Assembly: GCF_002563715.1 (NCBI RefSeq) | Contig: NZ_PDJJ01000001.1 | Location: 3,224,001 to 3,288,000, forward strand | Source of the DNA: Isoptericola jiangsuensis | GTDB lineage: Bacteria > Actinomycetota > Actinomycetes > Actinomycetales > Cellulomonadaceae | Length of the DNA: 64,000 nt | Direction: 5' to 3' | Shown: positions 1 through 64,000 of the stretch, one piece after another | How positions within the stretch are numbered: position 1 is the first letter of the stretch | How the letters are laid out: each line of letters starts with the position of its first letter | The notes under the pieces: model-generated | What the model was told of the DNA's origin: nothing | Database searches by the model: none | The model's input: only the letters and a program-made list of their open reading frames with translations | Made by a program: the position numbers and the translations under genes

Positions 1-2373
1 GAGCGTCTCCTTGTGCTCGACGCCGAACCGCTGCTCCTCGTCGACGATGACCAGGCCGAGGTCCTTGAACCGCACGGAGCCGGTGATGAGGCGGTGGGTG
101 CCGATGACGACGTCGACCTTGCCGGTGCGCAGCCCCTCGATCGTGTCCTCGGACTCCTTGGCGCCCTGGAACCGGGACAGCGCCCGCACGGTGACGGGGA
201 ACCCGGCGTACCGCTCGGAGAACGTGTCGAAGTGCTGCTGCACGAGCAGGGTCGTGGGGACGAGGACGGCGACCTGCTTGCCGTCCTGCACCGCCTTGAA
301 CGCCGCCCGGATCGCGATCTCCGTCTTGCCGTAGCCGACGTCGCCGCAGATCAGGCGGTCCATCGGCACGGACTTCTCCATGTCGGCCTTGACCTCGTCG
401 ATGGTGGACAGCTGGTCGGGCGTCTCGACGTACGCGAACGCGTCCTCCAGCTCACGCTGCCACGGGGTGTCCGGGCCGAACGCGTGCCCCTCGGTGGCCA
501 TGCGCGCCGAGTACAGGCGGATGAGCTCGCCCGCGATCTCCTTGACGTGCTTGCGGGCCCTCGCCTTGGTGTTCTTCCAGTCGGCGCCGCCCATCTTCGA
601 CAGCGACGGCGACTCGCCGCCGGTGTACTTGGTGACCTGGTCGAGCTGGTCCATGGGGACGAACAGCCGGTCGCCCGGCTGCCCGCGCTTGGAGGAGGCG
701 TACTCGATGACGAGGTACTCGCGGGTCGCCGCGTTCGCGCCCGCGCCGAGGGTGCGCTGCACCATCTCCTCGAACCGGCCGACGCCGTGCTGCTCGTGCA
801 CCACGAAGTCGCCCGCCTTGAGCTGGAGCGGGTCGACGACGTTGCGACGCCGCGACGGCATCTTGCGCATGTCCCGCGTGGTGGAGCCCTGCCGACCGGT
901 GAGGTCGGCCTCGCTGAACACGGCGAGCCGCAGCTCCGGCGCGACGAAGCCCTTGCCCACCAGCGCCGGCACGACGTGCACGACACCGCCCTCGGGGGCG
1001 TCGGTGAGGTCCGTGGACAGCCGGGCGGCCGTGTCCGCCGCGCCGAGCTGCTCCACCATGCGGCGCGCGGGGCCGGGGCCCTCGGTCGTCAGCACCAGGC
1101 TCCACCCGGCGCGCTGGAGGCCCTTGACGTCGTCCAGGGCGCGGGCCACGTCCCCGCGGTAGGACTCGACGTCGCGGGCGGCGACCGTGATGGTCGTGCC
1201 GTCGGCGCCCGTGGTCACGGGCTCCGGGGCCGTGCCGTCGGCGGCGGTCGCGGCGGCCTCGGCCGCGTCCAGGGAGAACGCGGACAGCGTCCACCAGCCC
1301 AGCCCGCGCCGCGCCGCCACGTCCCGGGTCTCGGAGAACGTCGCGAACGACGCCGCCGACAGGTCGATCGGGCTGTCCGCCCCCGCGACCGCCGACGTCC
1401 ACGCGGCCGCGAGGAACTCCTCGGTCGTCGCGACGAGGTCGTGCGCGCGCCGCCGCACCCGCTCCGGCTCGTCCAGGACCAGCAGCGCGTCGTCCGCGAC
1501 CAGCTCCAGCACCGGACGCATCCGGTCCACCAGCACGGGTGCGAGGGACTCCATGCCCTCCACCGCGATCCCGGCGGCCAGCTTGTCCAGCATGTCCGTG
1601 GCGCCCGGCAGCTGCGCGACCCGCGACGCCGCCCGCTCCCGCACCGCGTCCGTCAGCAGGATCTCCCGGCACGGCGGCGCCCACAGGCCGTGGTCCGCGA
1701 TCTCCAGCGACCGCTGGTCCGCCACGGAGAACCAGCGGATCTCCGTGACCTCGTCGCCCCAGAACTCGATGCGCAGCGGGTGGTCCTCCGTCGGCGGGAA
1801 CACGTCGAGGATGCCGCCGCGCACCGCGAACTCGCCACGCCGCTCGACCATGTCCACCCGGCTGTAGGCGGCCGCGACGAGCGCGTCGCCCACCGCGGTG
1901 AGGTCCGCCGTCTGCCCGGTCGACAGCTCGACCGGGACGAGCTCGCCGAGGCCGTCCACGACGGGCTGCAGCAGCGCCCGCACCGGCATCACCAGCACGC
2001 GCACGGGACCCGCCTGCCCGGCCTCCGCCGTCGGGTGCGCCAGCCGCCGGAACACCGCCAGGCGCTTCGCGACCGTGTCCGCCCGGGGCGACAACCGCTC
2101 GTGCGGCAGCGTCTCCCACGACGGCAGCACCGCGACCTCGTCCGAGCGCTCGTCCGGCAGGTAGGCGCGCACGCTCGCCGCCAGCTCGTCCGCGTCCCGT
2201 CCCGTCGCCGTCACCACCACCAGCGGACGACGACGCGACGCCGCCGCCAGGAGGGGCGCGCGCACGCCCTTCGGGCCGACGACGTCCACCTCGCCGCGGC
2301 TCGGGATGGCCTCCAGCGCGGCCGCCGCACCGGGGTCGGCGAGCAGGGCGGGGACGATTCCGGTGAGATTCAT
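1..2373 (-). CDS. mfd: Transcription-repair coupling factor Mfd (N-terminal part, cut by window edge)
   Basis: Mfd is an ATP-driven translocase that displaces RNA polymerase stalled at DNA lesions and recruits UvrA. About 791 residues are visible; the C-terminus lies beyond the left edge. The ATG at 2373 follows an AAGGA ribosome site and gives MNLTGIVPALL. A UvrB-like N-terminal half is followed by the CarD-like polymerase-binding domain (KAGDFVVHEQHGVGRFEE, around residue 515), then the translocase core with Walker A GDVGYGKTE near residue 678 and the DEEQRFGV box just before the edge. The gene is transcribed away from the polysaccharide island. In many actinobacteria mfd lies close to glmU-prs-pth; here about 38 kb separates them. 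Identification is secure. Confidence 0.97.
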   Translation of the reverse strand, partial: MNLTGIVPALLADPGAAAALEAIPSRGEVDVVGPKGVRAPLLAAASRRRPLVVVTATGRDADELAASVRAYLPDERSDEVAVLPSWETLPHERLSPRADTVAKRLAVFRRLAHPTAEAGQAGPVRVLVMPVRALLQPVVDGLGELVPVELSTGQTADLTAVGDALVAAAYSRVDMVERRGEFAVRGGILDVFPPTEDHPLRIEFWGDEVTEIRWFSVADQRSLEIADHGLWAPPCREILLTDAVRERAASRVAQLPGATDMLDKLAAGIAVEGMESLAPVLVDRMRPVLELVADDALLVLDEPERVRRRAHDLVATTEEFLAAAWTSAVAGADSPIDLSAASFATFSETRDVAARRGLGWWTLSAFSLDAAEAAATAADGTAPEPVTTGADGTTITVAARDVESYRGDVARALDDVKGLQRAGWSLVLTTEGPGPARRMVEQLGAADTAARLSTDLTDAPEGGVVHVVPALVGKGFVAPELRLAVFSEADLTGRQGSTTRDMRKMPSRRRNVVDPLQLKAGDFVVHEQHGVGRFEEMVQRTLGAGANAATREYLVIEYASSKRGQPGDRLFVPMDQLDQVTKYTGGESPSLSKMGGADWKNTKARARKHVKEIAGELIRLYSARMATEGHAFGPDTPWQRELEDAFAYVETPDQLSTIDEVKADMEKSVPMDRLICGDVGYGKTEIAIRAAFKAVQDGKQVAVLVPTTLLVQQHFDTFSERYAGFPVTVRALSRFQGAKESEDTIEGLRTGKVDVVIGTHRLITGSVRFKDLGLVIVDEEQRFGVEHKETL

Positions 2374-2493
2374 TCCAGGTCCTTCGGGCGCACGACGACG
2401 GGCCCACCTCACCCCGGGACGGGGTGTGCGGGCTTGCCGTCCCAGGGTACGCCGGGCCACCGACCCTCCGACGGGGCCGCGGACGGGCCGGAC

Positions 2494-2551
2494 TTCACCC
2501 GGGCGCGGCCCTGTTTCATCCTCCCCGCCCGACGCCGCACGATGCCAGTCT
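2494..2551 (+). promoter_or_regulatory. Island promoter 1: TTCACCC/TTCATCC direct repeat plus -10 box
   Basis: TTCACCC at 2494 and TTCATCC at 2515 are direct repeats 21 nt apart. A -10-like CAGTCT starts at 2546, 31 nt after the second box and 13 nt before the ATG at 2559, so the transcript would be essentially leaderless. It belongs to the recurrent island promoter architecture; here the box-to--10 distance is about one helical turn shorter than in most others. Confidence 0.55.
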
Positions 2552-2558
2552 GGGGAGC

Positions 2559-3760
2559 ATGTCGACGCCGTCGGACCCGGCCGCGCCCGAGACGAAGCCC
2601 CGCTTCCACTCGGTCGACGCGCTCCGCGGCGTCGCGGCGCTCGCCGTGGTGCTGTTCCACCTGCTGCGCAACTCCCCGCAGGCCGACACACTCGCCGCGA
2701 CCTTCCCGGCCCCGTACGTGACGGCGTCGGACTACGCCCGCGGCGGCGTCGCCGTGTTCTTCGTCCTCTCCGGGCTCGTCATCACCTACACGGTGCGCGA
2801 CCTCGGCCGCCGACCCCGCGACGCGCTGCGGTACTCGGCTCGCCGGCAGCTGCGCCTCGACCCGCCGTACTGGGCGATGATGGCCGTCGTCCTGGCGATC
2901 GCGGCGGCCGAACGTCTCGTGCCGGGCCTGGACTACCGGTCGATCGGCGCGGCCGACGTGGCGGCCAACGCCGTCTACGTCCAGGGGTTCGCCGCGGCGA
3001 CGCCGGTGCTCGCCGTCGCTTGGACGCTGTGCCTGGAGGTGCAGTTCTACCTCGTGATCGTGCTGCTGGTGCTCCTGGCCGGTCGCCTGCCCCACGGCGA
3101 CGACGTCACCGCGCGCCGTCGGACGGTGCGGTGGACCGCGTGGACGCTCGGCGCCGCCTCGCTGGTGCTCCTCGCGACGGGGACGAGCACCGGGCCGTGG
3201 TTCCTCGGCACCTGGTGGATGTTCTGCCTCGGGGCGACCGTGGCGTGGTACCTCGTCGGCGACGTCGGCCCCGCCACGCTCGGCGTCGCCCTGGGCGTCG
3301 TCGCCCTCGCCGTCGCGGTCGAGACCGCGACAGGGGCGGCCGACCCGTGGCGCACCGAGTGGTTCGCCTGGACGACGGCGGCGCTCCTCGCCGTCCTCGT
3401 CGCCACCGGCCGGCTCGGGGTGCGGCCCTGGGGCTGGCTGATCTTCCTCGGGACGATCTCCTACTCCCTCTACCTCGTGCACCTGCCGTCATCGACACCG
3501 TGATGGCCGCCGCCTACAAGGTGCTCGGTGACGGCCCCGGTCCCGCGCTGGCGGCCTACGCCGTGGGTCTCGGGGCCGCCGTCGGCGCCGCCGTGCTGCT
3601 GCACCGCTGGGTCGAGCGGCCCGCGATCCGGCTGTCGCGCGCGCTGACCACGGGCAGCCGGGCCGAGGTGTCGGCCCGCGTGACGGCGTTCGCGGGCCGG
3701 TGGCGGCCGTCCGTCGCGCTGCGCCGGTCCCCCGGCCCCGCGGCACCGGACGAGGCGTAA
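2559..3760 (+). CDS. Acyltransferase-3 family membrane protein, interrupted by an apparent 1-nt frameshift
   Basis: Integral-membrane O-acyltransferase of the OafA/acyltransferase-3 family, which transfers acyl (often acetyl) groups to surface polysaccharides. The ATG at 2559 gives MSTPSDPAAPETKPRFHSVDALRGVAALAV, with the family HSVDALRGVAALAVVLFH opening and ten or so hydrophobic segments. The frame reaches a TGA at 3501-3503 right after SYSLYLVHLP. The normal continuation (VIDTVMAAAYKVLGDG, ending ERPAIRLSR) is present in the -1 frame and runs to 3760. One missing base near 3486-3488 would restore a protein of about 400 residues. It could be a real mutation that inactivates the last helices, or a base-calling error in a C/G run. 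It is the first gene of the island. Confidence 0.8.
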
Positions 3761-3779
3761 CGCCGGCCCTGCGCCCACG

Positions 3780-3825
3780 TTCACCCGCCCTCGGCGAGGC
3801 GGCGCCCGCAGGCCGCCGATAGCCT
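3780..3825 (+). promoter_or_regulatory. Island promoter 2: TTCACCC box plus TAGCCT -10
   Basis: A single TTCACCC at 3780 lies 40 nt upstream of TAGCCT at 3820. I see no good second copy 21 nt upstream. The predicted transcription start is near 3832, so this transcript, unlike most in the island, would have a leader of about 200 nt before the ATG at 4029. Confidence 0.5.
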
Positions 3826-4028
3826 CGAGGAGAACCCCCGTCCGCAGGACGGCCCGGCTCCGGGTCGCTCACCGGACGGCACGGACCACGGCGAGGACGC
3901 CGGACGTCGTGCCACGGGGCGCTCGTGACGGAGCGAGCCGGGAGCGGACCTGCCGCCCCCGCACCGGGCCGTCGGTCGCGCCCCCGGCCGGCTCGCCGGC
4001 CCGCGCCGGCGAGCACGACGAGGGAACG
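3826..4028 (+). other. Long 5' leader of the GMC oxidoreductase gene
   Basis: Between the predicted transcription start and the ATG at 4029 lie about 200 nt with no convincing gene. A small perfect hairpin (CCGTCC-GCA-GGACGG, 3838-3852) sits at its start. In-frame upstream codons could give a longer protein from 3909, but that extension (PRGARDGASRERTCRP...) looks non-coding and has no family similarity I recognise. I recognise no known riboswitch. Confidence 0.35.
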
Positions 4029-5597
4029 ATGCTGGTCACGAGCGACGCGGAGCTGCCCGACCTGAGCCGGACCGACGTGTGCGTCGTCGGCGGCGGGGCG
4101 GCCGGGATCGCGCTGGCCACCGAGCTCGCCGGGAGCGGGCTGCGCGTGGTCGTCCTCGAGGAGGGCGGGCCGACCGCGGACACCGCGCAGCGCGAGGCGT
4201 ACGAGGTCGCCCCGGGCGCGCCGCCCACCCTGGGGACGGCGGGCGGACGACGGCTCTTCCTCGGCGGCAACTCCAACCACTGGTACGGCAACTGCCGCCC
4301 CCTCGACCGGGAGGACTTCGCCGCCCGCCCCTGGATCCCCGGCAGCGGGTGGCCGATCACCCGCGACGACCTCGACCCCCACTACCGCCGCGCCCAGGAG
4401 CTCTGCGGGCTCGGCGACCTGCGGACCTACGAACCGGACCGGGTGGCCCAGGCGCTGGCGCGCCGTCACGGGCCCGCGCTGCTGGACTCCGCCACCCTGG
4501 AGACGCGGATCGAGCAGACCACGCCCGAGTTCAGCCTCGCCGTGCTGCACGCCCGCACCCTGCGCCGGTCGCGCGACGTCGTCGTCCTGCTGGGCGTCCA
4601 CGTGACCGGCCTGGAGCGGGGGCGCTGCGGCGGTGTGCGCCGGGTGCGCGCCGTCCGGGCGTCCGGCGAGACCCTGACCGTCACCGCACGGCGCTACGTC
4701 CTGGCGGCGGGCGGCATCGAGAACGCGAAGATCCTGCTCGCCTCGCCGGGCGTGCCCGACGGCGCGACCCGCGACAACGTCGGCCGCTACTTCCAGGAGC
4801 ACTGGTACTACGTCTTCGACGCGTTGCTGCCCGACCGCGACAACCTGCGGCTCTACCACGTGGGCCGCGGCCGCCACGTCGACGAGCTCGGCGACCGACG
4901 GCAGCGGATCGACGGCGCGCACGTCTGGGCACAGCTCGTGCTCGCCGCGGACGTCCTCGCCGAGCACCGCCTCCCCGGCCTGGCGGTGTGGTTCCAGGAC
5001 GGCGGCGCCCCGGCGGCGCTGCGTGCCCTCAAGCACGCGCCACGACGACCCGGCCCCCTCCTCGCGGCCGCGGCGGGCGTCGCGCGACGGCCCGGGCACG
5101 TCGCGGGCTACGGCGCCCGCCGGCTCCTGCGCCACCCCAACCCGTCGCGGCGGCTCGCGATGATCGCCCAGATCGAGCAGGTGCCGGACCCCGCGAGCAG
5201 GCTCCGCCTCACCGACGCCCGCGACCCGTGGGGGCGGCCGCACGTGGCGCTCGACACCCGGCTCGACGCGACGCAGCGGGCGGACCACGCCACGGCGCTG
5301 CGCCTCGCGGGTCGCGCGCTGGGCGTCGACGGCGACGCCCTCGCCTCCTCGATGCAGGACAAGTACGCCGCGGGCGACCTCGGCTTCTACTTCCACCACA
5401 CCGGCACCACCCGGATGGGACGCGACCCGGCGGGCAGCGTCGTCGACCGGCACTGCCGGGTGCACGGGACGGACAACCTGTACGTCGTGGGGAGCTCGGT
5501 GTTCCCCACCAGCGGCACCGCCGAGCCCACGCTCACCGTCGTGGCGCTCGCCGCCCGGCTCGCGGACCACCTCGTGTCCCTCGGCCGGGTGGGGTGA
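4029..5597 (+). CDS. GMC-family FAD-dependent oxidoreductase
   Basis: Flavoprotein of the glucose-methanol-choline oxidoreductase family, 522 residues, acting on an alcohol or sugar substrate that cannot be named from sequence. The N-terminus has the dinucleotide-binding motif VCVVGGGAAGIALATELAGSG and the acidic end of the second strand (VVVLEEGG). The C-terminus has the family GTTRMG and NLYVVGSSVFPTSGTAEPT motifs with catalytic-region histidines (FYFHHTG). The ATG at 4029 follows GAGGGA at good spacing and puts the GxGxxG motif at the expected place near the N-terminus. It lies in the island between an acyltransferase and the convergent GDP-sugar genes, so oxidation of a polysaccharide sugar is plausible but inferred. 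Confidence 0.85.
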   Translation: MLVTSDAELPDLSRTDVCVVGGGAAGIALATELAGSGLRVVVLEEGGPTADTAQREAYEVAPGAPPTLGTAGGRRLFLGGNSNHWYGNCRPLDREDFAARPWIPGSGWPITRDDLDPHYRRAQELCGLGDLRTYEPDRVAQALARRHGPALLDSATLETRIEQTTPEFSLAVLHARTLRRSRDVVVLLGVHVTGLERGRCGGVRRVRAVRASGETLTVTARRYVLAAGGIENAKILLASPGVPDGATRDNVGRYFQEHWYYVFDALLPDRDNLRLYHVGRGRHVDELGDRRQRIDGAHVWAQLVLAADVLAEHRLPGLAVWFQDGGAPAALRALKHAPRRPGPLLAAAAGVARRPGHVAGYGARRLLRHPNPSRRLAMIAQIEQVPDPASRLRLTDARDPWGRPHVALDTRLDATQRADHATALRLAGRALGVDGDALASSMQDKYAAGDLGFYFHHTGTTRMGRDPAGSVVDRHCRVHGTDNLYVVGSSVFPTSGTAEPTLTVVALAARLADHLVSLGRVG

Positions 5598-5615
5598 CCC
5601 CGCCCGGCCCCGGCG

Positions 5616-6575
5616 TCAGACCGCGAGCAGCTCCAGGTCGTGCCGCACCATGCGGGCGACGATCTCCTCGAACGCGACCGTCGGCCGCCAGCCCAGCACC
5701 CGCTCGGCACGCGCGGGGTCGCCCACCTGCAGGGCGGGATCGACCGGGCGGACGAACCGCGGGTCGATCTCCACCCGGTCGCGCCAGTCGTCGACCCCGG
5801 CCGCCGCGAACGCCGCCGCGACGAACTCCTCCACGGAGTGCGTCCGCCCGGTCGCCACCACGAAGTCGTCCGCGACGTCGTGCCGCGCCGCGCGGACCAT
5901 CGCGTCGACGTACTCCGGGGCCCAGCCCCAGTCCCGCCGGGCCGCGAGGTTCCCGAGCGCCAGCGTGCCGCCACCGTCGTGCGCGATCCGCGCCACCTGC
6001 GCCGTGATCTTGCGCGTGACGAACGTCGTCGGACGCCGCGGCGACTCGTGGTTGTACAGGACGCACGACGACACCCCGAGCCCCCGGGACCGGAACACCG
6101 CCGCCATCTGGTGGGCGTACGCCTTCGCCGCCCCGTAGGGCGACACGGGACGCACCGGCGTGGACTCGTCCTGTGGGGACCGGACCGGCGAGCCGAAGAT
6201 CTCCGCGCTGGACGCCTGGACCACGCGCACCGGCGACCCCGTGCGCTCCTGCGCCGCCCACGACGCCTCGAACAGCGCGACCGCACCGAGGCCCGACACC
6301 TCGCCCGTCAGCACCGGCTGCTCCCACGACTGCGCGACCGAACTCACCCCGCCGAGGTTGTAGACCTCCGACGGGCCGACGGCCCGCACGAGCGCGGCGA
6401 GACCGTCCCGGTCGCGCAGGTCGCCCTCGTGGAGCGTCACCTCCGCCGGGAGGGACGCGGGACGGCCGTCACCGCGCGTCACCAGGCCGTGGACCTCGCA
6501 GCCCTCGGCGACCAACCGTTCCGCCAGGTACGACCCGTCCTGGCCCGTGACACCCGTGACGAGCGCGACCGTCAC
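5616..6575 (-). CDS. GDP-mannose 4,6-dehydratase-like SDR epimerase/dehydratase (paralogue)
   Basis: Extended short-chain dehydrogenase, 319 residues, with NAD(P)-binding TGVTGQDGSYLAERL at the N-terminus, a SSAEIFG active-site strand, and the YGAAK catalytic Tyr-Lys pair. NHESPRRPTTFVTRKI is a GDP-mannose dehydratase signature. Its GTG start at 6575 abuts the TGA of the upstream dehydratase with no gap, so the two are translationally coupled. With a dedicated dehydratase next door, this copy may reduce or epimerise the 4-keto intermediate (giving GDP-rhamnose, -fucose or -talose type products) or be a second dehydratase. Sequence alone does not decide. Confidence 0.8.
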   Translation of the reverse strand: MTVALVTGVTGQDGSYLAERLVAEGCEVHGLVTRGDGRPASLPAEVTLHEGDLRDRDGLAALVRAVGPSEVYNLGGVSSVAQSWEQPVLTGEVSGLGAVALFEASWAAQERTGSPVRVVQASSAEIFGSPVRSPQDESTPVRPVSPYGAAKAYAHQMAAVFRSRGLGVSSCVLYNHESPRRPTTFVTRKITAQVARIAHDGGGTLALGNLAARRDWGWAPEYVDAMVRAARHDVADDFVVATGRTHSVEEFVAAAFAAAGVDDWRDRVEIDPRFVRPVDPALQVGDPARAERVLGWRPTVAFEEIVARMVRHDLELLAV

Positions 6576-7562
<987 letters not shown>

Positions 7563-7634
7563 GTCCGTCCGCCCATCCGCGTCGATCCTGCGGCGCCGCC
7601 ACGCGCGGCCCGCTCGGCTGTGGAAACACCAGTC

Positions 7635-7701
7635 ACACTAGACACGGCACCCCGCGAGCGGACCCCTGCGCCCGGGTGAACTGCCGCCCCGGCCGGGTGA
7701 A
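7635..7701 (-). promoter_or_regulatory. Island promoter 3: TTCACCC pair plus TAGTGT -10 (for gmd)
   Basis: On the minus strand, perfect TTCACCC boxes start at 7701 and 7680, exactly 21 nt apart. A TAGTGT -10 box starts at 7640, 40 nt after the second box. The transcript would carry a leader of about 65 nt before the gmd ATG. This is one of the two cleanest examples of the motif. Confidence 0.62.
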
Positions 7702-7737
7702 TCCACCGCGGCCCGCGACCCGCACCGGAGCCCCGAA

Positions 7738-7782
7738 TTCACCCCTCCAGCCATCGACCCCCCGGCGACGGCCGACGACAAT
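7738..7782 (+). promoter_or_regulatory. Island promoter 4: TTCACCC box plus GACAAT -10 (for the PAP2 gene)
   Basis: TTCACCC at 7738 lies 39 nt upstream of GACAAT at 7777. The -10 box starts 13 nt before the GTG start at 7790, predicting a leaderless mRNA. It is divergent to island promoter 3, and the two share a 227-nt intergenic region. Confidence 0.5.
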
Positions 7783-7789
7783 CACAGGT

Positions 7790-8464
7790 GTGACGACACG
7801 GCCGGGGGGGCGTGCACGGGACCTGCTGCGAGCCGCTGCGCTCGCGGTCACCTTCGCGCTCCTGTACGTCGTGGGGGTCCTCAGTCCGTGGGGGCAGCGC
7901 GCCGACGAGTTCCTGCTCGGGTTCGTCGCCGGACGCCTCGGGCTGCCCGGGCCCGTCGCCGGGATCGTGCGCGAGGCCGTCGTCGTCGCCCTCGCGGCGC
8001 TCGTCGTCGCCCTGGGCCTGCTCGCGCTGCGCCACGGACGCTGGACCGCGACCGGCGGCATGGTGCTGCTCTGCCTCGCCGCGCCCGCGCTCAGCGTCTG
8101 GCTGCGCGACGTCCTGCTGGCGCGCCCGTTCCACGACGAGACCTACGGCTACGCGTACAACACCTACCCCAGCACCCACGTCACCGCCGTCGCGGTCCTC
8201 GGCGTCGCGGTCCTCGTGCTGTGGCCGTCGCGCACCCTGCGCCGGCACACCGTGGTCCGCCGCACCGTGCTCGCCGTCGTCGTCCTCGCCTGCCTCGCCA
8301 ACGTCGTGGCGTTCGCCCACCGGCCGGCCGACGTCGTCGGGTCCCTCCTGCTCGTCGCGAGCCTCGCATCGTTGCTCGCAGCAGCGATGCCGGGCACGTT
8401 CCGCCCGGCGCGGCGGCGATTTCACCCGGCACCCCAGGAGAGTTCACCCGTACCCGCCGACTGA
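7790..8464 (+). CDS. PAP2-superfamily membrane phosphatase
   Basis: Membrane phosphatase of the PAP2/acid phosphatase superfamily, 224 residues. It has several hydrophobic helices and the three family motifs in order: RDVLLARP, YPSTHVTA (Thr in place of the usual Gly of PSGH), and the final H-RPADVVGS. In polysaccharide clusters such enzymes can dephosphorylate polyprenyl (pyro)phosphate and so recycle the lipid carrier; that role is inferred. The GTG at 7790 is chosen because it follows the -10 box at leaderless spacing and directly precedes the first conserved region; upstream in-frame sequence looks non-coding. Confidence 0.75.
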   Translation: MTTRPGGRARDLLRAAALAVTFALLYVVGVLSPWGQRADEFLLGFVAGRLGLPGPVAGIVREAVVVALAALVVALGLLALRHGRWTATGGMVLLCLAAPALSVWLRDVLLARPFHDETYGYAYNTYPSTHVTAVAVLGVAVLVLWPSRTLRRHTVVRRTVLAVVVLACLANVVAFAHRPADVVGSLLLVASLASLLAAAMPGTFRPARRRFHPAPQESSPVPAD

Positions 8465-8487
8465 GCCGCTCACCCGCGGCGTAGCGT
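8421..8487 (+). promoter_or_regulatory. Island promoter 5: double TTCACCC plus TAGCGT -10
   Basis: Perfect TTCACCC boxes at 8421 and 8443 (22 nt apart) lie 61 and 39 nt upstream of TAGCGT at 8482, which starts 12 nt before the ATG at 8494. A third, weaker CTCACCC sits at 8469. The first box overlaps the end of the PAP2 gene, so this promoter lies partly inside the upstream coding sequence. A leaderless transcript is predicted. Confidence 0.6.
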
Positions 8488-8493
8488 CCTGAC

Positions 8494-10572
8494 ATGGCTT
8501 CCCGACAGGCGCGCAGCGCGGCAGTTCTGGCCCTCGGACTGATCGCCGCGAGCCTCTCGGCACCGGCGGTCGCCGTGGTCGACCTCGCCGCCCAGGACAC
8601 CCCCTCCCAGCAGGTCACGTGGGACTGCACGGGCTCCCCGTGCCCCTGGGGACCGTCGACCGCCGGCAACGCCGCGGTCTGGTCCGACGGGACCACCGCC
8701 CGCTACGGCTACACCACGTCCGTGGCGGTCTACCTGCCCGCGGCCTCGGCGCTCGGGCGGACGATCACCGTCACCTCCGGCAACGCGTCGGTCTACGCGG
8801 GTCCGGCCGACAGCCCCCACCGCGCCCTCGCCCACCTGGCGTCGGGCGACGCCTACACCGTCAGCGGGCTGGACGCCGGCGACATGCTCTCCCTCCAGAA
8901 CGACGGCGGCTCCTTCACCTACACGATCGAGGCCGCCGCACCCGCGCCCGAGCCGACGCCCGACCCCACCCCGGAGCCGTCCGTCGAGCCCACGCCCGAG
9001 CCGTCGGACGAACCGTCCGTCGAACCCACGCCGACCACGGAGCCCTCGGTCGAGCCCACCGTCGAGCCCACGCCGACCGTGGAGCCCTCGGCGGAGCCGA
9101 CACCCCAGCCGTCGGACGAACCGAGCGCCGAACCGTCCGTCGAGCCCACGCCCGAGCCGTCGGTCGAGCCCACACCGACCACGGAACCCTCGGCGGAGCC
9201 GACATCCGAGCCCTCGACGACGCCGACGGTCACGCCGACGTCGGAACCGTCCACCGCACCGAGCGCGGACCTCTCGTCGCAGTCCGTGACCTGGACCTGC
9301 ACGGGCAACAGCTGCCCGTGGGGAGGCCAGCTGTCGGGCAACGCGGGGGTGTGGCCCGACGGCGTGTCGACCCGGTACGGGTACACCACGTCCGTCGCGA
9401 TCTACCTGCCGGCCGCCGCGGCGAACGGCACCACGATCACGGTGACGTCCGGTTCCGCCGGGATCTACGCCGGTCCCGTCGACAGCCCGCACCGGTCGCT
9501 CGCCCAGCTCGCGACCGGCGAAGGCCACGCGATCGACGGGCTCGCGTCCGACGAGGTGATCTCCATCCAGAACGACGGCGGTCCGTTCACCTACACGGTC
9601 GCCGCGACGGTCGAGCCCAGCCCGGAGCCGACGCCCTCACCGACGCCGAGCACGGAGCCCAGCCCCGAGCCGAGCACCGGACCGACGCCCTCCCCCGAGC
9701 CGTCGACCGAGCCGTCCGCCGGCGCGGGCACCCCGTCGCAGGCGGTGACGTGGACCTGCGCCGGCGCGAGCTGCCCGTGGGGCGACCAGCTCTCCGGCAA
9801 CGCCGTCGCCTGGCCGGAGTCCACGGGTGCCCTGAGCACCCGCCACGGCTACACCACCTCCGCGGCGATCTACCTGCCCGCCGAGGTCGCGAACGGTGAC
9901 ACCGTCACCGTCGTGAGCGGCTCGGCGGCGCTGTACGCCGGCACGCCGACGGGTTCGCACCGGCAGGTCGGCCAGGCCTCCGCGGGCGAGTCGGTGACGA
10001 TCGACGGCCTCGCGGCGGGCGAGGTGCTCTCGGTCCAGAACGACGGCAGCGCCTTCGCGTACGTCCACACCAGCGGGGAGCCGACCGAGCCCACGCCGGA
10101 GCCCACCCCGACGTCCGAGCCCACGCCCGACCCGACGCCGACGACCCCGCCCGACGCGGTCGTCATGCAGTCGACCCTCGCGCTGTGGCACTGCACGGCG
10201 TTCGCGGGCTGCGAGAACGACTGGGCACCCTGGTCCGGCGGTGCGGTGTCGTGGCCGTCGTGGGCGGCGTACCCGAACAACGACCGGCAGGGGTCGAACG
10301 CCCGCACCGTGGAGTCGCTCGACGGCGAGACCCTCTACCCGTACATGGGCGAGTGGGCGGACGGCTGCGAGATCCTCGTCCTCGAGGGTGACGTGCTGGT
10401 CATCGAGTGGGAGCGCGGCACGGACGTGTGGCGGTCCACGTACCTCAGCCCCGGCGACAGCTACACGATCGACCTCCAGCCGGGTGAGGACGGCGCGATG
10501 ATCGAGACGCCGGACACCCCGACGTCGTTCACGGTGGCGCTGTCGAGCTGCACGCCGCAGCCGCTGCCCTGA
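8494..10572 (+). CDS. Secreted protein with three copies of a Cys-containing domain on Pro/Glu/Thr-rich linkers, function unknown
   Basis: Protein of 692 residues that I cannot assign to a known family. A signal peptide ([20 protein letters not shown]... with an APAVA cleavage region) starts it. Three homologous domains follow at about residues 38-148, 263-368 and 415-525. Each opens with VTW-C-TG--CPWG (two cysteines four residues apart), then GYTTS-A-YLPA and QNDG--F-Y motifs near its end. They are separated by repeats of the EPTPEPS type, typical of extracellular linkers in cell-surface and polysaccharide-degrading proteins of this group. A different C-terminal domain (556-692) has four cysteines and many tryptophans. 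There is no LPXTG motif and no terminal membrane helix. The small beta-rich-looking units suggest binding to polysaccharide or cell surface; this is inference. It has its own TTCACCC promoter and terminator. Confidence 0.8.
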
Positions 10573-10582
10573 CGCCCGACGA

Positions 10583-10625
10583 GACGACGGCGGCCGCCCC
10601 GAGGATCGGGGCGGCCGCCGTCGTC
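10583..10625. terminator. Bidirectional intrinsic-type terminator
   Basis: A perfect 20-bp stem (10583-10602 with 10606-10625) with a 3-nt GGA loop lies between the convergent secreted-protein and glycosyltransferase genes. There is no T-run, as is common for terminators in high-GC actinobacteria. Confidence 0.8.
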
Positions 10626-10644
10626 CGTGTGCAGTGCGAACGGT

Positions 10645-11688
10645 TCAGACGGTGCCGCGGTACAGCGCCTCGTAGCGGTCGACGACGCTCTCCAGCGTGA
10701 ACTCCCGGACCCGCTCCAGCGCCGCGCCGGCGAGCACCTCGCGCCGGTGGTCGTCGGCCAGCAGCTCGGCGAGCGCCGTCCCGACGTCCTCCAGCGGGGT
10801 GACCACCGCGGTCCGGCCGCCGTCGGTGACGTAGAGCGCGCCCGGGTTGGGCGTGGCGACGACGGGGGCGCCGGACGCCATGGCCTCGACGTACGGGATG
10901 CCGAAGCCCTCGTAGTCGCTGGGCAGGCAGAACACCCACGCCTCCTGGAACGCGGCGACGAGCTCGTCGTCGGAGAGGCGGCCGAGGGCACGGACGCCGG
11001 GACCGGGGTCGTCGGGGACGTCGCGGGCCACCATCCACAGCTCGGCGTCGGGGTGCTTGGGCAGCACGGTCTCCTGGAACTGGCGGGCGAGCTCCGCGCC
11101 GCGCTTGCGGCCGTGCCAGTAGCCGACGAACAGGACGACGGGGTGGTCGGCGTGCCGGGACGGGTCCGGGGCGAAGCGGCGGACGTCGGTGCCGCACGGC
11201 AGGACGTCCCGCACCCAGGGGTACCAGCGCCGGGTCTCGGGCGAGATGACGACGGTGTGGTCGGCCACGACGGAGGCCAGCACCTCGGACAGCCCGAGGA
11301 GCACCATGCGGGTCTTCTCCTTGAGGCCGCGGATCGTGCGGGCCTCCTCGAAGCAGGACCCGGCGAGGGTGCGGACGTGCCGTGGGACACGGCGCCGCCA
11401 CAGCCAGTAGTCGTCGCCCCAGGCGTGCAGGACGTCGTACCCGGACAGGTCGACCTTGCGCAGCGCGAGCGCGAACCGGAAGGTGCGCAGCGAGCCCGTC
11501 ATGCGGACGTGCCGGTGCCCGTAGACGGCCCCGTCGACGGGCGGGCAGTCGCTGAGCACGGTGACGTCGTGCCCGCGGCGGGTGAGCTCGGTCGCGAGCT
11601 CGTGCACCTGGTAGCCGATGCCCTGCTTGCTGGTGCTGGGCAGGTAGTAGGAGATGATCGCGATGCGCAGCGGCCCCTGGCCGGTCAT
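10645..11688 (-). CDS. GT4-family glycosyltransferase
   Basis: Cytosolic GT-B glycosyltransferase of 347 residues, probably adding one sugar of the repeat unit. It starts MTGQGPLRIAIISYYLPSTSKQ, with the N-terminal fold carrying the QGIGYQVHELATELTRRGHDV helix. The C-terminal nucleotide-sugar domain has FVGYWHGRKRG and the EX7E-type motif in PSDYEGFGIPYVEAMASGAPVV. Its ATG overlaps the stop of the WbsX-like gene by 4 nt (ATGA), so it is last in a four-gene minus-strand operon from 15263. Donor and acceptor cannot be predicted. Confidence 0.85.
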   Translation of the reverse strand: MTGQGPLRIAIISYYLPSTSKQGIGYQVHELATELTRRGHDVTVLSDCPPVDGAVYGHRHVRMTGSLRTFRFALALRKVDLSGYDVLHAWGDDYWLWRRRVPRHVRTLAGSCFEEARTIRGLKEKTRMVLLGLSEVLASVVADHTVVISPETRRWYPWVRDVLPCGTDVRRFAPDPSRHADHPVVLFVGYWHGRKRGAELARQFQETVLPKHPDAELWMVARDVPDDPGPGVRALGRLSDDELVAAFQEAWVFCLPSDYEGFGIPYVEAMASGAPVVATPNPGALYVTDGGRTAVVTPLEDVGTALAELLADDHRREVLAGAALERVREFTLESVVDRYEALYRGTV

Positions 11689-12761
11689 CGCAGGCCGTCC
11701 CGGAGCGCCTCGAGCCAGGCGCGGCCGTGGCGCAGGTCGGGCTCGAGGTGGTTGCCCTCGGCCCACTCGTTCCACGACTTGACCCACAGCAGCCGTTCCT
11801 CGGCGGGGCGGTGCGCGATCGACGCGACCGCCTGGCGGACGTTCTCGCCGAACTTCTCCGGCGTCGCGCCGTGCAGGACGACGCCGCCGCGGCCGGAGCG
11901 CGGCGTGTTGTCCCAGTTGGGGTAGACGCACGGCTGGACGAGGTCGCCGGTGCGGTTCTGCGCGGCCCAGTCCGTCGAGTACGGGTGGATCTGCGGTCCC
12001 CCGGCGACCTTGCGCCAGGCGCGCATCCGCAGGGTCTCGCCGCGAGACGTCCCGGCGGGCATGCGCATGTAGACGCCCGCGTCGAACCCGTCCTCCTTGA
12101 CCCGGTCGTAGCGCACGCCGCCGGCGAGGAGGTCGCTCATCTCCGCCACGAGGTACAGGCCCTCCAGGCCGTGCCGGCGCGCCAGCGACTGCCACAGGTC
12201 GACGAACTGCCCGGCGTCCGGCAGCTCCTCGGGACGGAAGACGTAGAAGACGGGCCGTCCGTCGACGCGCAGGTAGCGGGGATCCCGGAAGGCCGGCAGC
12301 ACCGCCTCGAAGTGGGCGGTGTAGTCCTCGACGCCCGGGTAGTGCTGCTGGACCAGGACCCGGTCGGCCTCACCGTGCCAGATCCCGCTCCAGGTCTGGT
12401 TGGCCCACGCCAGGCAGAACGACACGTCGGGGCTGCCGCTCGCCAGGACCTCCGCGAAGGGGCGCTCCAGGATGCGGCGGCCGTTGCCGAACCAGTAGTG
12501 CCAGTACGCGAACGCCTCGACGCCGTACTGGTGCGCGAGCTCGGCCTGCGCGGCACGGGTCTCGGCGACGCGCAGGTCGTAGAACCCGAGGTCGGCCGGG
12601 ACCAGCGGCTGCCGGTGACCCGGGTACAGGCGCTTCGCCCGCGCGACGTTGGTCCACTCGGTGAACCCCTGCCCCCACCACTCGTCGTTCTCCGGGATGG
12701 GGTGGAACTGCGGCAGGTAGAAGGCGACCGCCCTGGCTTCCAACGTGCTCTCCGTTCTCAT
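11685..12761 (-). CDS. WbsX-like / glycoside hydrolase 99-like protein
   Basis: Protein of 358 residues related to the WbsX family found in O-antigen and capsule clusters and structurally linked to GH99 endo-mannosidases. Signature blocks are FYLPQFHPIPENDEWWGQGF, GVEAFAYWHYWFGNGRRILE, LAWANQTWSG, HPYSTDWAAQNR and VKSWNEWAEGNHLEPD. The last contains the conserved Trp-Asn-Glu-Trp-Glu cluster expected at an active site. There is no signal peptide, so it probably acts in the cytosol on the lipid-linked repeat unit or as a transferase-like enzyme; the reaction is unknown. It lies 16 nt downstream of the flippase gene in the same operon. Confidence 0.8.
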   Translation of the reverse strand: MRTESTLEARAVAFYLPQFHPIPENDEWWGQGFTEWTNVARAKRLYPGHRQPLVPADLGFYDLRVAETRAAQAELAHQYGVEAFAYWHYWFGNGRRILERPFAEVLASGSPDVSFCLAWANQTWSGIWHGEADRVLVQQHYPGVEDYTAHFEAVLPAFRDPRYLRVDGRPVFYVFRPEELPDAGQFVDLWQSLARRHGLEGLYLVAEMSDLLAGGVRYDRVKEDGFDAGVYMRMPAGTSRGETLRMRAWRKVAGGPQIHPYSTDWAAQNRTGDLVQPCVYPNWDNTPRSGRGGVVLHGATPEKFGENVRQAVASIAHRPAEERLLWVKSWNEWAEGNHLEPDLRHGRAWLEALRDGLR

Positions 12762-12777
12762 CGGTTCGGTCCGGGGT

Positions 12778-14364
12778 TCACCCGCGGGCCGCTGCCATCA
12801 GGCGCAGCACCGGCTCGGCGACACGGCGCAGCCTCGCGGGGACCGAGCGCCCGACGGCGTCCACGTCGGCGGTGGTGAGTCCCGTCCTCGTGAGCCACAG
12901 CAGGCCGACGTAGAGCACGAGGCCGACGATCCCGGCGAGGACGGCGGAGGGCACCGGGCTCCAGCCGAGCCACGACACGCTCCACCACGTCACGACCGAG
13001 ACGGCCGCGCCGAGGAGGTACGGCGCGACGGCGGCGACGATCATCCGGGTGACCTGCTGCAGCGCACGGACCTCCAGCACGAGCAGGCAGGTGAAGAGCA
13101 CGACCGCCCCGCAGAGGTTGCCCAGGACCGCCGCCCAGACGCCCAGGTAGGGCAGGAGGACGACGATGAGCCCGACGTTGACCACGAGGGTCGCCAGGTT
13201 CATCCACAGCAGCCACGTGCCCTTGAGCCGCGCCATGATGAACGCCTTGAGGGGGCCGGCCATGACCAGGAGGCCTCCCGAGACGCTGAGGACGATCAGG
13301 ACGGGCGGGACGTCGGCGAACTCCTCGCCGTACAGCACGGGCACCAGCATGGCGAACGCCGGTGACGCCGCGGCGACCACGGCCGCCGTGGCGGTCGCCG
13401 ACGCCCGCAGCGTCCGGGCGAGCGCGCGCCCGACCGCCTCGACGTCGACCTCGCGCAGGCCGGAGATCGCCGGGACCAGGGGCCCGAGCAGCGACTGCGC
13501 GGGCGCGAACAGGTGGATCGACAGCCCGAAGGCGAGCGCGAAGACACCCGCGGCCTCGGCGGCGTCCATCCAGGTCAGGACGAGCACCTCGCTGCGGGAG
13601 GAGACGAACGCCTCGACCAGACCGGCAGCGCCGGCGGGCAGGGCGAACTTCCAGAACCCGGCAGGGAACCGGCGCAGGCGCGGCCGCAGCAGGGCCCGGC
13701 GGTACGGTCGGTCGACGAAGTACAGGTAGGCGAGGGCACCGATGCCTCCCGCCACGAGCCGGACGGCCCAGATGGCGTCCGCCGTGCCGGCGGTGGTCGC
13801 GGCGATCACCACCATCGCCTGGGCGAACAGGTTGACGACCATGGCCGTCTGGGCGTTCTGGGCCGTCTTCGACTCGATCGCGAGCGCGTCGCCGGCCCCG
13901 TTGAAGGTGCAGGGGACCACGACACCGAACACCAGGGCGATCGCCATGAGCACGGGGTCGACGTCGACCAGGAGCAGGACCACCACGGAGATGGCCGGGA
14001 TGCCGACGAGCATCTTGTAGCCCTGCGCCGCCTGGAGGATCCGCTTCACCTCGTCGAAGCGGCCGGCGGCGTGGGCCTTGGAACCGAACTGGACGACCCC
14101 GGTGCCGACGCCAAGGTCGATGGTCATCGCGACGATGATGAGGACGGTCGACAGGTAGGCGAGGCGGCCGTAGTCGACGACGCCCAGCACCCGGGCGATG
14201 ACGATGTTGACCACGAAGGCCAGCGGGAGCGACACCGCGACGTGGAGCAGGGTCCACATCGCCCCGCGGATCGCCTTGTCCTGGAGCTCGCCGCGCGACA
14301 TCGTCGCCGGGGTGGTGGCCTCGTCCGTCCCGACGGGCTCGGTGGTGGGCTTCTCGGTGCTCAT
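12778..14364 (-). CDS. Wzx-type polysaccharide flippase (oligosaccharide exporter)
   Basis: Multi-pass membrane protein of 528 residues with about 12-14 hydrophobic segments, typical of the MOP/PST flippase family that moves undecaprenyl-linked repeat units across the membrane. The first helix region reads GAMWTLLHVAVSLPLAFVVN and is followed by the family motif ARVLGVVDYGRLAYLSTV. The N-terminal 30 residues are polar (MSTEKPTTEPVGTDEATT). Its ATG overlaps the TGA of the upstream glycosyltransferase by 4 nt. It is the only flippase I see in the island and so probably its exporter, paired with the Wzy-type polymerase at 31259. Confidence 0.85.
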   Translation of the reverse strand: MSTEKPTTEPVGTDEATTPATMSRGELQDKAIRGAMWTLLHVAVSLPLAFVVNIVIARVLGVVDYGRLAYLSTVLIIVAMTIDLGVGTGVVQFGSKAHAAGRFDEVKRILQAAQGYKMLVGIPAISVVVLLLVDVDPVLMAIALVFGVVVPCTFNGAGDALAIESKTAQNAQTAMVVNLFAQAMVVIAATTAGTADAIWAVRLVAGGIGALAYLYFVDRPYRRALLRPRLRRFPAGFWKFALPAGAAGLVEAFVSSRSEVLVLTWMDAAEAAGVFALAFGLSIHLFAPAQSLLGPLVPAISGLREVDVEAVGRALARTLRASATATAAVVAAASPAFAMLVPVLYGEEFADVPPVLIVLSVSGGLLVMAGPLKAFIMARLKGTWLLWMNLATLVVNVGLIVVLLPYLGVWAAVLGNLCGAVVLFTCLLVLEVRALQQVTRMIVAAVAPYLLGAAVSVVTWWSVSWLGWSPVPSAVLAGIVGLVLYVGLLWLTRTGLTTADVDAVGRSVPARLRRVAEPVLRLMAAARG

Positions 14365-15263
14365 CGGGACGCCGCGACCTTCTCCACGGCCTCGGGGCGG
14401 CCGCCCCGGAACGCGACCTCACGGAACCCGAGAAGGTTCCCGACGAGCCGCCCGGACCGGTCCGGACGGCTGCGGTCCCCCAGCCGCAACGTGTTCGAGC
14501 CCAGGTAGCGCCACCAGTCGTGCACCATGTTGCCGGCGGACTTGGTTCCCTTGCGCCACATGTGGAACGGGTTGACGATCTGGGCGAACCCGAGGGCCCG
14601 ACCGTTCACCCGACCGGAGCCGACGGCGAGGTGCGCGGCCACGCAGCCCCAGTAGTGCACCACCCGGCCGTGCGCGTGGCACCGGACCGCGAAGTCGGTG
14701 TCCTCCTGCCAGGCGTACAGGCGCATGCGCTCGTCGAACGGTTCGCGCAGCGCGACGTGCCCGCGCGTCGTCATGTTGCAGCCGTAGGTCCCGCCGATGT
14801 CCTTGAGGAGGGAGGACTCCGGTGCCGCTGAGATGGCCGCGCGCGCCTCCTCCGGCGACAGCTCGCGGCCGAGCGCCGCACCGTCGACCACGACCAGGCC
14901 CGTGAGGAGCACGACGTCGGGCTCGCGCCGCATCACGTCGCGCAACCGCTCGAAGTAGTCCGGGGCCAGCAGGATGTCGTCGTCCAGGTACGTGACCAGG
15001 TCGGGGACCGGGTCGATGGACCGCAGCCCCGTGTTCCGCTGGACGGTCGAGCCGCGCTCCGAGACCACGACCCGCACCCCGTCCCGGGCGGCGAGCCCCG
15101 CCGGGACGTCCTCGGTGCCCGCGACGCTGAGCACCACCAGGTCCGCGGGCACGGTCTGCTCGAGGAGCGCCTCGACCGTCCGGCCGAGGAGCCCCGGACG
15201 GCGGGTGCTGGCGATGATCACGACGTGGTCGAGCCGCGTCGACGAGCCGGGTGGGTGCGTCAC
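14361..15263 (-). CDS. GT2-family glycosyltransferase
   Basis: GT-A glycosyltransferase of 300 residues, first gene of the minus-strand operon ending at 10645. It has a nucleotide-binding N-terminus (LDHVVIIASTRRPGLLGRTVEALLEQT), a donor/metal motif LVTYLDDDILLAPDYFERL, and a later acidic motif YAWQEDTDFAVRCHAHGR typical of ED(T/Y)xF regions. Likely a cytosolic, membrane-associated transferase that adds a sugar during repeat-unit assembly. Start ATG at 15263; the upstream region is shared with the divergent GT4 gene at 15376. I see no clear TTCACCC box in its own orientation. Confidence 0.85.
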   Translation of the reverse strand: MTHPPGSSTRLDHVVIIASTRRPGLLGRTVEALLEQTVPADLVVLSVAGTEDVPAGLAARDGVRVVVSERGSTVQRNTGLRSIDPVPDLVTYLDDDILLAPDYFERLRDVMRREPDVVLLTGLVVVDGAALGRELSPEEARAAISAAPESSLLKDIGGTYGCNMTTRGHVALREPFDERMRLYAWQEDTDFAVRCHAHGRVVHYWGCVAAHLAVGSGRVNGRALGFAQIVNPFHMWRKGTKSAGNMVHDWWRYLGSNTLRLGDRSRPDRSGRLVGNLLGFREVAFRGGRPEAVEKVAASR

Positions 15264-15313
15264 AGGGTCATCGTTTCCGAGGCACGCCCCTTTGCCGAGA
15301 CCCGCGACCGGAT

Positions 15314-15369
15314 TTCAGCCGGAGCCGTCGACTTTTCACCCCCGCGCCGACGGCCCCGGTGCCTAGGCT
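15314..15369 (+). promoter_or_regulatory. Island promoter 6: TTCAGCC/TTCACCC pair plus TAGGCT -10
   Basis: TTCAGCC at 15314 and TTCACCC at 15335 are 21 nt apart. TAGGCT at 15364 lies 29 nt after the second box, about one helical turn closer than in most other island promoters, and 12 nt before the ATG at 15376 (leaderless). Confidence 0.58.
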
Positions 15370-15375
15370 CGGGCC

Positions 15376-16569
15376 ATGGCCGTCCCGGTAGGCAGTCACG
15401 TGCACGTGATCACCCCTGGTGACCACTTCTCGCCGTCAACGGGCAGCGCCGTGCCGACCGTCGTCCACGGGCTGGCCGGCGCCACGCCCGAGGGAGCGCC
15501 CCGCACGCGCGTCGCCGTCGCGGAGGGGACCTACCCGGACCACTACCCGACGGCCGAGGTGGTCCCCTACCCGCCCGCCGCCGCGCACCGGTCGGACCGC
15601 TACCGCGACCTCGCCGCCTCCCGCCTGGGTCTGGCGCGGGGCGGCGCCCGCCGCACCCTCGCGCCCGCCGTGGCGGACCAGGAGCGGTGGCCGCCCTCCG
15701 TCGTGGTCGGGCACAACATGCCGCAGCTCGTCGGGCTCGTCGACACCGACCGGCACGTCCCGGTGCTGTACGCGCACAACGAGCTGCTGCGCTCCTACGG
15801 GGCGCGGGAGGCCGGCCGCACGCTCGACCCGGCGGGTGGGATCGTGTGCGTGAGCGCCTACGTCGCCGAACGCACGGCGGAGCGGCTCCCGCCCCGCCTG
15901 CGCGACCGGGTCGTGGTGGTCCACAACGCGGTCGACACCACGCTGTTCGCCCCCGACGACACCCCGGCCGGGCACGACGGCCTGCACGTCGTGTTCGTCG
16001 GGCGGATGCTGCCCGACAAGGGCCCCGACCTCCTCGTGGAAGCCCTGGTCCGACTCGCCCGGCCCGACGTGCGGGCCACGTTCGTGGGCACCACGAACTT
16101 CGCTCCCGGCGCACCGCTGTCGACCTACGAGGAGTCCCTGCGCGCCGCGGCGAGCCCGCTCGGCGACCGGGTCCGGTGGTTGCCGTTCCGGCCGCGGGCG
16201 GACGTCGCGGCGATCCTGCGGACCGCCGACGTGGTCGTGGTGCCGTCCCGCTGGGCGGAGCCGTTCGCCCTCACCGTCCTGGAGGGCATGGCGTCGGGCG
16301 CGGCCGTCGTGGCGGCACGCGTGGGGGGGATCCCCGAGGCCACGGGCGACGCCGGCGTCCTGGTGGCGCCCGGGTCGCCCGACGACCTGGCGCAGGCGAT
16401 CGAGCACCTCGCCGACGACCCGGTGCACCGCCGTCGCGTGCAGGCCCGGGGGCTCGCGCACGCCCGGGCGCACGACTGGCGGGCCGCGCGGCGCCGGTTC
16501 GACGAGGTCCTCGCCGAGCTGCGCATCACCGGCGGCTCCCCCGTCCCGTCCTCCGAGGTCGCTCGGTGA
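15376..16569 (+). CDS. GT4-family glycosyltransferase
   Basis: GT-B transferase of 397 residues. The N-terminal domain begins VGSHVHVITPGDHFSPSTGS. The C-terminal domain shows VVFVGRMLPDKGPDLLVEAL and the donor-binding EX7E region (RWAEPFALTVLEGMASGAAV). The start ATG sits directly at the predicted transcription start. The stop overlaps the GTG of the following acyltransferase by 4 nt, giving a two-gene operon. Exact sugar specificity is unknown. Confidence 0.85.
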   Translation: MAVPVGSHVHVITPGDHFSPSTGSAVPTVVHGLAGATPEGAPRTRVAVAEGTYPDHYPTAEVVPYPPAAAHRSDRYRDLAASRLGLARGGARRTLAPAVADQERWPPSVVVGHNMPQLVGLVDTDRHVPVLYAHNELLRSYGAREAGRTLDPAGGIVCVSAYVAERTAERLPPRLRDRVVVVHNAVDTTLFAPDDTPAGHDGLHVVFVGRMLPDKGPDLLVEALVRLARPDVRATFVGTTNFAPGAPLSTYEESLRAAASPLGDRVRWLPFRPRADVAAILRTADVVVVPSRWAEPFALTVLEGMASGAAVVAARVGGIPEATGDAGVLVAPGSPDDLAQAIEHLADDPVHRRRVQARGLAHARAHDWRAARRRFDEVLAELRITGGSPVPSSEVAR

Positions 16570-17615
16570 CGAGCCCGGACGCGGCGGCCCGCCTCACGTC
16601 CGGCGGGCGACCGGTCCTGCCGTCCCTCACCTCGTGGCGCGCCGTCGCGGCGTTCGCGGTCTTCCTGTTCCACCTGGACCTGTTCGGTCTCCTCACCGTC
16701 CCCGGGGCCTCGGTCGGCTACCTCGGGGTGACCTTCTTCTTCGTCCTGTCGGGCTTCGTCCTGACGTGGGGGTCGCGTCCCGGGGCGACACCGGCGGACT
16801 TCTTCGTGCACCGTGTCGCGCGCGTCTACCCCGCCCACCTGGCGGCGCTGCTGCTCGTCCTCGGCGGCAAGCTCGCGCAGGGATCGGTGGCGCTGGGTCC
16901 GGACGTCGTCCTGCCGAACCTGCTGCTCGTCCAGGCCTGGTGGCCCCAGGACCTCGTCGCCTACGGGCTGAACGGCGTCTCGTGGTCCCTCAGCTGCGAG
17001 ATGTTCTTCTACGCGGCGTTCCCGTTCCTCGTCCCCGTGCTCGCCCGGTGGCGACCCGCCGTCGCGGTCGCCGTGTCGGCGGCGCTCGTCGTGGTGCCCG
17101 TCGTGATCGCCGCCGTCGCGCCCGACACCGAGGGCTACCTCTACCACCTCCCGGCGGCACGGCTCGGCGAGTTCCTGCTCGGTGTGTCCGCCGCGCTCGC
17201 GCTGGGCCGGATCGGCTCGTCACGTCTGCTGAGCCGCACCTGGTCGACCGTCGCGGTCGTCGTCGCGGCCCTCGTGGTGGCCCTGGCGGACGCCACGGCG
17301 GTCCCCGCCGCAGCCCTGGTGTGCCTGCCGTGCGCCTACCTCGTCACCTCTTTCGCGCACGCGGACGCGGCGGGGCGCAGCGGCTTCCTCGGGCACGGCC
17401 TGCTCCTGCGCGCCGGCGAGGTGTCGTTCGCGTTCTACCTGGTGCACCAGACCGCGATCCTCGTCGTCGCACGGCTGCCCGTGGCTCCCCTGCTCGCCGC
17501 CGCCGGAGCGCTGGTCCTGTCGACGGCCCTCGCGCTCGCCCTGCACCACGGCGTCGAGGTGCCGGCCCGGCGCGCGGTGCTCGCGACGTGGCGTCGTCGG
17601 TACGCCCGGGGCTGA
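16566..17615 (+). CDS. Acyltransferase-3 family membrane protein
   Basis: Second intact member of the OafA-type O-acyltransferase family in the window, 349 residues. It begins VTSPDAAARL and shows the family opening LTSWRAVAAFAVFLFHLDLF with the conserved histidine, FFFVLSGFVLTWGS, HRVARVYPAHLAALLL, WSLSCEMFFYAAFPFLVP and the near-terminal SFAFYLVHQTAILV. About ten membrane helices are visible. It probably O-acylates the exported polysaccharide. The GTG start overlaps the upstream stop (GTGA), indicating translational coupling with the glycosyltransferase. It converges on the methyltransferase gene with a 7-nt gap. Confidence 0.88.
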   Translation: MTSPDAAARLTSGGRPVLPSLTSWRAVAAFAVFLFHLDLFGLLTVPGASVGYLGVTFFFVLSGFVLTWGSRPGATPADFFVHRVARVYPAHLAALLLVLGGKLAQGSVALGPDVVLPNLLLVQAWWPQDLVAYGLNGVSWSLSCEMFFYAAFPFLVPVLARWRPAVAVAVSAALVVVPVVIAAVAPDTEGYLYHLPAARLGEFLLGVSAALALGRIGSSRLLSRTWSTVAVVVAALVVALADATAVPAAALVCLPCAYLVTSFAHADAAGRSGFLGHGLLLRAGEVSFAFYLVHQTAILVVARLPVAPLLAAAGALVLSTALALALHHGVEVPARRAVLATWRRRYARG

Positions 17616-17622
17616 GCCGCGG

Positions 17623-18336
17623 TCAGGCGTCCGCACGGATCTCGACGACCAGCGTGCGGCCCCAGCCGATCCGTTCCAGGTGGGCGTGCCACCGCAGACC
17701 GACCGGTCCGAGGGCGTCCCTCAGCTTCTTGGAAGTGAAGACCCGACGCCACGACGCGTCACCCTGCGGCGTGATCGTCCGCAAGGAGACGACCGTCCCC
17801 GCCTGCCCTGCGAGCTCCCGCAGCGACTCCGGCGTCGGCCAGCGGCGACGCACACGCGGGTCCTGGTCGGGCACGCGACCGTGCTTGCCCAGGACCGCCC
17901 CGTTCTGGACGGCCAGCACGATGAGCCCACCCGGTACCACGAGGCGGCGCAGCTCCCGCATGAACGCACCCTGGTCCGACACGTGGGGCAGGGTCTCCAG
18001 GCTGACGATGCAGTCGAACGCCCCGGACGGCAGCTCGCCCGCGAGGACGTCACCGGACAGGAACGTGGCCCGCGGGGTCCGGCGCCGCGCCTCCGCGATG
18101 ACGTCGCGGCTCACGTCGATCCCCGTCACCGACCCGTAGCGGAGCAGCTCGTCGACGAGCCAGCCCGTGCCGCACCCGATGTCGAGGACCCGCAGGTCCG
18201 TGCGTGCGAGCCGCCCGATCGCCGCGTGCACCGCGCGCGACTGGTCGAGCGACACCTGGTCGAGCGCCTCTGGTCGTCGGTGTGTGGCGTTCCACCGGTC
18301 CCAGTAGGCGACCTCGTCGTCCGAGACCGGCTCCAT
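17623..18336 (-). CDS. Class I SAM-dependent methyltransferase
   Basis: Methyltransferase of 237 residues with the SAM-binding motif LRVLDIGCGTGWLVDELL (motif I) and the later LSGDVLAGELPSGAFDCIV and LVVPGGLIVLAV strands. The substrate could be a sugar hydroxyl of the polysaccharide or a lipid; nothing in the sequence decides. The ATG at 18336 has no strong ribosome site nearby. The gene is 74 nt downstream of the DUF4038 gene and probably the last in the long minus-strand operon that starts at 24918. Confidence 0.82.
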   Translation of the reverse strand: MEPVSDDEVAYWDRWNATHRRPEALDQVSLDQSRAVHAAIGRLARTDLRVLDIGCGTGWLVDELLRYGSVTGIDVSRDVIAEARRRTPRATFLSGDVLAGELPSGAFDCIVSLETLPHVSDQGAFMRELRRLVVPGGLIVLAVQNGAVLGKHGRVPDQDPRVRRRWPTPESLRELAGQAGTVVSLRTITPQGDASWRRVFTSKKLRDALGPVGLRWHAHLERIGWGRTLVVEIRADA

Positions 18337-18410
18337 GGCTCATGGTGCTCCTCGTCGTGCACGTCCGGTGCGCCGACCGACGACTTTCACCCGGCCCGTC
18401 GGCCGGTGCG

Positions 18411-19913
18411 CTAGGTCCCCGGCCCGACGACCAGCAGCCAGTCACCGCCGCCGTCGGCGTTGACCCCCGGGGTCCGCAGCCGGTCGGCGAGCTCCGCGGC
18501 GACCTCCGTGCCGTCGGACGGGTCGACCCAGGTGGCCGTCGCGCCCGGTGCCAGCACCGACAGGTCGAGCCCGATCTCCCGCTCGGTGGGCACGTACACG
18601 ACGGCGTGCCCGCCGTCGTCCGTGACCGCCGCCGTGACCAGGTCCGCGTCGAGCACGTCCGCGTCGTCGGGCGCCGTGCCGCTCCCCCGGCCGGACACCA
18701 CCAGGCGGTCGCCCAGATCGGGCCGGAGTCGCCACCACGGCGTCGAGGCCACCGTGTCGCGGACCACACCCACCTGGTCCAGCCCCGGGCTGTCGAGGCG
18801 GGCCTCCCAGCCGTCGAGGAACTCCCAGTCGTCGCTGCCGTAGAAGTCGCCCGGCGAGCCGGAGGTCAGCGCCCACGCGGCCTGCCGCCGCAACGTCTCG
18901 TTCGTGGTCGGCGGTGACGCGCCGTCGTTGTTCTCCCGCTCGTAGTTGCCCTCGGCGAAGAGCGCCGGCATCGCCGGGGTCCGGTCGTAGGCGGCGCGGA
19001 CCGCCGCGAAGGTCGGCGCGTAGGTGTAGACGAAGTCGAAGTCGACGCGGGGCGCCCAGAACGGGTTGTCCCGCGACGCGGACACCGGGTAGCCCAGCTG
19101 GATCGAGAACGGACGGTCCCCGCCGGTCGCCCGCACCCCGTCGGCGACGGCGGCGAAGCACCGGTCCACGTCGCTGCCGGCCGCCAGGTCGTCGGTCGCC
19201 GGGAAGTAGTCGCCGCCCGTCATCCAGACGATGTTGGGCAGGTCCGCCGACCAGGACCCGACCTGCTCGCCGTACGCCCGGCACTCCGCGACCGAGCCCG
19301 GGACGAACGACCGGTCGATGGTCCACCCGTCGACCGCGTAGAGGAATACCGTGATCCCGCGCTCGGCCGCGGCGGCCAGCACGTCGTGCGCGCGGTCCCA
19401 GTAGTCCGGCTCCCACGTCAGCACGTCGCCGTCGACGAACGGGCGCAGGCCGTCGACCGTGCTGCCGTCGTCGGCCGGGCCCCCGTTCCCGGTGGCGCCC
19501 AGCAACGACACGATGAGCGCGTCGACACCGGCCTGCCGACGGTTCTCCAGGAACGTCGTCGCCTGCTCGGGCGTGGTGTCGACGAGCAGGGACCACGGCG
19601 AGTCCCCCCGCACGAGCACCGGGTCGCCGAGCTGATCGACGAAGTACCGGCCGTCGTCGGACACCTCGGCGACGAACCGGGCGTCCCCCGGGACGACCGT
19701 CCGAGGCGACGACGACGCCGGCGGCGGCGACGACACGCCCGTGCCCTCGCCGTCCGCCAGGTCGCCGGGGATCGGCATCGCCTGACCCTGGTGCGTCCGG
19801 TCCCACCACCACACGGCCGCGGCGCCGCCGGCCAGCACCAGCAGCGCCAGCACGACGACGAGCGCCCGTGTCCACCACCTGCGTCGTCGCGCGGCGTCAG
19901 CGGTCCCCGTCAC
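18411..19913 (-). CDS. Membrane-anchored DUF4038 (apiosidase-like) putative glycoside hydrolase
   Basis: Protein of 500 residues with a short Arg-rich start, one membrane helix (about residues 17-36, ALVVVLALLVLAGGAAAVWW) and an extracellular body. After a Ser/Pro-rich spacer, a TIM-barrel-like region has features of the DUF4038/apiosidase-like family: FVDQLGDPVLVRGDSPWSLL, LIVSLLGATGNGG, NIVWMTGGDYFPA and LFAEGNYERENN. A C-terminal beta domain (about 410-500) resembles the collagen-binding-like domain often paired with it. A surface hydrolase inside the biosynthetic island may trim or release the polymer; this role is inferred. Its GTG start overlaps the upstream stop by 4 nt. Confidence 0.75.
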   Translation of the reverse strand: MTGTADAARRRRWWTRALVVVLALLVLAGGAAAVWWWDRTHQGQAMPIPGDLADGEGTGVSSPPPASSSPRTVVPGDARFVAEVSDDGRYFVDQLGDPVLVRGDSPWSLLVDTTPEQATTFLENRRQAGVDALIVSLLGATGNGGPADDGSTVDGLRPFVDGDVLTWEPDYWDRAHDVLAAAAERGITVFLYAVDGWTIDRSFVPGSVAECRAYGEQVGSWSADLPNIVWMTGGDYFPATDDLAAGSDVDRCFAAVADGVRATGGDRPFSIQLGYPVSASRDNPFWAPRVDFDFVYTYAPTFAAVRAAYDRTPAMPALFAEGNYERENNDGASPPTTNETLRRQAAWALTSGSPGDFYGSDDWEFLDGWEARLDSPGLDQVGVVRDTVASTPWWRLRPDLGDRLVVSGRGSGTAPDDADVLDADLVTAAVTDDGGHAVVYVPTEREIGLDLSVLAPGATATWVDPSDGTEVAAELADRLRTPGVNADGGGDWLLVVGPGT

Positions 19914-20779
19914 CCGGGGACACCGACGGCGGTCGCGACGTCACGGGCCATGCCCCGCCACCGGGGGAACACCCACGCCGGCCCCACCTGCGCCCACGCC
20001 CTCGCCTTCTGCCGGAACGGGAGGTCGGTCGTGGCGACGGCGCGGTACAGCTCCAGGTTCAGCCGGGTCTGCGGGAAGGCGAACCGCACCGACGCGGACG
20101 GCGCGTGCCACTTCACCTGCTCCTGCCCCTGCATCGAGAGCTGCTCCGGGATGCGCCGCTGGAGGAACGACCGGTCGTCGACGACGACCGCCGGTCCCTG
20201 GCACAGCAGCTCGGTCAGCAGGACGACGTCGTCGCCCACCATCGCGAGGAGGGGTCGGGTGCGGTCGAGGGCCGGACGGCGGATCACGCCGTACATCACG
20301 TGCGCCGCCAGGGAACGGTAGAGGTTGCGGATCCGCTCCGGGGCGGTGGGCGCGTCGAGCCCGAGGTCGGCGTCGTTCAGCTCCTCGAAGACCACGTCGT
20401 CGCCGTCGATGATGCCCGTCCGGGTCATCGCGAACACGGCGTCCGGCCTCGCGTCGAGCGCGGCGACGCACGACGACGCGAACGTCGGGAGCTTGAGGTC
20501 GTCGACCGCCATCCAGCTGAACAGGGGGGACGCGGACAGCTCGACGACCCGGCGGTAGTTCCACGTGCCGCCGCGGTTGGTCTCCTCCCGGACGTAGCGG
20601 ACCCGCGGGTCCGCCGCCGCGGCGGCCCGGCAGATCTCCTCGGTGGCGTCCGTCGAGCCGTTGTCGGACACCACGACCTCGATGTCCTCGTAGTCCTGGG
20701 TCAGCAGCGAGTCGAGGGCGCCGGGCAGGAACCGCTCACCGTTGTAGACGGGGAGCCCGAACCCCAGCGACGCGACCAT
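19910..20779 (-). CDS. GT2-family glycosyltransferase
   Basis: GT-A transferase of 289 residues. The N-terminus VASLGFGLPVYNGERFLPGA and VVVSDNGSTDATEEICR are typical of family 2, followed by FSWMAVDDLKLP in the position of the DXD metal-binding motif. The start overlaps the upstream PIG-L stop as TGATG (1 nt), so both genes are coupled. It probably adds one residue of the repeat unit at the cytosolic membrane face. Confidence 0.87.
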   Translation of the reverse strand: MVASLGFGLPVYNGERFLPGALDSLLTQDYEDIEVVVSDNGSTDATEEICRAAAAADPRVRYVREETNRGGTWNYRRVVELSASPLFSWMAVDDLKLPTFASSCVAALDARPDAVFAMTRTGIIDGDDVVFEELNDADLGLDAPTAPERIRNLYRSLAAHVMYGVIRRPALDRTRPLLAMVGDDVVLLTELLCQGPAVVVDDRSFLQRRIPEQLSMQGQEQVKWHAPSASVRFAFPQTRLNLELYRAVATTDLPFRQKARAWAQVGPAWVFPRWRGMARDVATAVGVPG

Positions 20780-21426
20780 CAGCGACCACCCGCCACGTCC
20801 AGCAGCACCTTGGGGGCGACGAACGCCTCCGCGTAGCGGGACCGGCACTCCATCCCGCGCAGCCGCATCATCCCGAGGAACACCTCGTGGTCCCACCAGT
20901 CGTGCGGCTTCTGGGAGGGGTAGCACGCGTCCAGCAGCTCGACCTTCCGCCGCGCGAGCTCGTCGGGCACGCCGACGTAGGTGGTCGGTCGGCCCATGTC
21001 CCCGTCCCACTTGGGGATCTCGTAGTGGAGCACGAGGGCGTCCCGCCACACCGTCGGGGCCATCGTGCCGAGCAGTCGATGGTCCTGGTGGGCGTCGTCC
21101 GTCCGCGGCACCAGCACGAGGTGCGGCACCGGGTTGCGCCCGGCGTGCTCGTGCAGCGCCGACTTCACCTCGCCCCAGTGCTCGGGCAGCCGACCGTCCG
21201 GGAGCCGCGCGAAGTGGGAGGTGGCGCCCGGGAGGAACGCCTCCGCGGCCTGCCGGGCCTCGTCCTCGCGGTCCGGTGTCCCGGTGAGCGTGAGGAAGGC
21301 CGCGTCGACGGGGCCGCGAGCGGCGAGCGCCAGCAGGGTGCCGCCGCAGCCGATCTCCACGTCGTCGGGGTGCGCGGCGACGCACACCACGCGCAGCGGT
21401 CCGGGGGGCAGGGGGAGTCCGATCAC
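20779..21426 (-). CDS. PIG-L / LmbE family N-deacetylase
   Basis: Zinc-dependent deacetylase of 215 residues. The zinc-binding AHPDDVEIGCGGT motif is near the N-terminus and the third ligand motif is DDAHQDHRLLG. The family removes N-acetyl groups from amino sugars (GlcNAc-PI, mycothiol and antibiotic precursors). Within the island it may deacetylate an N-acetylated sugar nucleotide or lipid-linked sugar, producing a free amine. GTG start, 4-nt overlap with the upstream gene. Confidence 0.85.
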   Translation of the reverse strand: MIGLPLPPGPLRVVCVAAHPDDVEIGCGGTLLALAARGPVDAAFLTLTGTPDREDEARQAAEAFLPGATSHFARLPDGRLPEHWGEVKSALHEHAGRNPVPHLVLVPRTDDAHQDHRLLGTMAPTVWRDALVLHYEIPKWDGDMGRPTTYVGVPDELARRKVELLDACYPSQKPHDWWDHEVFLGMMRLRGMECRSRYAEAFVAPKVLLDVAGGR

Positions 21427-22643
21427 GGGCAGGCTCCTGAGCTCTCGGGGACGGTGTCGGCGTGCGGCGCCCGGGCGTCGGCGACGTCCCGCAGCAGCGC
21501 CGCCACCCTCGCCGCCTGGTCGGCGAGGGCACGGCGCGCCTCGTCGAGGACGTCATGGGCGGCCGGGTCGGACCCGGCGGTCACGGCGGCGAGCACCTGG
21601 TCGGCGACCTCGTCGGGGTCGAACGTGTCGATGCGGTGCGCGCGCTCCGGGCGCCCGAAGTCAGCGAGCAGCCACTCCTGCTTGCTGCCGTAGCCGACCG
21701 AGACCGCGGGCAGGTCGAGACGGAGCGCCGCGATCAGGTTGTGGTAGCGGGCGGCGACCACGGCGGCGCAGGTCGCGAGGTCCCGGGTCAGGTCGTCGAG
21801 GGAGAGCGCGTCCGAGGCCGTCACCCGCCCGGGCGCCGCGACCACCGCCCGGGCGGCCACGAGCTCGACCGTGGGCCGGTCCGGGAGGGCGCCACCGACG
21901 ACCAGGACGTCGTGCCCCGCGTCGGTCAGGCGCCGCACGACGTGCAGCACCCGCTCGACGTACGCGGCCCGGTCCGCCTCCGACTCGGCCGTGCCGATGC
22001 CGCGGTACTCGATCACCCCGACCGCGACGGTGCCCGCTCCGGTCCCCCGGTCGGCGGTGCCGACGTCGACGCCGAGCACGAGGTCGGGCACGACGGGCAG
22101 GTCGCGGCGCACCCCGAGCGCCCGGGCGGCCCGGGCCGAGCCCGCGTCGCGGACCGACAGGTAGGTGGCGCACCCCATCGTCCACCGGAACAGCCGTCCC
22201 GTGACGGGGTGGAACGCCTCGTCGACCCCCACGGACAGCACGAGGAACGGGCGCCGGCGCAGCCTCGCGGCGAGCCCGTACCAGAACAGGGTCAGGGGGA
22301 TCCCGCCCGGCGCGATCGCCAGCCCCTCGAAGATCCCCGTCCCGGGGATGACGACCACGTCGAGCAGCCCCACGGTCCGCCAGGCGTGCCAGGCGTCCGA
22401 CGCCTTGCCGAGGAGCCCGCGCAGGCCACCGCGTCGAGCCGCCGGGTCGTGCAGCGGGACGGCCCGCACCCCCCGGTCGCGCGCGACCACGTCGTGCTTG
22501 TCCGCGACCACCACGGGTGCGAGGCGCGCGTCGGCCGCCAGCAGGTCGAGCACCACCTGCAGCGTCGCCTCGTTGCCCGAGTTGTGGACGCCGAACTCCC
22601 CGACGAGACCGACCCGGACGTCCGCCGTCCTGCCGCCGTGCAC
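21423..22643 (-). CDS. Polysaccharide pyruvyl transferase family protein
   Basis: Protein of 406 residues of the pyruvyl transferase family (CsaB/WcaK-like), which adds ketal pyruvate from phosphoenolpyruvate to polysaccharide sugars. Visible blocks are VGLVGEFGVHNSGNEATLQV at the N-terminus, LDVVVIPGTGIFEGL, PFLVLSVGVDEAF and the C-terminal ARYHNLIAALRLDLPAVSVGYGSK region with the conserved (R)-H pair. The start is GTG at 22643, overlapping the upstream TAG by 1 nt. Pyruvylation would give the polymer negative charge. Assignment to the family is good; the acceptor is unknown. Confidence 0.82.
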   Translation of the reverse strand: MHGGRTADVRVGLVGEFGVHNSGNEATLQVVLDLLAADARLAPVVVADKHDVVARDRGVRAVPLHDPAARRGGLRGLLGKASDAWHAWRTVGLLDVVVIPGTGIFEGLAIAPGGIPLTLFWYGLAARLRRRPFLVLSVGVDEAFHPVTGRLFRWTMGCATYLSVRDAGSARAARALGVRRDLPVVPDLVLGVDVGTADRGTGAGTVAVGVIEYRGIGTAESEADRAAYVERVLHVVRRLTDAGHDVLVVGGALPDRPTVELVAARAVVAAPGRVTASDALSLDDLTRDLATCAAVVAARYHNLIAALRLDLPAVSVGYGSKQEWLLADFGRPERAHRIDTFDPDEVADQVLAAVTAGSDPAAHDVLDEARRALADQAARVAALLRDVADARAPHADTVPESSGACP

Positions 22644-23491
22644 TAGACCGTCCGTGGGAACGCGGCGATCTCGCCGACCTCGACCTCGGGCACGCGCCGC
22701 AGGTGGTGCTGCGCCTCGCGGTCCCACACCGCCCACGGGCGGTCGCCGACGCGGTTCATCTCCTCCAGCGCGGACCGTTCCTTGAGCGTGTCCATCGGCG
22801 CCCAGAAGCCCTCGTGGGGGTGGACGCGGAACCGGCCGTCGCGGGCGGCGCGCACGCACGCGTCCATGACGAGGTCCTCCCCCTCGTTCAGGTAGTCGAA
22901 GATGCCCTGGCGCAGCACGAAGTAGCCGCCGTTGATGCACATGCTCATCCCGGCGACGGGTTCGAGGTCGCGCATGGTGCCGTCGGGCTCGAACCGGACG
23001 ACGTGGAACGAGTCCTGCGGGGACACGGCCATGAGGGAGCCGACGGCGTCGGTCCGCAGGAAGTCGTCGACGATCCGGTCCATGGGAGCGTCGGTGAGGA
23101 CGTCGCCGTAGTTGGCGAGGAAGACCTCGTCGTCCTCCAGGTAGGGGCGCACGCGTCGCAGGCGCTCGCCGATGGCGGTGTCCATGCCGGTGTCGACGAA
23201 CGTGATGCGCCACTCGCTGATGTCGCTGCTGAGGAGCTCGACCTCGCGGCCGCCCTTGGTGAGGACGAAGTCGTTGGAGTGGGTCTCCTGGTAGTTGAGG
23301 AAGTAGTCCTTGACGGCGTTGGCGCCGTACCCGAGGGCGAGGACGAACTCGGTGTGCCCGTAGTGCGCGTAGTACTTCATGATGTGCCACAGGACGGGCC
23401 GGGACCCGATGGGCATCATCGGCTTCGGGAGCGAGTCGTGGCCGGAGCGCATGCGCATGCCGAGCCCCCCGCAGAACAGGACGACCTTCAT
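22643..23491 (-). CDS. rfbF: Glucose-1-phosphate cytidylyltransferase
   Basis: Makes CDP-glucose from CTP and glucose-1-phosphate, the entry to CDP-linked deoxy-, dideoxy- and branched sugars. It has 282 residues with the nucleotidyltransferase motif KVVLFCGGLGMRMRSGHDS, PKPMMPIGSRPVLWHIMKYY, FLANYGDVLTD and GFWAPMDTLKE near the C-terminus, all characteristic of RfbF. The ATG overlaps the aminotransferase stop by 4 nt. It belongs to a block with an aminotransferase, C-methyltransferases, an SDR and an RmlC-like epimerase, but no classical CDP-glucose 4,6-dehydratase is recognised in the window. Confidence 0.92.
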   Translation of the reverse strand: MKVVLFCGGLGMRMRSGHDSLPKPMMPIGSRPVLWHIMKYYAHYGHTEFVLALGYGANAVKDYFLNYQETHSNDFVLTKGGREVELLSSDISEWRITFVDTGMDTAIGERLRRVRPYLEDDEVFLANYGDVLTDAPMDRIVDDFLRTDAVGSLMAVSPQDSFHVVRFEPDGTMRDLEPVAGMSMCINGGYFVLRQGIFDYLNEGEDLVMDACVRAARDGRFRVHPHEGFWAPMDTLKERSALEEMNRVGDRPWAVWDREAQHHLRRVPEVEVGEIAAFPRTV

Positions 23492-24918
23492 GGCTGGACC
23501 TCCTCGGTCGGTGCCCCCAGGTCCGGGAGGCGGCGGGGTGCGGCGGTGGGGCGCAGCGCCGGGGCGACGGGACGGCCCCGGAGGTAGCCGTCCGTGGTGC
23601 CGGCGTCGAGCGCCTTGGCGTAGACGACGCAGGCCCGGGCGACGGCCTCGACGGTGAGGTCGACGTCGTCGTCGGTGTGCGCCGCGGAGATGACGAAGGA
23701 CTGGCCGAGGACGCCGTGCCGCAGGAGCTCCTGGAGGAACAGGGCACGGTAGGCCTGGCTGGGTGCGCCCTGCGGGTCGAGCGTCCCGAAGACGAGGCAG
23801 GACGCGCGCCCGCCGACCGTCACGTGGTCGGCGACGCCGGCGGCGGCCGTGACCTCCTGGACGCCGCGGCGCAGGCGTTCGCCCTGGCGTTCCATGATGC
23901 CGACGACGTCGTGCTCGGCGTAGGCGTCGGCGACGGCGAGGTAGGCGGCGAGCCCGGTGGTCTCGGGCCCGTGCGTGGTGGACAGCAGGAAGACGCGGGG
24001 CTCGGCGGTGTCGAGCCCGCCGAGCTCCATGAGCTCGCGCCGGCCGGCGAGCGCGGACACGGCGAACCCGTTGCCGAGCGCCTTGCCCCACGTCGACAGG
24101 TCGGGCGTGACGTCGTACACGTGCTGGGCGCCGCCCGCGTGCCAGCGCATGCCGGTGATCATCTCGTCGAGCACCATGACGGCGCCGTGCTCGGTGGTGA
24201 GGGCGCGCACGCCCTCGAGGAAGCCGGGCGCGGGCTCGGCCCCGCCGGTCGCGGCCTCGAGGAACACGGCGGCGACCTGCCCGCGGTGCTCCTCGAGCAC
24301 GCGGCGCAGCGAGTCGAGGTCGTTGTACGCGAACCCGACGGTGAGGTCGCGGCCGGTGCCGGGGATCCCGGCGTCCATCCCGGTCGTGGAGATGAACCAG
24401 TCGTCGACGGAGAAGAACGGCTGGCTGCGGCAGATCGCGACGACGTCGCGGCCGGTGGCGGCGCGGGCCAGCCTGAGCGCCGCCGTGGTGGCGTCGGAGC
24501 CGTTCTTCGCGAACTTCACCATGTCGGCGCCGGGCACGGTCGCGAGGAACCGCTCGGCGGCGTCGAGCTCCAGCACGGAGGGGCGGGAGAAGCTGGTGCC
24601 GTCGGCGGCGGCTCGCGCCACGGCGTCGACGACGGGCCGGTAGCCGTGCCCGAGGGTGACGCTGCGCAGCCCCATGCCGTACTCGACGTACCAGTTGCCG
24701 TCGACGTCCCGCACCCGGGCGCCGACGCCGCGGACCAGGACGGGGGCGACGCCCTCGGGGTACTGGTCGGAGCCGCGGGCGTAGGTGTGCGCGCCGCCGG
24801 GCACCAGGCGGTGCAGGCGGCGCTGGGCGTCCGCCGACCCGGCCCAGGTGGTGTGGTGGGGATCGGGCGTGAGACGGCCCGGGACGTCCTGCGGGCTGGC
24901 CGTGCGGATCGCACCCAT
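23488..24918 (-). CDS. Class III PLP-dependent aminotransferase (glutamate-1-semialdehyde aminomutase-like)
   Basis: PLP enzyme of 476 residues of the class III fold. Motifs include LVPGGAHTYARGSDQYPEGV at the start of the domain, VKFAKNGSDATTAALRLARA, VMVLDEMITGMRW and the PLP-lysine strand DLSTWGKALGNGF. In sugar clusters such enzymes aminate ketosugars. ATG at 24918 follows TGGAGGTCACAG, a strong ribosome site. It appears to be the first gene of a long minus-strand operon running to 17623. Unlike E1-type 3-dehydratases, it keeps the PLP lysine, so a normal transamination is expected. Confidence 0.87.
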   Translation of the reverse strand: MGAIRTASPQDVPGRLTPDPHHTTWAGSADAQRRLHRLVPGGAHTYARGSDQYPEGVAPVLVRGVGARVRDVDGNWYVEYGMGLRSVTLGHGYRPVVDAVARAAADGTSFSRPSVLELDAAERFLATVPGADMVKFAKNGSDATTAALRLARAATGRDVVAICRSQPFFSVDDWFISTTGMDAGIPGTGRDLTVGFAYNDLDSLRRVLEEHRGQVAAVFLEAATGGAEPAPGFLEGVRALTTEHGAVMVLDEMITGMRWHAGGAQHVYDVTPDLSTWGKALGNGFAVSALAGRRELMELGGLDTAEPRVFLLSTTHGPETTGLAAYLAVADAYAEHDVVGIMERQGERLRRGVQEVTAAAGVADHVTVGGRASCLVFGTLDPQGAPSQAYRALFLQELLRHGVLGQSFVISAAHTDDDVDLTVEAVARACVVYAKALDAGTTDGYLRGRPVAPALRPTAAPRRLPDLGAPTEEVQP

Positions 24919-24997
24919 CTGTGACCTCCAGGTCGGCCGGCGACTCACCGGCCATTCTTGGCGACCTGCCGGTGCCGCTCAACGGCCACGGGGTCAA

Positions 24998-25063
24998 TTC
25001 ACCCGGGCGGGCCGGAGAATCACCCGACCCCTCCCGGCCCGGTCCCCCGATCGGCCCTAGCCT
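24998..25063 (+). promoter_or_regulatory. Island promoter 7: TTCACCC/ATCACCC pair plus TAGCCT -10
   Basis: TTCACCC at 24998 and ATCACCC at 25019 are 21 nt apart, 60 and 39 nt upstream of TAGCCT at 25058. That box starts 12 nt before the ATG at 25070 (leaderless). A clean example of the island architecture. Confidence 0.62.
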
Positions 25064-25069
25064 CGAGGC

Positions 25070-25621
25070 ATGCGAGTCGAGACCACCCGCCTGGACGGGG
25101 TCATGCGCCTGCTGCCGACCCCGCACCACGACGAGCGGGGCCTGTTCACGCGGACGTTCGACGCGGCCACGGCGGGCGAGGCGGGGCTCGACCCGGCCGC
25201 GTTCGTGCAGGACTCCCAGTCGCGCTCGCACCAGGGCGTGGTCCGGGGCATGCACGGCCGGGTGGGCGGTGGCGAGGCGAAGCTGGTCCGGGTCGCGCAC
25301 GGCGCGGTGCTCGACGTCGTGGTGGACGCCCGTCCCGGGTCCCCGACGTTCGGGCAGTGGGACGCGCACGTCCTCGACGACGCCGACTTCGTGGTCCTGT
25401 ACATCCCGCGCGGGTTCCTGCACGGGCACCAGACCCTCACCCCGACCGCCGACGTCTGCTACCGCATCGACGCCGAGCACGACCCGTCGGAGGACGTGGC
25501 CGCGCACCACCTCGACCCGGACCTGGCGATCGCGTGGCCCGCGCCCGTCACGACCGTCAGCGCCCGGGACCGCGCCGCGGGCACCTGGGCGGAGCTCGCC
25601 GCCCGCCTCACCGGGGGCTGA
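25070..25621 (+). CDS. RmlC-like dTDP/NDP-4-dehydro-sugar 3,5-epimerase
   Basis: Cupin-fold sugar-nucleotide epimerase of 183 residues. Family landmarks are HHDERGLFTRTFDAA, a region equivalent to SxxGVLRGLHYQ that here reads SHQGVVRGMHGR, EAKLVRVAHGAVLDVVVD and FVVLYIPRGFLHGHQTL. The active-site region departs from the classical LHYQ, so the substrate may differ from dTDP-4-dehydrorhamnose; in this context a CDP-linked ketosugar is more likely. It stands alone on the plus strand facing the minus-strand C-methyltransferase operon and its 3' end overlaps that operon's end by 14 nt. Confidence 0.83.
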   Translation: MRVETTRLDGVMRLLPTPHHDERGLFTRTFDAATAGEAGLDPAAFVQDSQSRSHQGVVRGMHGRVGGGEAKLVRVAHGAVLDVVVDARPGSPTFGQWDAHVLDDADFVVLYIPRGFLHGHQTLTPTADVCYRIDAEHDPSEDVAAHHLDPDLAIAWPAPVTTVSARDRAAGTWAELAARLTGG

Positions 25622-26813
25622 GCGGGACGGGGTCCGCCACCGCGGGCGCCGGCTCGGCCACGACCCACCGCCCGCCGGCCGCCTCGACCTCGGGGTGGGC
25701 GGCCCGGACCTCGTCGAGGAGGTCGGGCACGAACAGCAGCACCCACCGGGGGTGCAGGTCGCCCAGCGCCGCGGGGTCGAGCACCGGGACGCGCACGCCG
25801 TCGGGTCCCGCGGTGCCCGGCATCGACAGCCCGCGCTTGGCGGGCGAGGCGTCGACGACGCCGCGCAGGTCCGCCCCCGTCACCCCGGCGACGGCGAGCA
25901 GCGCGACCGCGCGGGACGCGGCCCCGTACCCGACGACGCCGTCGTCCCGGTGGTCGCGCACCCAGCCGGCGAGGGCCGCGGCCGTGCGGGTGACGTCGGC
26001 CTGGAGCGTCCCCACCCGGGCTCCGTCGACGACCCCGGCGCGCGCCTCGTCGGCGAGCGCCGCCTCGACGGCCGCCCGGGCGGGCGTCCCGGTGGCGTCG
26101 GCGACGCGCCGCGACCCGTCGCGGGCCAGGACCAGCACCACGGTCCCGCCGTAGAGGCCGTGGTGCCACAGGCCGACGGGGGCCAGCCCGACGGCGCGGG
26201 CGGCCGCCACGAGCCAGGTCACGGAGTAGTAGGCGAAGTGCCCGTGCCGCAGCGCGTTCCACGCGCCGGTGCGCAGGATCGTGCCGAGCGGGTGCACGTG
26301 CAGGGCCAGCACCCCCTCCGGGGCGAGGAGGGCCGCGCGGCGCTCCAGCGCGGCCCGCTGGTCGGCGTCGTGCATCATCCCGAGGGAGTCGACGAGGACG
26401 TCGACGGTCCCGGCGGGCGGGTCGGCCTCGGGCGGGGCGACGCGCAGGCCGTGCCCGGCCAGCACGCCGAGCCAGGAGCCGCCGTGCGGGCTCGGGCACT
26501 CGGCGGCGAGCGCCCCGGGGGTGGCGAGCCCGGCGTCGACCAGGTCGGCGACGGCCGCACGGGACTGCTCGACGAGCGCGGCGGGCTCGACGCCGCGCGG
26601 CTCGTCGGCGTCCGTGGGGTCGTCCTCCAGCTGCGCCAGACCGCACCCGCCGCACAGCACCATGCGCAGCGGGTGCAGGACGTCCGGCCCGGTGGAGCCC
26701 GCCGGCGGGAACACGTCGGCGGCGGGCTGCGCGCCGAGGTCCAGCACGACGGAGCCGGTGGTGCCGCGGCACCAGCGGCAGCGCCACGTCGCGGCGGGAG
26801 CGCCGCCCGTCAC
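25608..26813 (-). CDS. C-methyltransferase-family protein with a degenerate SAM-binding region
   Basis: Protein of 401 residues resembling the three-part NDP-hexose C-methyltransferases (zinc-binding N-terminus, SAM domain, C-terminal Rossmann-like domain). It keeps N-terminal cysteine pairs (WRCRWCRG and LCGGCGLAQLE) and the C-terminal pattern VVGYGAASRAVALLAVAGVT, but the SAM region shows no glycine-rich motif I comparable to the upstream paralogue. GTG start overlapping the upstream stop by 4 nt, so it is co-translated with the intact enzyme. It may be a non-catalytic partner, a diverged enzyme or a decaying duplicate. The 3' end overlaps the convergent epimerase gene by 14 nt. Confidence 0.75.
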   Translation of the reverse strand: MTGGAPAATWRCRWCRGTTGSVVLDLGAQPAADVFPPAGSTGPDVLHPLRMVLCGGCGLAQLEDDPTDADEPRGVEPAALVEQSRAAVADLVDAGLATPGALAAECPSPHGGSWLGVLAGHGLRVAPPEADPPAGTVDVLVDSLGMMHDADQRAALERRAALLAPEGVLALHVHPLGTILRTGAWNALRHGHFAYYSVTWLVAAARAVGLAPVGLWHHGLYGGTVVLVLARDGSRRVADATGTPARAAVEAALADEARAGVVDGARVGTLQADVTRTAAALAGWVRDHRDDGVVGYGAASRAVALLAVAGVTGADLRGVVDASPAKRGLSMPGTAGPDGVRVPVLDPAALGDLHPRWVLLFVPDLLDEVRAAHPEVEAAGGRWVVAEPAPAVADPVPLSPR

Positions 26814-28105
26814 GAGCCCGGCTCGAACACCTCGAGGTGCGGGAGCGCGACGACCAGCTTCCCGCCCCAGTCGGCCACCGGGGCGAGCTGCGCCGAGATC
26901 TCCTTGCGGAGGTTCCACGGCATGATCACCACGTAGTCGGGCCGCGCCGCGTCCAGGGCCTCGGGCGCGTGGACGGGGATGTGCGTGCCGGGCAGGAACC
27001 GGCCGTGCTTGTAGGGGTTGCGGTCGACCGCGAACTCCAGGAGGTCGGCGCGGACGCCGCAGTGGTTGAGCAGCGTGTTGCCCTTGCCGGGCGCGCCGTA
27101 GGCCACGACGCGCTTGCCGGCGCGGCGGGCGTCCAGCAGGAACGACACGAAGTCGTCGCGCACCTGCGCGACCTGCTCCGCGAACCCGTCGTGCCCCTCG
27201 ACGGTGTGCAGGCCGAAGTCGGCCTCCGCGGCGAGCACCTCGGCGACGGCGGCCGTCGGGGTGACGCGGCCGGCCTCCACGGCCTCCGTCGGCGCCGACC
27301 AGGTGCGCAGCGACCCGCCGTGGCTGGCGAGCTCCTCGACGTCGACGACGGTCAGGCCCGCGGCCGCGAGGACCCGCTGCGTGGTGAGCAGCGACAGGTA
27401 GGAGAAGTGCTCGTGGTAGATCGTGTCGTACTCGTTGCCCTCGATGAGGCGCAGCAGGTGCGGGATCTCGATGGTGACGCGGCCGTCGTCGGCGACGAGG
27501 GCACGCAGGCCCTTCGCGAAGTCGACGATGTCGGGCACGTGCGCGAACACGTTGTTCGCCACGACGAGGTCGGCCGGGCCGTGCTCGGCGCGGACCGCGC
27601 GACCGGTCTCCTCGCCGAGGAACTCCACGAGCGTCGGGATCCCCTTCGCGACGGCCGCCTCGGCCACCGTGCGGGACGGCTCGATCCCCAGGCAGCGGAT
27701 GCCCTTCGCCTGCACGTGCTGGAGCAGGTAGCCGTCGTTGCTCGCCACCTCCACGACGAACGACGACCCGGCGTCCAGCCCGAGCCGGTCGGTCGCCCTC
27801 TCGACGTACTGGCGGGCGTGCTCCACCCAGCTCGTGGAGAACGACGAGAAGTAGGCGTAGTCGTCGAAGATGTCCGTCTCGGCGACGTAGGCGGGGAGCT
27901 GCACCAGCAGGCACTGCGTGCAGATCCGCACGTTGAGCGGGTAGAAGGTCTCCCCCTGGTCGACCTGGTCGGCCCGCAGGATCGCCTCGCACGGCGGGGA
28001 CATGCCGAGGTCGACGAACGTGCGTGTCAGGGCGGCGCCGCACAGGCGGCACGACGGCACCGCGGCCGTCCCGGTCGTGGCCTCCGCGGCCTGGGTCGTG
28101 GTCAT
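26810..28105 (-). CDS. NDP-hexose C-methyltransferase (TylC3-like, class I SAM)
   Basis: Methyltransferase of 431 residues with the N-terminal zinc-binding cysteine motif CRLCG...CTQC, substrate region [23 protein letters not shown] motif [19 protein letters not shown], the signature [20 protein letters not shown] with HFSYLS, and the C-terminal domain [19 protein letters not shown]. These enzymes methylate carbon 3 of nucleotide-linked 4-ketosugars to give branched sugars. ATG at 28105 overlaps the SDR stop by 4 nt. Together with the cytidylyltransferase, aminotransferase and epimerase it points to a branched, possibly amino, CDP-sugar. Confidence 0.88.
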
Positions 28106-29130
28106 GCCGCCACCACCATGCGCAGCGAGGCGAGGTCCAGGCGGCCCGCGGCCGCGAGCTCCTGGATGCGGTGCAGCCGCACGAACGTCCGCTCGAAGTC
28201 GTCGGCCTCCAGGCCACGCTCGCGCATGTCCCGCCACAGCTCCTCGATGCCGTCGCGCACCGTCCAGCGGGGGTCGGCGGCGGGCAGCAGGCTGCGGATC
28301 TTGCCGAAGTCGACCCGGTAGTTGCGGGCGTCGGCCCCCGCCCCGGGGGCGAACGTCACCGGCGCGCCGGTGACCTCGGCGACCTGCTCCGCCACGGTGC
28401 GGATCTGCACCACGTCCTCGTCGCGGCCCACGTTGAACGCCTGGTCGTGGACCACCTCGCGCGGCGCCTCCAGGGCCGCGAGGAACGCCCGGGAGATGTC
28501 CTCGACGTGCACCAGCGGACGCCAGGGCGACCCGTCGGACTGGAGCCGCACCTCGCCGCGCGTGAACGCCGTGCCGGTGAGGTTGTTGACGACGATGTCG
28601 GCCCGCAGCCGCCGCGACGACCCGTACGCCGTCGCGTTGCGCAGGTAGGTGGGGCTGAACGAGTCGTCCGCGAGCGGCGAGATGCCCTGCTCCGCGCGGA
28701 CCTTCGACTCGCCGTACGGCGTCACCGGGTGGAAGTCGCTGAGCTCGTCCACCGGCGCGTCGCCCGCCGCCCCGTACAGCGAGCACGAGGACGAGAACAG
28801 GAACCGCGGCACCCCCGCCGCCTTCGCCGTCTCGGCCATGTGCACCGCGCCGCCGGTGTTCACCGAGAACGTGGCGTCCGGCGCGAGGTGCCCGATCGGG
28901 TCGTTGCTGATGGCCGCGAGGTGGACCACCGCGTCGAAGCCCTCCAGGTCCTCGGGCCGTGCGTCCCGGACGTCGCCGGTGCGCTGCTCGTAGTCCGCGG
29001 CCGGCGTCCCGAAGTCGCAGCCGTCGTACCAGCCCACGTCGAGGCCGACGACCTCGTGGCCGTGCGCCTGCAGGAACGGGACCAGGACGGCGCCGACATA
29101 GCCCCGGTCTCCGTCGACGAGAACCTTCAT
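28102..29130 (-). CDS. NAD(P)-dependent epimerase/dehydratase (extended SDR)
   Basis: SDR of 342 residues with the Rossmann motif [19 protein letters not shown], catalytic serine region [10 protein letters not shown] and the YGESK Tyr-Lys pair. The ATG at 29130 is preceded by AAGGAGA, an excellent ribosome site, so upstream in-frame codons are not used. It is the first gene of the three-gene operon with the C-methyltransferases. It could be the 4,6-dehydratase of the pathway or a ketoreductase; the absence of a typical TD-E dehydratase triad makes a reductase or epimerase role more likely, but this is uncertain. Confidence 0.8.
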
Positions 29131-29166
29131 GACAGTCTCCTTGGATCGCCGACACGCGTCGCGACG

Positions 29167-29214
29167 ACGGTAACCGCCGGGCCGCGCCGACGAACAGCGC
29201 TGCACAGGGTGGAA
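29167..29214 (-). promoter_or_regulatory. Possible island promoter variant: TTCCACCC box plus TACCGT -10
   Basis: On the minus strand a TTCCACCC (one base longer than the usual box) ends its TCCACCC part from 29213, 41 nt upstream of TACCGT at 29172. The predicted start near 29160 gives a short leader containing the AAGGAGA site of the SDR gene. A weaker match to the motif, listed because the spacing agrees. Confidence 0.35.
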
Positions 29215-29232
29215 AACGCCCCGGGCGACTGA

Positions 29233-29280
29233 TTCACCCCCTGCACGGGTTCCACCCGTCACCCCGGCGGGAGACGATCT
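29233..29280 (+). promoter_or_regulatory. Island promoter 8: TTCACCC box plus CGATCT -10
   Basis: TTCACCC at 29233 lies 42 nt upstream of a -10-like CGATCT at 29275, which begins 11 nt before the ATG at 29286. A second, imperfect TTCCACCC lies at 29250. It drives the plus-strand operon of five genes to 35986. Confidence 0.5.
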
Positions 29281-29285
29281 GGCGC

Positions 29286-31262
29286 ATGAAGGTCTTGCGC
29301 GTCTCGCACAGCGCCGTCGTCGACGGCTGGCGGGAGCGCGAGCGGCAGCTGCGCCGGCTCGGCGTCGACGTCACCCTGCTGAGCGCCCGCGCCTGGCCGG
29401 AGGGCGGACGGACGGTGCCCCTCGTGCCCCGCCCCGGCGAACCGGTGCGGAGCGTGCGCACGGTCGGCACCCACCCGGCGCTGTTCCTCTACGACCCGCT
29501 CCCCGTGTGGCGCGCGCTCGGCGAGCCGCACGACCTGCTCGACCTCCACGAGGAGCCCTTCGCGCTGGCCACCGCCGAGGTGCTGGCCCTGCGCGCGCTG
29601 CGGCGGGCCGTCGACCGGCTGCGCGGCCGCGGCGGGCCGGCCGCGCCGTACCTCGTCTACAGCGCGCAGAACCTGCGCAAGCGGTACCCCTGGCCGTTCG
29701 GGGCGCTGGAGCGCGCCGTGCTGCGCCACGCGGGCGGCGCCCACACGTGCAACGACGATGCCGCCGCCCACCTGCGCCACAAGGGCCTCGCCGCACCCGC
29801 CGTGACGATCCCCCTCGGGGTCGACGTGGCCGGCCCGACCGCCGAGGCACCCGCCCCGCGGCGGGCACCGCAGCCCGGCGCGGACGTCATCGTGGGGTTC
29901 GCGGGCCGCCTCGAACCGCACAAGGGCGTCCGGGTGCTGCTGCGCGCCGTCGCCGACGAGCCGCGGCTGCGGCTGCGCGTCGCCGGCGGCGGCACCCTGG
30001 CCGACGAGGTGCGGGCCGCGGGCACCGCCCACGGCCGGACCGAGCTCCTCGGGCCGCTCGACGGCGCCGACCTGGAGGCGTTCTACCGGTCGCTCGACGT
30101 CCTCGCCGTGCCGTCCCTCACCACGCCCGGCTGGGTCGAGCAGTTCGGCCGGGTCGTCGTCGAGGCCATGGCGTGCGGCACCCCTGTCGTCGCGAGCGAC
30201 TCCGGCGCGCTGCCCGACCTCGTCGCCGACGCCGGTCTGCTCGTGCCGCCCGACGATCCGGCCGCGCTGGCCGCCGCGCTCCTGCGCGTCGCCGACGAGC
30301 CCGGCCTCGCCGCACGGCTCCGTGCCGCCGGCCACGACACCGCCGCCCGGTGCGCCTGGCCCGCCGTCGGCACCGCCTACCTCGACCTCTACCGGACGGT
30401 CCTCGCGCCGCCCGTCCCGACCGACCCGCCCGAGGTCGTCGTCGTCGCGTACGGCCGGCCCGACCTCCTGCGCGACGCCCTCGCCCCACTGGTCGGCAAG
30501 CTCACCCTCACGGTCGTCGACAACTCGTCACGCGACGACGTCCGCGAGGTGACCGAGCTCGCCGGCGGCCGCTACCTCGACCCGGGCCGCAACGGCGGGT
30601 TCGCCGCCGGGGTGAACCACGCTCTCGCGCACCGGCAGACCCCCGGGACCGACGTCCTCCTGCTCAACCCGGACGCCGTGGTCACCGCCGAGGGCGTGCT
30701 CGCGCTGCAGCGCGCGCTGCACGCGGACCCCCGCGCCGCGAGCGTCGGCCCCCGCCAGGTGGACGACGCCGGCACGCCCGCCCGGGTGACCTGGCCGTTC
30801 CCCTCCCCCGGCCGCGCCTGGCTGGAGGCCGTCGGCCTCGGGGGCGTCCCCGCCCGGCGCGGCCGCACGTTCGTCATCGGGTCCGTCCTGCTGCTGCGGG
30901 CCGAGGCCCTCGCCGAGGTCGGGGGCCTCGACGAACGGTTCTTCCTCTACTCCGAGGAGACCGACTGGGCGTACCGGGCCGTGCGGCGCGGCTGGCACCA
31001 CGACCTCGTCGACGACGTCGTCGCCACCCACCTGGGTGCCGCGACCAGCTCCGACGACGAGCGGCGCGACACCCACTTCCTGGCCTCCCTCGAGCGGTAC
31101 CTGCGCAAGCACCACGGTGCCGCCGGGTGGCAGCTCGCCCGGCTCGGGATGCTGGCCGGCGACGCCGCCCGCAGCGTCCTGCGGCGCGGCCGCGGCGGGA
31201 CCCGCTCCCACCTGCTGCGCACCGGACCCGTCGCCGCGGAGACCCGGATGGTCGCTCCGTGA
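29286..31262 (+). CDS. Two-domain glycosyltransferase: GT4 fused to GT2
   Basis: A 658-residue fusion. Residues 1 to about 375 form a GT-B transferase: [20 protein letters not shown] at the start, [19 protein letters not shown], and the EX7E-type [18 protein letters not shown]. Residues from about 385 form a GT-A transferase: [46 protein letters not shown] and [18 protein letters not shown]. The second half resembles rhamnosyltransferase-like GT2 enzymes. One polypeptide may therefore add two consecutive sugars. Its stop overlaps the GTG of the polymerase gene by 4 nt. Confidence 0.87.
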
Positions 31263-32581
31263 CGACGACCGTGCCCCGCCTGATCGGCGCCGCGCTCGCG
31301 CTCGCCGCGACCGCGCTGCTGCTGGTGGCGCTCGGCGGGGCCGTCCCCACGTTCGGCGGGTACGCGCTGATCGGGGGGCTCGTCGTCCTCGTGGTGGGGG
31401 CGACGCTCGTCGAGCCCATGGCGTTCCCGCTGCTCGTCACCCCGGCCCTGCTGTCGGTCGAGCAGGTCGGCGGGGTGCTGTCCGTCAGCGACTTCCTGCT
31501 GTTCCCCGCCTTCTGGGTGGTGCTGCTCCTCGGGCGCCGCCCGTTCTCCCCCACCCTGCGCGCCGCGCTGTGGCTCAACGCGTTCTACCAGTTCGCCACC
31601 CTGTTCACCGTCGTCGCGAACCCGTACGCCGCGAACCTCACGGAGTGGTTCCACGCCTGGCTGCTCGTGGGCGGGGCCCTCGTCGTGGGCTGGGGCCTGG
31701 GCGCCGGCGGCCTCGACCGGCCCGCGCTCGCCCTGCTCCTGGCGCCCATGGCGCTCATCGGCGTCCTCGCGGCCGTCGCGGCGCTGCCCATGCTCGCGAG
31801 CGGCCAGTGGTCGCCCGTCTACCTCGACTGGCCGGTCCCGCTGCACAAGAACTTCATCGGCAGCCTCCTGGCGTACGGGGCGGCGATCGCGTACGCCCGA
31901 CCACCCTGGATCGGCTGGCCCCGCTGGGTGTGGAACGTGATCTTCGTCCTGACGACGCTCGGCGTCCTGGCGTCCCAGGCCCGCCAGGCGTGGATCGCGC
32001 TGTCCTTCGGGATCCTCGTCATCCTGCTGCGCCGCCGCGTCTCGGGCGCGCACCGGTCCCTGTGGATCCTGCTCCCGGTCGCGCTCGCCATCTACGTGGT
32101 GACCCAGCTCCTCAACGACCAGCTCGACGAGGGCGGCGTCCACAACTCCGCCGGCGAGCGCATGCTCTGGTACCGGCTGTCGTTCGAGGTGTGGCGCCAG
32201 TCCAGCATCTGGTTCGGCGCCGGCCTGCGCTGGTGGTACACCGACAAGTTCCCGCTCTACCAGTTCCAGCCGCCCAACGCCGAGCTCGAGGTCCTGTCGT
32301 CCGCCGGCGTGGTCGGCCTGTTCGGGTTCCTCGTCATGAGCATCGGCATCCCCGTGCTGCTGTGGCGCAAGCTCCCGCCCGAGTACGGCACCATCGCCGC
32401 CGTCGTCCCCGCCATGCGCCTCGTCAACAGCCAGTTCGACCTCTACTGGGTGGCCGTGAGCGTCTCCATCCCCTACCTGGTCGCCGGCATCTGCCTCGGG
32501 GCAGCGGCCGCCAAGGAACGCGGCTGGAACGTGCGCGCCTCCCCACCGACCCTGCGGCTCGACCACGAGGTGGCCCGATGA
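31259..32581 (+). CDS. Wzy / O-antigen ligase-type polysaccharide polymerase
   Basis: Multi-pass membrane protein of 440 residues with about 10-12 hydrophobic segments and a large extracellular loop containing the family region: SQARQAWIALSFGILVILLR, HNSAGERMLWYRLSFEVWR and WFGAGLRWWY. Such proteins polymerise undecaprenyl-linked repeat units (Wzy) or ligate polymer. Given the Wzx-type flippase and Wzz-like protein in the island, a Wzy polymerase role is the best reading. GTG start, 4-nt overlap with the upstream transferase and ATGA overlap with the next gene. Confidence 0.83.
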   Translation: MTTTVPRLIGAALALAATALLLVALGGAVPTFGGYALIGGLVVLVVGATLVEPMAFPLLVTPALLSVEQVGGVLSVSDFLLFPAFWVVLLLGRRPFSPTLRAALWLNAFYQFATLFTVVANPYAANLTEWFHAWLLVGGALVVGWGLGAGGLDRPALALLLAPMALIGVLAAVAALPMLASGQWSPVYLDWPVPLHKNFIGSLLAYGAAIAYARPPWIGWPRWVWNVIFVLTTLGVLASQARQAWIALSFGILVILLRRRVSGAHRSLWILLPVALAIYVVTQLLNDQLDEGGVHNSAGERMLWYRLSFEVWRQSSIWFGAGLRWWYTDKFPLYQFQPPNAELEVLSSAGVVGLFGFLVMSIGIPVLLWRKLPPEYGTIAAVVPAMRLVNSQFDLYWVAVSVSIPYLVAGICLGAAAAKERGWNVRASPPTLRLDHEVAR

Positions 32582-33711
32582 GGATCGTGCAGATCGTTCC
32601 GGAGATCGGCCAGGGCACCGGCGTCGGCGAGGTCGCGGGCAGCCTCGAACGGGTCTGGGCCGCCCAGGGCCTCCAGGTCGAACGGTTCACCCTCGCCGAG
32701 GCCGGCGGTGCCTGGATCCCGCAGGGCTCCGGGCTCGCCGGACGTCTCCTGCTGCTCGCCCGCGTCGTCTGGTTCTCCACCGTGGGCAGCGTCCGCGCGC
32801 GCCGCTACCTGCGCGACCGCCCCGACGCCGTGTCGATCTGCCACAACGACGCCCTCGCCGGCGACGTCTACGTCAACCACGGGCTCGTCCAGGTCGCGAT
32901 GCGGCAGCGGGGCCACTCCCTGGCCCGCATGGTCCGCAACCCCCTGCACCTGTTCGTCACCGCGCGGGACGCCCTGCGCTACCGCGGCCGGGTCCACCGC
33001 GGGATCGTCAGCCTCAGCGCCGTCGAGGACGCCGAGCTGCGCACCGTGTTCGGCCGGGTCGCCGCCCCGACGAGCGTCATCGGCAACGGCGTGGACCTCG
33101 ACCGGTTCCACCCGGCGGGCCCGGCCGAGCGCGCCGCCGCCCGGGACCGGTTCGGCCTCGCCGCCGACGACCGCGTCGTCGCGTTCATCGGCAACGAGCA
33201 CGGCCGCAAGGGCCTGCCGGTGCTGCTGGAGGCGCTCGCCGACCTCGACGACGTGCGGCTCCTCGTGGTGGGCGGCGACGAGGCGATGGTGCGCGCCGCC
33301 CAGGAGACGGCCGCCGGTCACGGGGTCGCCGACCGGTGCACGTTCACCGGCGCCCTGCCCGACGCCGAGGCCGCGCTGCACGCCGCCGACGTGTTCTGCC
33401 TGCCCAGCGCCTACGAGTCGTTCGGCCTGGTGTACGTCGAGGCGCTCGCCTGCGGCGTCCCCGTCGTCGCGACGCCCGTGGGCTGCGTCCCCGACGTCGT
33501 CGACGACCGGCACGGACGTGTCGTCGCCCCGACAGCGGAGGACGTCGCCGCGGGCGTCGCGCACGCCCTGGCGCTCGACCCCGCCGACGCCCGGGGGTCG
33601 GCGCGGCAGGCCGCGCTGCGGTACTCGTGGGACCGCGTCGCCGCGCAGTACCTGGCGCTGTTCGCCCGCCTGCGCCCCGACGCGGCCGACCGGACGGGGA
33701 GCAGCCGATGA
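32578..33711 (+). CDS. GT4-family glycosyltransferase
   Basis: GT-B transferase of 377 residues. N-terminal fold MRIVQIVPEIGQGTGVGEVA; C-terminal fold with VVAFIGNEHGRKGLPVLLEA and SAYESFGLVYVEALACGVPV carrying the EX7E glutamates. ATG overlaps the polymerase stop (ATGA). One of three consecutive GT-B genes in the plus-strand operon. Confidence 0.87.
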   Translation: MRIVQIVPEIGQGTGVGEVAGSLERVWAAQGLQVERFTLAEAGGAWIPQGSGLAGRLLLLARVVWFSTVGSVRARRYLRDRPDAVSICHNDALAGDVYVNHGLVQVAMRQRGHSLARMVRNPLHLFVTARDALRYRGRVHRGIVSLSAVEDAELRTVFGRVAAPTSVIGNGVDLDRFHPAGPAERAAARDRFGLAADDRVVAFIGNEHGRKGLPVLLEALADLDDVRLLVVGGDEAMVRAAQETAAGHGVADRCTFTGALPDAEAALHAADVFCLPSAYESFGLVYVEALACGVPVVATPVGCVPDVVDDRHGRVVAPTAEDVAAGVAHALALDPADARGSARQAALRYSWDRVAAQYLALFARLRPDAADRTGSSR

Positions 33712-34736
33712 GGGTCGTCCACGCCGTCCGGTCCGACGGCTTCGCGGGGGTCGAGCGGCACGTCAGCCGCCTCGCCTACGGCCAGGCGCGGGCCGGGCAC
33801 GACGTCGTCGTCATCGGCGGCGACCCCGCCGCCATGCACCGCGAGCTGGCGGGCACCCCCGTCGTCGCGGTCCCCGCCCGCACCGTCGTGCAGGTCGCCC
33901 GGGCCCTGCGCCGCACCGGCGCGGGCGCGCACGTCGTGCACGTCCACATGACCGCCGCCGAGCTCGGCGCGGCGCTCGCCGGGCTGACCCGCGAGCTGCC
34001 GCCCGTCGTGTCGACCCGGCACTTCGCGGCCCCGCGCGGCGGCGGCCGGCTCGGTCCCGTGGTCGCGGCGGTCGCGCGCCGGGCCGTCGACGCCCAGATC
34101 GCGATCAGCCGCTACACCGCCGAGCGGGTCGACGGTCCCTCCACGGTCGTGCACGCCGGGGTCGACGACCGGCCCGACGCCCGGCCCGCCCGCGACCGCG
34201 ACGCCGTCGTCCTCATGGCGCAGCGGCTCCAGCCGGAGAAGCGTCCCGACCTCGGTCTCGAGGCGTTCGCCGCGTCCGGTCTCGCGGCGCGGGGCTGGCG
34301 GCTGCGGGTCCTGGGCGACGGGCCGCTCGACGAGGTGCTGCGACGCCGCGCCGACGTCCTGGGCCTGGGCGACGCGGTCGAGCTCCTCGGGCGCCGTCCC
34401 GACGTCGCCGCGCAGATGGCGGACGCCGCGCTGTTCCTCGCGCCCAGCCCGGGCGAGCACTACGGGCTGTCCGTGCTGGAGGCGATGGCGTCCGGGATCC
34501 CGACCGTCGCGGACGGCTCGGCCGGGCACCTGGAGACCCTCGGGCTCGTCGACGGCGCCGGCCTGTACGCCAGCCAGGACGTCGCGGCGGGCGGGGCGCT
34601 GCTCGCCGCGCTGGCCGACGACGCGACGCGACGCGACGAGCTCGCCGCCCGGCAGCAGAAGACGCAGCGCGAACGGTTCACGCTCGCCGAGCAGGTGCGC
34701 CGCACCGACGCCGTCTACGCCGAGGTGCTGCGGTGA
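33708..34736 (+). CDS. GT4-family glycosyltransferase
   Basis: GT-B transferase of 342 residues with N-terminal MRVVHAVRSDGFAGVERHVS (the loop after the first strand), LMAQRLQPEKRPDLGLEAFA and PGEHYGLSVLEAMASGIPTV with the EX7E-type glutamates. It is preceded by GGGGAGCAGCCG and overlaps the upstream stop as ATGA. Likely adds another residue of the repeat unit. Confidence 0.86.
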   Translation: MRVVHAVRSDGFAGVERHVSRLAYGQARAGHDVVVIGGDPAAMHRELAGTPVVAVPARTVVQVARALRRTGAGAHVVHVHMTAAELGAALAGLTRELPPVVSTRHFAAPRGGGRLGPVVAAVARRAVDAQIAISRYTAERVDGPSTVVHAGVDDRPDARPARDRDAVVLMAQRLQPEKRPDLGLEAFAASGLAARGWRLRVLGDGPLDEVLRRRADVLGLGDAVELLGRRPDVAAQMADAALFLAPSPGEHYGLSVLEAMASGIPTVADGSAGHLETLGLVDGAGLYASQDVAAGGALLAALADDATRRDELAARQQKTQRERFTLAEQVRRTDAVYAEVLR

Positions 34737-35986
34737 GCGTCACCGGCCCCGCCACCGGCAGGGACGCCGGGCAGGACCACCTCGCCCCCGCCCTCGTGGT
34801 GTTCTCCCTGGAGCCCTGGGACGACGTCTGGCGCCGCAACCAGCACCTGGTGTCCCGGCTGCTCGCCGCGGACCCGGCGCTGCACGTGCTGTTCGTCGAA
34901 CCGCCGGCGGACCCGCTGCACCGGACCCGCACCGGCGGGACCCCGCGCCCCGGCGCGGGCACCCGGCGCGGACCGCGCGGCCCCTGGGGGGACCGGCTCC
35001 ACCTGCACCAGCCCACCAAGTGGCTGCCGCGCCGCGTCGACCCGGCCGGTGACGCCCGCCGTGCCCGGGGCGCGCTGCGCGCGGCCCGGCGGCTCGGCCT
35101 ACGACCCGTCGCCCTGTGGGTGAACGACCTGGCCTGCGCCACCGTCCTCGACGACGGCGACGCCCCCGTGCTCTACGACGTCACCGACGACTGGACGCTC
35201 GCCGACCGGCCCGCCCGGGAACGGGACCGGCTGGTCGCCGCCGAGGAGCGGCTGCTCCGGGACGCCGCCGCGGTCGTGGTCTGCTCGCCCGCCCTCGTGG
35301 CCACCAAGACCCGCGGGGACCGGGTGCCCGCCCTCGTCACCAACGGGGTCGACGGGGCCGCGTACCGCGCCGCGGTCGCGCGACCGGCCGGTCTCCCGGC
35401 GGGACCCGTCGCCCTGTACGCCGGCACCCTGCACCGCGACCGCCTCGACGTCGACGTCACCGTCCGCACGCAGCGGGCCGTCGCCGCGGACGGGGGCACC
35501 GTCGTCCTCCTCGGCCCGGACGCGCTGGGACCCGGCGACCGCGCGGCGCTGGAGGCCGCGGGCGTCCTGCTGCTCGGCCCGCGCCCGTTCGACCAGGTGC
35601 CGGCGTTCCTGCGGCACGCCGACGTGCTCCTCGTGCCGCACGTCGTGGACGGGTTCACCGACAGTCTCGACCCCATCAAGGGGTACGAGTACCGGGCGGC
35701 GGGCCGGCCCGTGGTGGCGACGCCCGTCGCCGGGTTCCGGGACGCCGACGACCCGGCGGTGCGCTGCGTGCCCGCCGCCGGCTTCCCCGCCGCGGTCGGG
35801 GAGCGCCTCGCCGACGTCGCGGCCGGGCGGGCCCCCGCACCGGACGGGTCCCCGGCCGAGCTCCCCGCGGACCTGCCGACCTGGGACCGGCAGGCGGCGC
35901 TCGTCGAGCAGGTCCTCAGCGCGACGACGCCCGGGCGGCCGGGTTCCGCGACGACCGACGCCCCGCGGCGGACCGCCACGCCGTGA
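34733..35986 (+). CDS. GT-B glycosyltransferase (GT4-like)
   Basis: Protein of 417 residues with GT-B layout. N-terminal VVFSLEPWDDVWRRNQHLVS resembles the family that includes teichuronic-acid and mannosyl transferases; a central LYDVTDDWTLADRPARE precedes the linker, and the C-terminal domain shows VALYAGTLHRDRLDVDV and SLDPIKGYEYRAAGRPVV, where an atypical sequence replaces the usual E-X7-E. The last 20 residues are low-complexity (Thr/Pro/Ala/Arg) and overlap the convergent gene by 71 nt. GTG start overlapping the upstream stop. Confidence 0.8.
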   Translation: MSVTGPATGRDAGQDHLAPALVVFSLEPWDDVWRRNQHLVSRLLAADPALHVLFVEPPADPLHRTRTGGTPRPGAGTRRGPRGPWGDRLHLHQPTKWLPRRVDPAGDARRARGALRAARRLGLRPVALWVNDLACATVLDDGDAPVLYDVTDDWTLADRPARERDRLVAAEERLLRDAAAVVVCSPALVATKTRGDRVPALVTNGVDGAAYRAAVARPAGLPAGPVALYAGTLHRDRLDVDVTVRTQRAVAADGGTVVLLGPDALGPGDRAALEAAGVLLLGPRPFDQVPAFLRHADVLLVPHVVDGFTDSLDPIKGYEYRAAGRPVVATPVAGFRDADDPAVRCVPAAGFPAAVGERLADVAAGRAPAPDGSPAELPADLPTWDRQAALVEQVLSATTPGRPGSATTDAPRRTATP

Positions 35987-37112
35987 CCGTCGTCGCGGCG
36001 GTCCGGGCGACGGCGAACCGTTCCACGGCGACGGTGTGCGCCCGCCGCGCGCGCCGGCGGGCCGCGGCGGGGTCGGCCAGCACCTCGTCGAGCGCCCGCG
36101 CGAGCGCGTCGACGTCGCCCGGCGGGACGAGCAGGCCGAGCGGCTCCTCCCCGTCGGGCGCGAGGATCTCCGGGACGCCCCCGGCGTCGGTCGCGATCAC
36201 GGGCACCCCCCGGACCATCGCCTCGACCACGACCTGCCCGAACGGCTCGGGCGCGGGCGAGGCGTGCACGACGACGGTCGCCCGGTCGATCTCCGCGGCG
36301 GGATCCACCACGGCGGGGTGACGGACGACGACGCCGCCGAGCCCGAGCCGGTCGATCTCCGCGTCGACCTCCCGGGCGTGGTCCTCCGCGCCGAACAACG
36401 GGTCGCCGACGAGCCGGAACCGCACGTCCGGCCACCGGTCCTGCAGCAGCGCGGCCGCCCGCACCAGCTCGAGCTGGCCCTTGGTGGGGCTGATCCGGCC
36501 CAGGAGCAGCACCTGCGGCGGGCCGTCGGGCGGACCGTCGACGGGGAACGGTCGTGCCTGCTCGGGCGCGAAGCCCGGGTAGGCGACGACGAGCCCGCGG
36601 GCGCCCGGCACCGTCGCCGCCGTCGCCCGCGAGTTCGCGACGACGACCGCGGGGAGGCGGCGCGCGGTGCCGCGCAGGAGCCGCACGAGGACGCCGGGCA
36701 GGTAGTCGGGCGTGACCCGGTCGTGCACCCACCAGACCAGCGGCACCCGCGCCGCCCCGGCGGCGCACAGGCCGACGAGGTACGCCTTGAGGGAGTTGGC
36801 GTGCACGACGTCGGGGCGGACCCGGCGCACGTGCCGGGCGAGCCGCAGCCCGAACGCCACCGTGCCGGGCACGCGCCGCAGGGCCCCAAGGCCGCCGGCG
36901 CGGTGCCGGTCCATCGTCGCGATCCCCGGGTCGAGCGCGAGGACCGTCACCGGGACGCCGAGCGCCCGCGCCCGCTCGGCGAGCGGGCCGTCCGCGAACA
37001 GCGTCAGGTGCGGCTGCACGTCGTCGTCGAGCGCGTCGAGGAGGCGCAGCAGCGCCAGCTCGCCCCCGCCGACGGCCGCCGTGTGGTCGAGCAGCAGGAC
37101 CCGCAGGCTCAC
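35916..37112 (-). CDS. GT4-family glycosyltransferase
   Basis: GT-B transferase of 398 residues. N-terminal LRVLLLDHTAAVGGGELALL, then ARHVRRVRPDVVHANSLKAY, VLLLGRISPTKGQLELVRAA and PEPFGQVVVEAMVRGVPVIA with the EX7E-type motif. GTG at 37112 overlaps the stop of the Wzc-like gene by 4 nt, placing it last in a three-gene minus-strand operon. Its Arg/Ser-rich C-terminal tail lies antisense to the end of the plus-strand operon (71-nt overlap), so no room for a conventional terminator exists between them. Confidence 0.86.
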   Translation of the reverse strand: MSLRVLLLDHTAAVGGGELALLRLLDALDDDVQPHLTLFADGPLAERARALGVPVTVLALDPGIATMDRHRAGGLGALRRVPGTVAFGLRLARHVRRVRPDVVHANSLKAYLVGLCAAGAARVPLVWWVHDRVTPDYLPGVLVRLLRGTARRLPAVVVANSRATAATVPGARGLVVAYPGFAPEQARPFPVDGPPDGPPQVLLLGRISPTKGQLELVRAAALLQDRWPDVRFRLVGDPLFGAEDHAREVDAEIDRLGLGGVVVRHPAVVDPAAEIDRATVVVHASPAPEPFGQVVVEAMVRGVPVIATDAGGVPEILAPDGEEPLGLLVPPGDVDALARALDEVLADPAAARRRARRAHTVAVERFAVARTAATTVTAWRSAAGRRSSRNPAARASSR

Positions 37113-39067
37113 GGGGTGGCGCGCTTCGGGGCGCCGATCCCGGGCTCGGCCGGGCGGTGGAAGAACGCGATGCCGGCGCCGGACGTCTCACGGTCCGGCG
37201 CCGTGCCCGCCTCCGGCTGCTCCGGTGCGTCGTCCGGCGCGGGGTCGGCGGTCTGGTCGGCGGGTGCGGCGGGCCGCGGCGCGGGGGCACCCACCTGGGC
37301 CACCAGCACGGGCCGGAACCCGCCCGGACGGGGGTCGATCACGTCGACCCGGCGGGGGAAGCCCGTGTCCGGCAGCGCGAGCCGCGGGATCTGGACGGTG
37401 GCCAGGCTCGCCTCGGCGGCGGGCGCCGGGGAACCGTCGGCGGTGCGGGGGCGCGGGTCGGGCTCCGTGGCCGGCCCGGCCGCGGCGTCGGTGCGGTGGC
37501 GGGGCTCCGCCGGGACGTCGGCGGACGCGGCCGGGTCGGTGTCGACGTCGCGCTCGGCGTCCGTCCCGGCGTCCGGGCCCGCGACGTCCGTCACCGGTGT
37601 CCGCACGTCCCCCTCCTCGCCGTACGTCGAGGCGTAGGTGTCCCGGTGGTTGCTGGCCACGCCGACCAGCGCGACCCCGGCGAGGGCCACGTCGTTGGTG
37701 CGGAGCCGGTCCACGGCCCGGCCGAGGACGCCGCGGTCCGTGCGCCCGGCGGCGGCCAGCAGCACGGTCCCGTCGGCGTACCCGCCGAGGATCGTGGCGT
37801 CGGCGGCGGCGAGCACGGGCGGCGCGTCGACCACGACGATGTCGGCCTCGGCCCGCAGCGCCTCGACGAGGTCGCTCGCGGCCGTCGTGGCCAGGTAGTC
37901 GGCGGAGTCGAGCGGCTGGTCCGGCACGGGGAACAGCTCGAGGTTCGTGATGGTGGTGGGGCGCAGCCCGCGACCGGTGCCCTCCCACGTCGGCGGGGCG
38001 GGCAGCAGCTCGTCGATCTGGGGGCGGCGCAGGTCGCCGGACAGCACGATCGTGCGTCGCCCGGACAGCGCCCACGACACCGCGAGGTTCGCCGCGACGA
38101 ACGAGCGCGGCGCCGACGGGTCGGCCGCGGTCACCACGACGACGGCGTGGTCGCGCCGGGGCAGGCTGACCTGCACCGCGGTGCGCAGCTCGCGCACCGA
38201 CTCGGTGAACGGGGTCGCGGCCAGGCTCGCGACCGGCAGCACCTCCGTCTGCGCGAACGTCTTGAGGCTGGCGCGCAGGCCGGTCACCTCGGCGAGGATC
38301 GGGGCGTCCGCCGCCTCCGCCGCCTGCTCGACCGTGCGCACGCGCGTGTCGAGGCCGCGGCGCACGAACGCGATGCCGACACCGGCGGCGAGACCCGTCA
38401 GCAGGGCGATGCCCAGCACGCTGAGGCGGCCGAGCCCGACCGGGTCGGCCACGGCGGTCGCCGTCACCTGCCCGGGCTCCACGAGGGTCTGGTAGGCCGT
38501 CTTCTGCGCCGTCAGCACGTTGAGGGACTCCTCCCCCGTGCTCTGCAGCGCCGTCGCCTCCGGGTCGTTCGGCCGCGCCTTCAGCGTGTCGCGCGCCGCG
38601 ATGATCTGACTGCTCAGGGCGCTGATCTGCTCGTCGAGGGCGGCCACCTGCTCGTCGATGACGGCGGGCAGCTGCGCCACGTAGGCCGTGGCGTAGGCGT
38701 TCGCCGCGTCCGCCGCGAACTCGGCGGACGTGCTGGTCGCCGTGATGGTCATGGTCATCGTCGCGGCGTCGTACAGGGGCTCGACCTCCGCCCCGTGCAG
38801 CGTGCTGACGGGCACGTCGAGCGCCTCGGCCGCGGCCTGCTCCACCTCGGGCCCGACGACGACGGTCGGGTCCGGGTTGGCCGTCACGGCGGCCGTCCCC
38901 TCGGCACCGGCCGAGCCCGACGACGCGAGCTCGACGGTCGCCGTGGCCTGGTAGGTGATCTCCTGCCGGTCGGCGTACACGTAGCCCGCGCCCACGACGA
39001 GCACGACGGCCCCGAGCACGAACCACTTGCTCGCCCACACGACACGGAGGAACTCGCGCAGCGTCAT
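37109..39067 (-). CDS. Wzz/Wzc-like polysaccharide copolymerase with a degenerate tyrosine-kinase domain
   Basis: Membrane protein of 652 residues that sets chain length or export in Wzy systems. A first helix (KWFVLGAVVLVVGAGYVYAD), a periplasmic-type coiled region rich in DEQISALSS-like repeats and a second helix (VLGIALLTGLAAGVGIAFV) form the Wzz part. The cytoplasmic part aligns with BY-kinases, but Walker A reads VTAADPSAPRSFVAANLA instead of a GxGKS/T loop and Walker A' reads VLSGDLRRPQ; Walker B DIVVVDAPPVLAAADA is kept. Few tyrosines follow (DTYASTYGEEGD) before a Pro/Asp-rich tail. Kinase activity is therefore doubtful. Confidence 0.83.
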   Translation of the reverse strand: MTLREFLRVVWASKWFVLGAVVLVVGAGYVYADRQEITYQATATVELASSGSAGAEGTAAVTANPDPTVVVGPEVEQAAAEALDVPVSTLHGAEVEPLYDAATMTMTITATSTSAEFAADAANAYATAYVAQLPAVIDEQVAALDEQISALSSQIIAARDTLKARPNDPEATALQSTGEESLNVLTAQKTAYQTLVEPGQVTATAVADPVGLGRLSVLGIALLTGLAAGVGIAFVRRGLDTRVRTVEQAAEAADAPILAEVTGLRASLKTFAQTEVLPVASLAATPFTESVRELRTAVQVSLPRRDHAVVVVTAADPSAPRSFVAANLAVSWALSGRRTIVLSGDLRRPQIDELLPAPPTWEGTGRGLRPTTITNLELFPVPDQPLDSADYLATTAASDLVEALRAEADIVVVDAPPVLAAADATILGGYADGTVLLAAAGRTDRGVLGRAVDRLRTNDVALAGVALVGVASNHRDTYASTYGEEGDVRTPVTDVAGPDAGTDAERDVDTDPAASADVPAEPRHRTDAAAGPATEPDPRPRTADGSPAPAAEASLATVQIPRLALPDTGFPRRVDVIDPRPGGFRPVLVAQVGAPAPRPAAPADQTADPAPDDAPEQPEAGTAPDRETSGAGIAFFHRPAEPGIGAPKRATP

Positions 39068-40212
39068 CGGGCACCTCCCGCGACGGCCGGTGCCGAGAGC
39101 TCCTCGGCGACGATCTCCTGCAGCCTGCTGACGAACCGGTCCTCGCCGAACGACGCGCAGTGCTCCTGGATGACGTCGGGCGACCACGTTCTCGCCAGGA
39201 CGTCGGCGACGCCCTCGGCGACGTCCTGCGGAACGGGTGCCGCGAACAGCCGCCCGTTGCGCCCGTCGACCACGGTGTCCAGGAACCCGCCGGCGCGCAG
39301 GGCCGCCGTCGGCACGCCGAACGCGCCCGCCTCCAGCGGGGTCAGCCCGTAGTCCTCGTAGGACGCCGCGACGAGCGCCGCGGCGTGCCGGTACGCCCAG
39401 CGCATCTCGGCGTCGTCGACCCGCCCCGCGAACGTCACCAGGCCGGGTGCGGTGCGGGCCGCGATCTCCTCCAGCCGTGCGCGGTCCGGGCCGCCCCCGA
39501 CGACGACGAGGCGCTGCCCGAGCAGGCCCGCCGCCTCCACGACGACGTCGACGTTCTTGTAGGGCAGCAGACGGGCCACGCACAGCAGGTACCCGGGCTC
39601 GACGCCCGCCAGGGGCGTCTCGGGGCCGTCGGGGCGGCAGGCGGCGGGCGGCGGCACGACCTCGGCCTCGATGCCGTAGACCCGCCGGATGGTCCGCTGG
39701 ATCTCGGTGGAGGTGGTGACGTAGCGGTCGGCGCGCTCCGCGGCGCGGGCGTCCCAGCGGCGCAGCGCGGGGCTGATCGCGGCCAGCGCCGCCGCCACGG
39801 CACGGTCGCGCAGGCCCCGGACCTGCTCGTCGGCCCCGCCGAGGTAGCGGTGCGGCTGGTACAGCCAGCGCGCGGGCGCGTAGCAGTAGACGACGGTGCG
39901 GCGGGCGCCGCGGTAGCCGTGGGCCCAGCCGCTGGAGCTCGCGAGCAGGACGTCGGCCTCGACCCGCTGGGCGTCCACCGCGGGGGCGAGCAGCGGCAGC
40001 GCGAGGCGGTGGTGGCGGCGCAGCACGGAGAACCGGTCGAGGCGTCCCGGCCGCAGCTCGACGTCGGCGAACTCGGGGTGGGTGCCGTCCGGGTCGTACA
40101 GCGTCGTGTACATGGGGGAACCGGGGAACGCCCGCGCCATGAGCAGGGCCACACGTTCCGCCCCGCCGCGCTGGGTCGCGTAGTCGTGCGCCAGGGCCAC
40201 GCCAGCCGTCAT
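39064..40212 (-). CDS. GT4-family glycosyltransferase
   Basis: GT-B transferase of 382 residues, first gene of the operon with the copolymerase. Landmarks are VALAHDYATQRGGAERVALL, VVYCYAPARWLYQPHRYL (similar to WbaZ-like mannosyltransferases), LCVARLLPYKNVDVVVEAAG and SYEDYGLTPLEAGAFGVPTA carrying the EX7E-type motif. ATG at 40212 is preceded by GGGAGG at 6 nt, better than an upstream in-frame GTG at 40227. Because of its place with the copolymerase it may act early in repeat-unit assembly, but this is not shown. Confidence 0.87.
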   Translation of the reverse strand: MTAGVALAHDYATQRGGAERVALLMARAFPGSPMYTTLYDPDGTHPEFADVELRPGRLDRFSVLRRHHRLALPLLAPAVDAQRVEADVLLASSSGWAHGYRGARRTVVYCYAPARWLYQPHRYLGGADEQVRGLRDRAVAAALAAISPALRRWDARAAERADRYVTTSTEIQRTIRRVYGIEAEVVPPPAACRPDGPETPLAGVEPGYLLCVARLLPYKNVDVVVEAAGLLGQRLVVVGGGPDRARLEEIAARTAPGLVTFAGRVDDAEMRWAYRHAAALVAASYEDYGLTPLEAGAFGVPTAALRAGGFLDTVVDGRNGRLFAAPVPQDVAEGVADVLARTWSPDVIQEHCASFGEDRFVSRLQEIVAEELSAPAVAGGAR

Positions 40213-40256
40213 CCGAGCCTCCCGCACCGCCGGCCCGCAGGTCGGACCGCCCCCTC

Positions 40257-40303
40257 AGGCTAGGCGGTCGGGTGCGGCTGCGGGGAGTGCTTGCCCGGGT
40301 GAA
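40257..40303 (-). promoter_or_regulatory. Island promoter 9: TTCACCC box plus TAGCCT -10
   Basis: On the minus strand TTCACCC starts at 40303, 41 nt upstream of TAGCCT at 40262. Transcription would begin near 40250, leaving a leader of roughly 38 nt with a GGGAGG ribosome site. No convincing second box 21 nt further upstream is seen. Confidence 0.52.
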
Positions 40304-40328
40304 TTGCCTGCTCTCACCCGCTGCCGCG

Positions 40329-40934
40329 TCAGCCCTTCGCGGGGTGGAACTTCCCCTGGGCGGCCAGCAGACCCTCGACGAGCACCATCTCGACGGCGTC
40401 GGCGGCGTCGTCGACGAGGATCGGCAGGTCCTTGCGCTCGGTCGCGGAGAAGTCCTTGAGGACGAAGTCGGCGGTGTCCATGCGGCCGGGCGGGCGCCCG
40501 ACGCCGACGCGCACCCGCGTGTAGTCCTTGGTGCCGAGGGCCTTGGTGATGTCGCGCAGACCGTTGTGGCCGCCCTCGCCGCCGCCGGTCTTCAGCTTGA
40601 TGGTGTCGAACGGGATGTCGACCTCGTCGTGCACGACGAGCACGTGGTCGGCGTCGATGCCGTAGTACTGCGCCAGGCCGGACACCGGGCCGCCCGAGGT
40701 GTTCATGTACGTCGTCGGCTTGGCGAGCACGACGCGCGGACCGGGCGCCCCGCCGGGCAGGACGCCCAGGCGGGCCTCCGCGACCGTCGCCTGCGCGCGG
40801 GAGTGGCGGGCGAACCGGGCGCCGGCCCGCTCGGCGAGGAGGTCGAGGACCATCTGACCGACGTTGTGGCGGTTGCCGGCGTACTTCGGGCCGGGGTTGC
40901 CGAGGCCGACGACGAGCCACGGGGAGTCGGTCAT
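40329..40934 (-). CDS. pth: Peptidyl-tRNA hydrolase
   Basis: Releases peptides from prematurely dropped peptidyl-tRNA. The 201-residue protein has the full bacterial Pth signature: [20 protein letters not shown] with catalytic His, [29 protein letters not shown] with the conserved Asp, and [13 protein letters not shown]. The ATG at 40934 follows GGAAGGATG and gives [16 protein letters not shown]; a longer in-frame ORF upstream is not needed. It marks the right boundary of the polysaccharide island and the return to conserved housekeeping genes. Confidence 0.96.
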
Positions 40935-40990
40935 GGGTGCATCCTTCCATCGGGGGTGGGCAGGGCGCCGCACCGGTCCGTGCACGCAGA

Positions 40991-41025
40991 ACGCCCGACG
41001 GCGGCACGGGGCCGCCGTCGGGCGT
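40991..41025. terminator. Terminator-type hairpin between rplY and pth
   Basis: A perfect 15-bp stem (40991-41005 with 41011-41025) with a 5-nt ACGGG loop follows rplY on the minus strand and precedes the pth start by about 57 nt. It could attenuate rather than fully end transcription into pth. Confidence 0.75.
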
Positions 41026-41063
41026 CGCTGGGGTTCCGCGGGTGTCGCGCGAAGACCGTCAGA

Positions 41064-41657
41064 TCACTCGGCGGACGCCGCGGCCGGCTCCTCGGCGGAC
41101 TCCGCCGACTCCGCCGCCTCGCCGCGCGGCTCGGTGACGAGGACGACGACGTGGTCGGCCTCGGTGAGGAGCGACACGCCCTTCGGCAGCTCGACGTCAC
41201 CGGCGGTGACGTTCGCACCGGCCTCGAGACCCTCGATGGAGACCTCGATGGACTCCGGGATGTGGGTCGCCTCGGCCTCGACGGAGAGGGTCTGGGACTC
41301 GACCAGGTGGATGGTGCCGGCGGCCGACTCGCCCGTGATGTTCACGGTGATGTCGACGGCGATCTTCTCGCCCTTCTTCACCAGCAGCAGGTCGATGTGC
41401 TCGATCTCCGGACGCCACGGGTGACGCTGGACGTCCTTGACGACGGCGAGCTCGGTGCGACCGTCGATCGACAGCTCGAGCAGCGCGTTGGTGTTGCGCA
41501 CCGCGAGCATCGTCTGGTGGCCCGGGAGGGTGACGTGGACCGGGTCGGTGCCGTGGCCGTACAGGACGGCGGGGATGTTGTTCGCGCGGCGGATGCGGCG
41601 GGCCGCACCCTTGCCGAACTCGGTGCGGGTCTCGGCGGCGAGCTTGATCTCGGACAC
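41064..41657 (-). CDS. rplY: 50S ribosomal protein L25 / general stress protein Ctc
   Basis: 5S rRNA-binding ribosomal protein of the long (Ctc) type, 197 residues. It has an N-terminal L25 domain (KLAAETRTEFGKGAARRIRR, ANNIPAVLYGHGTDPVHVTL, DVQRHPWRPEIEHIDLLLVK) and the C-terminal beta domain (VEAEATHIPESIEVSIEGLE) with an acidic Ala/Glu-rich tail. The GTG at 41657 is preceded by AGGAG at 8 nt, which fixes the start. It lies between pth and the mannosyltransferase pair, in the conserved prs-rplY-pth order. Confidence 0.95.
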   Translation of the reverse strand: MSEIKLAAETRTEFGKGAARRIRRANNIPAVLYGHGTDPVHVTLPGHQTMLAVRNTNALLELSIDGRTELAVVKDVQRHPWRPEIEHIDLLLVKKGEKIAVDITVNITGESAAGTIHLVESQTLSVEAEATHIPESIEVSIEGLEAGANVTAGDVELPKGVSLLTEADHVVVLVTEPRGEAAESAESAEEPAAASAE

Positions 41658-41738
41658 GTGGATCACTCCTGCGGAAGTCGTGTTGTGCCGACGACCAGAG
41701 GGAGCCGTCGGCTGTCCGCGAGGGGAACCGGCGCGGAC

Positions 41739-41817
41739 GGGCGGTTGCGTCGGCGTGGGACGCGTGACGGACGGACCGTGGGCGCCGCGGGCTGCACTGC
41801 AGCACACGCAACCGCCC
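41739..41817. repeat. 12-bp inverted repeat upstream of rplY
   Basis: GGGCGGTTGCGT (41739-41750) and its exact complement ACGCAACCGCCC (41806-41817) enclose 55 nt with further short complementarity. The structure lies in the 253-nt gap between the stop of the membrane mannosyltransferase gene and the GTG of rplY. It may be the terminator of the former or part of a structured rplY leader. Confidence 0.55.
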
Positions 41818-41910
41818 AGTCGATCACGGACGTCCGACGGATCCAGCGTGCGGTGCGCACTGTCCTCCTGGACCGGTGCCCGTCAGACGTCCCTCGCCGA
41901 GGCAACCGGA

Positions 41911-43137
41911 CTACTGTACCCGCCCGGGCTGCGGTGACGAAACCTCGACGTCGTCACACCGTGCCGGTGCGAGCCGCGCCGCCAGGAGCGTGGACGCCGT
42001 CGTCGACACGTAGGCCGCACCGAGGACGGCCAGGTAGAGCCCCACGTCGACGCTGCCCGGGTCGCCCGGCACCAGGCGGTAGCCCACCAGCCAGCACCCG
42101 GCCAGCGTGACCAGCAGCACGACCCACGACGTCCGCCCGACCCGTCGCGCCAACGCCGGCCACACCCACAGCAGCGGCAGGGCGAGCACCCGGTAGGCCA
42201 GGTGCGAGACCGGCATGAGGAGCAGCAGGCACGCCATGACGTTCCACGCCGACAGGCGCGGATCCCCGGGACGGCGCAGCGCGACCACGAGCAGCGCCAC
42301 CGCCCAGGCCGCCAGCACGACCGTCACCACCACGCCCAGTGCCGCCGACTCCACCACGGGCCGCGCGAGCACACCCGAGCTCGTGAAGAGGTCCCGGCCC
42401 GCACCCCACGCCGAGTACGACGTCAGGGGCTGGTCGCTCGCCGCCAGCGTCCGCCCGACCCACCGCGGCACCGCGTCCGGGCCGACCGCCACCGTCGACA
42501 CCACGACCGTCAGGGCCAGCGCCGCGCCGACCCCCACGAGCGTGGCCCGCGCGTCACCGCCCCGCCGGAACCCCCACAGCGCCAGACCGCCCGCCCACGT
42601 CTTCAGCGCCGCGGCGAGCCCCACGACGAACGCACCCGCCGTCGGACGACCCCGGACCACCAGCAGCACCGCCAGCGCCATGAGCGCCAGCAGCAGCAGG
42701 TCGACCTGCCCCAGCCACAGGACGACGACCACGGGCCACGACGCCAGCAGCGTCAGCGCCGCGACACCCGAGACCAGGGGGCGCGACCACGTCCCCAGGT
42801 CCCGCCACACCGACGCCACGACCAGCGCCACCGCACCCAGCCCCGCTCCGAGCGACATCGCCGTCCACCACGCCATCTGGGCGGACGCGCCCCCGCTCAC
42901 CGGCCCCAGGGCCAGCGCGAGCAACGGCGAGTAGACGTACATCGGCGCCGCGTACGGCGTCCCCGCGGAGTCCACCGCGTCGGCGCCCTCGAGGAAGAAC
43001 CCGAGGTCCATGCCCGACGTCGGGTCGCCCACCGCCCCGCAGTAGCGCTCGACCACCAGGAACGCCGTGCCGAGCACCACGACGACCCACAGCCCCGCGG
43101 CGACCAGCCCCCGGACGCGGGCCGACCCCCACGTCAT
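41911..43137 (-). CDS. GT87-like (DUF2029) polyprenyl-phosphate-mannose-dependent mannosyltransferase
   Basis: Membrane protein of 408 residues with roughly ten hydrophobic helices, of the GT-C type. The first extracellular region contains SGMDLGFFLEGADAVDSAG and GTPYAAPMYVYSPLLALAL, where GT87 enzymes carry acidic catalytic residues and the YxYPP-like motif. In actinobacteria such enzymes use polyprenyl-phosphate mannose to build mannans or glycolipids. It is coupled by a 4-nt ATGA overlap to the preceding GT2-GtrA gene, whose product could supply the lipid-linked donor. Confidence 0.75.
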   Translation of the reverse strand: MTWGSARVRGLVAAGLWVVVVLGTAFLVVERYCGAVGDPTSGMDLGFFLEGADAVDSAGTPYAAPMYVYSPLLALALGPVSGGASAQMAWWTAMSLGAGLGAVALVVASVWRDLGTWSRPLVSGVAALTLLASWPVVVVLWLGQVDLLLLALMALAVLLVVRGRPTAGAFVVGLAAALKTWAGGLALWGFRRGGDARATLVGVGAALALTVVVSTVAVGPDAVPRWVGRTLAASDQPLTSYSAWGAGRDLFTSSGVLARPVVESAALGVVVTVVLAAWAVALLVVALRRPGDPRLSAWNVMACLLLLMPVSHLAYRVLALPLLWVWPALARRVGRTSWVVLLVTLAGCWLVGYRLVPGDPGSVDVGLYLAVLGAAYVSTTASTLLAARLAPARCDDVEVSSPQPGRVQ

Positions 43138-44270
43138 GACGAGGCGCGCGTGCCGTCGACGCCCAGCTCGTCCGGCGCGGACACCGACGAACGCCCCGTC
43201 CGACGCGGCCGGTACACGACCTGCGCGAGGAACACGTACCGCAGCATGAACGCGACCAGGATGAGACCGGCCTGCACGAGCTCCGGGTGCGGGACGGCAC
43301 GCTCGACGATCCACCACAGGAACACCGTGCGCACCAGCGCCTCGGTCCCGTTGAACGCGAACGACTGCGCGAACCGGCCCCACACGCCGAACCGGCCCTC
43401 CGCGCGCAGGTCGCCGAACACGAACCGCTCCTGCAGGAGGAAGTTCCCGACGATCGTCAGCACGTTCGCGGCGACCGCCGCCGGCAGGTAGTGGACACCC
43501 AGCTGCTGCAGCACCGCCAGGATCACCAGGTTCGCGACCGCGCCCGACGCCCCGATGAGGGCGAACGGCGACAGCCGGCCGAACCGCAGGGACGCCAGCT
43601 GCATCAGGTAGCGCGTCCCGTTGCGCACGTCCGCCTTCGACGTCCCCGCGAACCGGCGGCCGAACACGAACGGCACCTCCGCCACCGTCAGACGCTGGCG
43701 GGCGAGGATCTCCAGCAGGATCTTGAAGCCGCGCGGGCGCAGCGCCGCCGCGTCCACCGCACCCGCCCGCACCACGAAGAACCCCGTCATCGGGTCGGTG
43801 ACGTTGCGCAGCCGCAGCGGGAACATCGACCGGGCCAGCAGCCCCGACACCTTCGACACCGCCTTGCGGTGCCAGCCGTCCAGCCCCCCGGCGTCACCCC
43901 GGCCCGTGTAGCGGGACGCGACCACCACGTCCACGCCGGTGTCCGCCGCCGCCGCGAGCAGCACCGGGACCATCTCCGGCGGGTGCTGCAGGTCGCCGTC
44001 CATGACGACCACGCGCTCCCCCCGGGCCGAGCGCAGCCCCTCGACGACCGCCCCCGACAACCCGCCGTCGGGGCGCTCGCGGTGGATCATCCGCACCGGC
44101 ACCACGGAGGTCCGGGCGACCTCCTCCACGACCTGCGGGGTGTCGTCCCGGGAGTCGTCGACGAACAGGACCTCCGCCGCCACGCCGTCGAGCGCGAGCC
44201 CGAGCCGACGCACGAGCTCGGGGACGTTCGCTCCCTCGTTGAACGTCGGGACCACGACGGTGACGTCCAC
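43134..44270 (-). CDS. Polyprenyl-phosphate glycosyltransferase (DPM1-like GT2) fused to a GtrA domain
   Basis: A 378-residue fusion. Residues 1 to about 230 are a polyprenol-phosphate mannose synthase-like GT2: VTVVVPTFNEGANVPELVRR, EVLFVDDSRDDTPQVV, VVVMDGDLQHPPEMVPVL (the DXD region), ASRYTGRGDAGG and PMTGFFVVRAGAV. From about 240 a GtrA-type domain of four helices begins (FALIGASGAVANLVILAVLQ). GTG at 44270 is preceded by AGGAGG, which fixes the start. It probably makes a lipid-linked sugar and helps flip it for use by the adjacent GT87-like enzyme. Confidence 0.87.
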   Translation of the reverse strand: MDVTVVVPTFNEGANVPELVRRLGLALDGVAAEVLFVDDSRDDTPQVVEEVARTSVVPVRMIHRERPDGGLSGAVVEGLRSARGERVVVMDGDLQHPPEMVPVLLAAAADTGVDVVVASRYTGRGDAGGLDGWHRKAVSKVSGLLARSMFPLRLRNVTDPMTGFFVVRAGAVDAAALRPRGFKILLEILARQRLTVAEVPFVFGRRFAGTSKADVRNGTRYLMQLASLRFGRLSPFALIGASGAVANLVILAVLQQLGVHYLPAAVAANVLTIVGNFLLQERFVFGDLRAEGRFGVWGRFAQSFAFNGTEALVRTVFLWWIVERAVPHPELVQAGLILVAFMLRYVFLAQVVYRPRRTGRSSVSAPDELGVDGTRASS

Positions 44271-44342
44271 GGGTCCTCCTCCGGATTGTCGACGCCTCAC
44301 GGTCGCACCGGCGTCGGGCGGGGTCAACACGCGCCCGGGGCG

Positions 44343-44357
44343 TTCACCCGGGTGATT
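44343..44357. promoter_or_regulatory. Palindromic TTCACCC/ATCACCC pair upstream of the GT2-GtrA operon
   Basis: TTCACCC (plus, 44343-44349) and ATCACCC (minus, 44357-44351) meet head to head as TTCACCCGGGTGATT. This differs from the direct-repeat layout in the island, and I find no TAGNNT at the expected 39-42 nt. A TTGACC-N17-GACCGT promoter candidate on the minus strand begins at 44327. Function uncertain. Confidence 0.35.
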
Positions 44358-44398
44358 CCGGGCCACGGCCGGACCGCTCTACCGGCGGACCCGGACGA

Positions 44399-44435
44399 CG
44401 ACGGCGGCCGCCCCCACCGGGGACGACCGCCGTCG
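44399..44435. terminator. Terminator hairpin downstream of prs
   Basis: Stem CGACGGCGG / CCGCCGTCG (44399-44407 with 44427-44435), with a further CCCC/GGGG pairing inside, lies 13 nt beyond the prs stop codon on the minus strand. It is followed by a G/C-rich tail rather than a T-run. Confidence 0.65.
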
Positions 44436-44447
44436 CGGGGGGGCAGG

Positions 44448-45431
44448 TCAGGAGTTGCCGTCGAACAGCGACGTGACCGAGCCGTCGTCGAACACCTCGC
44501 GGATGGCGCGGGCGATGAGCGGGGCGATGGACAGCACGGTGAGGCCGTCGAACCGCTTCTCGGCGGCGATGGGCAGGGTGTCGGTGACGACGACCTCGCT
44601 CGCGCCGCACTCGGACAGGCGCTGCGCGGCCGGGTCGGACAGCACGCCGTGGGTGGCGGCGACGACGACCGACTTGGCACCGGCGGACATGATGACGTTG
44701 ACGGCCTCGGCGATGGTGCCGCCGGTGTCGATGAGGTCGTCGACGAGCACGCACTCGCGGCCCTCGACGTCACCGACGACCCGGTTGGCGACGGCCTGGT
44801 TGGGACGCGTGACGTCGCGCGTCTTGTGGACGAACGCGAGCGGGCAGCCGCCGAGCTTGTCGGCCCACTGCTCGGCGACGCGGATGCGGCCGGCGTCCGG
44901 GGAGACCACGGCGACGTTGGTGAGGTCGACGCGGGAGCGCACGTAGTCCGTGAGGACGGGCATGGCCCACAGGTGGTCGACGGGGCCGTCGAAGAAGCCC
45001 TGGATCTGCGCGGTGTGCAGGTCGACGCTCATGATGCGGTCGGCGCCGGCGGTGCGGAGCATGTCGGCGACCAGGCGGGCCGAGATCGGCTCGCGGCCGC
45101 GGCTCTTCTTGTCCTGGCGGGCGTACGCGTAGAACGGCGCGACCACGGTGACGGTGCGGGCCGAGGCGCGCTTGGCGGCGTCGACCATGAGCAGGTGCTC
45201 CATGAGCCACTGGTTCACCGGGGCGGTGTGGCTCTGGAGCAGGAAGATGTCCGTGCCGCGGACCGACTCGCCGAACCGCACGTAGGTCTCGCTGTTCGCG
45301 AAGTCGTAGGCGGAGACGGGCAGGAGCCCGATGCCCAGCTCCTTCGCGACGGCCTCGGCGAGCTCGGGGTGCGCGCGCCCGGTAGCGAGGACGAGGGTGC
45401 GCTCACCGGTGCCGGGGATCGAGGTGTTCAT
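44448..45431 (-). CDS. prs: Ribose-phosphate pyrophosphokinase (PRPP synthetase)
   Basis: Makes PRPP from ribose-5-phosphate and ATP for nucleotide, histidine and (in actinobacteria) decaprenylphosphoryl-arabinose synthesis. The 327-residue protein shows FANSETYVRFGESVRGTDIF, YAYARQDKKSRGREPISARL, VDLHTAQIQGFFDGPVDHL and the PRPP-binding loop ECVLVDDLIDTGGTIAEA. ATG at 45431 with GAAGGA upstream. It follows glmU by 53 nt in the conserved glmU-prs pair. Confidence 0.97.
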   Translation of the reverse strand: MNTSIPGTGERTLVLATGRAHPELAEAVAKELGIGLLPVSAYDFANSETYVRFGESVRGTDIFLLQSHTAPVNQWLMEHLLMVDAAKRASARTVTVVAPFYAYARQDKKSRGREPISARLVADMLRTAGADRIMSVDLHTAQIQGFFDGPVDHLWAMPVLTDYVRSRVDLTNVAVVSPDAGRIRVAEQWADKLGGCPLAFVHKTRDVTRPNQAVANRVVGDVEGRECVLVDDLIDTGGTIAEAVNVIMSAGAKSVVVAATHGVLSDPAAQRLSECGASEVVVTDTLPIAAEKRFDGLTVLSIAPLIARAIREVFDDGSVTSLFDGNS

Positions 45432-45484
45432 CAGCGGGGGTTCCTTCGGGTTGCTGCTCGGGGGCGGGGTCGGGCGGACGGACG

Positions 45485-47170
45485 TCAGGCGGACTCGGTG
45501 GACGACGACGCGCCGGCGTCCTCGTCGGGCACCACGGGGATCGCCCCCGTGAGGGCATTGTGCTCGGCGAGCTCGCGCCTCGCCTGCGCACCGAGCCCGT
45601 CCGGCGAGGTGCCGAGGGAGCGGGCGGCGGCGTCGGCGGCGGCGGTGTCGGGGCGGCGGCGCTCGACCCAGCCCTCGACGTTCTTCTGCTGGGCGCGGCT
45701 CACGCCCAGCGCCCCGGCGGGGACGTCGCGCGTGATGATGCTGCCGGCGGCGGTGTACGCGCCGTCGCCCACGGTGACGGGCGCGACGAACATGTTGTCC
45801 GCGCCGGTGCGGGCGTGGGAGCCGATGACGGTGCGGTGCTTGGCCACGCCGTCGTAGTTGACGGTGACGGACGCGGCACCGATGTTCGTGCCCTCGCCGA
45901 TGGTGGCGTCGCCGACGTAGGACAGGTGCGGCACCTTGGAGCCCGCGCCGATCTCCGCGTTCTTCGTCTCGACGAACGTGCCGATCTTGCCCTTGTCGCC
46001 CAGCACCGTGTTCGGGCGCAGGTACGCGAACGGGCCGACCGACGCGCCGGCGCCGATGACCGACAGCGAGCCGTGCGTGCGGACCACGGTCGCGCCCTCG
46101 CCGACCTCGACGTCGGTGAGCGTCGTGTCCGGGCCGATGGTGGCGCCCGTGGCGACGACGGTCGCGCCGTGGAGCTGCGTGCCCGGCAGCAGGGTGACGT
46201 CCGGGGCGAGCTCGACGTCGACGTCGACCCAGGTGGTGGCGGGGTCGACGACGGTGACGCCCGCGCGCATCCAGTCGTCCAGGACGCGGCGGTTGAGCTC
46301 CGCGCGAAGCACGGCGAGCTGGACGCGGTCGTTGACGCCCTCGACCGTCATCGGGTCGTCGGCGACGACGGCGCGCACGGTGCCGCCGGCTTCGCGGGCG
46401 AGCGCGACGACGTCCGTGAGGTAGACCTCGCCCTGGGAGTTGTCGCTGCCCACGCGGGCGAGGCCGTCGCGCAGCACCGCGGCGTCGAACACGTACACGC
46501 CGGAGTTGATCTCGCGGATCTCGAGCTGCTCGGCGGTGGCCTCGGCGTGCTCGACGATGTGCAGGACGTCGCCCGTGCCCTGCTGGCGCACGATGCGGCC
46601 GTAGCCGGTCGCGTCGTCAACGACGGTGGTGAGGATGGTGACGGCGTTGGCGTCGGTGTGATGGGCCGCGACGAGTTCGGCCAGGGTGGCACCGTCGAGC
46701 AGCGGCACGTCGCTGGCGAGTACCACGACGGACCCGTCGACGCCGTCGCCGAGCGGGTGCTCGCCGCCGTCAACGTGCTCGTCGTGGACGTCGTCGACGT
46801 GGGAGAGCTCGGCGGCCCGCGCCGCATGGACGGTGGCGTCGAGCGCGTCGAGCGCGCACTGGACGGCCCGTCCGGTGCCGTACACCTCGTCCTGATCGAC
46901 GACGAGCGCCGTGGGGGCGACCTGCAGGGCGTGCGCGGCGACGAGGTCGCGCTCGTGGCGCACGACGACGGCGATCCGCTCGGGTCCGAGCTCGTCGGCG
47001 GCGACCAGCGCGTGGCCGAGCATGGAGCGCCCGCCGAGGGCGTGCAGCATCTTCGGCGTCGCCGACTTCATGCGTGTGCCCTGCCCTGCGGCGAGGACGA
47101 CGACGGCCGTGGGGTGCGGCGTCGCGGGTGCGGTCGGGTCCTGGTCGCCGTCAGGGGCAGTGGGAACCAC
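45485..47170 (-). CDS. glmU: Bifunctional GlmU: GlcNAc-1-phosphate uridyltransferase / glucosamine-1-phosphate acetyltransferase
   Basis: Makes UDP-GlcNAc for peptidoglycan. The N-terminal domain has TAVVVLAAGQGTRMKSATPK, DEVYGTGRAVQCALDAL and SDVPLLDG; the C-terminal left-handed beta-helix has GPFAYLRPNTVLGDKGKIG, VETKNAEIGAGSKVPHLSYV and NYDGVAKHRTVIGSHA. The GTG at 47170 preceded by GGAGC gives VVPTAPDGDQ. At 561 residues it is longer than the usual 450-500. Two additions are visible: an Asp/His/Glu-rich insertion near residues 111-147 before SVVVLASDVPLL, and an acidic Ala/Ser-rich C-terminus. Function should be normal, since catalytic motifs are intact. Confidence 0.95.
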   Translation of the reverse strand: MVPTAPDGDQDPTAPATPHPTAVVVLAAGQGTRMKSATPKMLHALGGRSMLGHALVAADELGPERIAVVVRHERDLVAAHALQVAPTALVVDQDEVYGTGRAVQCALDALDATVHAARAAELSHVDDVHDEHVDGGEHPLGDGVDGSVVVLASDVPLLDGATLAELVAAHHTDANAVTILTTVVDDATGYGRIVRQQGTGDVLHIVEHAEATAEQLEIREINSGVYVFDAAVLRDGLARVGSDNSQGEVYLTDVVALAREAGGTVRAVVADDPMTVEGVNDRVQLAVLRAELNRRVLDDWMRAGVTVVDPATTWVDVDVELAPDVTLLPGTQLHGATVVATGATIGPDTTLTDVEVGEGATVVRTHGSLSVIGAGASVGPFAYLRPNTVLGDKGKIGTFVETKNAEIGAGSKVPHLSYVGDATIGEGTNIGAASVTVNYDGVAKHRTVIGSHARTGADNMFVAPVTVGDGAYTAAGSIITRDVPAGALGVSRAQQKNVEGWVERRRPDTAAADAAARSLGTSPDGLGAQARRELAEHNALTGAIPVVPDEDAGASSSTESA

Positions 47171-47205
47171 GGGTGCTCCGTCTCGTTGTCGGGGTCTCGG
47201 GCGCG

Positions 47206-47277
47206 CTCCGCCCCCAGGACTCGAACCTGGACCAAGGGCACCAAAAACCCTTGTGCTGCCGATTACACCAAGGCGGA
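47206..47277 (-). tRNA. tRNA-Gln (anticodon TTG)
   Basis: On the minus strand a 72-nt cloverleaf can be drawn: acceptor TCCGCCT / GGGCGGA, D-arm with GTGTAATCGGCAGCAC, anticodon stem AGGGT / GCCCT with loop TTTTGGT (anticodon TTG, glutamine CAA), a 4-nt variable loop, and T-arm CCAGG-TTCGAGT-CCTGG. Discriminator base G. CCA is not encoded. It lies 35 nt upstream of glmU. Confidence 0.95.
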
Positions 47278-47470
47278 ACGGTCGCGGTCCGGTGCCGTCC
47301 CGGCGCCCGGGCGGCTGCGCGGGACCGGCCGCACCGTCGCACGTCCTGGTCTCAGTGTGCCAGGTCCGGCGGGGTGCACCCGGTCCGCGGGCACGTCGCG
47401 CGGGGCGCCGGCGGAGTGGCCTCGGCCACAGCCCCGTGGTGCCCGCGCCGGATACGGGCACAATGGGCAC

Positions 47471-48112
47471 ATGCCTGCCGAGCCCCGCGAGTCGAAGCGT
47501 GCGCCCCGATCCCGGATGACGGCGAGCCAGCGTCGCGAGCAGCTCCTGGCGGTGGGTCGGGGCCTGTTCGCCACCAAGGGGTTCGACGGGACCAGCGTCG
47601 AGGAGATCGCGGCGACGGCAGGCGTGTCGAAGCCGGTCGTGTACGAGCACTTCGGCGGCAAGGAGGGGATCTACGCCGTCATCGTCGACCGCGAGGTGCG
47701 GGCCCTGACGGGCGCGCTGACCGGTGCGCTGGCCGAGGGCGGGCACCCGAAGATGATGGTGGAGCGCACCGCGCTGGCCCTGCTCGGGTACATCGAGTCC
47801 TCCGAGGACGGGTTCCGCATCCTCGTGCGCGACTCCCCGGTGGCGCAGGCCACGGGGACGTTCTCCTCCCTCATCGGCGACGTCGCGGCGCAGGTGGAGC
47901 ACATCCTCGCCGACCAGCTCAAGCGCAACGGCCTGGACCCGAAGGTGGCGCCGCTGTACGCGCAGATGCTGGTCGGGATGGTCGCCCTGACGGGCCAGTA
48001 CTGGCTGGACGCCCGGCAGCCGAAGAAGGCGGACGTCGCCGCGCACCTGGTGAACCTGGCGTGGAACGGGCTCGCGGGCATGGAGAAGAAGCCGGGCCTC
48101 ATCGGCGGCTGA
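47471..48112 (+). CDS. TetR-family transcriptional regulator
   Basis: Regulator of 213 residues with an N-terminal TetR helix-turn-helix: RREQLLAVGRGLFATKGFDG, TSVEEIAATAGVSKPVVYEH and FGGKEGIYAVIVDREV. The C-terminal ligand domain is helical and unassigned. A CACAAT sequence begins 12 nt before the ATG at 47471, fitting a leaderless start. No divergent target gene is adjacent (tRNA-Gln and glmU point away), so the target is unknown. Confidence 0.88.
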   Translation: MPAEPRESKRAPRSRMTASQRREQLLAVGRGLFATKGFDGTSVEEIAATAGVSKPVVYEHFGGKEGIYAVIVDREVRALTGALTGALAEGGHPKMMVERTALALLGYIESSEDGFRILVRDSPVAQATGTFSSLIGDVAAQVEHILADQLKRNGLDPKVAPLYAQMLVGMVALTGQYWLDARQPKKADVAAHLVNLAWNGLAGMEKKPGLIGG

Positions 48113-48132
48113 CGCGCCCCGCCCGCCGGAGC

Positions 48133-48149
48133 CGTCAAGAGTCTTGACG
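48133..48149. promoter_or_regulatory. Palindromic operator overlapping the MarR-gene promoter
   Basis: CGTCAAGAGTCTTGACG is a perfect 17-nt palindrome (GTCAAGA-G-TCTTGAC core). Its right half contains TTGACG, a -35-like element, 15 nt before TACGCT at 48165, which itself starts 12 nt before the ATG at 48177. This is the layout expected for an autoregulating MarR repressor. Confidence 0.65.
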
Positions 48150-48176
48150 TCGAGAGAGTCGGGATACGCTGTGCGG

Positions 48177-48692
48177 ATGGTGAGCACCCGCACCGACCCC
48201 GGCACCGGGGACGAGGTCGACCGCATCGTCGCCGCCTGGCAGCACGAGCGTCCCGACCTCGACGTCGAGCCGCTGGCCGTGTTCTCCCGGATCAGCCGCC
48301 TCGCCCGTCACCTCGACCGGGCCCGACGCGGCGCGTTCGCCCGCCACGACCTCGAGACCTGGGAGTTCGACGTCCTGTCCGCGCTGCGCCGCTCCGGCGC
48401 CCCCTACCGGCTCTCCCCCGGCCGGCTCGTCGCGCAGACCCTCGTCACCAGCGGCACCATGACCAACCGCATCGACCGCCTCGAGCACCGCGGCCTCGTG
48501 GAACGCCACCGCTCCCCCGACGACCGCCGCGGCGTCCTCGTCCAGCTCACCGCCTCGGGCCGGGCCAGCGTCGACGCCGCGATGAGCGACCTCCTCGACG
48601 TCGAGTCCACCGTGCTGTCCGCCCTGCCCCCCGACGAGCGACCCGGCCTCGCCGCGCTGCTGCGCACCCTCGGTGCGCAGTTCGATGAGTAG
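48177..48692 (+). CDS. MarR-family transcriptional regulator
   Basis: Winged-helix regulator of 171 residues: YRLSPGRLVAQTLVTSGTMT (recognition region), NRIDRLEHRGLVERHRSPDD and the wing RRGVLVQLTASGRASVDA. The ATG at 48177 matches a leaderless start downstream of TACGCT; longer in-frame starts (48144, 48171) would place the operator inside the gene. It overlaps the MFS transporter start by 8 nt, so regulator and transporter form an operon, probably a ligand-responsive efflux or uptake unit. Confidence 0.88.
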   Translation: MVSTRTDPGTGDEVDRIVAAWQHERPDLDVEPLAVFSRISRLARHLDRARRGAFARHDLETWEFDVLSALRRSGAPYRLSPGRLVAQTLVTSGTMTNRIDRLEHRGLVERHRSPDDRRGVLVQLTASGRASVDAAMSDLLDVESTVLSALPPDERPGLAALLRTLGAQFDE

Positions 48693-49959
48693 CGGCGACG
48701 ACCGGACCCCGGGCCCGACGGCGGGCCGCGACGGGGACGACGGCGCGCGACGCCGCGCGGCGGCCGGTGCCGCGGGCGGGTTCGTGCTCCTCGCGCTGCT
48801 GCTCGCGTCGGTCAACCTGCGCGCGCACCTCGCGTCGCTGCCGCCCGTCGTCGACGACGTCGCCGCGTCGCTCGGCCTGACCTCGGCCGGCGTCGGCCTG
48901 CTGACGTCGGTGCCCGTCCTCTGCTTCGCGCTGTTCACCCCGGCGGCGTCCGCCCTCACCGCGCGGCTCGGCCCCGAACGGGCGATCACGCTCGGCCTCC
49001 TCGGCATCCTCGGCGGCACGCTGCTGCGCTCCACCGGCTCCGTCACCACGGCGATGGCCGGCACCGCCGTGCTCGGCGTCGGGATCACGATCGGCAACGT
49101 CGCCGTGCCCGTCGTCATCGCCCGCGACTTCCGGGACCGTGCCGCGTCCGTCACCGGCGCGTACGCCGCCACCATGAACGCGGGCTCCACCGTCACGACG
49201 CTCCTGACCGTGCCCCTCGCCGTCGCCTACGGCTGGCAGTGGGCGCTCGCCGGCTGGGGCGTCCTGGCCGTCCTCGCGCTGGCCGCCTGGGTGCCCGCCG
49301 GGCGCGGGCTCGCGGCGCACCACCGGGGGGAGGCCGCGGGTCGACCGCAGGGCGTCGCGCCGCACGCCGAGGCCGGGCGCGGCACGGGCACCGCCCAGCG
49401 CCGCCTCGTCGTGCTGCTCACCGTCGCGTTCGCGGGGCAGGCGTCCGGCTACTACGCGATGACGGCGTGGCTGCCGTCGATCCTCGGCGACCAGGTGGGT
49501 CTCGCGCCCGCGGCCGCGGGCGGCGGCGCGGCGCCGTTCCAGCTCGCCGCGGTCGCCGGGGCGTTCCTCGTCCCGCTCGCCCTGGCCCGGCGCGTCCCCG
49601 CCCGGGCGGTGGCCACCACGCTGTCCCTGCTGTGGATCGCCCTGCCGGTCGGCATCCTCGCCGCCCCGGACCTGTGGTGGCTGTGGGTGTGCTGCGCGGG
49701 CGTCGCGCAGGGCGGCAACTTCACGGTCGTCATGACCCTGCTCGCGCAGCGCTCCCCCACCGTCGCGGCCGCCCGTCGCGGGTCCGCCGTCGTGCAGACC
49801 GCCGGGTACGGGTGCGCGGCGGCCGCCCCCACCGCGCTCGGCGCGGTGCACGAGGCCACCGGCGGCTGGGCGGCGCCCCTGCTGGTGGTGCTCGCGCTGC
49901 TCGTCGCCATGACGGTCGCCCTGTGGGCGGCCTCGCGGCCCACGTACCTCGACCGCTGA
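48685..49959 (+). CDS. MFS transporter (CynX/NimT-like)
   Basis: Major facilitator of 424 residues with 12 predicted helices. The first helix region NLRAHLASLPPVVDDVAASL and LLTSVPVLCFALFTPAASAL are typical of the cyanate/nitroimidazole (CynX/NimT) subfamily; ARLGPERAITLGLLGILGG is the loop-2 region. Start ATG at 48685 lies inside the end of marR (8-nt overlap). Its substrate is unknown; coupling with a MarR repressor suggests export of a small toxic compound. Confidence 0.87.
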   Translation: MSSGDDRTPGPTAGRDGDDGARRRAAAGAAGGFVLLALLLASVNLRAHLASLPPVVDDVAASLGLTSAGVGLLTSVPVLCFALFTPAASALTARLGPERAITLGLLGILGGTLLRSTGSVTTAMAGTAVLGVGITIGNVAVPVVIARDFRDRAASVTGAYAATMNAGSTVTTLLTVPLAVAYGWQWALAGWGVLAVLALAAWVPAGRGLAAHHRGEAAGRPQGVAPHAEAGRGTGTAQRRLVVLLTVAFAGQASGYYAMTAWLPSILGDQVGLAPAAAGGGAAPFQLAAVAGAFLVPLALARRVPARAVATTLSLLWIALPVGILAAPDLWWLWVCCAGVAQGGNFTVVMTLLAQRSPTVAAARRGSAVVQTAGYGCAAAAPTALGAVHEATGGWAAPLLVVLALLVAMTVALWAASRPTYLDR

Positions 49960-49976
49960 CCGACCACGCCTTCCCC

Positions 49977-50873
49977 TCACGCGGCCGGCGCGACCTCCAG
50001 GTTCGCCTCGACGAGCAGCTCCAGGAGACGTGACGCGGTGGGCGCCGCGACCGGCGAGGAGACCGCCGAGACCACCCACTGCGGCCGCCCCTGCTCCGGC
50101 AGCGCCGACGCGGTGAGCCCCGCGGCCTGCGGCTTGGCGGCGACGTGCTGCGGCACGATCGCGATGCCGAGGCCGCGCTGGACGAAGTCGAGCAGGGTGT
50201 GGACGTCGTCGACGCTCATCCGTACGCGACGGTCGAGGTGCCGGGCGGCGAAGGCCTCGTCGACGAGCCGCCGCACGCTCCAGGTCTCGCGGAAGTCCAC
50301 GAAGTCGCGCTCGGCGAGGTCCTCCCAGGTGATCCCCGCGGAGCCGGCGAGCGGGTCGGACGGGTGGGTGAGCACGACGACGTCGCGGCGGCCGAGCTCG
50401 AGGCGTCGCAGGCCGCCCAGGTGCTCGGTCGCGGCGAGGAACCCGACGTCGAGGTCGCCGGCACGCAGCTGGGCGGCGAGCTCGTGCGACCCGGCCTGGA
50501 CGAACTGGATCTCGACGAGCGGGTGGCGCAGGCGGAACCGTTCGAGCAGGGAGCCGACGTCGACGACGCCGAGGCACTGCTCGGACCCGACGCGCAGGTG
50601 CCCGGACAGCTGCCGGCTGGCCCGGACGACGGCGTCGCGGCCCCCGGCGGCCTGGGCGAGCATGCGCCGCGCGAACGGGAGCAGCGCCCGCCCGGCGGCG
50701 GTGGTGCTCACCTGCCGGGTGGTGCGCTGGAACAGCGGGGCGCCCAGCTCCTTCTCCAGGGACCGGATCGCGGCGGACAGGCCGGACTGGCTGACGCCGC
50801 ACAGCGCTGCGGCGCGCGTGAAGTGGCCCTCCTCCGCGACGGCGACGACATACTCCATCTGGCGCAGCTCCAT
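49977..50873 (-). CDS. LysR-family transcriptional regulator
   Basis: LysR regulator of 298 residues. N-terminal winged helix: MELRQMEYVVAVAEEGHFTR, AAALCGVSQSGLSAAIRSLE and KELGAPLFQRTTRQVSTTAA; the rest is the periplasmic-binding-like effector domain. It is divergent from two aldo-keto reductase genes with a 102-nt spacer containing ATGAG and CTCAT half-sites 17 nt apart, so it probably controls them. Confidence 0.92.
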   Translation of the reverse strand: MELRQMEYVVAVAEEGHFTRAAALCGVSQSGLSAAIRSLEKELGAPLFQRTTRQVSTTAAGRALLPFARRMLAQAAGGRDAVVRASRQLSGHLRVGSEQCLGVVDVGSLLERFRLRHPLVEIQFVQAGSHELAAQLRAGDLDVGFLAATEHLGGLRRLELGRRDVVVLTHPSDPLAGSAGITWEDLAERDFVDFRETWSVRRLVDEAFAARHLDRRVRMSVDDVHTLLDFVQRGLGIAIVPQHVAAKPQAAGLTASALPEQGRPQWVVSAVSSPVAAPTASRLLELLVEANLEVAPAA

Positions 50874-50975
50874 CGATCACTCCTGCTTCTCAATGTCATG
50901 AGCATCTTTCGTTGGACTTCTCATCATCTCCCTTCCTATCGTCGAAGCACACCCCGATCCGGAACGAGGAGCACC

Positions 50976-51833
50976 GTGCAGCAGCGCACCATCGGAGACA
51001 CAGCAGTCAGCGCCATCGGGCTCGGCGGCATGCCGATGTCCATCGAGGGTCGACCGGACGAGGCCCGGTCCGTCGCGACGATCCACGCCGCCCTCGACGC
51101 GGGCGTCACCCTGATCGACACCGCCGACGCCTACCACCGTGACGCCGACGAGGTCGGCCACAACGAGGAGCTCATCGCCCGCGCGCTGCGCTCCTGGGGC
51201 GGCGACGCGTCCGGCGTCCTCGTCGCGACCAAGGGCGGGCACCTGCGCCCCGGTGACGGCTCCTGGACGCAGGACGGCCGCCCCGAGCACCTCAAGGCCG
51301 CGGCGAAGGAGTCGGCGCGTCGGCTCGGCGTCGAGGCGATCGGCCTCTACCAGTTCCACCGGCCCGACCCGGCCGTCCCCTACGCGGAGTCCGTCGGCGC
51401 GCTCGCCGAGCTCCTCGACGAGGGCGTCGTCCGGCAGGCCGGCATCTCCAACGCGTCCGTCGCGCAGATCGACGAGGCGAACGAGGTCCTGGGCGGGCGG
51501 CTCGTGTCCGTCCAGAACCAGTTCTCCCCCGCGTTCCGCTCCAGCCTGGCCGAGCTCGAGCACTGCGCCGCGATCGGCGTCGCGTTCCTGCCGTGGTCGC
51601 CGCTCGGCGGCATCTCCCGCGCCGGCGACCTCGGGTCGACGCACGCCGCCTTCGGGCGCGTCGCCGAGCGCCACGGCGTCAGCCCCCACCAGGTCGCGCT
51701 CGCCTGGGAGCTGGCGCTCGCCCCCGTCGTCGTGCCCATCCCGGGCGCGTCCCGCCCCGCGAGCATCACCGACTCGGTCCGCGCGGCCGAGCTCACCCTC
51801 ACCGCCGACGAGCTCGCCGAGCTCTCGGCCTGA
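50976..51833 (+). CDS. Aldo/keto reductase
   Basis: NADPH-dependent TIM-barrel oxidoreductase of 285 residues: IGLGGMPMSIEGRPDEARS, GVTLIDTADAYHRDADEVGH (catalytic Asp/Tyr), LVATKGGHLRPGDG with the catalytic Lys, and LYQFHRPDPAVPYAESVGAL. GTG at 50976 is preceded by GAGGAG and replaces an in-frame but implausible upstream extension. First gene of a pair under probable LysR control. Confidence 0.9.
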   Translation: MQQRTIGDTAVSAIGLGGMPMSIEGRPDEARSVATIHAALDAGVTLIDTADAYHRDADEVGHNEELIARALRSWGGDASGVLVATKGGHLRPGDGSWTQDGRPEHLKAAAKESARRLGVEAIGLYQFHRPDPAVPYAESVGALAELLDEGVVRQAGISNASVAQIDEANEVLGGRLVSVQNQFSPAFRSSLAELEHCAAIGVAFLPWSPLGGISRAGDLGSTHAAFGRVAERHGVSPHQVALAWELALAPVVVPIPGASRPASITDSVRAAELTLTADELAELSA

Positions 51834-51852
51834 CCGATCGAGGAGCATCCAC

Positions 51853-52788
51853 ATGAGGACCGTCCCCCTGGGAACCACGGGCCGCGACGTCCCCAACGTC
51901 GTGCTCGGGCTCATGCGCATCGCCGACATGGACGACGACGCCGTCCGCGAGCTCGTGCGCACCGCCCGTGACGCCGGCATCGACTTCGTCGACCACGCCG
52001 ACGTCTACGGCAAGGACCTGCACGGCTGCGAGCGCCGGTTCGCCGAGGCGATGCAGCTCACGCCGTCGCAGCGCGACGAGCTGACCATCCAGTCCAAGGC
52101 GGGCATCGTGCGCGAGGGCCCGTACTTCGACTACTCGTACGACCACCTCGTCTCCTCCGTCGAGGGGTCGCTGGAGGCGCTCGGCACCGACTACCTGGAC
52201 GTGCTGCTGCTGCACCGCCCCGACGCCCTCGTCGAGCCGGACGAGGTCGCCCGCGCGTTCGACCACCTGGAGTCGGCGGGCAAGGTGCGGGCGTTCGGCG
52301 TCTCGAACCACACGCCGCGCCAGATCGACCTGCTGAAGAAGTCGGTGCGGCAGCCCATCGTCGCGAACCAGCTCCAGCTGTCGATCACGCACGCCCCGAT
52401 CGTCGCGCAGGGCGTGGCCGCGAACATGGCGGGCGAGGACCAGGCGCTCACCCTCGACGGTGGCGGCATCCTCGACTACTGCCGCCTGCACGACATCACC
52501 GTGCAGGCGTGGTCGCCGTTCCAGGCCGGGTTCTTCACCGGCGTGTTCCTGGGCTCGGACGACTACCCCGAGCTCAACGCCGTCATCGACCGTCTCGCCG
52601 CGCAGTACGACGTGCCGCCCATCGCGATCGCGGTCGCGTGGATCACGCGTCACCCCGCGCAGATGCAGGTGGTGCTGGGCACGACCACGCCGGAGCGCGT
52701 CACCGGCGCCGCCCAGGGCTCCGACGTGCCCCTGACCCGCGCCGAGTGGTACGAGCTGTTCCGCGCCGCCGGGTACCGCGTGCCCTGA
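51853..52788 (+). CDS. Aldo/keto reductase (YdhF-like)
   Basis: Aldo-keto reductase of 311 residues similar to the YdhF group: VPNVVLGLMRIADMDDDAVR, GIDFVDHADVYGKDLHGCER (catalytic Asp/Tyr), TIQSKAGIVREGPYFDYSYD with the catalytic Lys, and DYLDVLLLHRPDALVEPDEV. ATG at 51853 with CGAGGAGCATCCAC upstream; 19 nt after the first reductase, so co-transcribed. Physiological substrate unknown. Confidence 0.91.
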   Translation: MRTVPLGTTGRDVPNVVLGLMRIADMDDDAVRELVRTARDAGIDFVDHADVYGKDLHGCERRFAEAMQLTPSQRDELTIQSKAGIVREGPYFDYSYDHLVSSVEGSLEALGTDYLDVLLLHRPDALVEPDEVARAFDHLESAGKVRAFGVSNHTPRQIDLLKKSVRQPIVANQLQLSITHAPIVAQGVAANMAGEDQALTLDGGGILDYCRLHDITVQAWSPFQAGFFTGVFLGSDDYPELNAVIDRLAAQYDVPPIAIAVAWITRHPAQMQVVLGTTTPERVTGAAQGSDVPLTRAEWYELFRAAGYRVP

Positions 52789-52801
52789 CGCGTCGGGAGA
52801 C

Positions 52802-52855
52802 CGACGACGGCCCGGCCGGGCCCCGGGTGACCGGGGCACGGCCGGGCCGTCGTCG
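52802..52855. terminator. Bidirectional terminator hairpin
   Basis: A 16-bp perfect stem (52802-52817 with 52840-52855) continues inward as CCCCGG-GTGA-CCGGGG. It lies between the convergent aldo-keto reductase and ABC-F genes. Confidence 0.8.
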
Positions 52856-52930
52856 TGCTCGGGCCGTCACCGTCCTCGGCACCCGGACCGCTGCCGCAGG
52901 CGGGCCGTCACCACCGGCCGGCGGTGACGC

Positions 52931-54868
<1,938 letters not shown>

Positions 54869-54926
54869 CGCCTCAGGGTAGTCGCCGCCGGGTGGCGTCC
54901 CGACGGTCCGCTGCGCCGCCGTCCGG

Positions 54927-54989
54927 GCGTCGAGCGTCCCTGAAAGTCCGGGATGCGGGGCCGATGCCGGACGTTCAGAGACGCTCGAC
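54927..54989. repeat. Long interrupted palindrome between divergent genes
   Basis: CGTCGAGCGTC (54927), CTGAA and GTCCGG are matched in reverse order by CCGGAC, TTCAG and GACGCTCGACG (ending 54989). This gives 22 paired bases with two single-base mismatches around a 15-nt centre. It sits in the 230-nt region between the divergently transcribed ABC-F and esterase genes, where a terminator is not expected. Confidence 0.7.
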
Positions 54990-55098
54990 GGCCGGGAGAC
55001 CGGCTCCGTGAGCGCTAACCTCGGTGCCGAGACCGTCACGTCCGGCACCGCGGTCCGACGCCGTCGTCGGCACCGCCGCCCGTCCCGAGGAGAGCCGC

Positions 55099-56070
55099 AT
55101 GGCCCAGTTCGACCTTCCCGTCGCCGAGCTCGAGCAGTACACGCCGCAGGTCGACGAACCGGCCGACTTCGACGCGTTCTGGACCGGCACGATCGCCGAG
55201 GCGCGCGGCTTCGGCGGCGCGCCCGTCGCGGAGCGCGTCGACACGGGGCTGACGGAGGTCACCGTCGACGACGTGACGTTCCCCGGGTTCGGGGGCCACC
55301 CGGTCAAGGCGTGGCTGGTGCGACCGGCGCGCGTCGACGGCCCACTGCCCGCCGTGGTGGAGTTCATCGGCTACGGCGGCGGCCGCGGCCTGCCGCACGA
55401 GCACCTCGGGCCGGCCGCCGCCGGGTTCGCGCACCTCGTCATGGACACGCGCGGGCAGGGCTCCGGCTGGGGCTCCGGGGGCGACACCCCCGACCCGGTC
55501 GGCCATGCGCCGGCGTCGCCCGGCTACATGACGCGCGGGATCCTCGACCCGGCCGAGCACTACTACCGGCGCGTCTACACCGACGGGGTGCGCGCCGTCG
55601 ACGCGGTCCGCCAGGTCGACGGGATCGACCCCGCCCGCGTCGCCGTGGCCGGCACCAGCCAGGGCGGCGGCATCGCGATCGCCGTCGCCGGGCTCCTGCC
55701 CGACGTCGTCGCCGCCGCGCCGAACGTGCCGTTCCTGTCGCACTTCCGCCGGGCCGTGCAGATCACGGACGCGTTCCCCTACGGCGAGATCACGCAGTAC
55801 CTGTCCGTGCACCGCGAGCACGAGGACGCCGTCTGGCGCACCCTGTCCTACCTCGACGGGGTGTCGTTCGCGCGGCGCGCCCAGGGTGCCGGCCTGTTCT
55901 CCGTCGCGCTCATGGACGCCGTCTGCCCGCCGTCGACCGTGTACGCGGCCTTCAACGCGTGGTCGGGCGTCGACAAGCGCATCGACGTCTACCCGTACAA
56001 CGGCCACGAGGGCGGCCAGCACTACCGGTTCGCCCCCACGGTGGAGTTCCTCCGCAAGCACCTCGGCTGA
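55099..56070 (+). CDS. Acetylxylan esterase / cephalosporin-C deacetylase family
   Basis: Alpha/beta-hydrolase of 323 residues of the AXE1 family that removes acetyl groups from xylo-oligosaccharides and similar acetylated compounds. N-terminal DEPADFDAFWTGTIAEARGF; oxyanion region GYGGGRGLPHEHLG; DTRGQGSGWGSGGDT; nucleophile GTSQGGGIAIAVAG; acid region MDAVCPPSTVYAAFNA; catalytic His in YPYNGHEGGQ. No signal peptide, so intracellular. ATG at 55099 after GAGGAGAGCCGC; an in-frame ATG at 55024 gives an unconvincing extension. Confidence 0.92.
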   Translation: MAQFDLPVAELEQYTPQVDEPADFDAFWTGTIAEARGFGGAPVAERVDTGLTEVTVDDVTFPGFGGHPVKAWLVRPARVDGPLPAVVEFIGYGGGRGLPHEHLGPAAAGFAHLVMDTRGQGSGWGSGGDTPDPVGHAPASPGYMTRGILDPAEHYYRRVYTDGVRAVDAVRQVDGIDPARVAVAGTSQGGGIAIAVAGLLPDVVAAAPNVPFLSHFRRAVQITDAFPYGEITQYLSVHREHEDAVWRTLSYLDGVSFARRAQGAGLFSVALMDAVCPPSTVYAAFNAWSGVDKRIDVYPYNGHEGGQHYRFAPTVEFLRKHLG

Positions 56071-56100
56071 CGCACGGCCCCGTCGCTGGTTCCCGGCGGT

Positions 56101-56280
56101 CCGCGCTGACTCACGAGAACCTGCGCTGACTCGCTGCCATCAGCGCTGAGTCACGAGGAACTGCGCTGAGTCACGGGGATCTGCGCTGACTCAGCGGTAC
56201 GGGCGCTGAGTCACGGGGATCTGCGCTGACCCGCGGGGATCTGCGCTGACTCAGCGAAACCCGCGCTGACTCGCGGGGAG
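56101..56280. repeat. Nine-unit tandem array with an exact 20-bp period
   Basis: Nine consecutive 20-bp units start at 56101 and every 20 nt to 56261. All share GCGCTGA at positions 3-9 followed by C/G and usually TCA/TCG; typical unit CTGCGCTGAGTCACGGGGAT. Units 5 and 8 contain the perfect palindrome CGCTGACTCAGCG. The array lies 30 nt after the esterase stop in a 385-nt gene-free gap. No ORF across it looks real. Confidence 0.9.
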
Positions 56281-56297
56281 CGCGCCGCAGCGTCGAA

Positions 56298-56392
56298 GGT
56301 CGGCGGAGGGTGCCGCGCGTCGTCGTCAGACCCGAAGTGGAGGGCCCCCTGGGGCCCGTGAACGCGACGACGCGCGGCACCCTCCACCGACC
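56298..56392. terminator. Large hairpin between convergent esterase and ispE genes
   Basis: A 28-bp stem with a single mismatch (56298-56325 with 56365-56392) encloses a smaller GGGCCCC/GGGGCCC hairpin. It separates two convergent genes, so a bidirectional terminator is the simplest reading. Confidence 0.7.
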
Positions 56393-56426
56393 GGCACCCT
56401 CCACCGACCGGCACCCTCCGCCGACC
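56376..56426. repeat. Three tandem 17-bp repeats
   Basis: GGCACCCTCCACCGACC occurs at 56376 and 56393 and once more with one change (GGCACCCTCCGCCGACC) at 56410. The first copy is also the right arm of the large hairpin, so the hairpin's left arm could pair with any of the three copies. Confidence 0.8.
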
Positions 56427-56455
56427 GGCGCCCGACCCGGCCCGCGCCGAAGCCG

Positions 56456-57388
56456 TCAGAGCGCGCGAGCACCCGCGGCCGGGCCCGTGGTGCACCACAC
56501 GGAGTCGGCGGCGCCCTCCGCGGTCCACGTCGCGGCGATGGCGAGCGCGTGCTGCCGGGACCGGGCGAGCGCGGCGACGCTCGGCCCGGACCCGGACACG
56601 ACGACGCCGAGCGCGCCCCCCTGGCGGGCGATGTCGAGGGTGCGCGCCAGGTCGGGGCGCAGGTCGACGGCGGCGTCCTGGAGGTCGTTGTGCAGGGCCC
56701 GGCCGAGGGCGGCGGGGTCCCCGGCACGCAGGGCCTGCATGAGCTCGGTGTCGTCGACGGGGTCGACGGCGCGCGCCTGCCCGCGGGTGAGCTCGTCGAA
56801 CCGGCGGTAGACGTCGGGGGTGGGCAGACCTTCGTGGCGGACGGCGAGCGCCCAGTGGAACTCGCCGCGGGTCATCGCGGGGGTGAGCAGGTGCCCGCGC
56901 CCGGTGCCGACGGCGGTGTGGCCGAGGAGCGCGAACGGCACGTCGGAGCCGAGCCCGGCGGCGAGGGTCGCCAGCTCGTCGCGGGACAGGGCGGTGCCCC
57001 ACAGGGCGTCGCACGCGACGAGGGTGGCGGCGGCGTCGGCGGAGCCGCCGGCCATGCCGCCGGCGACGGGGACGCCCTTGGCGAGGTGCAGCCCGACGTC
57101 CGCGGCGGTGCCGACGTGCCGGGCGAGCGCCTCGGCGGCACGCCACGCGAGGTTGGTGCGGTCGAGCGGCACCTGGTCGGCCTGCGGGCCGGTGACGGTC
57201 ACGGAGATCCCGGCGCCCTCGGGCACCTCGGTGGCCGTGACCTCCTCCACCAGGGTGACGGCCTGGAAGACGGTGACGAGGGGGTGGTAGCCGTCGTCCT
57301 CGACGGGCCCGACGCGCAGGGAGAGGTTGAGCTTGCCGGGTGCGCGGACGCGCACGGACGGCGAGGGGGCTGCGGCGAGGTGCGTCAC
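56456..57388 (-). CDS. ispE: 4-diphosphocytidyl-2-C-methyl-D-erythritol kinase
   Basis: GHMP kinase of the non-mevalonate isoprenoid pathway, 310 residues. Motifs: [17 protein letters not shown] at the N-terminus, the ATP-binding [20 protein letters not shown], and [13 protein letters not shown] near the C-terminus. GTG start at 57388 overlaps the rsmA stop (GTGA), as in the conserved actinobacterial rpf-rsmA-ispE operon. Confidence 0.96.
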
Positions 57389-58257
57389 GCGTCCACCGTG
57401 CCAGGGGTCGCCCCCAGGCGCTCGGCGATCCGTGCGAAGTCGGCGATGGTGAGGCGTTCGCCGCGCAGCCCGGGGTCGACGTCGGCGGCGCGCAGCGCCT
57501 CCTCGGCGGCGGCACCGGACCCGAACAGCCCGGACAGGGCGGCGCGGAGCGTCTTGCGGCGCTGCGCGAACGCGGCGTCGACGACGGTGAACACCTGCTC
57601 GCGGGTGGCGGTGGTGGCGGGCGGGTCGTGGCGCTCGATGGCGACGAGGGCGGAGTCGACGTTGGGCTCGGGCCAGAAGACGTGCCGGGAGACGTTGAGG
57701 GAGCGGCGCGCCCGCCCGTACCAGGCGGCCTTCGCGGACGGCACGCCGTACACCTTGTTCCCGGGGGCGGCGGCGAGCCGGTCGGCGACCTCGGCCTGCA
57801 CCATGACGAGCACGGTCTGCAGCGAGTCGAACCGTTGCAGGAACGTCAGCAGCACGGGGACGGCGACGTTGTAGGGCAGGTTCGCCACCAGGGAGGTGGG
57901 GGCGGCGCCGGGGAGCTCGGTGACCTCGAGGGCGTCGGCGGTCACGACCTCGAAGTCGGCGTCGGGCGCGTGCTTGCGCACGGTCGCGTCGATCTGGCCG
58001 GCGAGGACGGGGTCGATCTCGACGGCGACGACGGACGCCCCGGCCTCGAGCAGGCCGAGGGTGAGGGAGCCGAGCCCGGGCCCGACCTCGACGACGCGGT
58101 CGCCGGGTTCGACGCCTGCGGCGCGCACGATCTTGCGTACCGTGCCGCCGTCGTGGACGAAGTTCTGGCCGAGCGTCTTGGTGGGCCGGACGCCGAGGCG
58201 CCCCGCCAGCTCGCGGATCTCCGCGGGACCGAGCAGGGCGCCAGGGGTGGTGGTCAT
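57385..58257 (-). CDS. rsmA: 16S rRNA (adenine1518-N6/adenine1519-N6)-dimethyltransferase
   Basis: KsgA/RsmA dimethylates two adjacent adenines in helix 45 of 16S rRNA. The 290-residue protein has [20 protein letters not shown], the SAM motif [19 protein letters not shown] and the catalytic [15 protein letters not shown] at 58257 lies 28 nt after the upstream muralytic gene, in one operon with ispE. Confidence 0.97.
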
Positions 58258-58285
58258 GGGTGGAAGTATCGCCCGAGGTGAGCGA

Positions 58286-59599
58286 TCAGTACCAACCGAC
58301 GGACTCGGAGTGGGCCCACGCGCCGCACGGGCTGCCGTAGCGGCCGGCGATGTAGTCGAGGCCCCACGCGATCTGGGTGGCGGGGTTGGTCTGCCAGTCG
58401 GAGCCGGCCGTGGCCATCTTGGAGCCGGGCAGCGACTGCGGGATGCCGTAGGCGCCCGACGACGGGTTGGCGGCGGTGTGCGACCAGCCGGACTCCCGGG
58501 TCCACAGGGACTCCAGGCAGGTCCACTCGCTGCCGGTCCAGCCGCGCGCGGCGGCCATCTGCTGACCGATCTGCCGGTTGGACCCCGAGTAGGTGGCGCC
58601 GGAGGTGGAGGTCGCGGGCTCCGGCTCGCGCTCGGGCTCGGGTCGCGCCTTGGTGCCCTGGACGAGCACCTCGGTGACGGGCTTCGTGGTGACCTTCGCG
58701 GACACCTTCTCGTCGGAGACGACCTTGCCGTCGATCGTCGTGACCTCGCGCACGATCGTGCGCTCGCCGTCCTTGCCCGCGGTGCGGACCTTCGCGTCGA
58801 GGTCCTCGTAGCGCTTCGCGCTGGTCTTGGTCACGGTGTCGTGCGCGATGGTGCGGGTCTTCTCGACCTTCTTCACCTCGACGCGCTCGACGACGACGGC
58901 GACCCGGGGCACGTCGGTGCCGGTCGGCACGTCCGTGGCGGCGACGCCGGCGTCGTGGGCGGTGGCGACGGACACGAGGTCGTCGTCGTCCACCGTGACG
59001 TCGGTCGTGGCGAGGACGGCGGCGAGGTCCTCGGACCCGTCGGCCACGTCCACCTCGCCGTCGTGCACGACGGCGACCTGCTGGCCGGCGTGGAGCTGGA
59101 TCGGCAGCTCGGCACGGTCCTGCGAGCGGGACGCGACGAGCTGGACGTCGCTGCCGCGCTGGTGCAGGAGGTTGAGCGCCTCGGACGCGTCGAGCGCCGT
59201 CAGCCACACCTCGTGCTCGGTGCCGTCGACCTCGACGGTGAGCTCCTTGCCGGTGCGCACGACCACGTCGGCGTCGCCGTCGAGGGCGGCGTGCATGCCG
59301 GGGGCGACGACGTCACGGGCGGAGAGGTCGACGCCCTGCTCGGCGAGCAGGCCCTCGACGTCGCCGGCGAACGTGGTGACGGTGCGGGTCTCGCCGTCGA
59401 CGTCGAGCTCGACGGTCTTGTGGGCGTGGGCGACGCCGACGGCGGAGCCGACGCCGAGGGCGAGCGCGCCGACGCTGCCGCCGGCGATGAGCGCGCGACG
59501 GCGGCTGCGGCGCCTGCGTGTGACGGTGCGCGTCTCGGCGGTGGTGGGCCGGGCGTCGTCGGTGGTGTGCTGGGGGGTGTTCTCGGGCACGGAGGTCAT
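58286..59599 (-). CDS. Secreted DUF348-G5 protein with a C-terminal SLT-type transglycosylase-like domain
   Basis: Protein of 437 residues, exported by a signal-anchor ([20 protein letters not shown]). DUF348-like units (starting [20 protein letters not shown]) are followed by a G5 domain ([20 protein letters not shown] to [12 protein letters not shown]) and a C-terminal domain [40 protein letters not shown] ending SESVGWY. This resembles the lytic transglycosylase-like domain of aggregation-promoting proteins rather than Rpf. ATG at 59599 with GGGAGA upstream; a longer in-frame ORF crosses the promoter. It probably remodels peptidoglycan. Confidence 0.85.
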
Positions 59600-59687
59600 G
59601 GGATCTCCCTGGGATTCGTTCGGCGGACAGCCCTCGCGGGCCGACGGCACTACACCAGGTGGTCCTGATGCGCGCGAAAAGACATCC

Positions 59688-59708
59688 GACCGTAACCGCT
59701 TCGTGATC
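59688..59708 (-). promoter_or_regulatory. Promoter motif shared with the neighbouring rpf gene (MtrA-like direct repeat)
   Basis: On the minus strand: ATCAC-N6-GTTAC followed by GGTC, 109 nt upstream of the ATG. Of its 21 bases, 18 are identical to the motif upstream of the middle rpf gene. The GTTAC-N6 direct repeat matches what is known of MtrA-family sites. TTGCAT and TACGGT around it could be -35 and -10 boxes with 16-nt spacing. Confidence 0.55.
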
Positions 59709-59822
59709 TGATGCAAGAGGATGGAAGTCACACCTGGGCGCCTCGTACGGCACCTTCACGTGCCTCTCACACCCCGGTTCCCTCGCCTCCCGATCGACGT
59801 GGCCCGACCACCGGGAGCGCCG

Positions 59823-59862
59823 TCGCGCTGACTCGCGGGACGGTGCGCTGACTCGCGGGAGC
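59823..59862. repeat. Two more copies of the 20-bp tandem repeat
   Basis: GCGCTGACTCGCGGGA occurs at 59825 and 59845, again exactly 20 nt apart, and matches the units of the array at 56101-56280. It lies in the 352-nt gap between two of the muralytic genes, with a terminator on one side and a promoter motif on the other. Confidence 0.85.
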
Positions 59863-59883
59863 CGGACGTGCGAACGGCGGGGC

Positions 59884-59915
59884 GGGGTCTTCCCGGACCG
59901 GTCCGGGAAGACCCC
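59884..59915. terminator. Terminator: perfect 32-nt palindrome downstream of the rpf gene
   Basis: GGGGTCTTCCCGGACC followed directly by its reverse complement (59884-59915) lies 36 nt after the stop of the middle muralytic gene on the minus strand, flanked by further GGCGG/CCGCC pairing. Confidence 0.8.
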
Positions 59916-59951
59916 ACCCCGCCGTGAACCCGACGGACGGAGCCGACAGCG

Positions 59952-61214
59952 CTACAGCAGGCCCAGCTTCGCGGCGCACGCCGGCCACTGACCCCAGCCG
60001 GACTGCGCCTGGAGCTTCTGGGCCCGCATGGTCTGCTCGGACGCGGAGGCGTCGGAGGGCAGGCCGGAGCCGCCCATCGCCTGCCAGGTCGGCAGCGAGA
60101 ACTGGTAGAGGCCGTAGTAGCCGTTGCCGGTGTTGGTGGCCGGGTTGCCGCCGGACTCGCACTGGGCGAGGGCCGCCCAGACGCCGGACGGGGCGCTGCC
60201 GCCGGACGAGCCGGAGGACGAGCCGGACGAGGAGGACGACGAGGACGAGGAGCTGGTGGGTGCCGGCTCCGGCTCGGGCTCGGGGCGCTCCTTGGTGCCC
60301 TCGACGATCACCTTGTCGCGGGCCTTGCGGGTGACCTCGGAGGAGATCTTCTCCCGCTCGGTGACCTCGCCGTCGACGGTGGTCACGCGGTGGACGGTCG
60401 TGCGCACGCCCTTGCGGCCCTCGGTGGCGACGTAGCTGCCCTGGTCCTCGTACCGGTCGGGGTCCTGCTTCGTCACGGTGTCGAAGGCGATCTTCTTGGT
60501 GGTGGTCACCTTCTCGACGTCGACGCGCTGGACGACGACACGGACCGTGGGGTCGGTGGGGCCGGCGGCGGCGATGCGGTCGACGTGGACGATGTCGTCG
60601 GCGTCGAGGGTGACGCCCTCGGCGGCCAGCAGGTCCTCGAGCGACACGGCGCCGTCGGCGACGACGGTCTCCTCGCCGCCGACGACGAGCGCGACGGGCT
60701 CGTCGGCGTCGAGCCGCAGCGGGAGGACGGCGCGCTCGTCGGACCGGGACGGCAGCAGACGGACCTGCTCGTCGCGGTCGGCGAGCTGGTCGAGGGCGTC
60801 GGCGGCGTCGAGGGCCGCGACGACGACGTCCTGCTCCTCGCCGTCGGTCTCGACGGTGAGCTCGCGGCCGTAGCGGACCTGGACGACGGCGCCGTCCCGG
60901 AGGTCCTCGCCGGCGGCGGGGGTGACCTCGTCGTCGGCGCCGACGCGGACGCCCTCCTCGGCGAGCGCGTCGGAGACGGTCGCGGCGTAGGTGGAGACCC
61001 GGGTGAGCTGTCCGTCGACGTCGAGCGTGATGTCCTTGCGGAGCTGGTCGGCGACGGCGGCGCCGATGCCGGCGGTGAGCGCGAGGCCGAGGGTGACGGC
61101 GAGGGTGACGAAGGGCCAGCGGCGGCGGCGTGGCGCGGCGGCGGCGGTGGTCTCGGTGGCTACGGTGGAGGCGTCGTCGGGGACGGGCTGAGGCGCGACG
61201 GTCGAGTCGTTCAC
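59952..61214 (-). CDS. rpf: Resuscitation-promoting factor: DUF348-G5-Rpf domain protein
   Basis: Secreted or anchored muralytic enzyme of about 420 residues. N-terminal cytoplasmic tail, one helix (RRRRWPFVTLAVTLGLALTA), DUF348-like units, a G5 domain (TTTKKIAFDTVTKQDPDRYE to ARDKVIVEGTKERP), a long polyserine linker and the C-terminal Rpf domain: VWAALAQCESGGNPATNTGN with the catalytic Glu, GYYGLYQFSLPTWQAMGGSG and WGQWPACAAKLGLL. Rpf enzymes cleave peptidoglycan and stimulate regrowth of dormant actinobacteria. The start is uncertain: the GTG at 61214 (VNDSTVAPQPVP) is preferred because upstream in-frame sequence contains the conserved promoter motif. Confidence 0.88.
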   Translation of the reverse strand: MNDSTVAPQPVPDDASTVATETTAAAAPRRRRWPFVTLAVTLGLALTAGIGAAVADQLRKDITLDVDGQLTRVSTYAATVSDALAEEGVRVGADDEVTPAAGEDLRDGAVVQVRYGRELTVETDGEEQDVVVAALDAADALDQLADRDEQVRLLPSRSDERAVLPLRLDADEPVALVVGGEETVVADGAVSLEDLLAAEGVTLDADDIVHVDRIAAAGPTDPTVRVVVQRVDVEKVTTTKKIAFDTVTKQDPDRYEDQGSYVATEGRKGVRTTVHRVTTVDGEVTEREKISSEVTRKARDKVIVEGTKERPEPEPEPAPTSSSSSSSSSSGSSSGSSGGSAPSGVWAALAQCESGGNPATNTGNGYYGLYQFSLPTWQAMGGSGLPSDASASEQTMRAQKLQAQSGWGQWPACAAKLGLL

Positions 61215-61298
61215 GGGGGTCCAGTCGTGGTCGTGCCCGGGCACGGCGTCGGCTCCCGACTGGCTGTCGGGCCGCGAGGCCGATCCGGCGGCTCCGAG

Positions 61299-61319
61299 GA
61301 CCGTAACCTGATCGTGATC
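61299..61319 (-). promoter_or_regulatory. Promoter motif shared with the next muralytic gene (MtrA-like direct repeat)
   Basis: On the minus strand ATCAC-N6-GTTAC then GGTC lies 105 nt upstream of the GTG at 61214. TTGGAA and TACGGT flank it with 17-nt spacing and could be -35 and -10 boxes, so a bound regulator would cover the promoter spacer. Confidence 0.55.
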
Positions 61320-61414
61320 GACTTCCAAGCGCCGTCGTGGTAGTTACGTCCCGCGACGCGGCCTATGCCGGAAAAGTCCTCCGCACGCCACGCCGCCGAC
61401 GCGTCACGGACCGG

Positions 61415-62641
61415 TCAGTACCACCCGACCGACATCGAGTGGTTCCACGCCGCGCACGGGGTGCCGTAGCGGCCCGCGATGTAGTCCAGGCCCCAGGCGA
61501 TCTGCGTCGCCGGGTTGGTCTGCCAGTCGGACCCCGCGCTGGCCATCTTCGACCCGGGCAGCGCCTGCGGGATGCCGTAGGCACCGCTGGAGGCGTTCTC
61601 GGCGTTCCACCGCCAGTTGGACTCCTTGGTCCACAGTTTGTCCAGGCAGACGAACTCGCCGTCGCCCCAGCCCCGCTCCGCGGCCATCGTCCGCGCGATG
61701 GCCTTCGCCGACCCGGGGTCGACCTGCACCTGCGACAGGTCGAGCGTGCCGACCAGCACCACCTCGGTGACGGGCTTCACGGTGACGGTCCGGTCCACGA
61801 CCGTCCGCTCGACCTCGGCGCCGTCGAGGGTGCGCACCTGGTAGGTCGTGACCCGCTCCCCGACCACACCGCGGGTCTGCACGGACTCGTAGCCCTCCGG
61901 CAGGTCGTCGGACTCGACGCGTTCGGTCTCGAACGGCACGACCTCGGTGACGATGTCGGACGCGGTGGCCCCGCGGCCGACCACGAGGACCATGTCGTCG
62001 ACGGCGGCCGCGCCGAGCGGCGCGGACGTGTAGTCCTCGGCGCCGAGGGTGATGCCGGCCTCCGCGAGGACGTCGCGGACGGTCGACCCGGTGGTGCGCA
62101 GCAGGATCACCGACCCGTCCACGGACACGTGCACCTTCTTCACCGTGGACACGCGCAACGGCTCGCGCCCGAGGGGCTCGCTGCGGGACGCGGCGCTCGT
62201 GACCGCGCCGTCGGCGCGGGGGCCCAGCGCCGCGAGGAGCTCGCCGACGGTGTGCGCCGTCGTGGCGAGCGTGACGACCTCCCCGTCGATCTCCAGGGTG
62301 ACGTCGCGGCTGGTGCGCACGACGACCTCGCCGTCGCGGGGGGCGCGCTGGTCGAGACCCGGCTGCACGAGGTCGTCGGGGCCGGGGTGGATGCCGTGGA
62401 ACGCGAGGACGTCCGCGACGGTCCGGCCGTAGCCGTCGACCTCGCGGACCTTCCCGTCGACGTCGAGCTCGACGCTCGAGTGCGCGTCGACGACCGCGTA
62501 GGAGCCGACGGCGACGGACACCAGGACCGTGCCGTGCACCGCGCCGCGGGCGATCTGCGGGAGCGGACCGCGGCTGCCGACGAACGCCAGGGCGTCCCTG
62601 CGCCGTACCGGCTGCTTCCGCCGCGCCTTGGACCTCGTCAC
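61415..62641 (-). CDS. Secreted DUF348-G5 protein with SLT-type transglycosylase-like domain (at the rpfB position)
   Basis: Protein of 408 residues immediately downstream of tatD, the usual place of rpfB in actinobacteria. It has an Arg/Lys-rich start, a hydrophobic helix (GAVHGTVLVSVAVGSYAVV), DUF348-like units beginning HSSVELDVDGKVREVDGYGR, a G5 domain (TVKPVTEVVLVG at its end) and a C-terminal domain with [40 protein letters not shown] ending SMSVGWY. That domain matches the gene at 58286, not Rpf. GTG start at 62641 is likely; an in-frame GTG two codons earlier is possible. Probably co-transcribed with tatD. Confidence 0.85.
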   Translation of the reverse strand: MTRSKARRKQPVRRRDALAFVGSRGPLPQIARGAVHGTVLVSVAVGSYAVVDAHSSVELDVDGKVREVDGYGRTVADVLAFHGIHPGPDDLVQPGLDQRAPRDGEVVVRTSRDVTLEIDGEVVTLATTAHTVGELLAALGPRADGAVTSAASRSEPLGREPLRVSTVKKVHVSVDGSVILLRTTGSTVRDVLAEAGITLGAEDYTSAPLGAAAVDDMVLVVGRGATASDIVTEVVPFETERVESDDLPEGYESVQTRGVVGERVTTYQVRTLDGAEVERTVVDRTVTVKPVTEVVLVGTLDLSQVQVDPGSAKAIARTMAAERGWGDGEFVCLDKLWTKESNWRWNAENASSGAYGIPQALPGSKMASAGSDWQTNPATQIAWGLDYIAGRYGTPCAAWNHSMSVGWY

Positions 62642-62693
62642 GGGCACCAGACCGTAGCCGACGCGGGGCACCGCTGGGAAGCCTGGCCGGGCG

Positions 62694-63704
62694 TCACCAC
62701 GGGCCGTAGACCTGCTCGGACGTGGCCGACACGGCGGCGCAGACCTCGGCGAGGGGCCGGTCGAGGACCTCGGCGACGGCGTGCACGGTGTGCGCGACGA
62801 CGTACGGCGCGTTGGGCCGTCCCCGGTACGGGTGCGGCGGCAGGTAGGGGGCGTCCGTCTCGACCAGCACGAGGTCGAGGGGGACGGCGCGCAGCGCGGC
62901 CCGCAGGTGCTCGTTGCGGGGGTAGGTGACCGGGCCCGCGAACGACAGGTACCAGCCGTGCTCGGCGGCGAGCCGCGCCATCTCCTCGTCCCCGGAGTAG
63001 CAGTGGAACACCGTGCGTTCCGGGGCACCGTCGGCGAGGAGCACGTCGATCACCTGCTGGTGGGCGTCCCGGTCGTGGATCTGCAGGGCGAGCCCGAGCT
63101 CCTTGGCGAGCGCGACGTGCGCGCGGAACGCCTCCCGCTGCGCGACCTCGCCGAGCGGTCCCGTGCGGAACAGGTCCATGCCGGTCTCGCCGACGGCACG
63201 GACCCGCGGGTTGTCGCGGGCCACCTGCGCGACCCGGGCGACGGCGTCGTCCAACGACGTCGTGTGGTGCGGCTGCGGGTCCGGCTCCAGCCCGTCCGGG
63301 CCGACCTCGTGGACGCCTGCGTGGAGCACCGCCTCGTTGGGGTGGATCGCGACGGCGCCCAGCAGCCGCGCGAGCCCCCCGCCCGCCGTCGCCGCGGCGT
63401 GCTCGGCGGCGACCCGCAGCAGCGCGTCCGTCCACGCGACCGACGGCAGGTCGCAGCCCACCTGCACCAGCCGGTCCACCCCCGACGCCGCGGCGTGCGC
63501 GAGCTGACCGCCGACCGCGTGCCGCTCCCCCGTCACGGCCGCCAGGCGGTCGTCGAGGTCGTGCGCGGCCAGCGCCGGGTGCTCCCCCACGGCCGCGAGG
63601 TCGAGCACCGGCCCGATCGCGTCGAGGTGGGTGTGGTTGTCGACCACGGGGACGGGCAGCGGCTCCGCCTGCGGCGGGAAGCCGCGCTCACGCTGGCGCG
63701 CCAT
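62694..63704 (-). CDS. tatD: TatD-family metal-dependent hydrolase
   Basis: TIM-barrel metal-dependent hydrolase/DNase of 336 residues. VVDNHTHLDAIGPVLDLAAV carries the HxH metal ligands, AVGETGMDLFRTGPLGEV the Glu ligand, ALQIHDRDAHQQVIDVLL and TVFHCYSGDEEMARLAAE the later His ligands, and LVLVETDAPYLPPHPYRG the final Asp. The ATG at 63704 follows AAGGAG. It sits between metG and the first muralytic gene, as in the conserved metG-tatD-rpfB-rsmA-ispE order. Confidence 0.95.
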   Translation of the reverse strand: MARQRERGFPPQAEPLPVPVVDNHTHLDAIGPVLDLAAVGEHPALAAHDLDDRLAAVTGERHAVGGQLAHAAASGVDRLVQVGCDLPSVAWTDALLRVAAEHAAATAGGGLARLLGAVAIHPNEAVLHAGVHEVGPDGLEPDPQPHHTTSLDDAVARVAQVARDNPRVRAVGETGMDLFRTGPLGEVAQREAFRAHVALAKELGLALQIHDRDAHQQVIDVLLADGAPERTVFHCYSGDEEMARLAAEHGWYLSFAGPVTYPRNEHLRAALRAVPLDLVLVETDAPYLPPHPYRGRPNAPYVVAHTVHAVAEVLDRPLAEVCAAVSATSEQVYGPW

Positions 63705-63738
63705 GGCGCTCCTTCCGCACGCGCGGGCAGGGACGGGC

Positions 63739-63764
63739 GGCCGGCCCGCCGTCGCGGGCCGGCC
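63739..63764. terminator. Terminator hairpin after metG
   Basis: Perfect 11-bp stem GGCCGGCCCGC / GCGGGCCGGCC with a CGTC loop, 10 nt beyond the metG stop on the minus strand and 35 nt before the tatD start. Confidence 0.75.
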
Positions 63765-63773
63765 GGCGGGGGA

Positions 63774-64000
63774 TCAGGCCTTCTCGCGGAGGCGCTCCAG
63801 CTCCTCGTCGACGATGGACTCGTCGAGCTTGGTGAACACCGGGGACGGCTTGCCGATCTGGGTGCCCGGCACCACCGGCACCGAGGCCCACGCCGGGAAC
63901 GCGTAGGCGCCGTCGTGGCCGCCCGTGATCACCGGGTAGTGGCGCGAGTCGTCGTCGAGGTCGGCGACCTCCTCGATGACCGGCTGCGGCGCGAACTCGC
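63774..64000 (-). CDS. metG: Methionyl-tRNA synthetase, C-terminal 75 residues (cut by window edge)
   Basis: The visible end reads in the minus strand from 63998: ...GTQIGKPSPVFTKLDESIVD followed by EELERLREKA and a TGA at 63774-63776. The PVFTKLDESIV block is the usual C-terminal signature of bacterial methionyl-tRNA synthetase, and the position upstream of tatD fits. The catalytic core lies outside the window. Confidence 0.85.
   Translation of the reverse strand, partial: EFAPQPVIEEVADLDDDSRHYPVITGGHDGAYAFPAWASVPVVPGTQIGKPSPVFTKLDESIVDEELERLREKA

What the first reader, a model, noticed from the sequence alone, without database searches (positions are those of the whole stretch)
2494..40303. 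A recurrent TTCACCC direct-repeat promoter defines an undescribed polysaccharide-island regulon
Nine intergenic regions of the island carry TTCACCC in the direction of the downstream gene: 2494/2515, 3780, 7701/7680 (minus), 7738, 8421/8443, 15314/15335, 24998/25019, 29233 and 40303 (minus). Five have two copies 21-22 nt apart, two helical turns. The promoter-proximal box starts 39-42 nt before a TAGNNT-like -10 in seven cases and 29-31 nt (one turn less) in two; no -35 consensus is seen. A 21-22 nt direct-repeat period upstream of a promoter lacking a -35 box is what LytTR-type response regulators (AgrA, ComE) use, although this consensus is different. No regulator gene is in the island. The nine units cover sugar-nucleotide, transferase, copolymerase, phosphatase and secreted-protein genes, so one factor could switch the whole pathway.
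Basis: partly seen in the sequence, partly recalled or inferred. Interest (0 to 1): 0.85.

Follow-up and report, generated by a model that had tools for sequence, protein, structure and literature searches.

The report
Clade-wide TTCACCC switch for surface polysaccharide
A short DNA word repeated on one face of the helix in front of almost every operon of a surface-sugar gene island looks like the docking site of one still unknown regulator of surface genes in a family of soil bacteria.

Summary
The motif is real. TTCACCC occurs 20 times in the window against 3.3 expected and tops the intergenic heptamers by z-score. All nine promoters exist, but only two carry exact doublets; the other three "pairs" have a one-mismatch partner. 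In 18 congeneric genomes (Isoptericola-like) 121 exact box pairs stand against 6 for the reversed control; 89 of 121 have periods of 11/12, 21/22 or 31/32, whole helical turns. The -10 keeps a fixed register: 32-34 nt (or one turn less) after a forward box, 38-39 nt after a reversed box, so one box can serve divergent promoters. In seven of 11 window promoters the start codon follows the -10 by 6-7 nt, as in leaderless mRNAs. Boxes recur in syntenic islands, before the priming sugar transferase outside the island, and before lasso-peptide-like and LPXTG genes. The factor is not identified. LytTR, SARP and BldM were not detected in complete genomes that carry the motif, and the PhoP box of the same genomes is distinct though related. 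Best reading: a clade-wide surface regulon run by one unidentified activator, perhaps of OmpR or NarL type. Experiments are needed.

The parts
2494..2551 (+). box TTCACCC (2494) and partner TTCATCC (2515), period 21; -10 CAGTCT 2546-2551, ATG of g2 (acyltransferase_3) at 2559
3780..3825 (+). single box 3780-3786 and -10 TAGCCT 3820-3825 before g4 (GMC oxidoreductase); gene start uncertain
7635..7701 (-). exact doublet 7701-7695 / 7680-7674, period 21, and -10 TAGTGT 7640-7635 before g6-g5 (GDP-mannose dehydratase family); doublet and -10 also in L069 and L036
7738..7782 (+). single box 7738-7744, weak -10 GACAAT 7777-7782, GTG of g7 (PAP2-like, below the Pfam cut-off) at 7790
8421..8487 (+). 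exact doublet 8421/8443, period 22, -10 TAGCGT 8482-8487, ATG of g8 (secreted protein by its signal-like start) at 8494; doublet and -10 also before the related gene in L019
15270..15320 (-). box TTCAGCC 15314-15320 read in reverse: weak -10 AACGAT 15275-15270, GTG of g12 (unit g12-g9) at 15263
15314..15369 (+). boxes 15314 (TTCAGCC) and 15335 (TTCACCC), period 21, -10 TAGGCT 15364-15369 (one turn closer), ATG of g13 (glycosyltransferase) at 15376; conserved in L069, not in L060
24954..25004 (-). box 24998 read in reverse: weak -10 AAGAAT 24959-24954 before g21-g15 (start 24918)
24998..25063 (+). boxes 24998 (TTCACCC) and 25019 (ATCACCC), period 21, -10 TAGCCT 25058-25063, ATG of g22 (dTDP-4-dehydrorhamnose 3,5-epimerase family) at 25070
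29233..29278 (+). single box 29233, weak -10 GACGAT 29273-29278, ATG of g26 (two glycosyltransferase domains) at 29286; orientation not conserved in relatives
40257..40303 (-). single box 40303-40297 and -10 TAGCCT 40262-40257 before g33-g31 (glycosyltransferases, Wzz-like); the related gene in L059 has two boxes

Best explanation
TTCACCC is the recognition heptamer of one trans-acting transcription activator, not yet identified, shared by Isoptericola and its family. One or more boxes lie upstream of promoters that have a -10 (TAGNNT and similar) but no recognisable -35. Paired boxes are spaced by one, two or three whole helical turns, so the bound units sit on one face of the DNA. The proximal box acts from about -52/-46 (forward; taking the first base of the -10 hexamer as -12), one turn closer, or reversed from about -57/-51, so one box can serve two divergent promoters. 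Bound factor would recruit RNA polymerase carrying the main sigma factor (inferred). The regulon is a cell-surface programme: sugar-nucleotide enzymes, glycosyltransferases, flippase or ABC export, Wzz-like protein, the priming sugar transferase, acyltransferases, LPXTG and secreted proteins, and in relatives lasso-peptide-like clusters. Shown by sequence: boxes, phasing, -10 registers, conservation, gene content. Inferred: a single factor, activation rather than repression, and any signal.
For: Exact pairs N14/15: 63 places in 58 relatives against 1 for the reversed control; 58 of the 63 in the 36 family genomes, 25 of which have one. Pair periods in 18 congeneric genomes: 11 (11), 12 (25), 21 (21), 22 (21), 31 (3), 32 (8), that is 89 of 121; reversed control 6 pairs; G000 alone 7 of 8, P 7e-5. 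Of 53 family doublets classed, 39 lie within 260 nt upstream of a same-strand gene start, 8 only behind a divergent start, 2 in a gene, 4 other. NANNNT start after the proximal box: forward, 27 at offset 33, 15 at 34, 8 at 32 and 17 at 21-23, for 115 boxes; reverse, 34 at 38 and 24 at 39, for 113 boxes; elsewhere about 2.2 per offset, maxima 7 and 9. TAGNNT: 28 of 39 within 1 nt of 22/33/44. Seven of 11 window promoters have the start codon 6-7 nt after the -10. Two to four exact boxes at the priming sugar transferase (PF02397 in L074; the others by similarity) in each of 12 loci looked at. The stronger model hits cluster in the islands. Eight stretches from named family genomes have the full pattern; in the seven whose next gene is in view it is a surface, sugar or secreted-looking gene by my reading.
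Against: No binding or expression data. The regulator was not found. Many counts are of orthologous promoters and not independent. 34 of 57 doublets failed a strict -10 test. 11 of 36 family genomes have no exact N14/15 pair. Four of the 11 window -10s (g7, g12, g21, g26) are only NANNNT matches. Operon g25-g23 has no clean box in the window. Some doublets face no gene, and the own-genome pair at 1399097 has no evident promoter. Gene starts are my own calls. Forward and reverse use could reflect two factors.
Confidence: 0.8

Rival explanations
1. The boxes are variant PHO boxes and PhoP (RegX3-like) itself runs the regulon under phosphate limitation.
For: The Streptomyces PHO unit is given as GTTCACCC (PMC7244524 passages), the same core. 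In 13 of 13 congeneric pstS promoters the second PHO unit GTTCA[CT]C ends 31 nt before TA[GA]CGT, close to the 32-34 seen here. A second pstS-like gene (L099) has TTCACCC units with a period of 11, one preceded by A. A phytase/GDPD gene belongs to the set.
Against: The same 13 pstS promoters have GTTCA-N6-GTTCA, a period of exactly 11 with G before TTCA; EPS boxes have G there in 12% (first box) and 28% (second) of 57 sites. Periods 12, 21 and 32 do not fit an 11-nt lattice, and 33 has no case in 121. The base profile next to the boxes shows no third unit 11 nt on.
Confidence: 0.15
2. Another response regulator of the OmpR or NarL/FixJ kind, conserved in the family, binds the heptamer.
For: PhoP (OmpR family) reads a nearly identical unit from a similar distance; BldM (NarL/FixJ) reads TCACCC half-sites (PMC4125116 passages). 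G000 has 11 Trans_reg_C places, GlnR-, PhoP- and MtrA-like among them by my reading, and 10 matches to BldM at E 1e-15.
Against: No candidate is linked to the boxes. The one OmpR regulator seen with boxes upstream (L125) has no close orthologue in G000, G003, G005, G012 or G013.
Confidence: 0.4
3. LytTR-type regulator.
For: Direct repeats about 21-22 nt apart upstream of promoters without an evident -35; the LytTR period is recalled.
Against: PF04397 below threshold in G003, G004, G006, G010 (at least 99% complete), which have strong sites. Periods of 12 and 32 and working reversed boxes also occur.
Confidence: 0.03
4. SARP (BTAD) activator: heptamers with a period of about 11.
For: Heptamer direct repeats with 4-bp spacers are described for SARP regulators (PMC5930380 passages).
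Against: BTAD not at E 0.001 in G001, G005, G008, G016 (at least 99% complete), which carry doublets. Period 12 exceeds 11.
Confidence: 0.03
5. Repressor sites or a nucleoid-protein pattern with no activating role.
For: Boxes occur in both orientations and in arrays.
Against: The -10s keep fixed registers downstream of the boxes, and no -35 was evident.
Confidence: 0.12

Closest known systems
PHO box of actinobacterial PhoP (OmpR family)
   Same: Core TTCACC(C), direct repeats, 31 nt (here 32-34) before a TAGCGT-type -10
   Different: Period 11 exactly and G before TTCA at pstS in the same genomes; here 12, 21/22, 32, no fixed G, and reversed boxes from another distance
BldM Group I/II sites of Streptomyces (NarL/FixJ family)
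   Same: Half-site TCACCC / GGGTGA
   Different: BldM sites are 16-bp palindromes or hybrid sites; here direct repeats; close BldM orthologues not found in the family
SARP / SARP-LAL operators (PimR type)
   Same: Heptamer direct repeats about one turn apart
   Different: Other heptamer (CGGCAAG for PimR), 10-11-nt units; BTAD not detected in some motif-bearing genomes
LytTR operators (AgrA, ComE; recalled)
   Same: Direct repeats two turns apart upstream of weak promoters
   Different: Other consensus; LytTR not detected in some motif-bearing genomes
BldC (MerR-like) repeats
   Same: Head-to-tail direct repeats of variable number
   Different: AATTXXXX(C) with 9-bp sites (PMC5859096 passages)

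Membership tests
PHO box / PhoP | two direct repeats with a period of 11 | tested here: not met
   period 11 in 11 of 121; 12, 21, 22, 32 in 75; no unit 11 nt on
PHO box / PhoP | G before TTCA as in 13 of 13 congeneric pstS promoters | tested here: not met
   (G in 12% and 28% of 57 sites); exception L099
LytTR regulator | a LytTR protein in every genome with the motif | tested here: not met
   none at E <= 0.001 in G003, G004, G006, G010 (and G007, 74% complete); one sub-threshold candidate in each of the four
SARP | a BTAD protein in every genome with the motif | tested here: not met
   none at E <= 0.001 in G001, G005, G008, G016 (and G007)
BldM | BldM orthologue present in the family | tested here: not met
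BldC | AT-rich AATTXXXX(C) repeats of 9 bp | tested here: not met
OmpR-family regulator other than PhoP | a conserved OmpR regulator binding the box | not testable with these tools
   candidates listed; no binding data
AraC family | half-sites with two contact regions, period 21 (recalled) | not tested
   no genome search left; single 7-bp contact and other periods speak against (inference)

The most novel reading that the evidence does not exclude
A clade-wide master regulon for the cell surface (polysaccharide, anchored proteins, lasso peptides) is run by an undescribed activator that reads single heptamers at any whole-turn spacing and in either orientation, with one exact -10 distance for each orientation.
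Probability: 0.5. Interest if true: 0.72.

Novelty: new variant of a known kind. Interest (0 to 1): 0.62.

Why it matters
I found no description of polysaccharide control of this kind in this group in the papers searched. A predicted operator with exact geometry makes the regulator directly catchable, links polysaccharide, lasso-peptide-like and surface-protein genes under one candidate switch, and gives a natural set of promoters for testing how helical face and orientation set activation.

Tried and rejected
Held unlikely as the factor: LytTR, SARP, BldM, BldC, the PHO box proper, FtsR (25-bp inverted repeat, PMC6683498 passages), and the OmpR regulator of L125. Tried without gain: regulators as downstream genes in 40 further loci; an AraC-type gene (L104) has a box pair upstream in G014, not tested elsewhere; the genes behind L105/L129, L132 and L043 stayed unclear. 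TetR next to the priming transferase in L074/L075 is missing in L076/L078. The model search was cut at its listing and is noisy above E about 1e-3. Outside the family the spaced pair is weak evidence: 54 of 296 class genomes hit (own included), reversed control in 13; I did not classify those hits. The full pattern gave 83 stretches in genome contigs: eight from named genomes of this family, L280 (see noticed), and 74 others, mostly far relatives, of which I looked only at L240. Of the 63 places, 57 were in hand; four of these lie outside the family and were not classed. Searches used the window and loci L001-L053, L059-L078 and L102-L141, duplicates removed, without the loci of G036, G037, G039 and G040 (L133 of G039 stayed). 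In one search a box counted only with a called gene start 40-200 nt (forward) or 45-200 nt (reverse) away and no further box within 45 nt.

Corrections to notes: early notes say Cellulomonas. 

Full report
What is there. The window is part of a 4.04-Mb single-contig genome, 74.7% G+C. Bases 2.5-40.3 kb hold a surface-polysaccharide island: GDP-mannose dehydratase family, dTDP-sugar epimerase family, glycosyltransferases, flippase-like protein, WbsX, Wzy-like and Wzz-like proteins, acyltransferases, pyruvyl transferase and a PAP2-like protein (30 of 33 genes scanned, none a transcription regulator by its Pfam matches; the Wzz and PAP2 scores lie just below Pfam's cut-offs). The family name Cellulomonadaceae (GTDB) is recalled.

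Is the motif more than chance? TTCACCC occurs 20 times against 3.3 in shuffles; 12 of the 20 start in the 7.5% of the window that is intergenic, and no other of 105 permutations exceeds 4. Exact doublets with N14/15 occur five times in the genome, reversed control 0, and 63 times in 58 relatives against 1. The excess belongs to the family: 58 places in its 36 genomes, 11 of which have none; 5 places in the 22 others. Across 296 class genomes the pair is found in 54, the window's own included, and the reversed control in 13, so outside the family the pair means little.

Helical phasing. For spacers of 4-34 nt, 18 congeneric genomes give 121 exact pairs (control 6). Periods of 11, 12, 21, 22, 31 and 32 hold 89 of them. 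Of eight pairs at period 36, five share one sequence and two another, and these look coding (not checked). In G000 alone 7 of 8 pairs are phased. Orthologues are counted repeatedly, so the pooled P value overstates the case.

Promoter registers. After the proximal forward box a NANNNT hexamer starts at 32-34 nt in 50 instances and at 21-23 in 17, for 115 boxes. After reversed boxes it starts at 38-39 nt in 58 instances, for 113 boxes. Other offsets average about 2.2 (a box may count at more than one offset and in both orientations). TAGNNT alone gives 28 of 39 within 1 nt of 22/33/44. A strict -10 test at the main register was passed by 23 of 57 doublets. In the window the boxes between g12/g13 and between g21/g22 fit both divergent promoters. 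In seven of 11 predicted window promoters (g2, g7, g8, g12, g13, g22, g26) the start codon follows the -10 by 6-7 nt, the leaderless arrangement, which supports these -10s. By my reading 11 of 12 island transcription units have a box in register, four of them (g7, g12, g21, g26) with a weak -10. The exception is g25-g23; in four of five relatives compared the same intergene has a box facing that operon. The 29233 box of g26 is therefore the weakest of the nine.

Regulon. In relatives the same boxes precede related genes in syntenic islands. They precede the priming sugar transferase outside the island in 12 loci looked at, two to four exact boxes each, the nearest 79-104 nt from the called start in 10 of the 12. 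Others: DUF4012 and LPXTG proteins, phytase/GDPD, an ABC-2 exporter and lasso-peptide-like clusters (short MYEAP... open frame without a Pfam match, Asn_synthase, Transglut_core3, PqqD; the lasso reading is mine). Named genomes outside the genus, Cellulosimicrobium and Cellulomonas sp. 73-92, have the full pattern before a cytidylyltransferase-like gene (my reading) and secreted-looking proteins.

Which factor? Tests were made by presence and absence. LytTR is not at E 0.001 in G003, G004, G006 and G010 (one weaker candidate in each). BTAD is not at E 0.001 in G001, G005, G008 and G016. BldM orthologues of 60-70% identity are in nine genomes of other families; the best family match is E 2.8e-41, 49% (query recalled). 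PhoP boxes at pstS are GTTCA-N6-GTTCA, 31 nt before the -10, in 13 of 13 congeneric promoters: close in core and position, different in lattice and first base. An OmpR regulator with boxes upstream (L125) has no close orthologue in G000, G003, G005, G012 or G013. Each absence depends on the search threshold, so a diverged member could be missed. OmpR regulators other than PhoP, NarL/FixJ and AraC proteins remain.

Mechanism. A factor bound at about -49 (forward) or -54 (reversed), with a second unit one to three turns upstream, fits contact-dependent recruitment of RNA polymerase at promoters lacking a -35. The 5-bp shift between orientations is about half a turn, as expected if an asymmetric protein presents its contact surface from the other side. 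This step is inference.

Prior work. Seven searches of the paper library listed nothing that describes such a regulon by title or abstract. Read as passages only: PMC4125116, PMC5859096, PMC5930380, PMC7244524, PMC6683498. Other papers were seen as listings only.

Noticed in passing
window 56107-56253: Tandem repeats of about 20 bp containing TGACTCA/TGAGTCA (GCGCTGAGTCACGGGGATCT-like) in an intergenic stretch; six exact TGASTCA copies.
   Followed up: no
L061 4739-7599, L069 5008-7288, L071 13373-15631: Lasso-peptide-like clusters beside the polysaccharide island carry the same boxes; three inverted TTCACCC-N6-GGGTGAA pairs (L066, L069, L071) lie between the PqqD-like gene and the precursor-like gene.
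   Followed up: partly
L125 2309-3251: An OmpR-type response regulator near receiver and Hpt-like (my reading) proteins has a box pair of period 12 upstream and a pectate-lyase-like gene divergently; no close orthologue in the window's genome.
   Followed up: partly
L280 5358: A record titled Sphaerisporangium cinnabarinum ATCC 31213 nearly matches Cellulosimicrobium funkei (L304) over the 68-nt pattern, and the next gene's first 70 residues are identical; possibly mislabelled or mixed.
   Followed up: no
L017 1501-2368 (G008): A protein with only MHYT domains, a presumed membrane sensor, stands under a box pair with TAGCCT 9 nt after the second box, an unusual register.
   Followed up: no
window 12777, 18386 and 44343: Three further TTCACCC boxes start in intergenic DNA without a clear forward promoter; 44343 lies in a TCACCCGGGTGA palindrome and has a weak reverse-register hexamer (GACCGT at 38) towards g37, a glycosyltransferase-like gene outside the island.
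   Followed up: no
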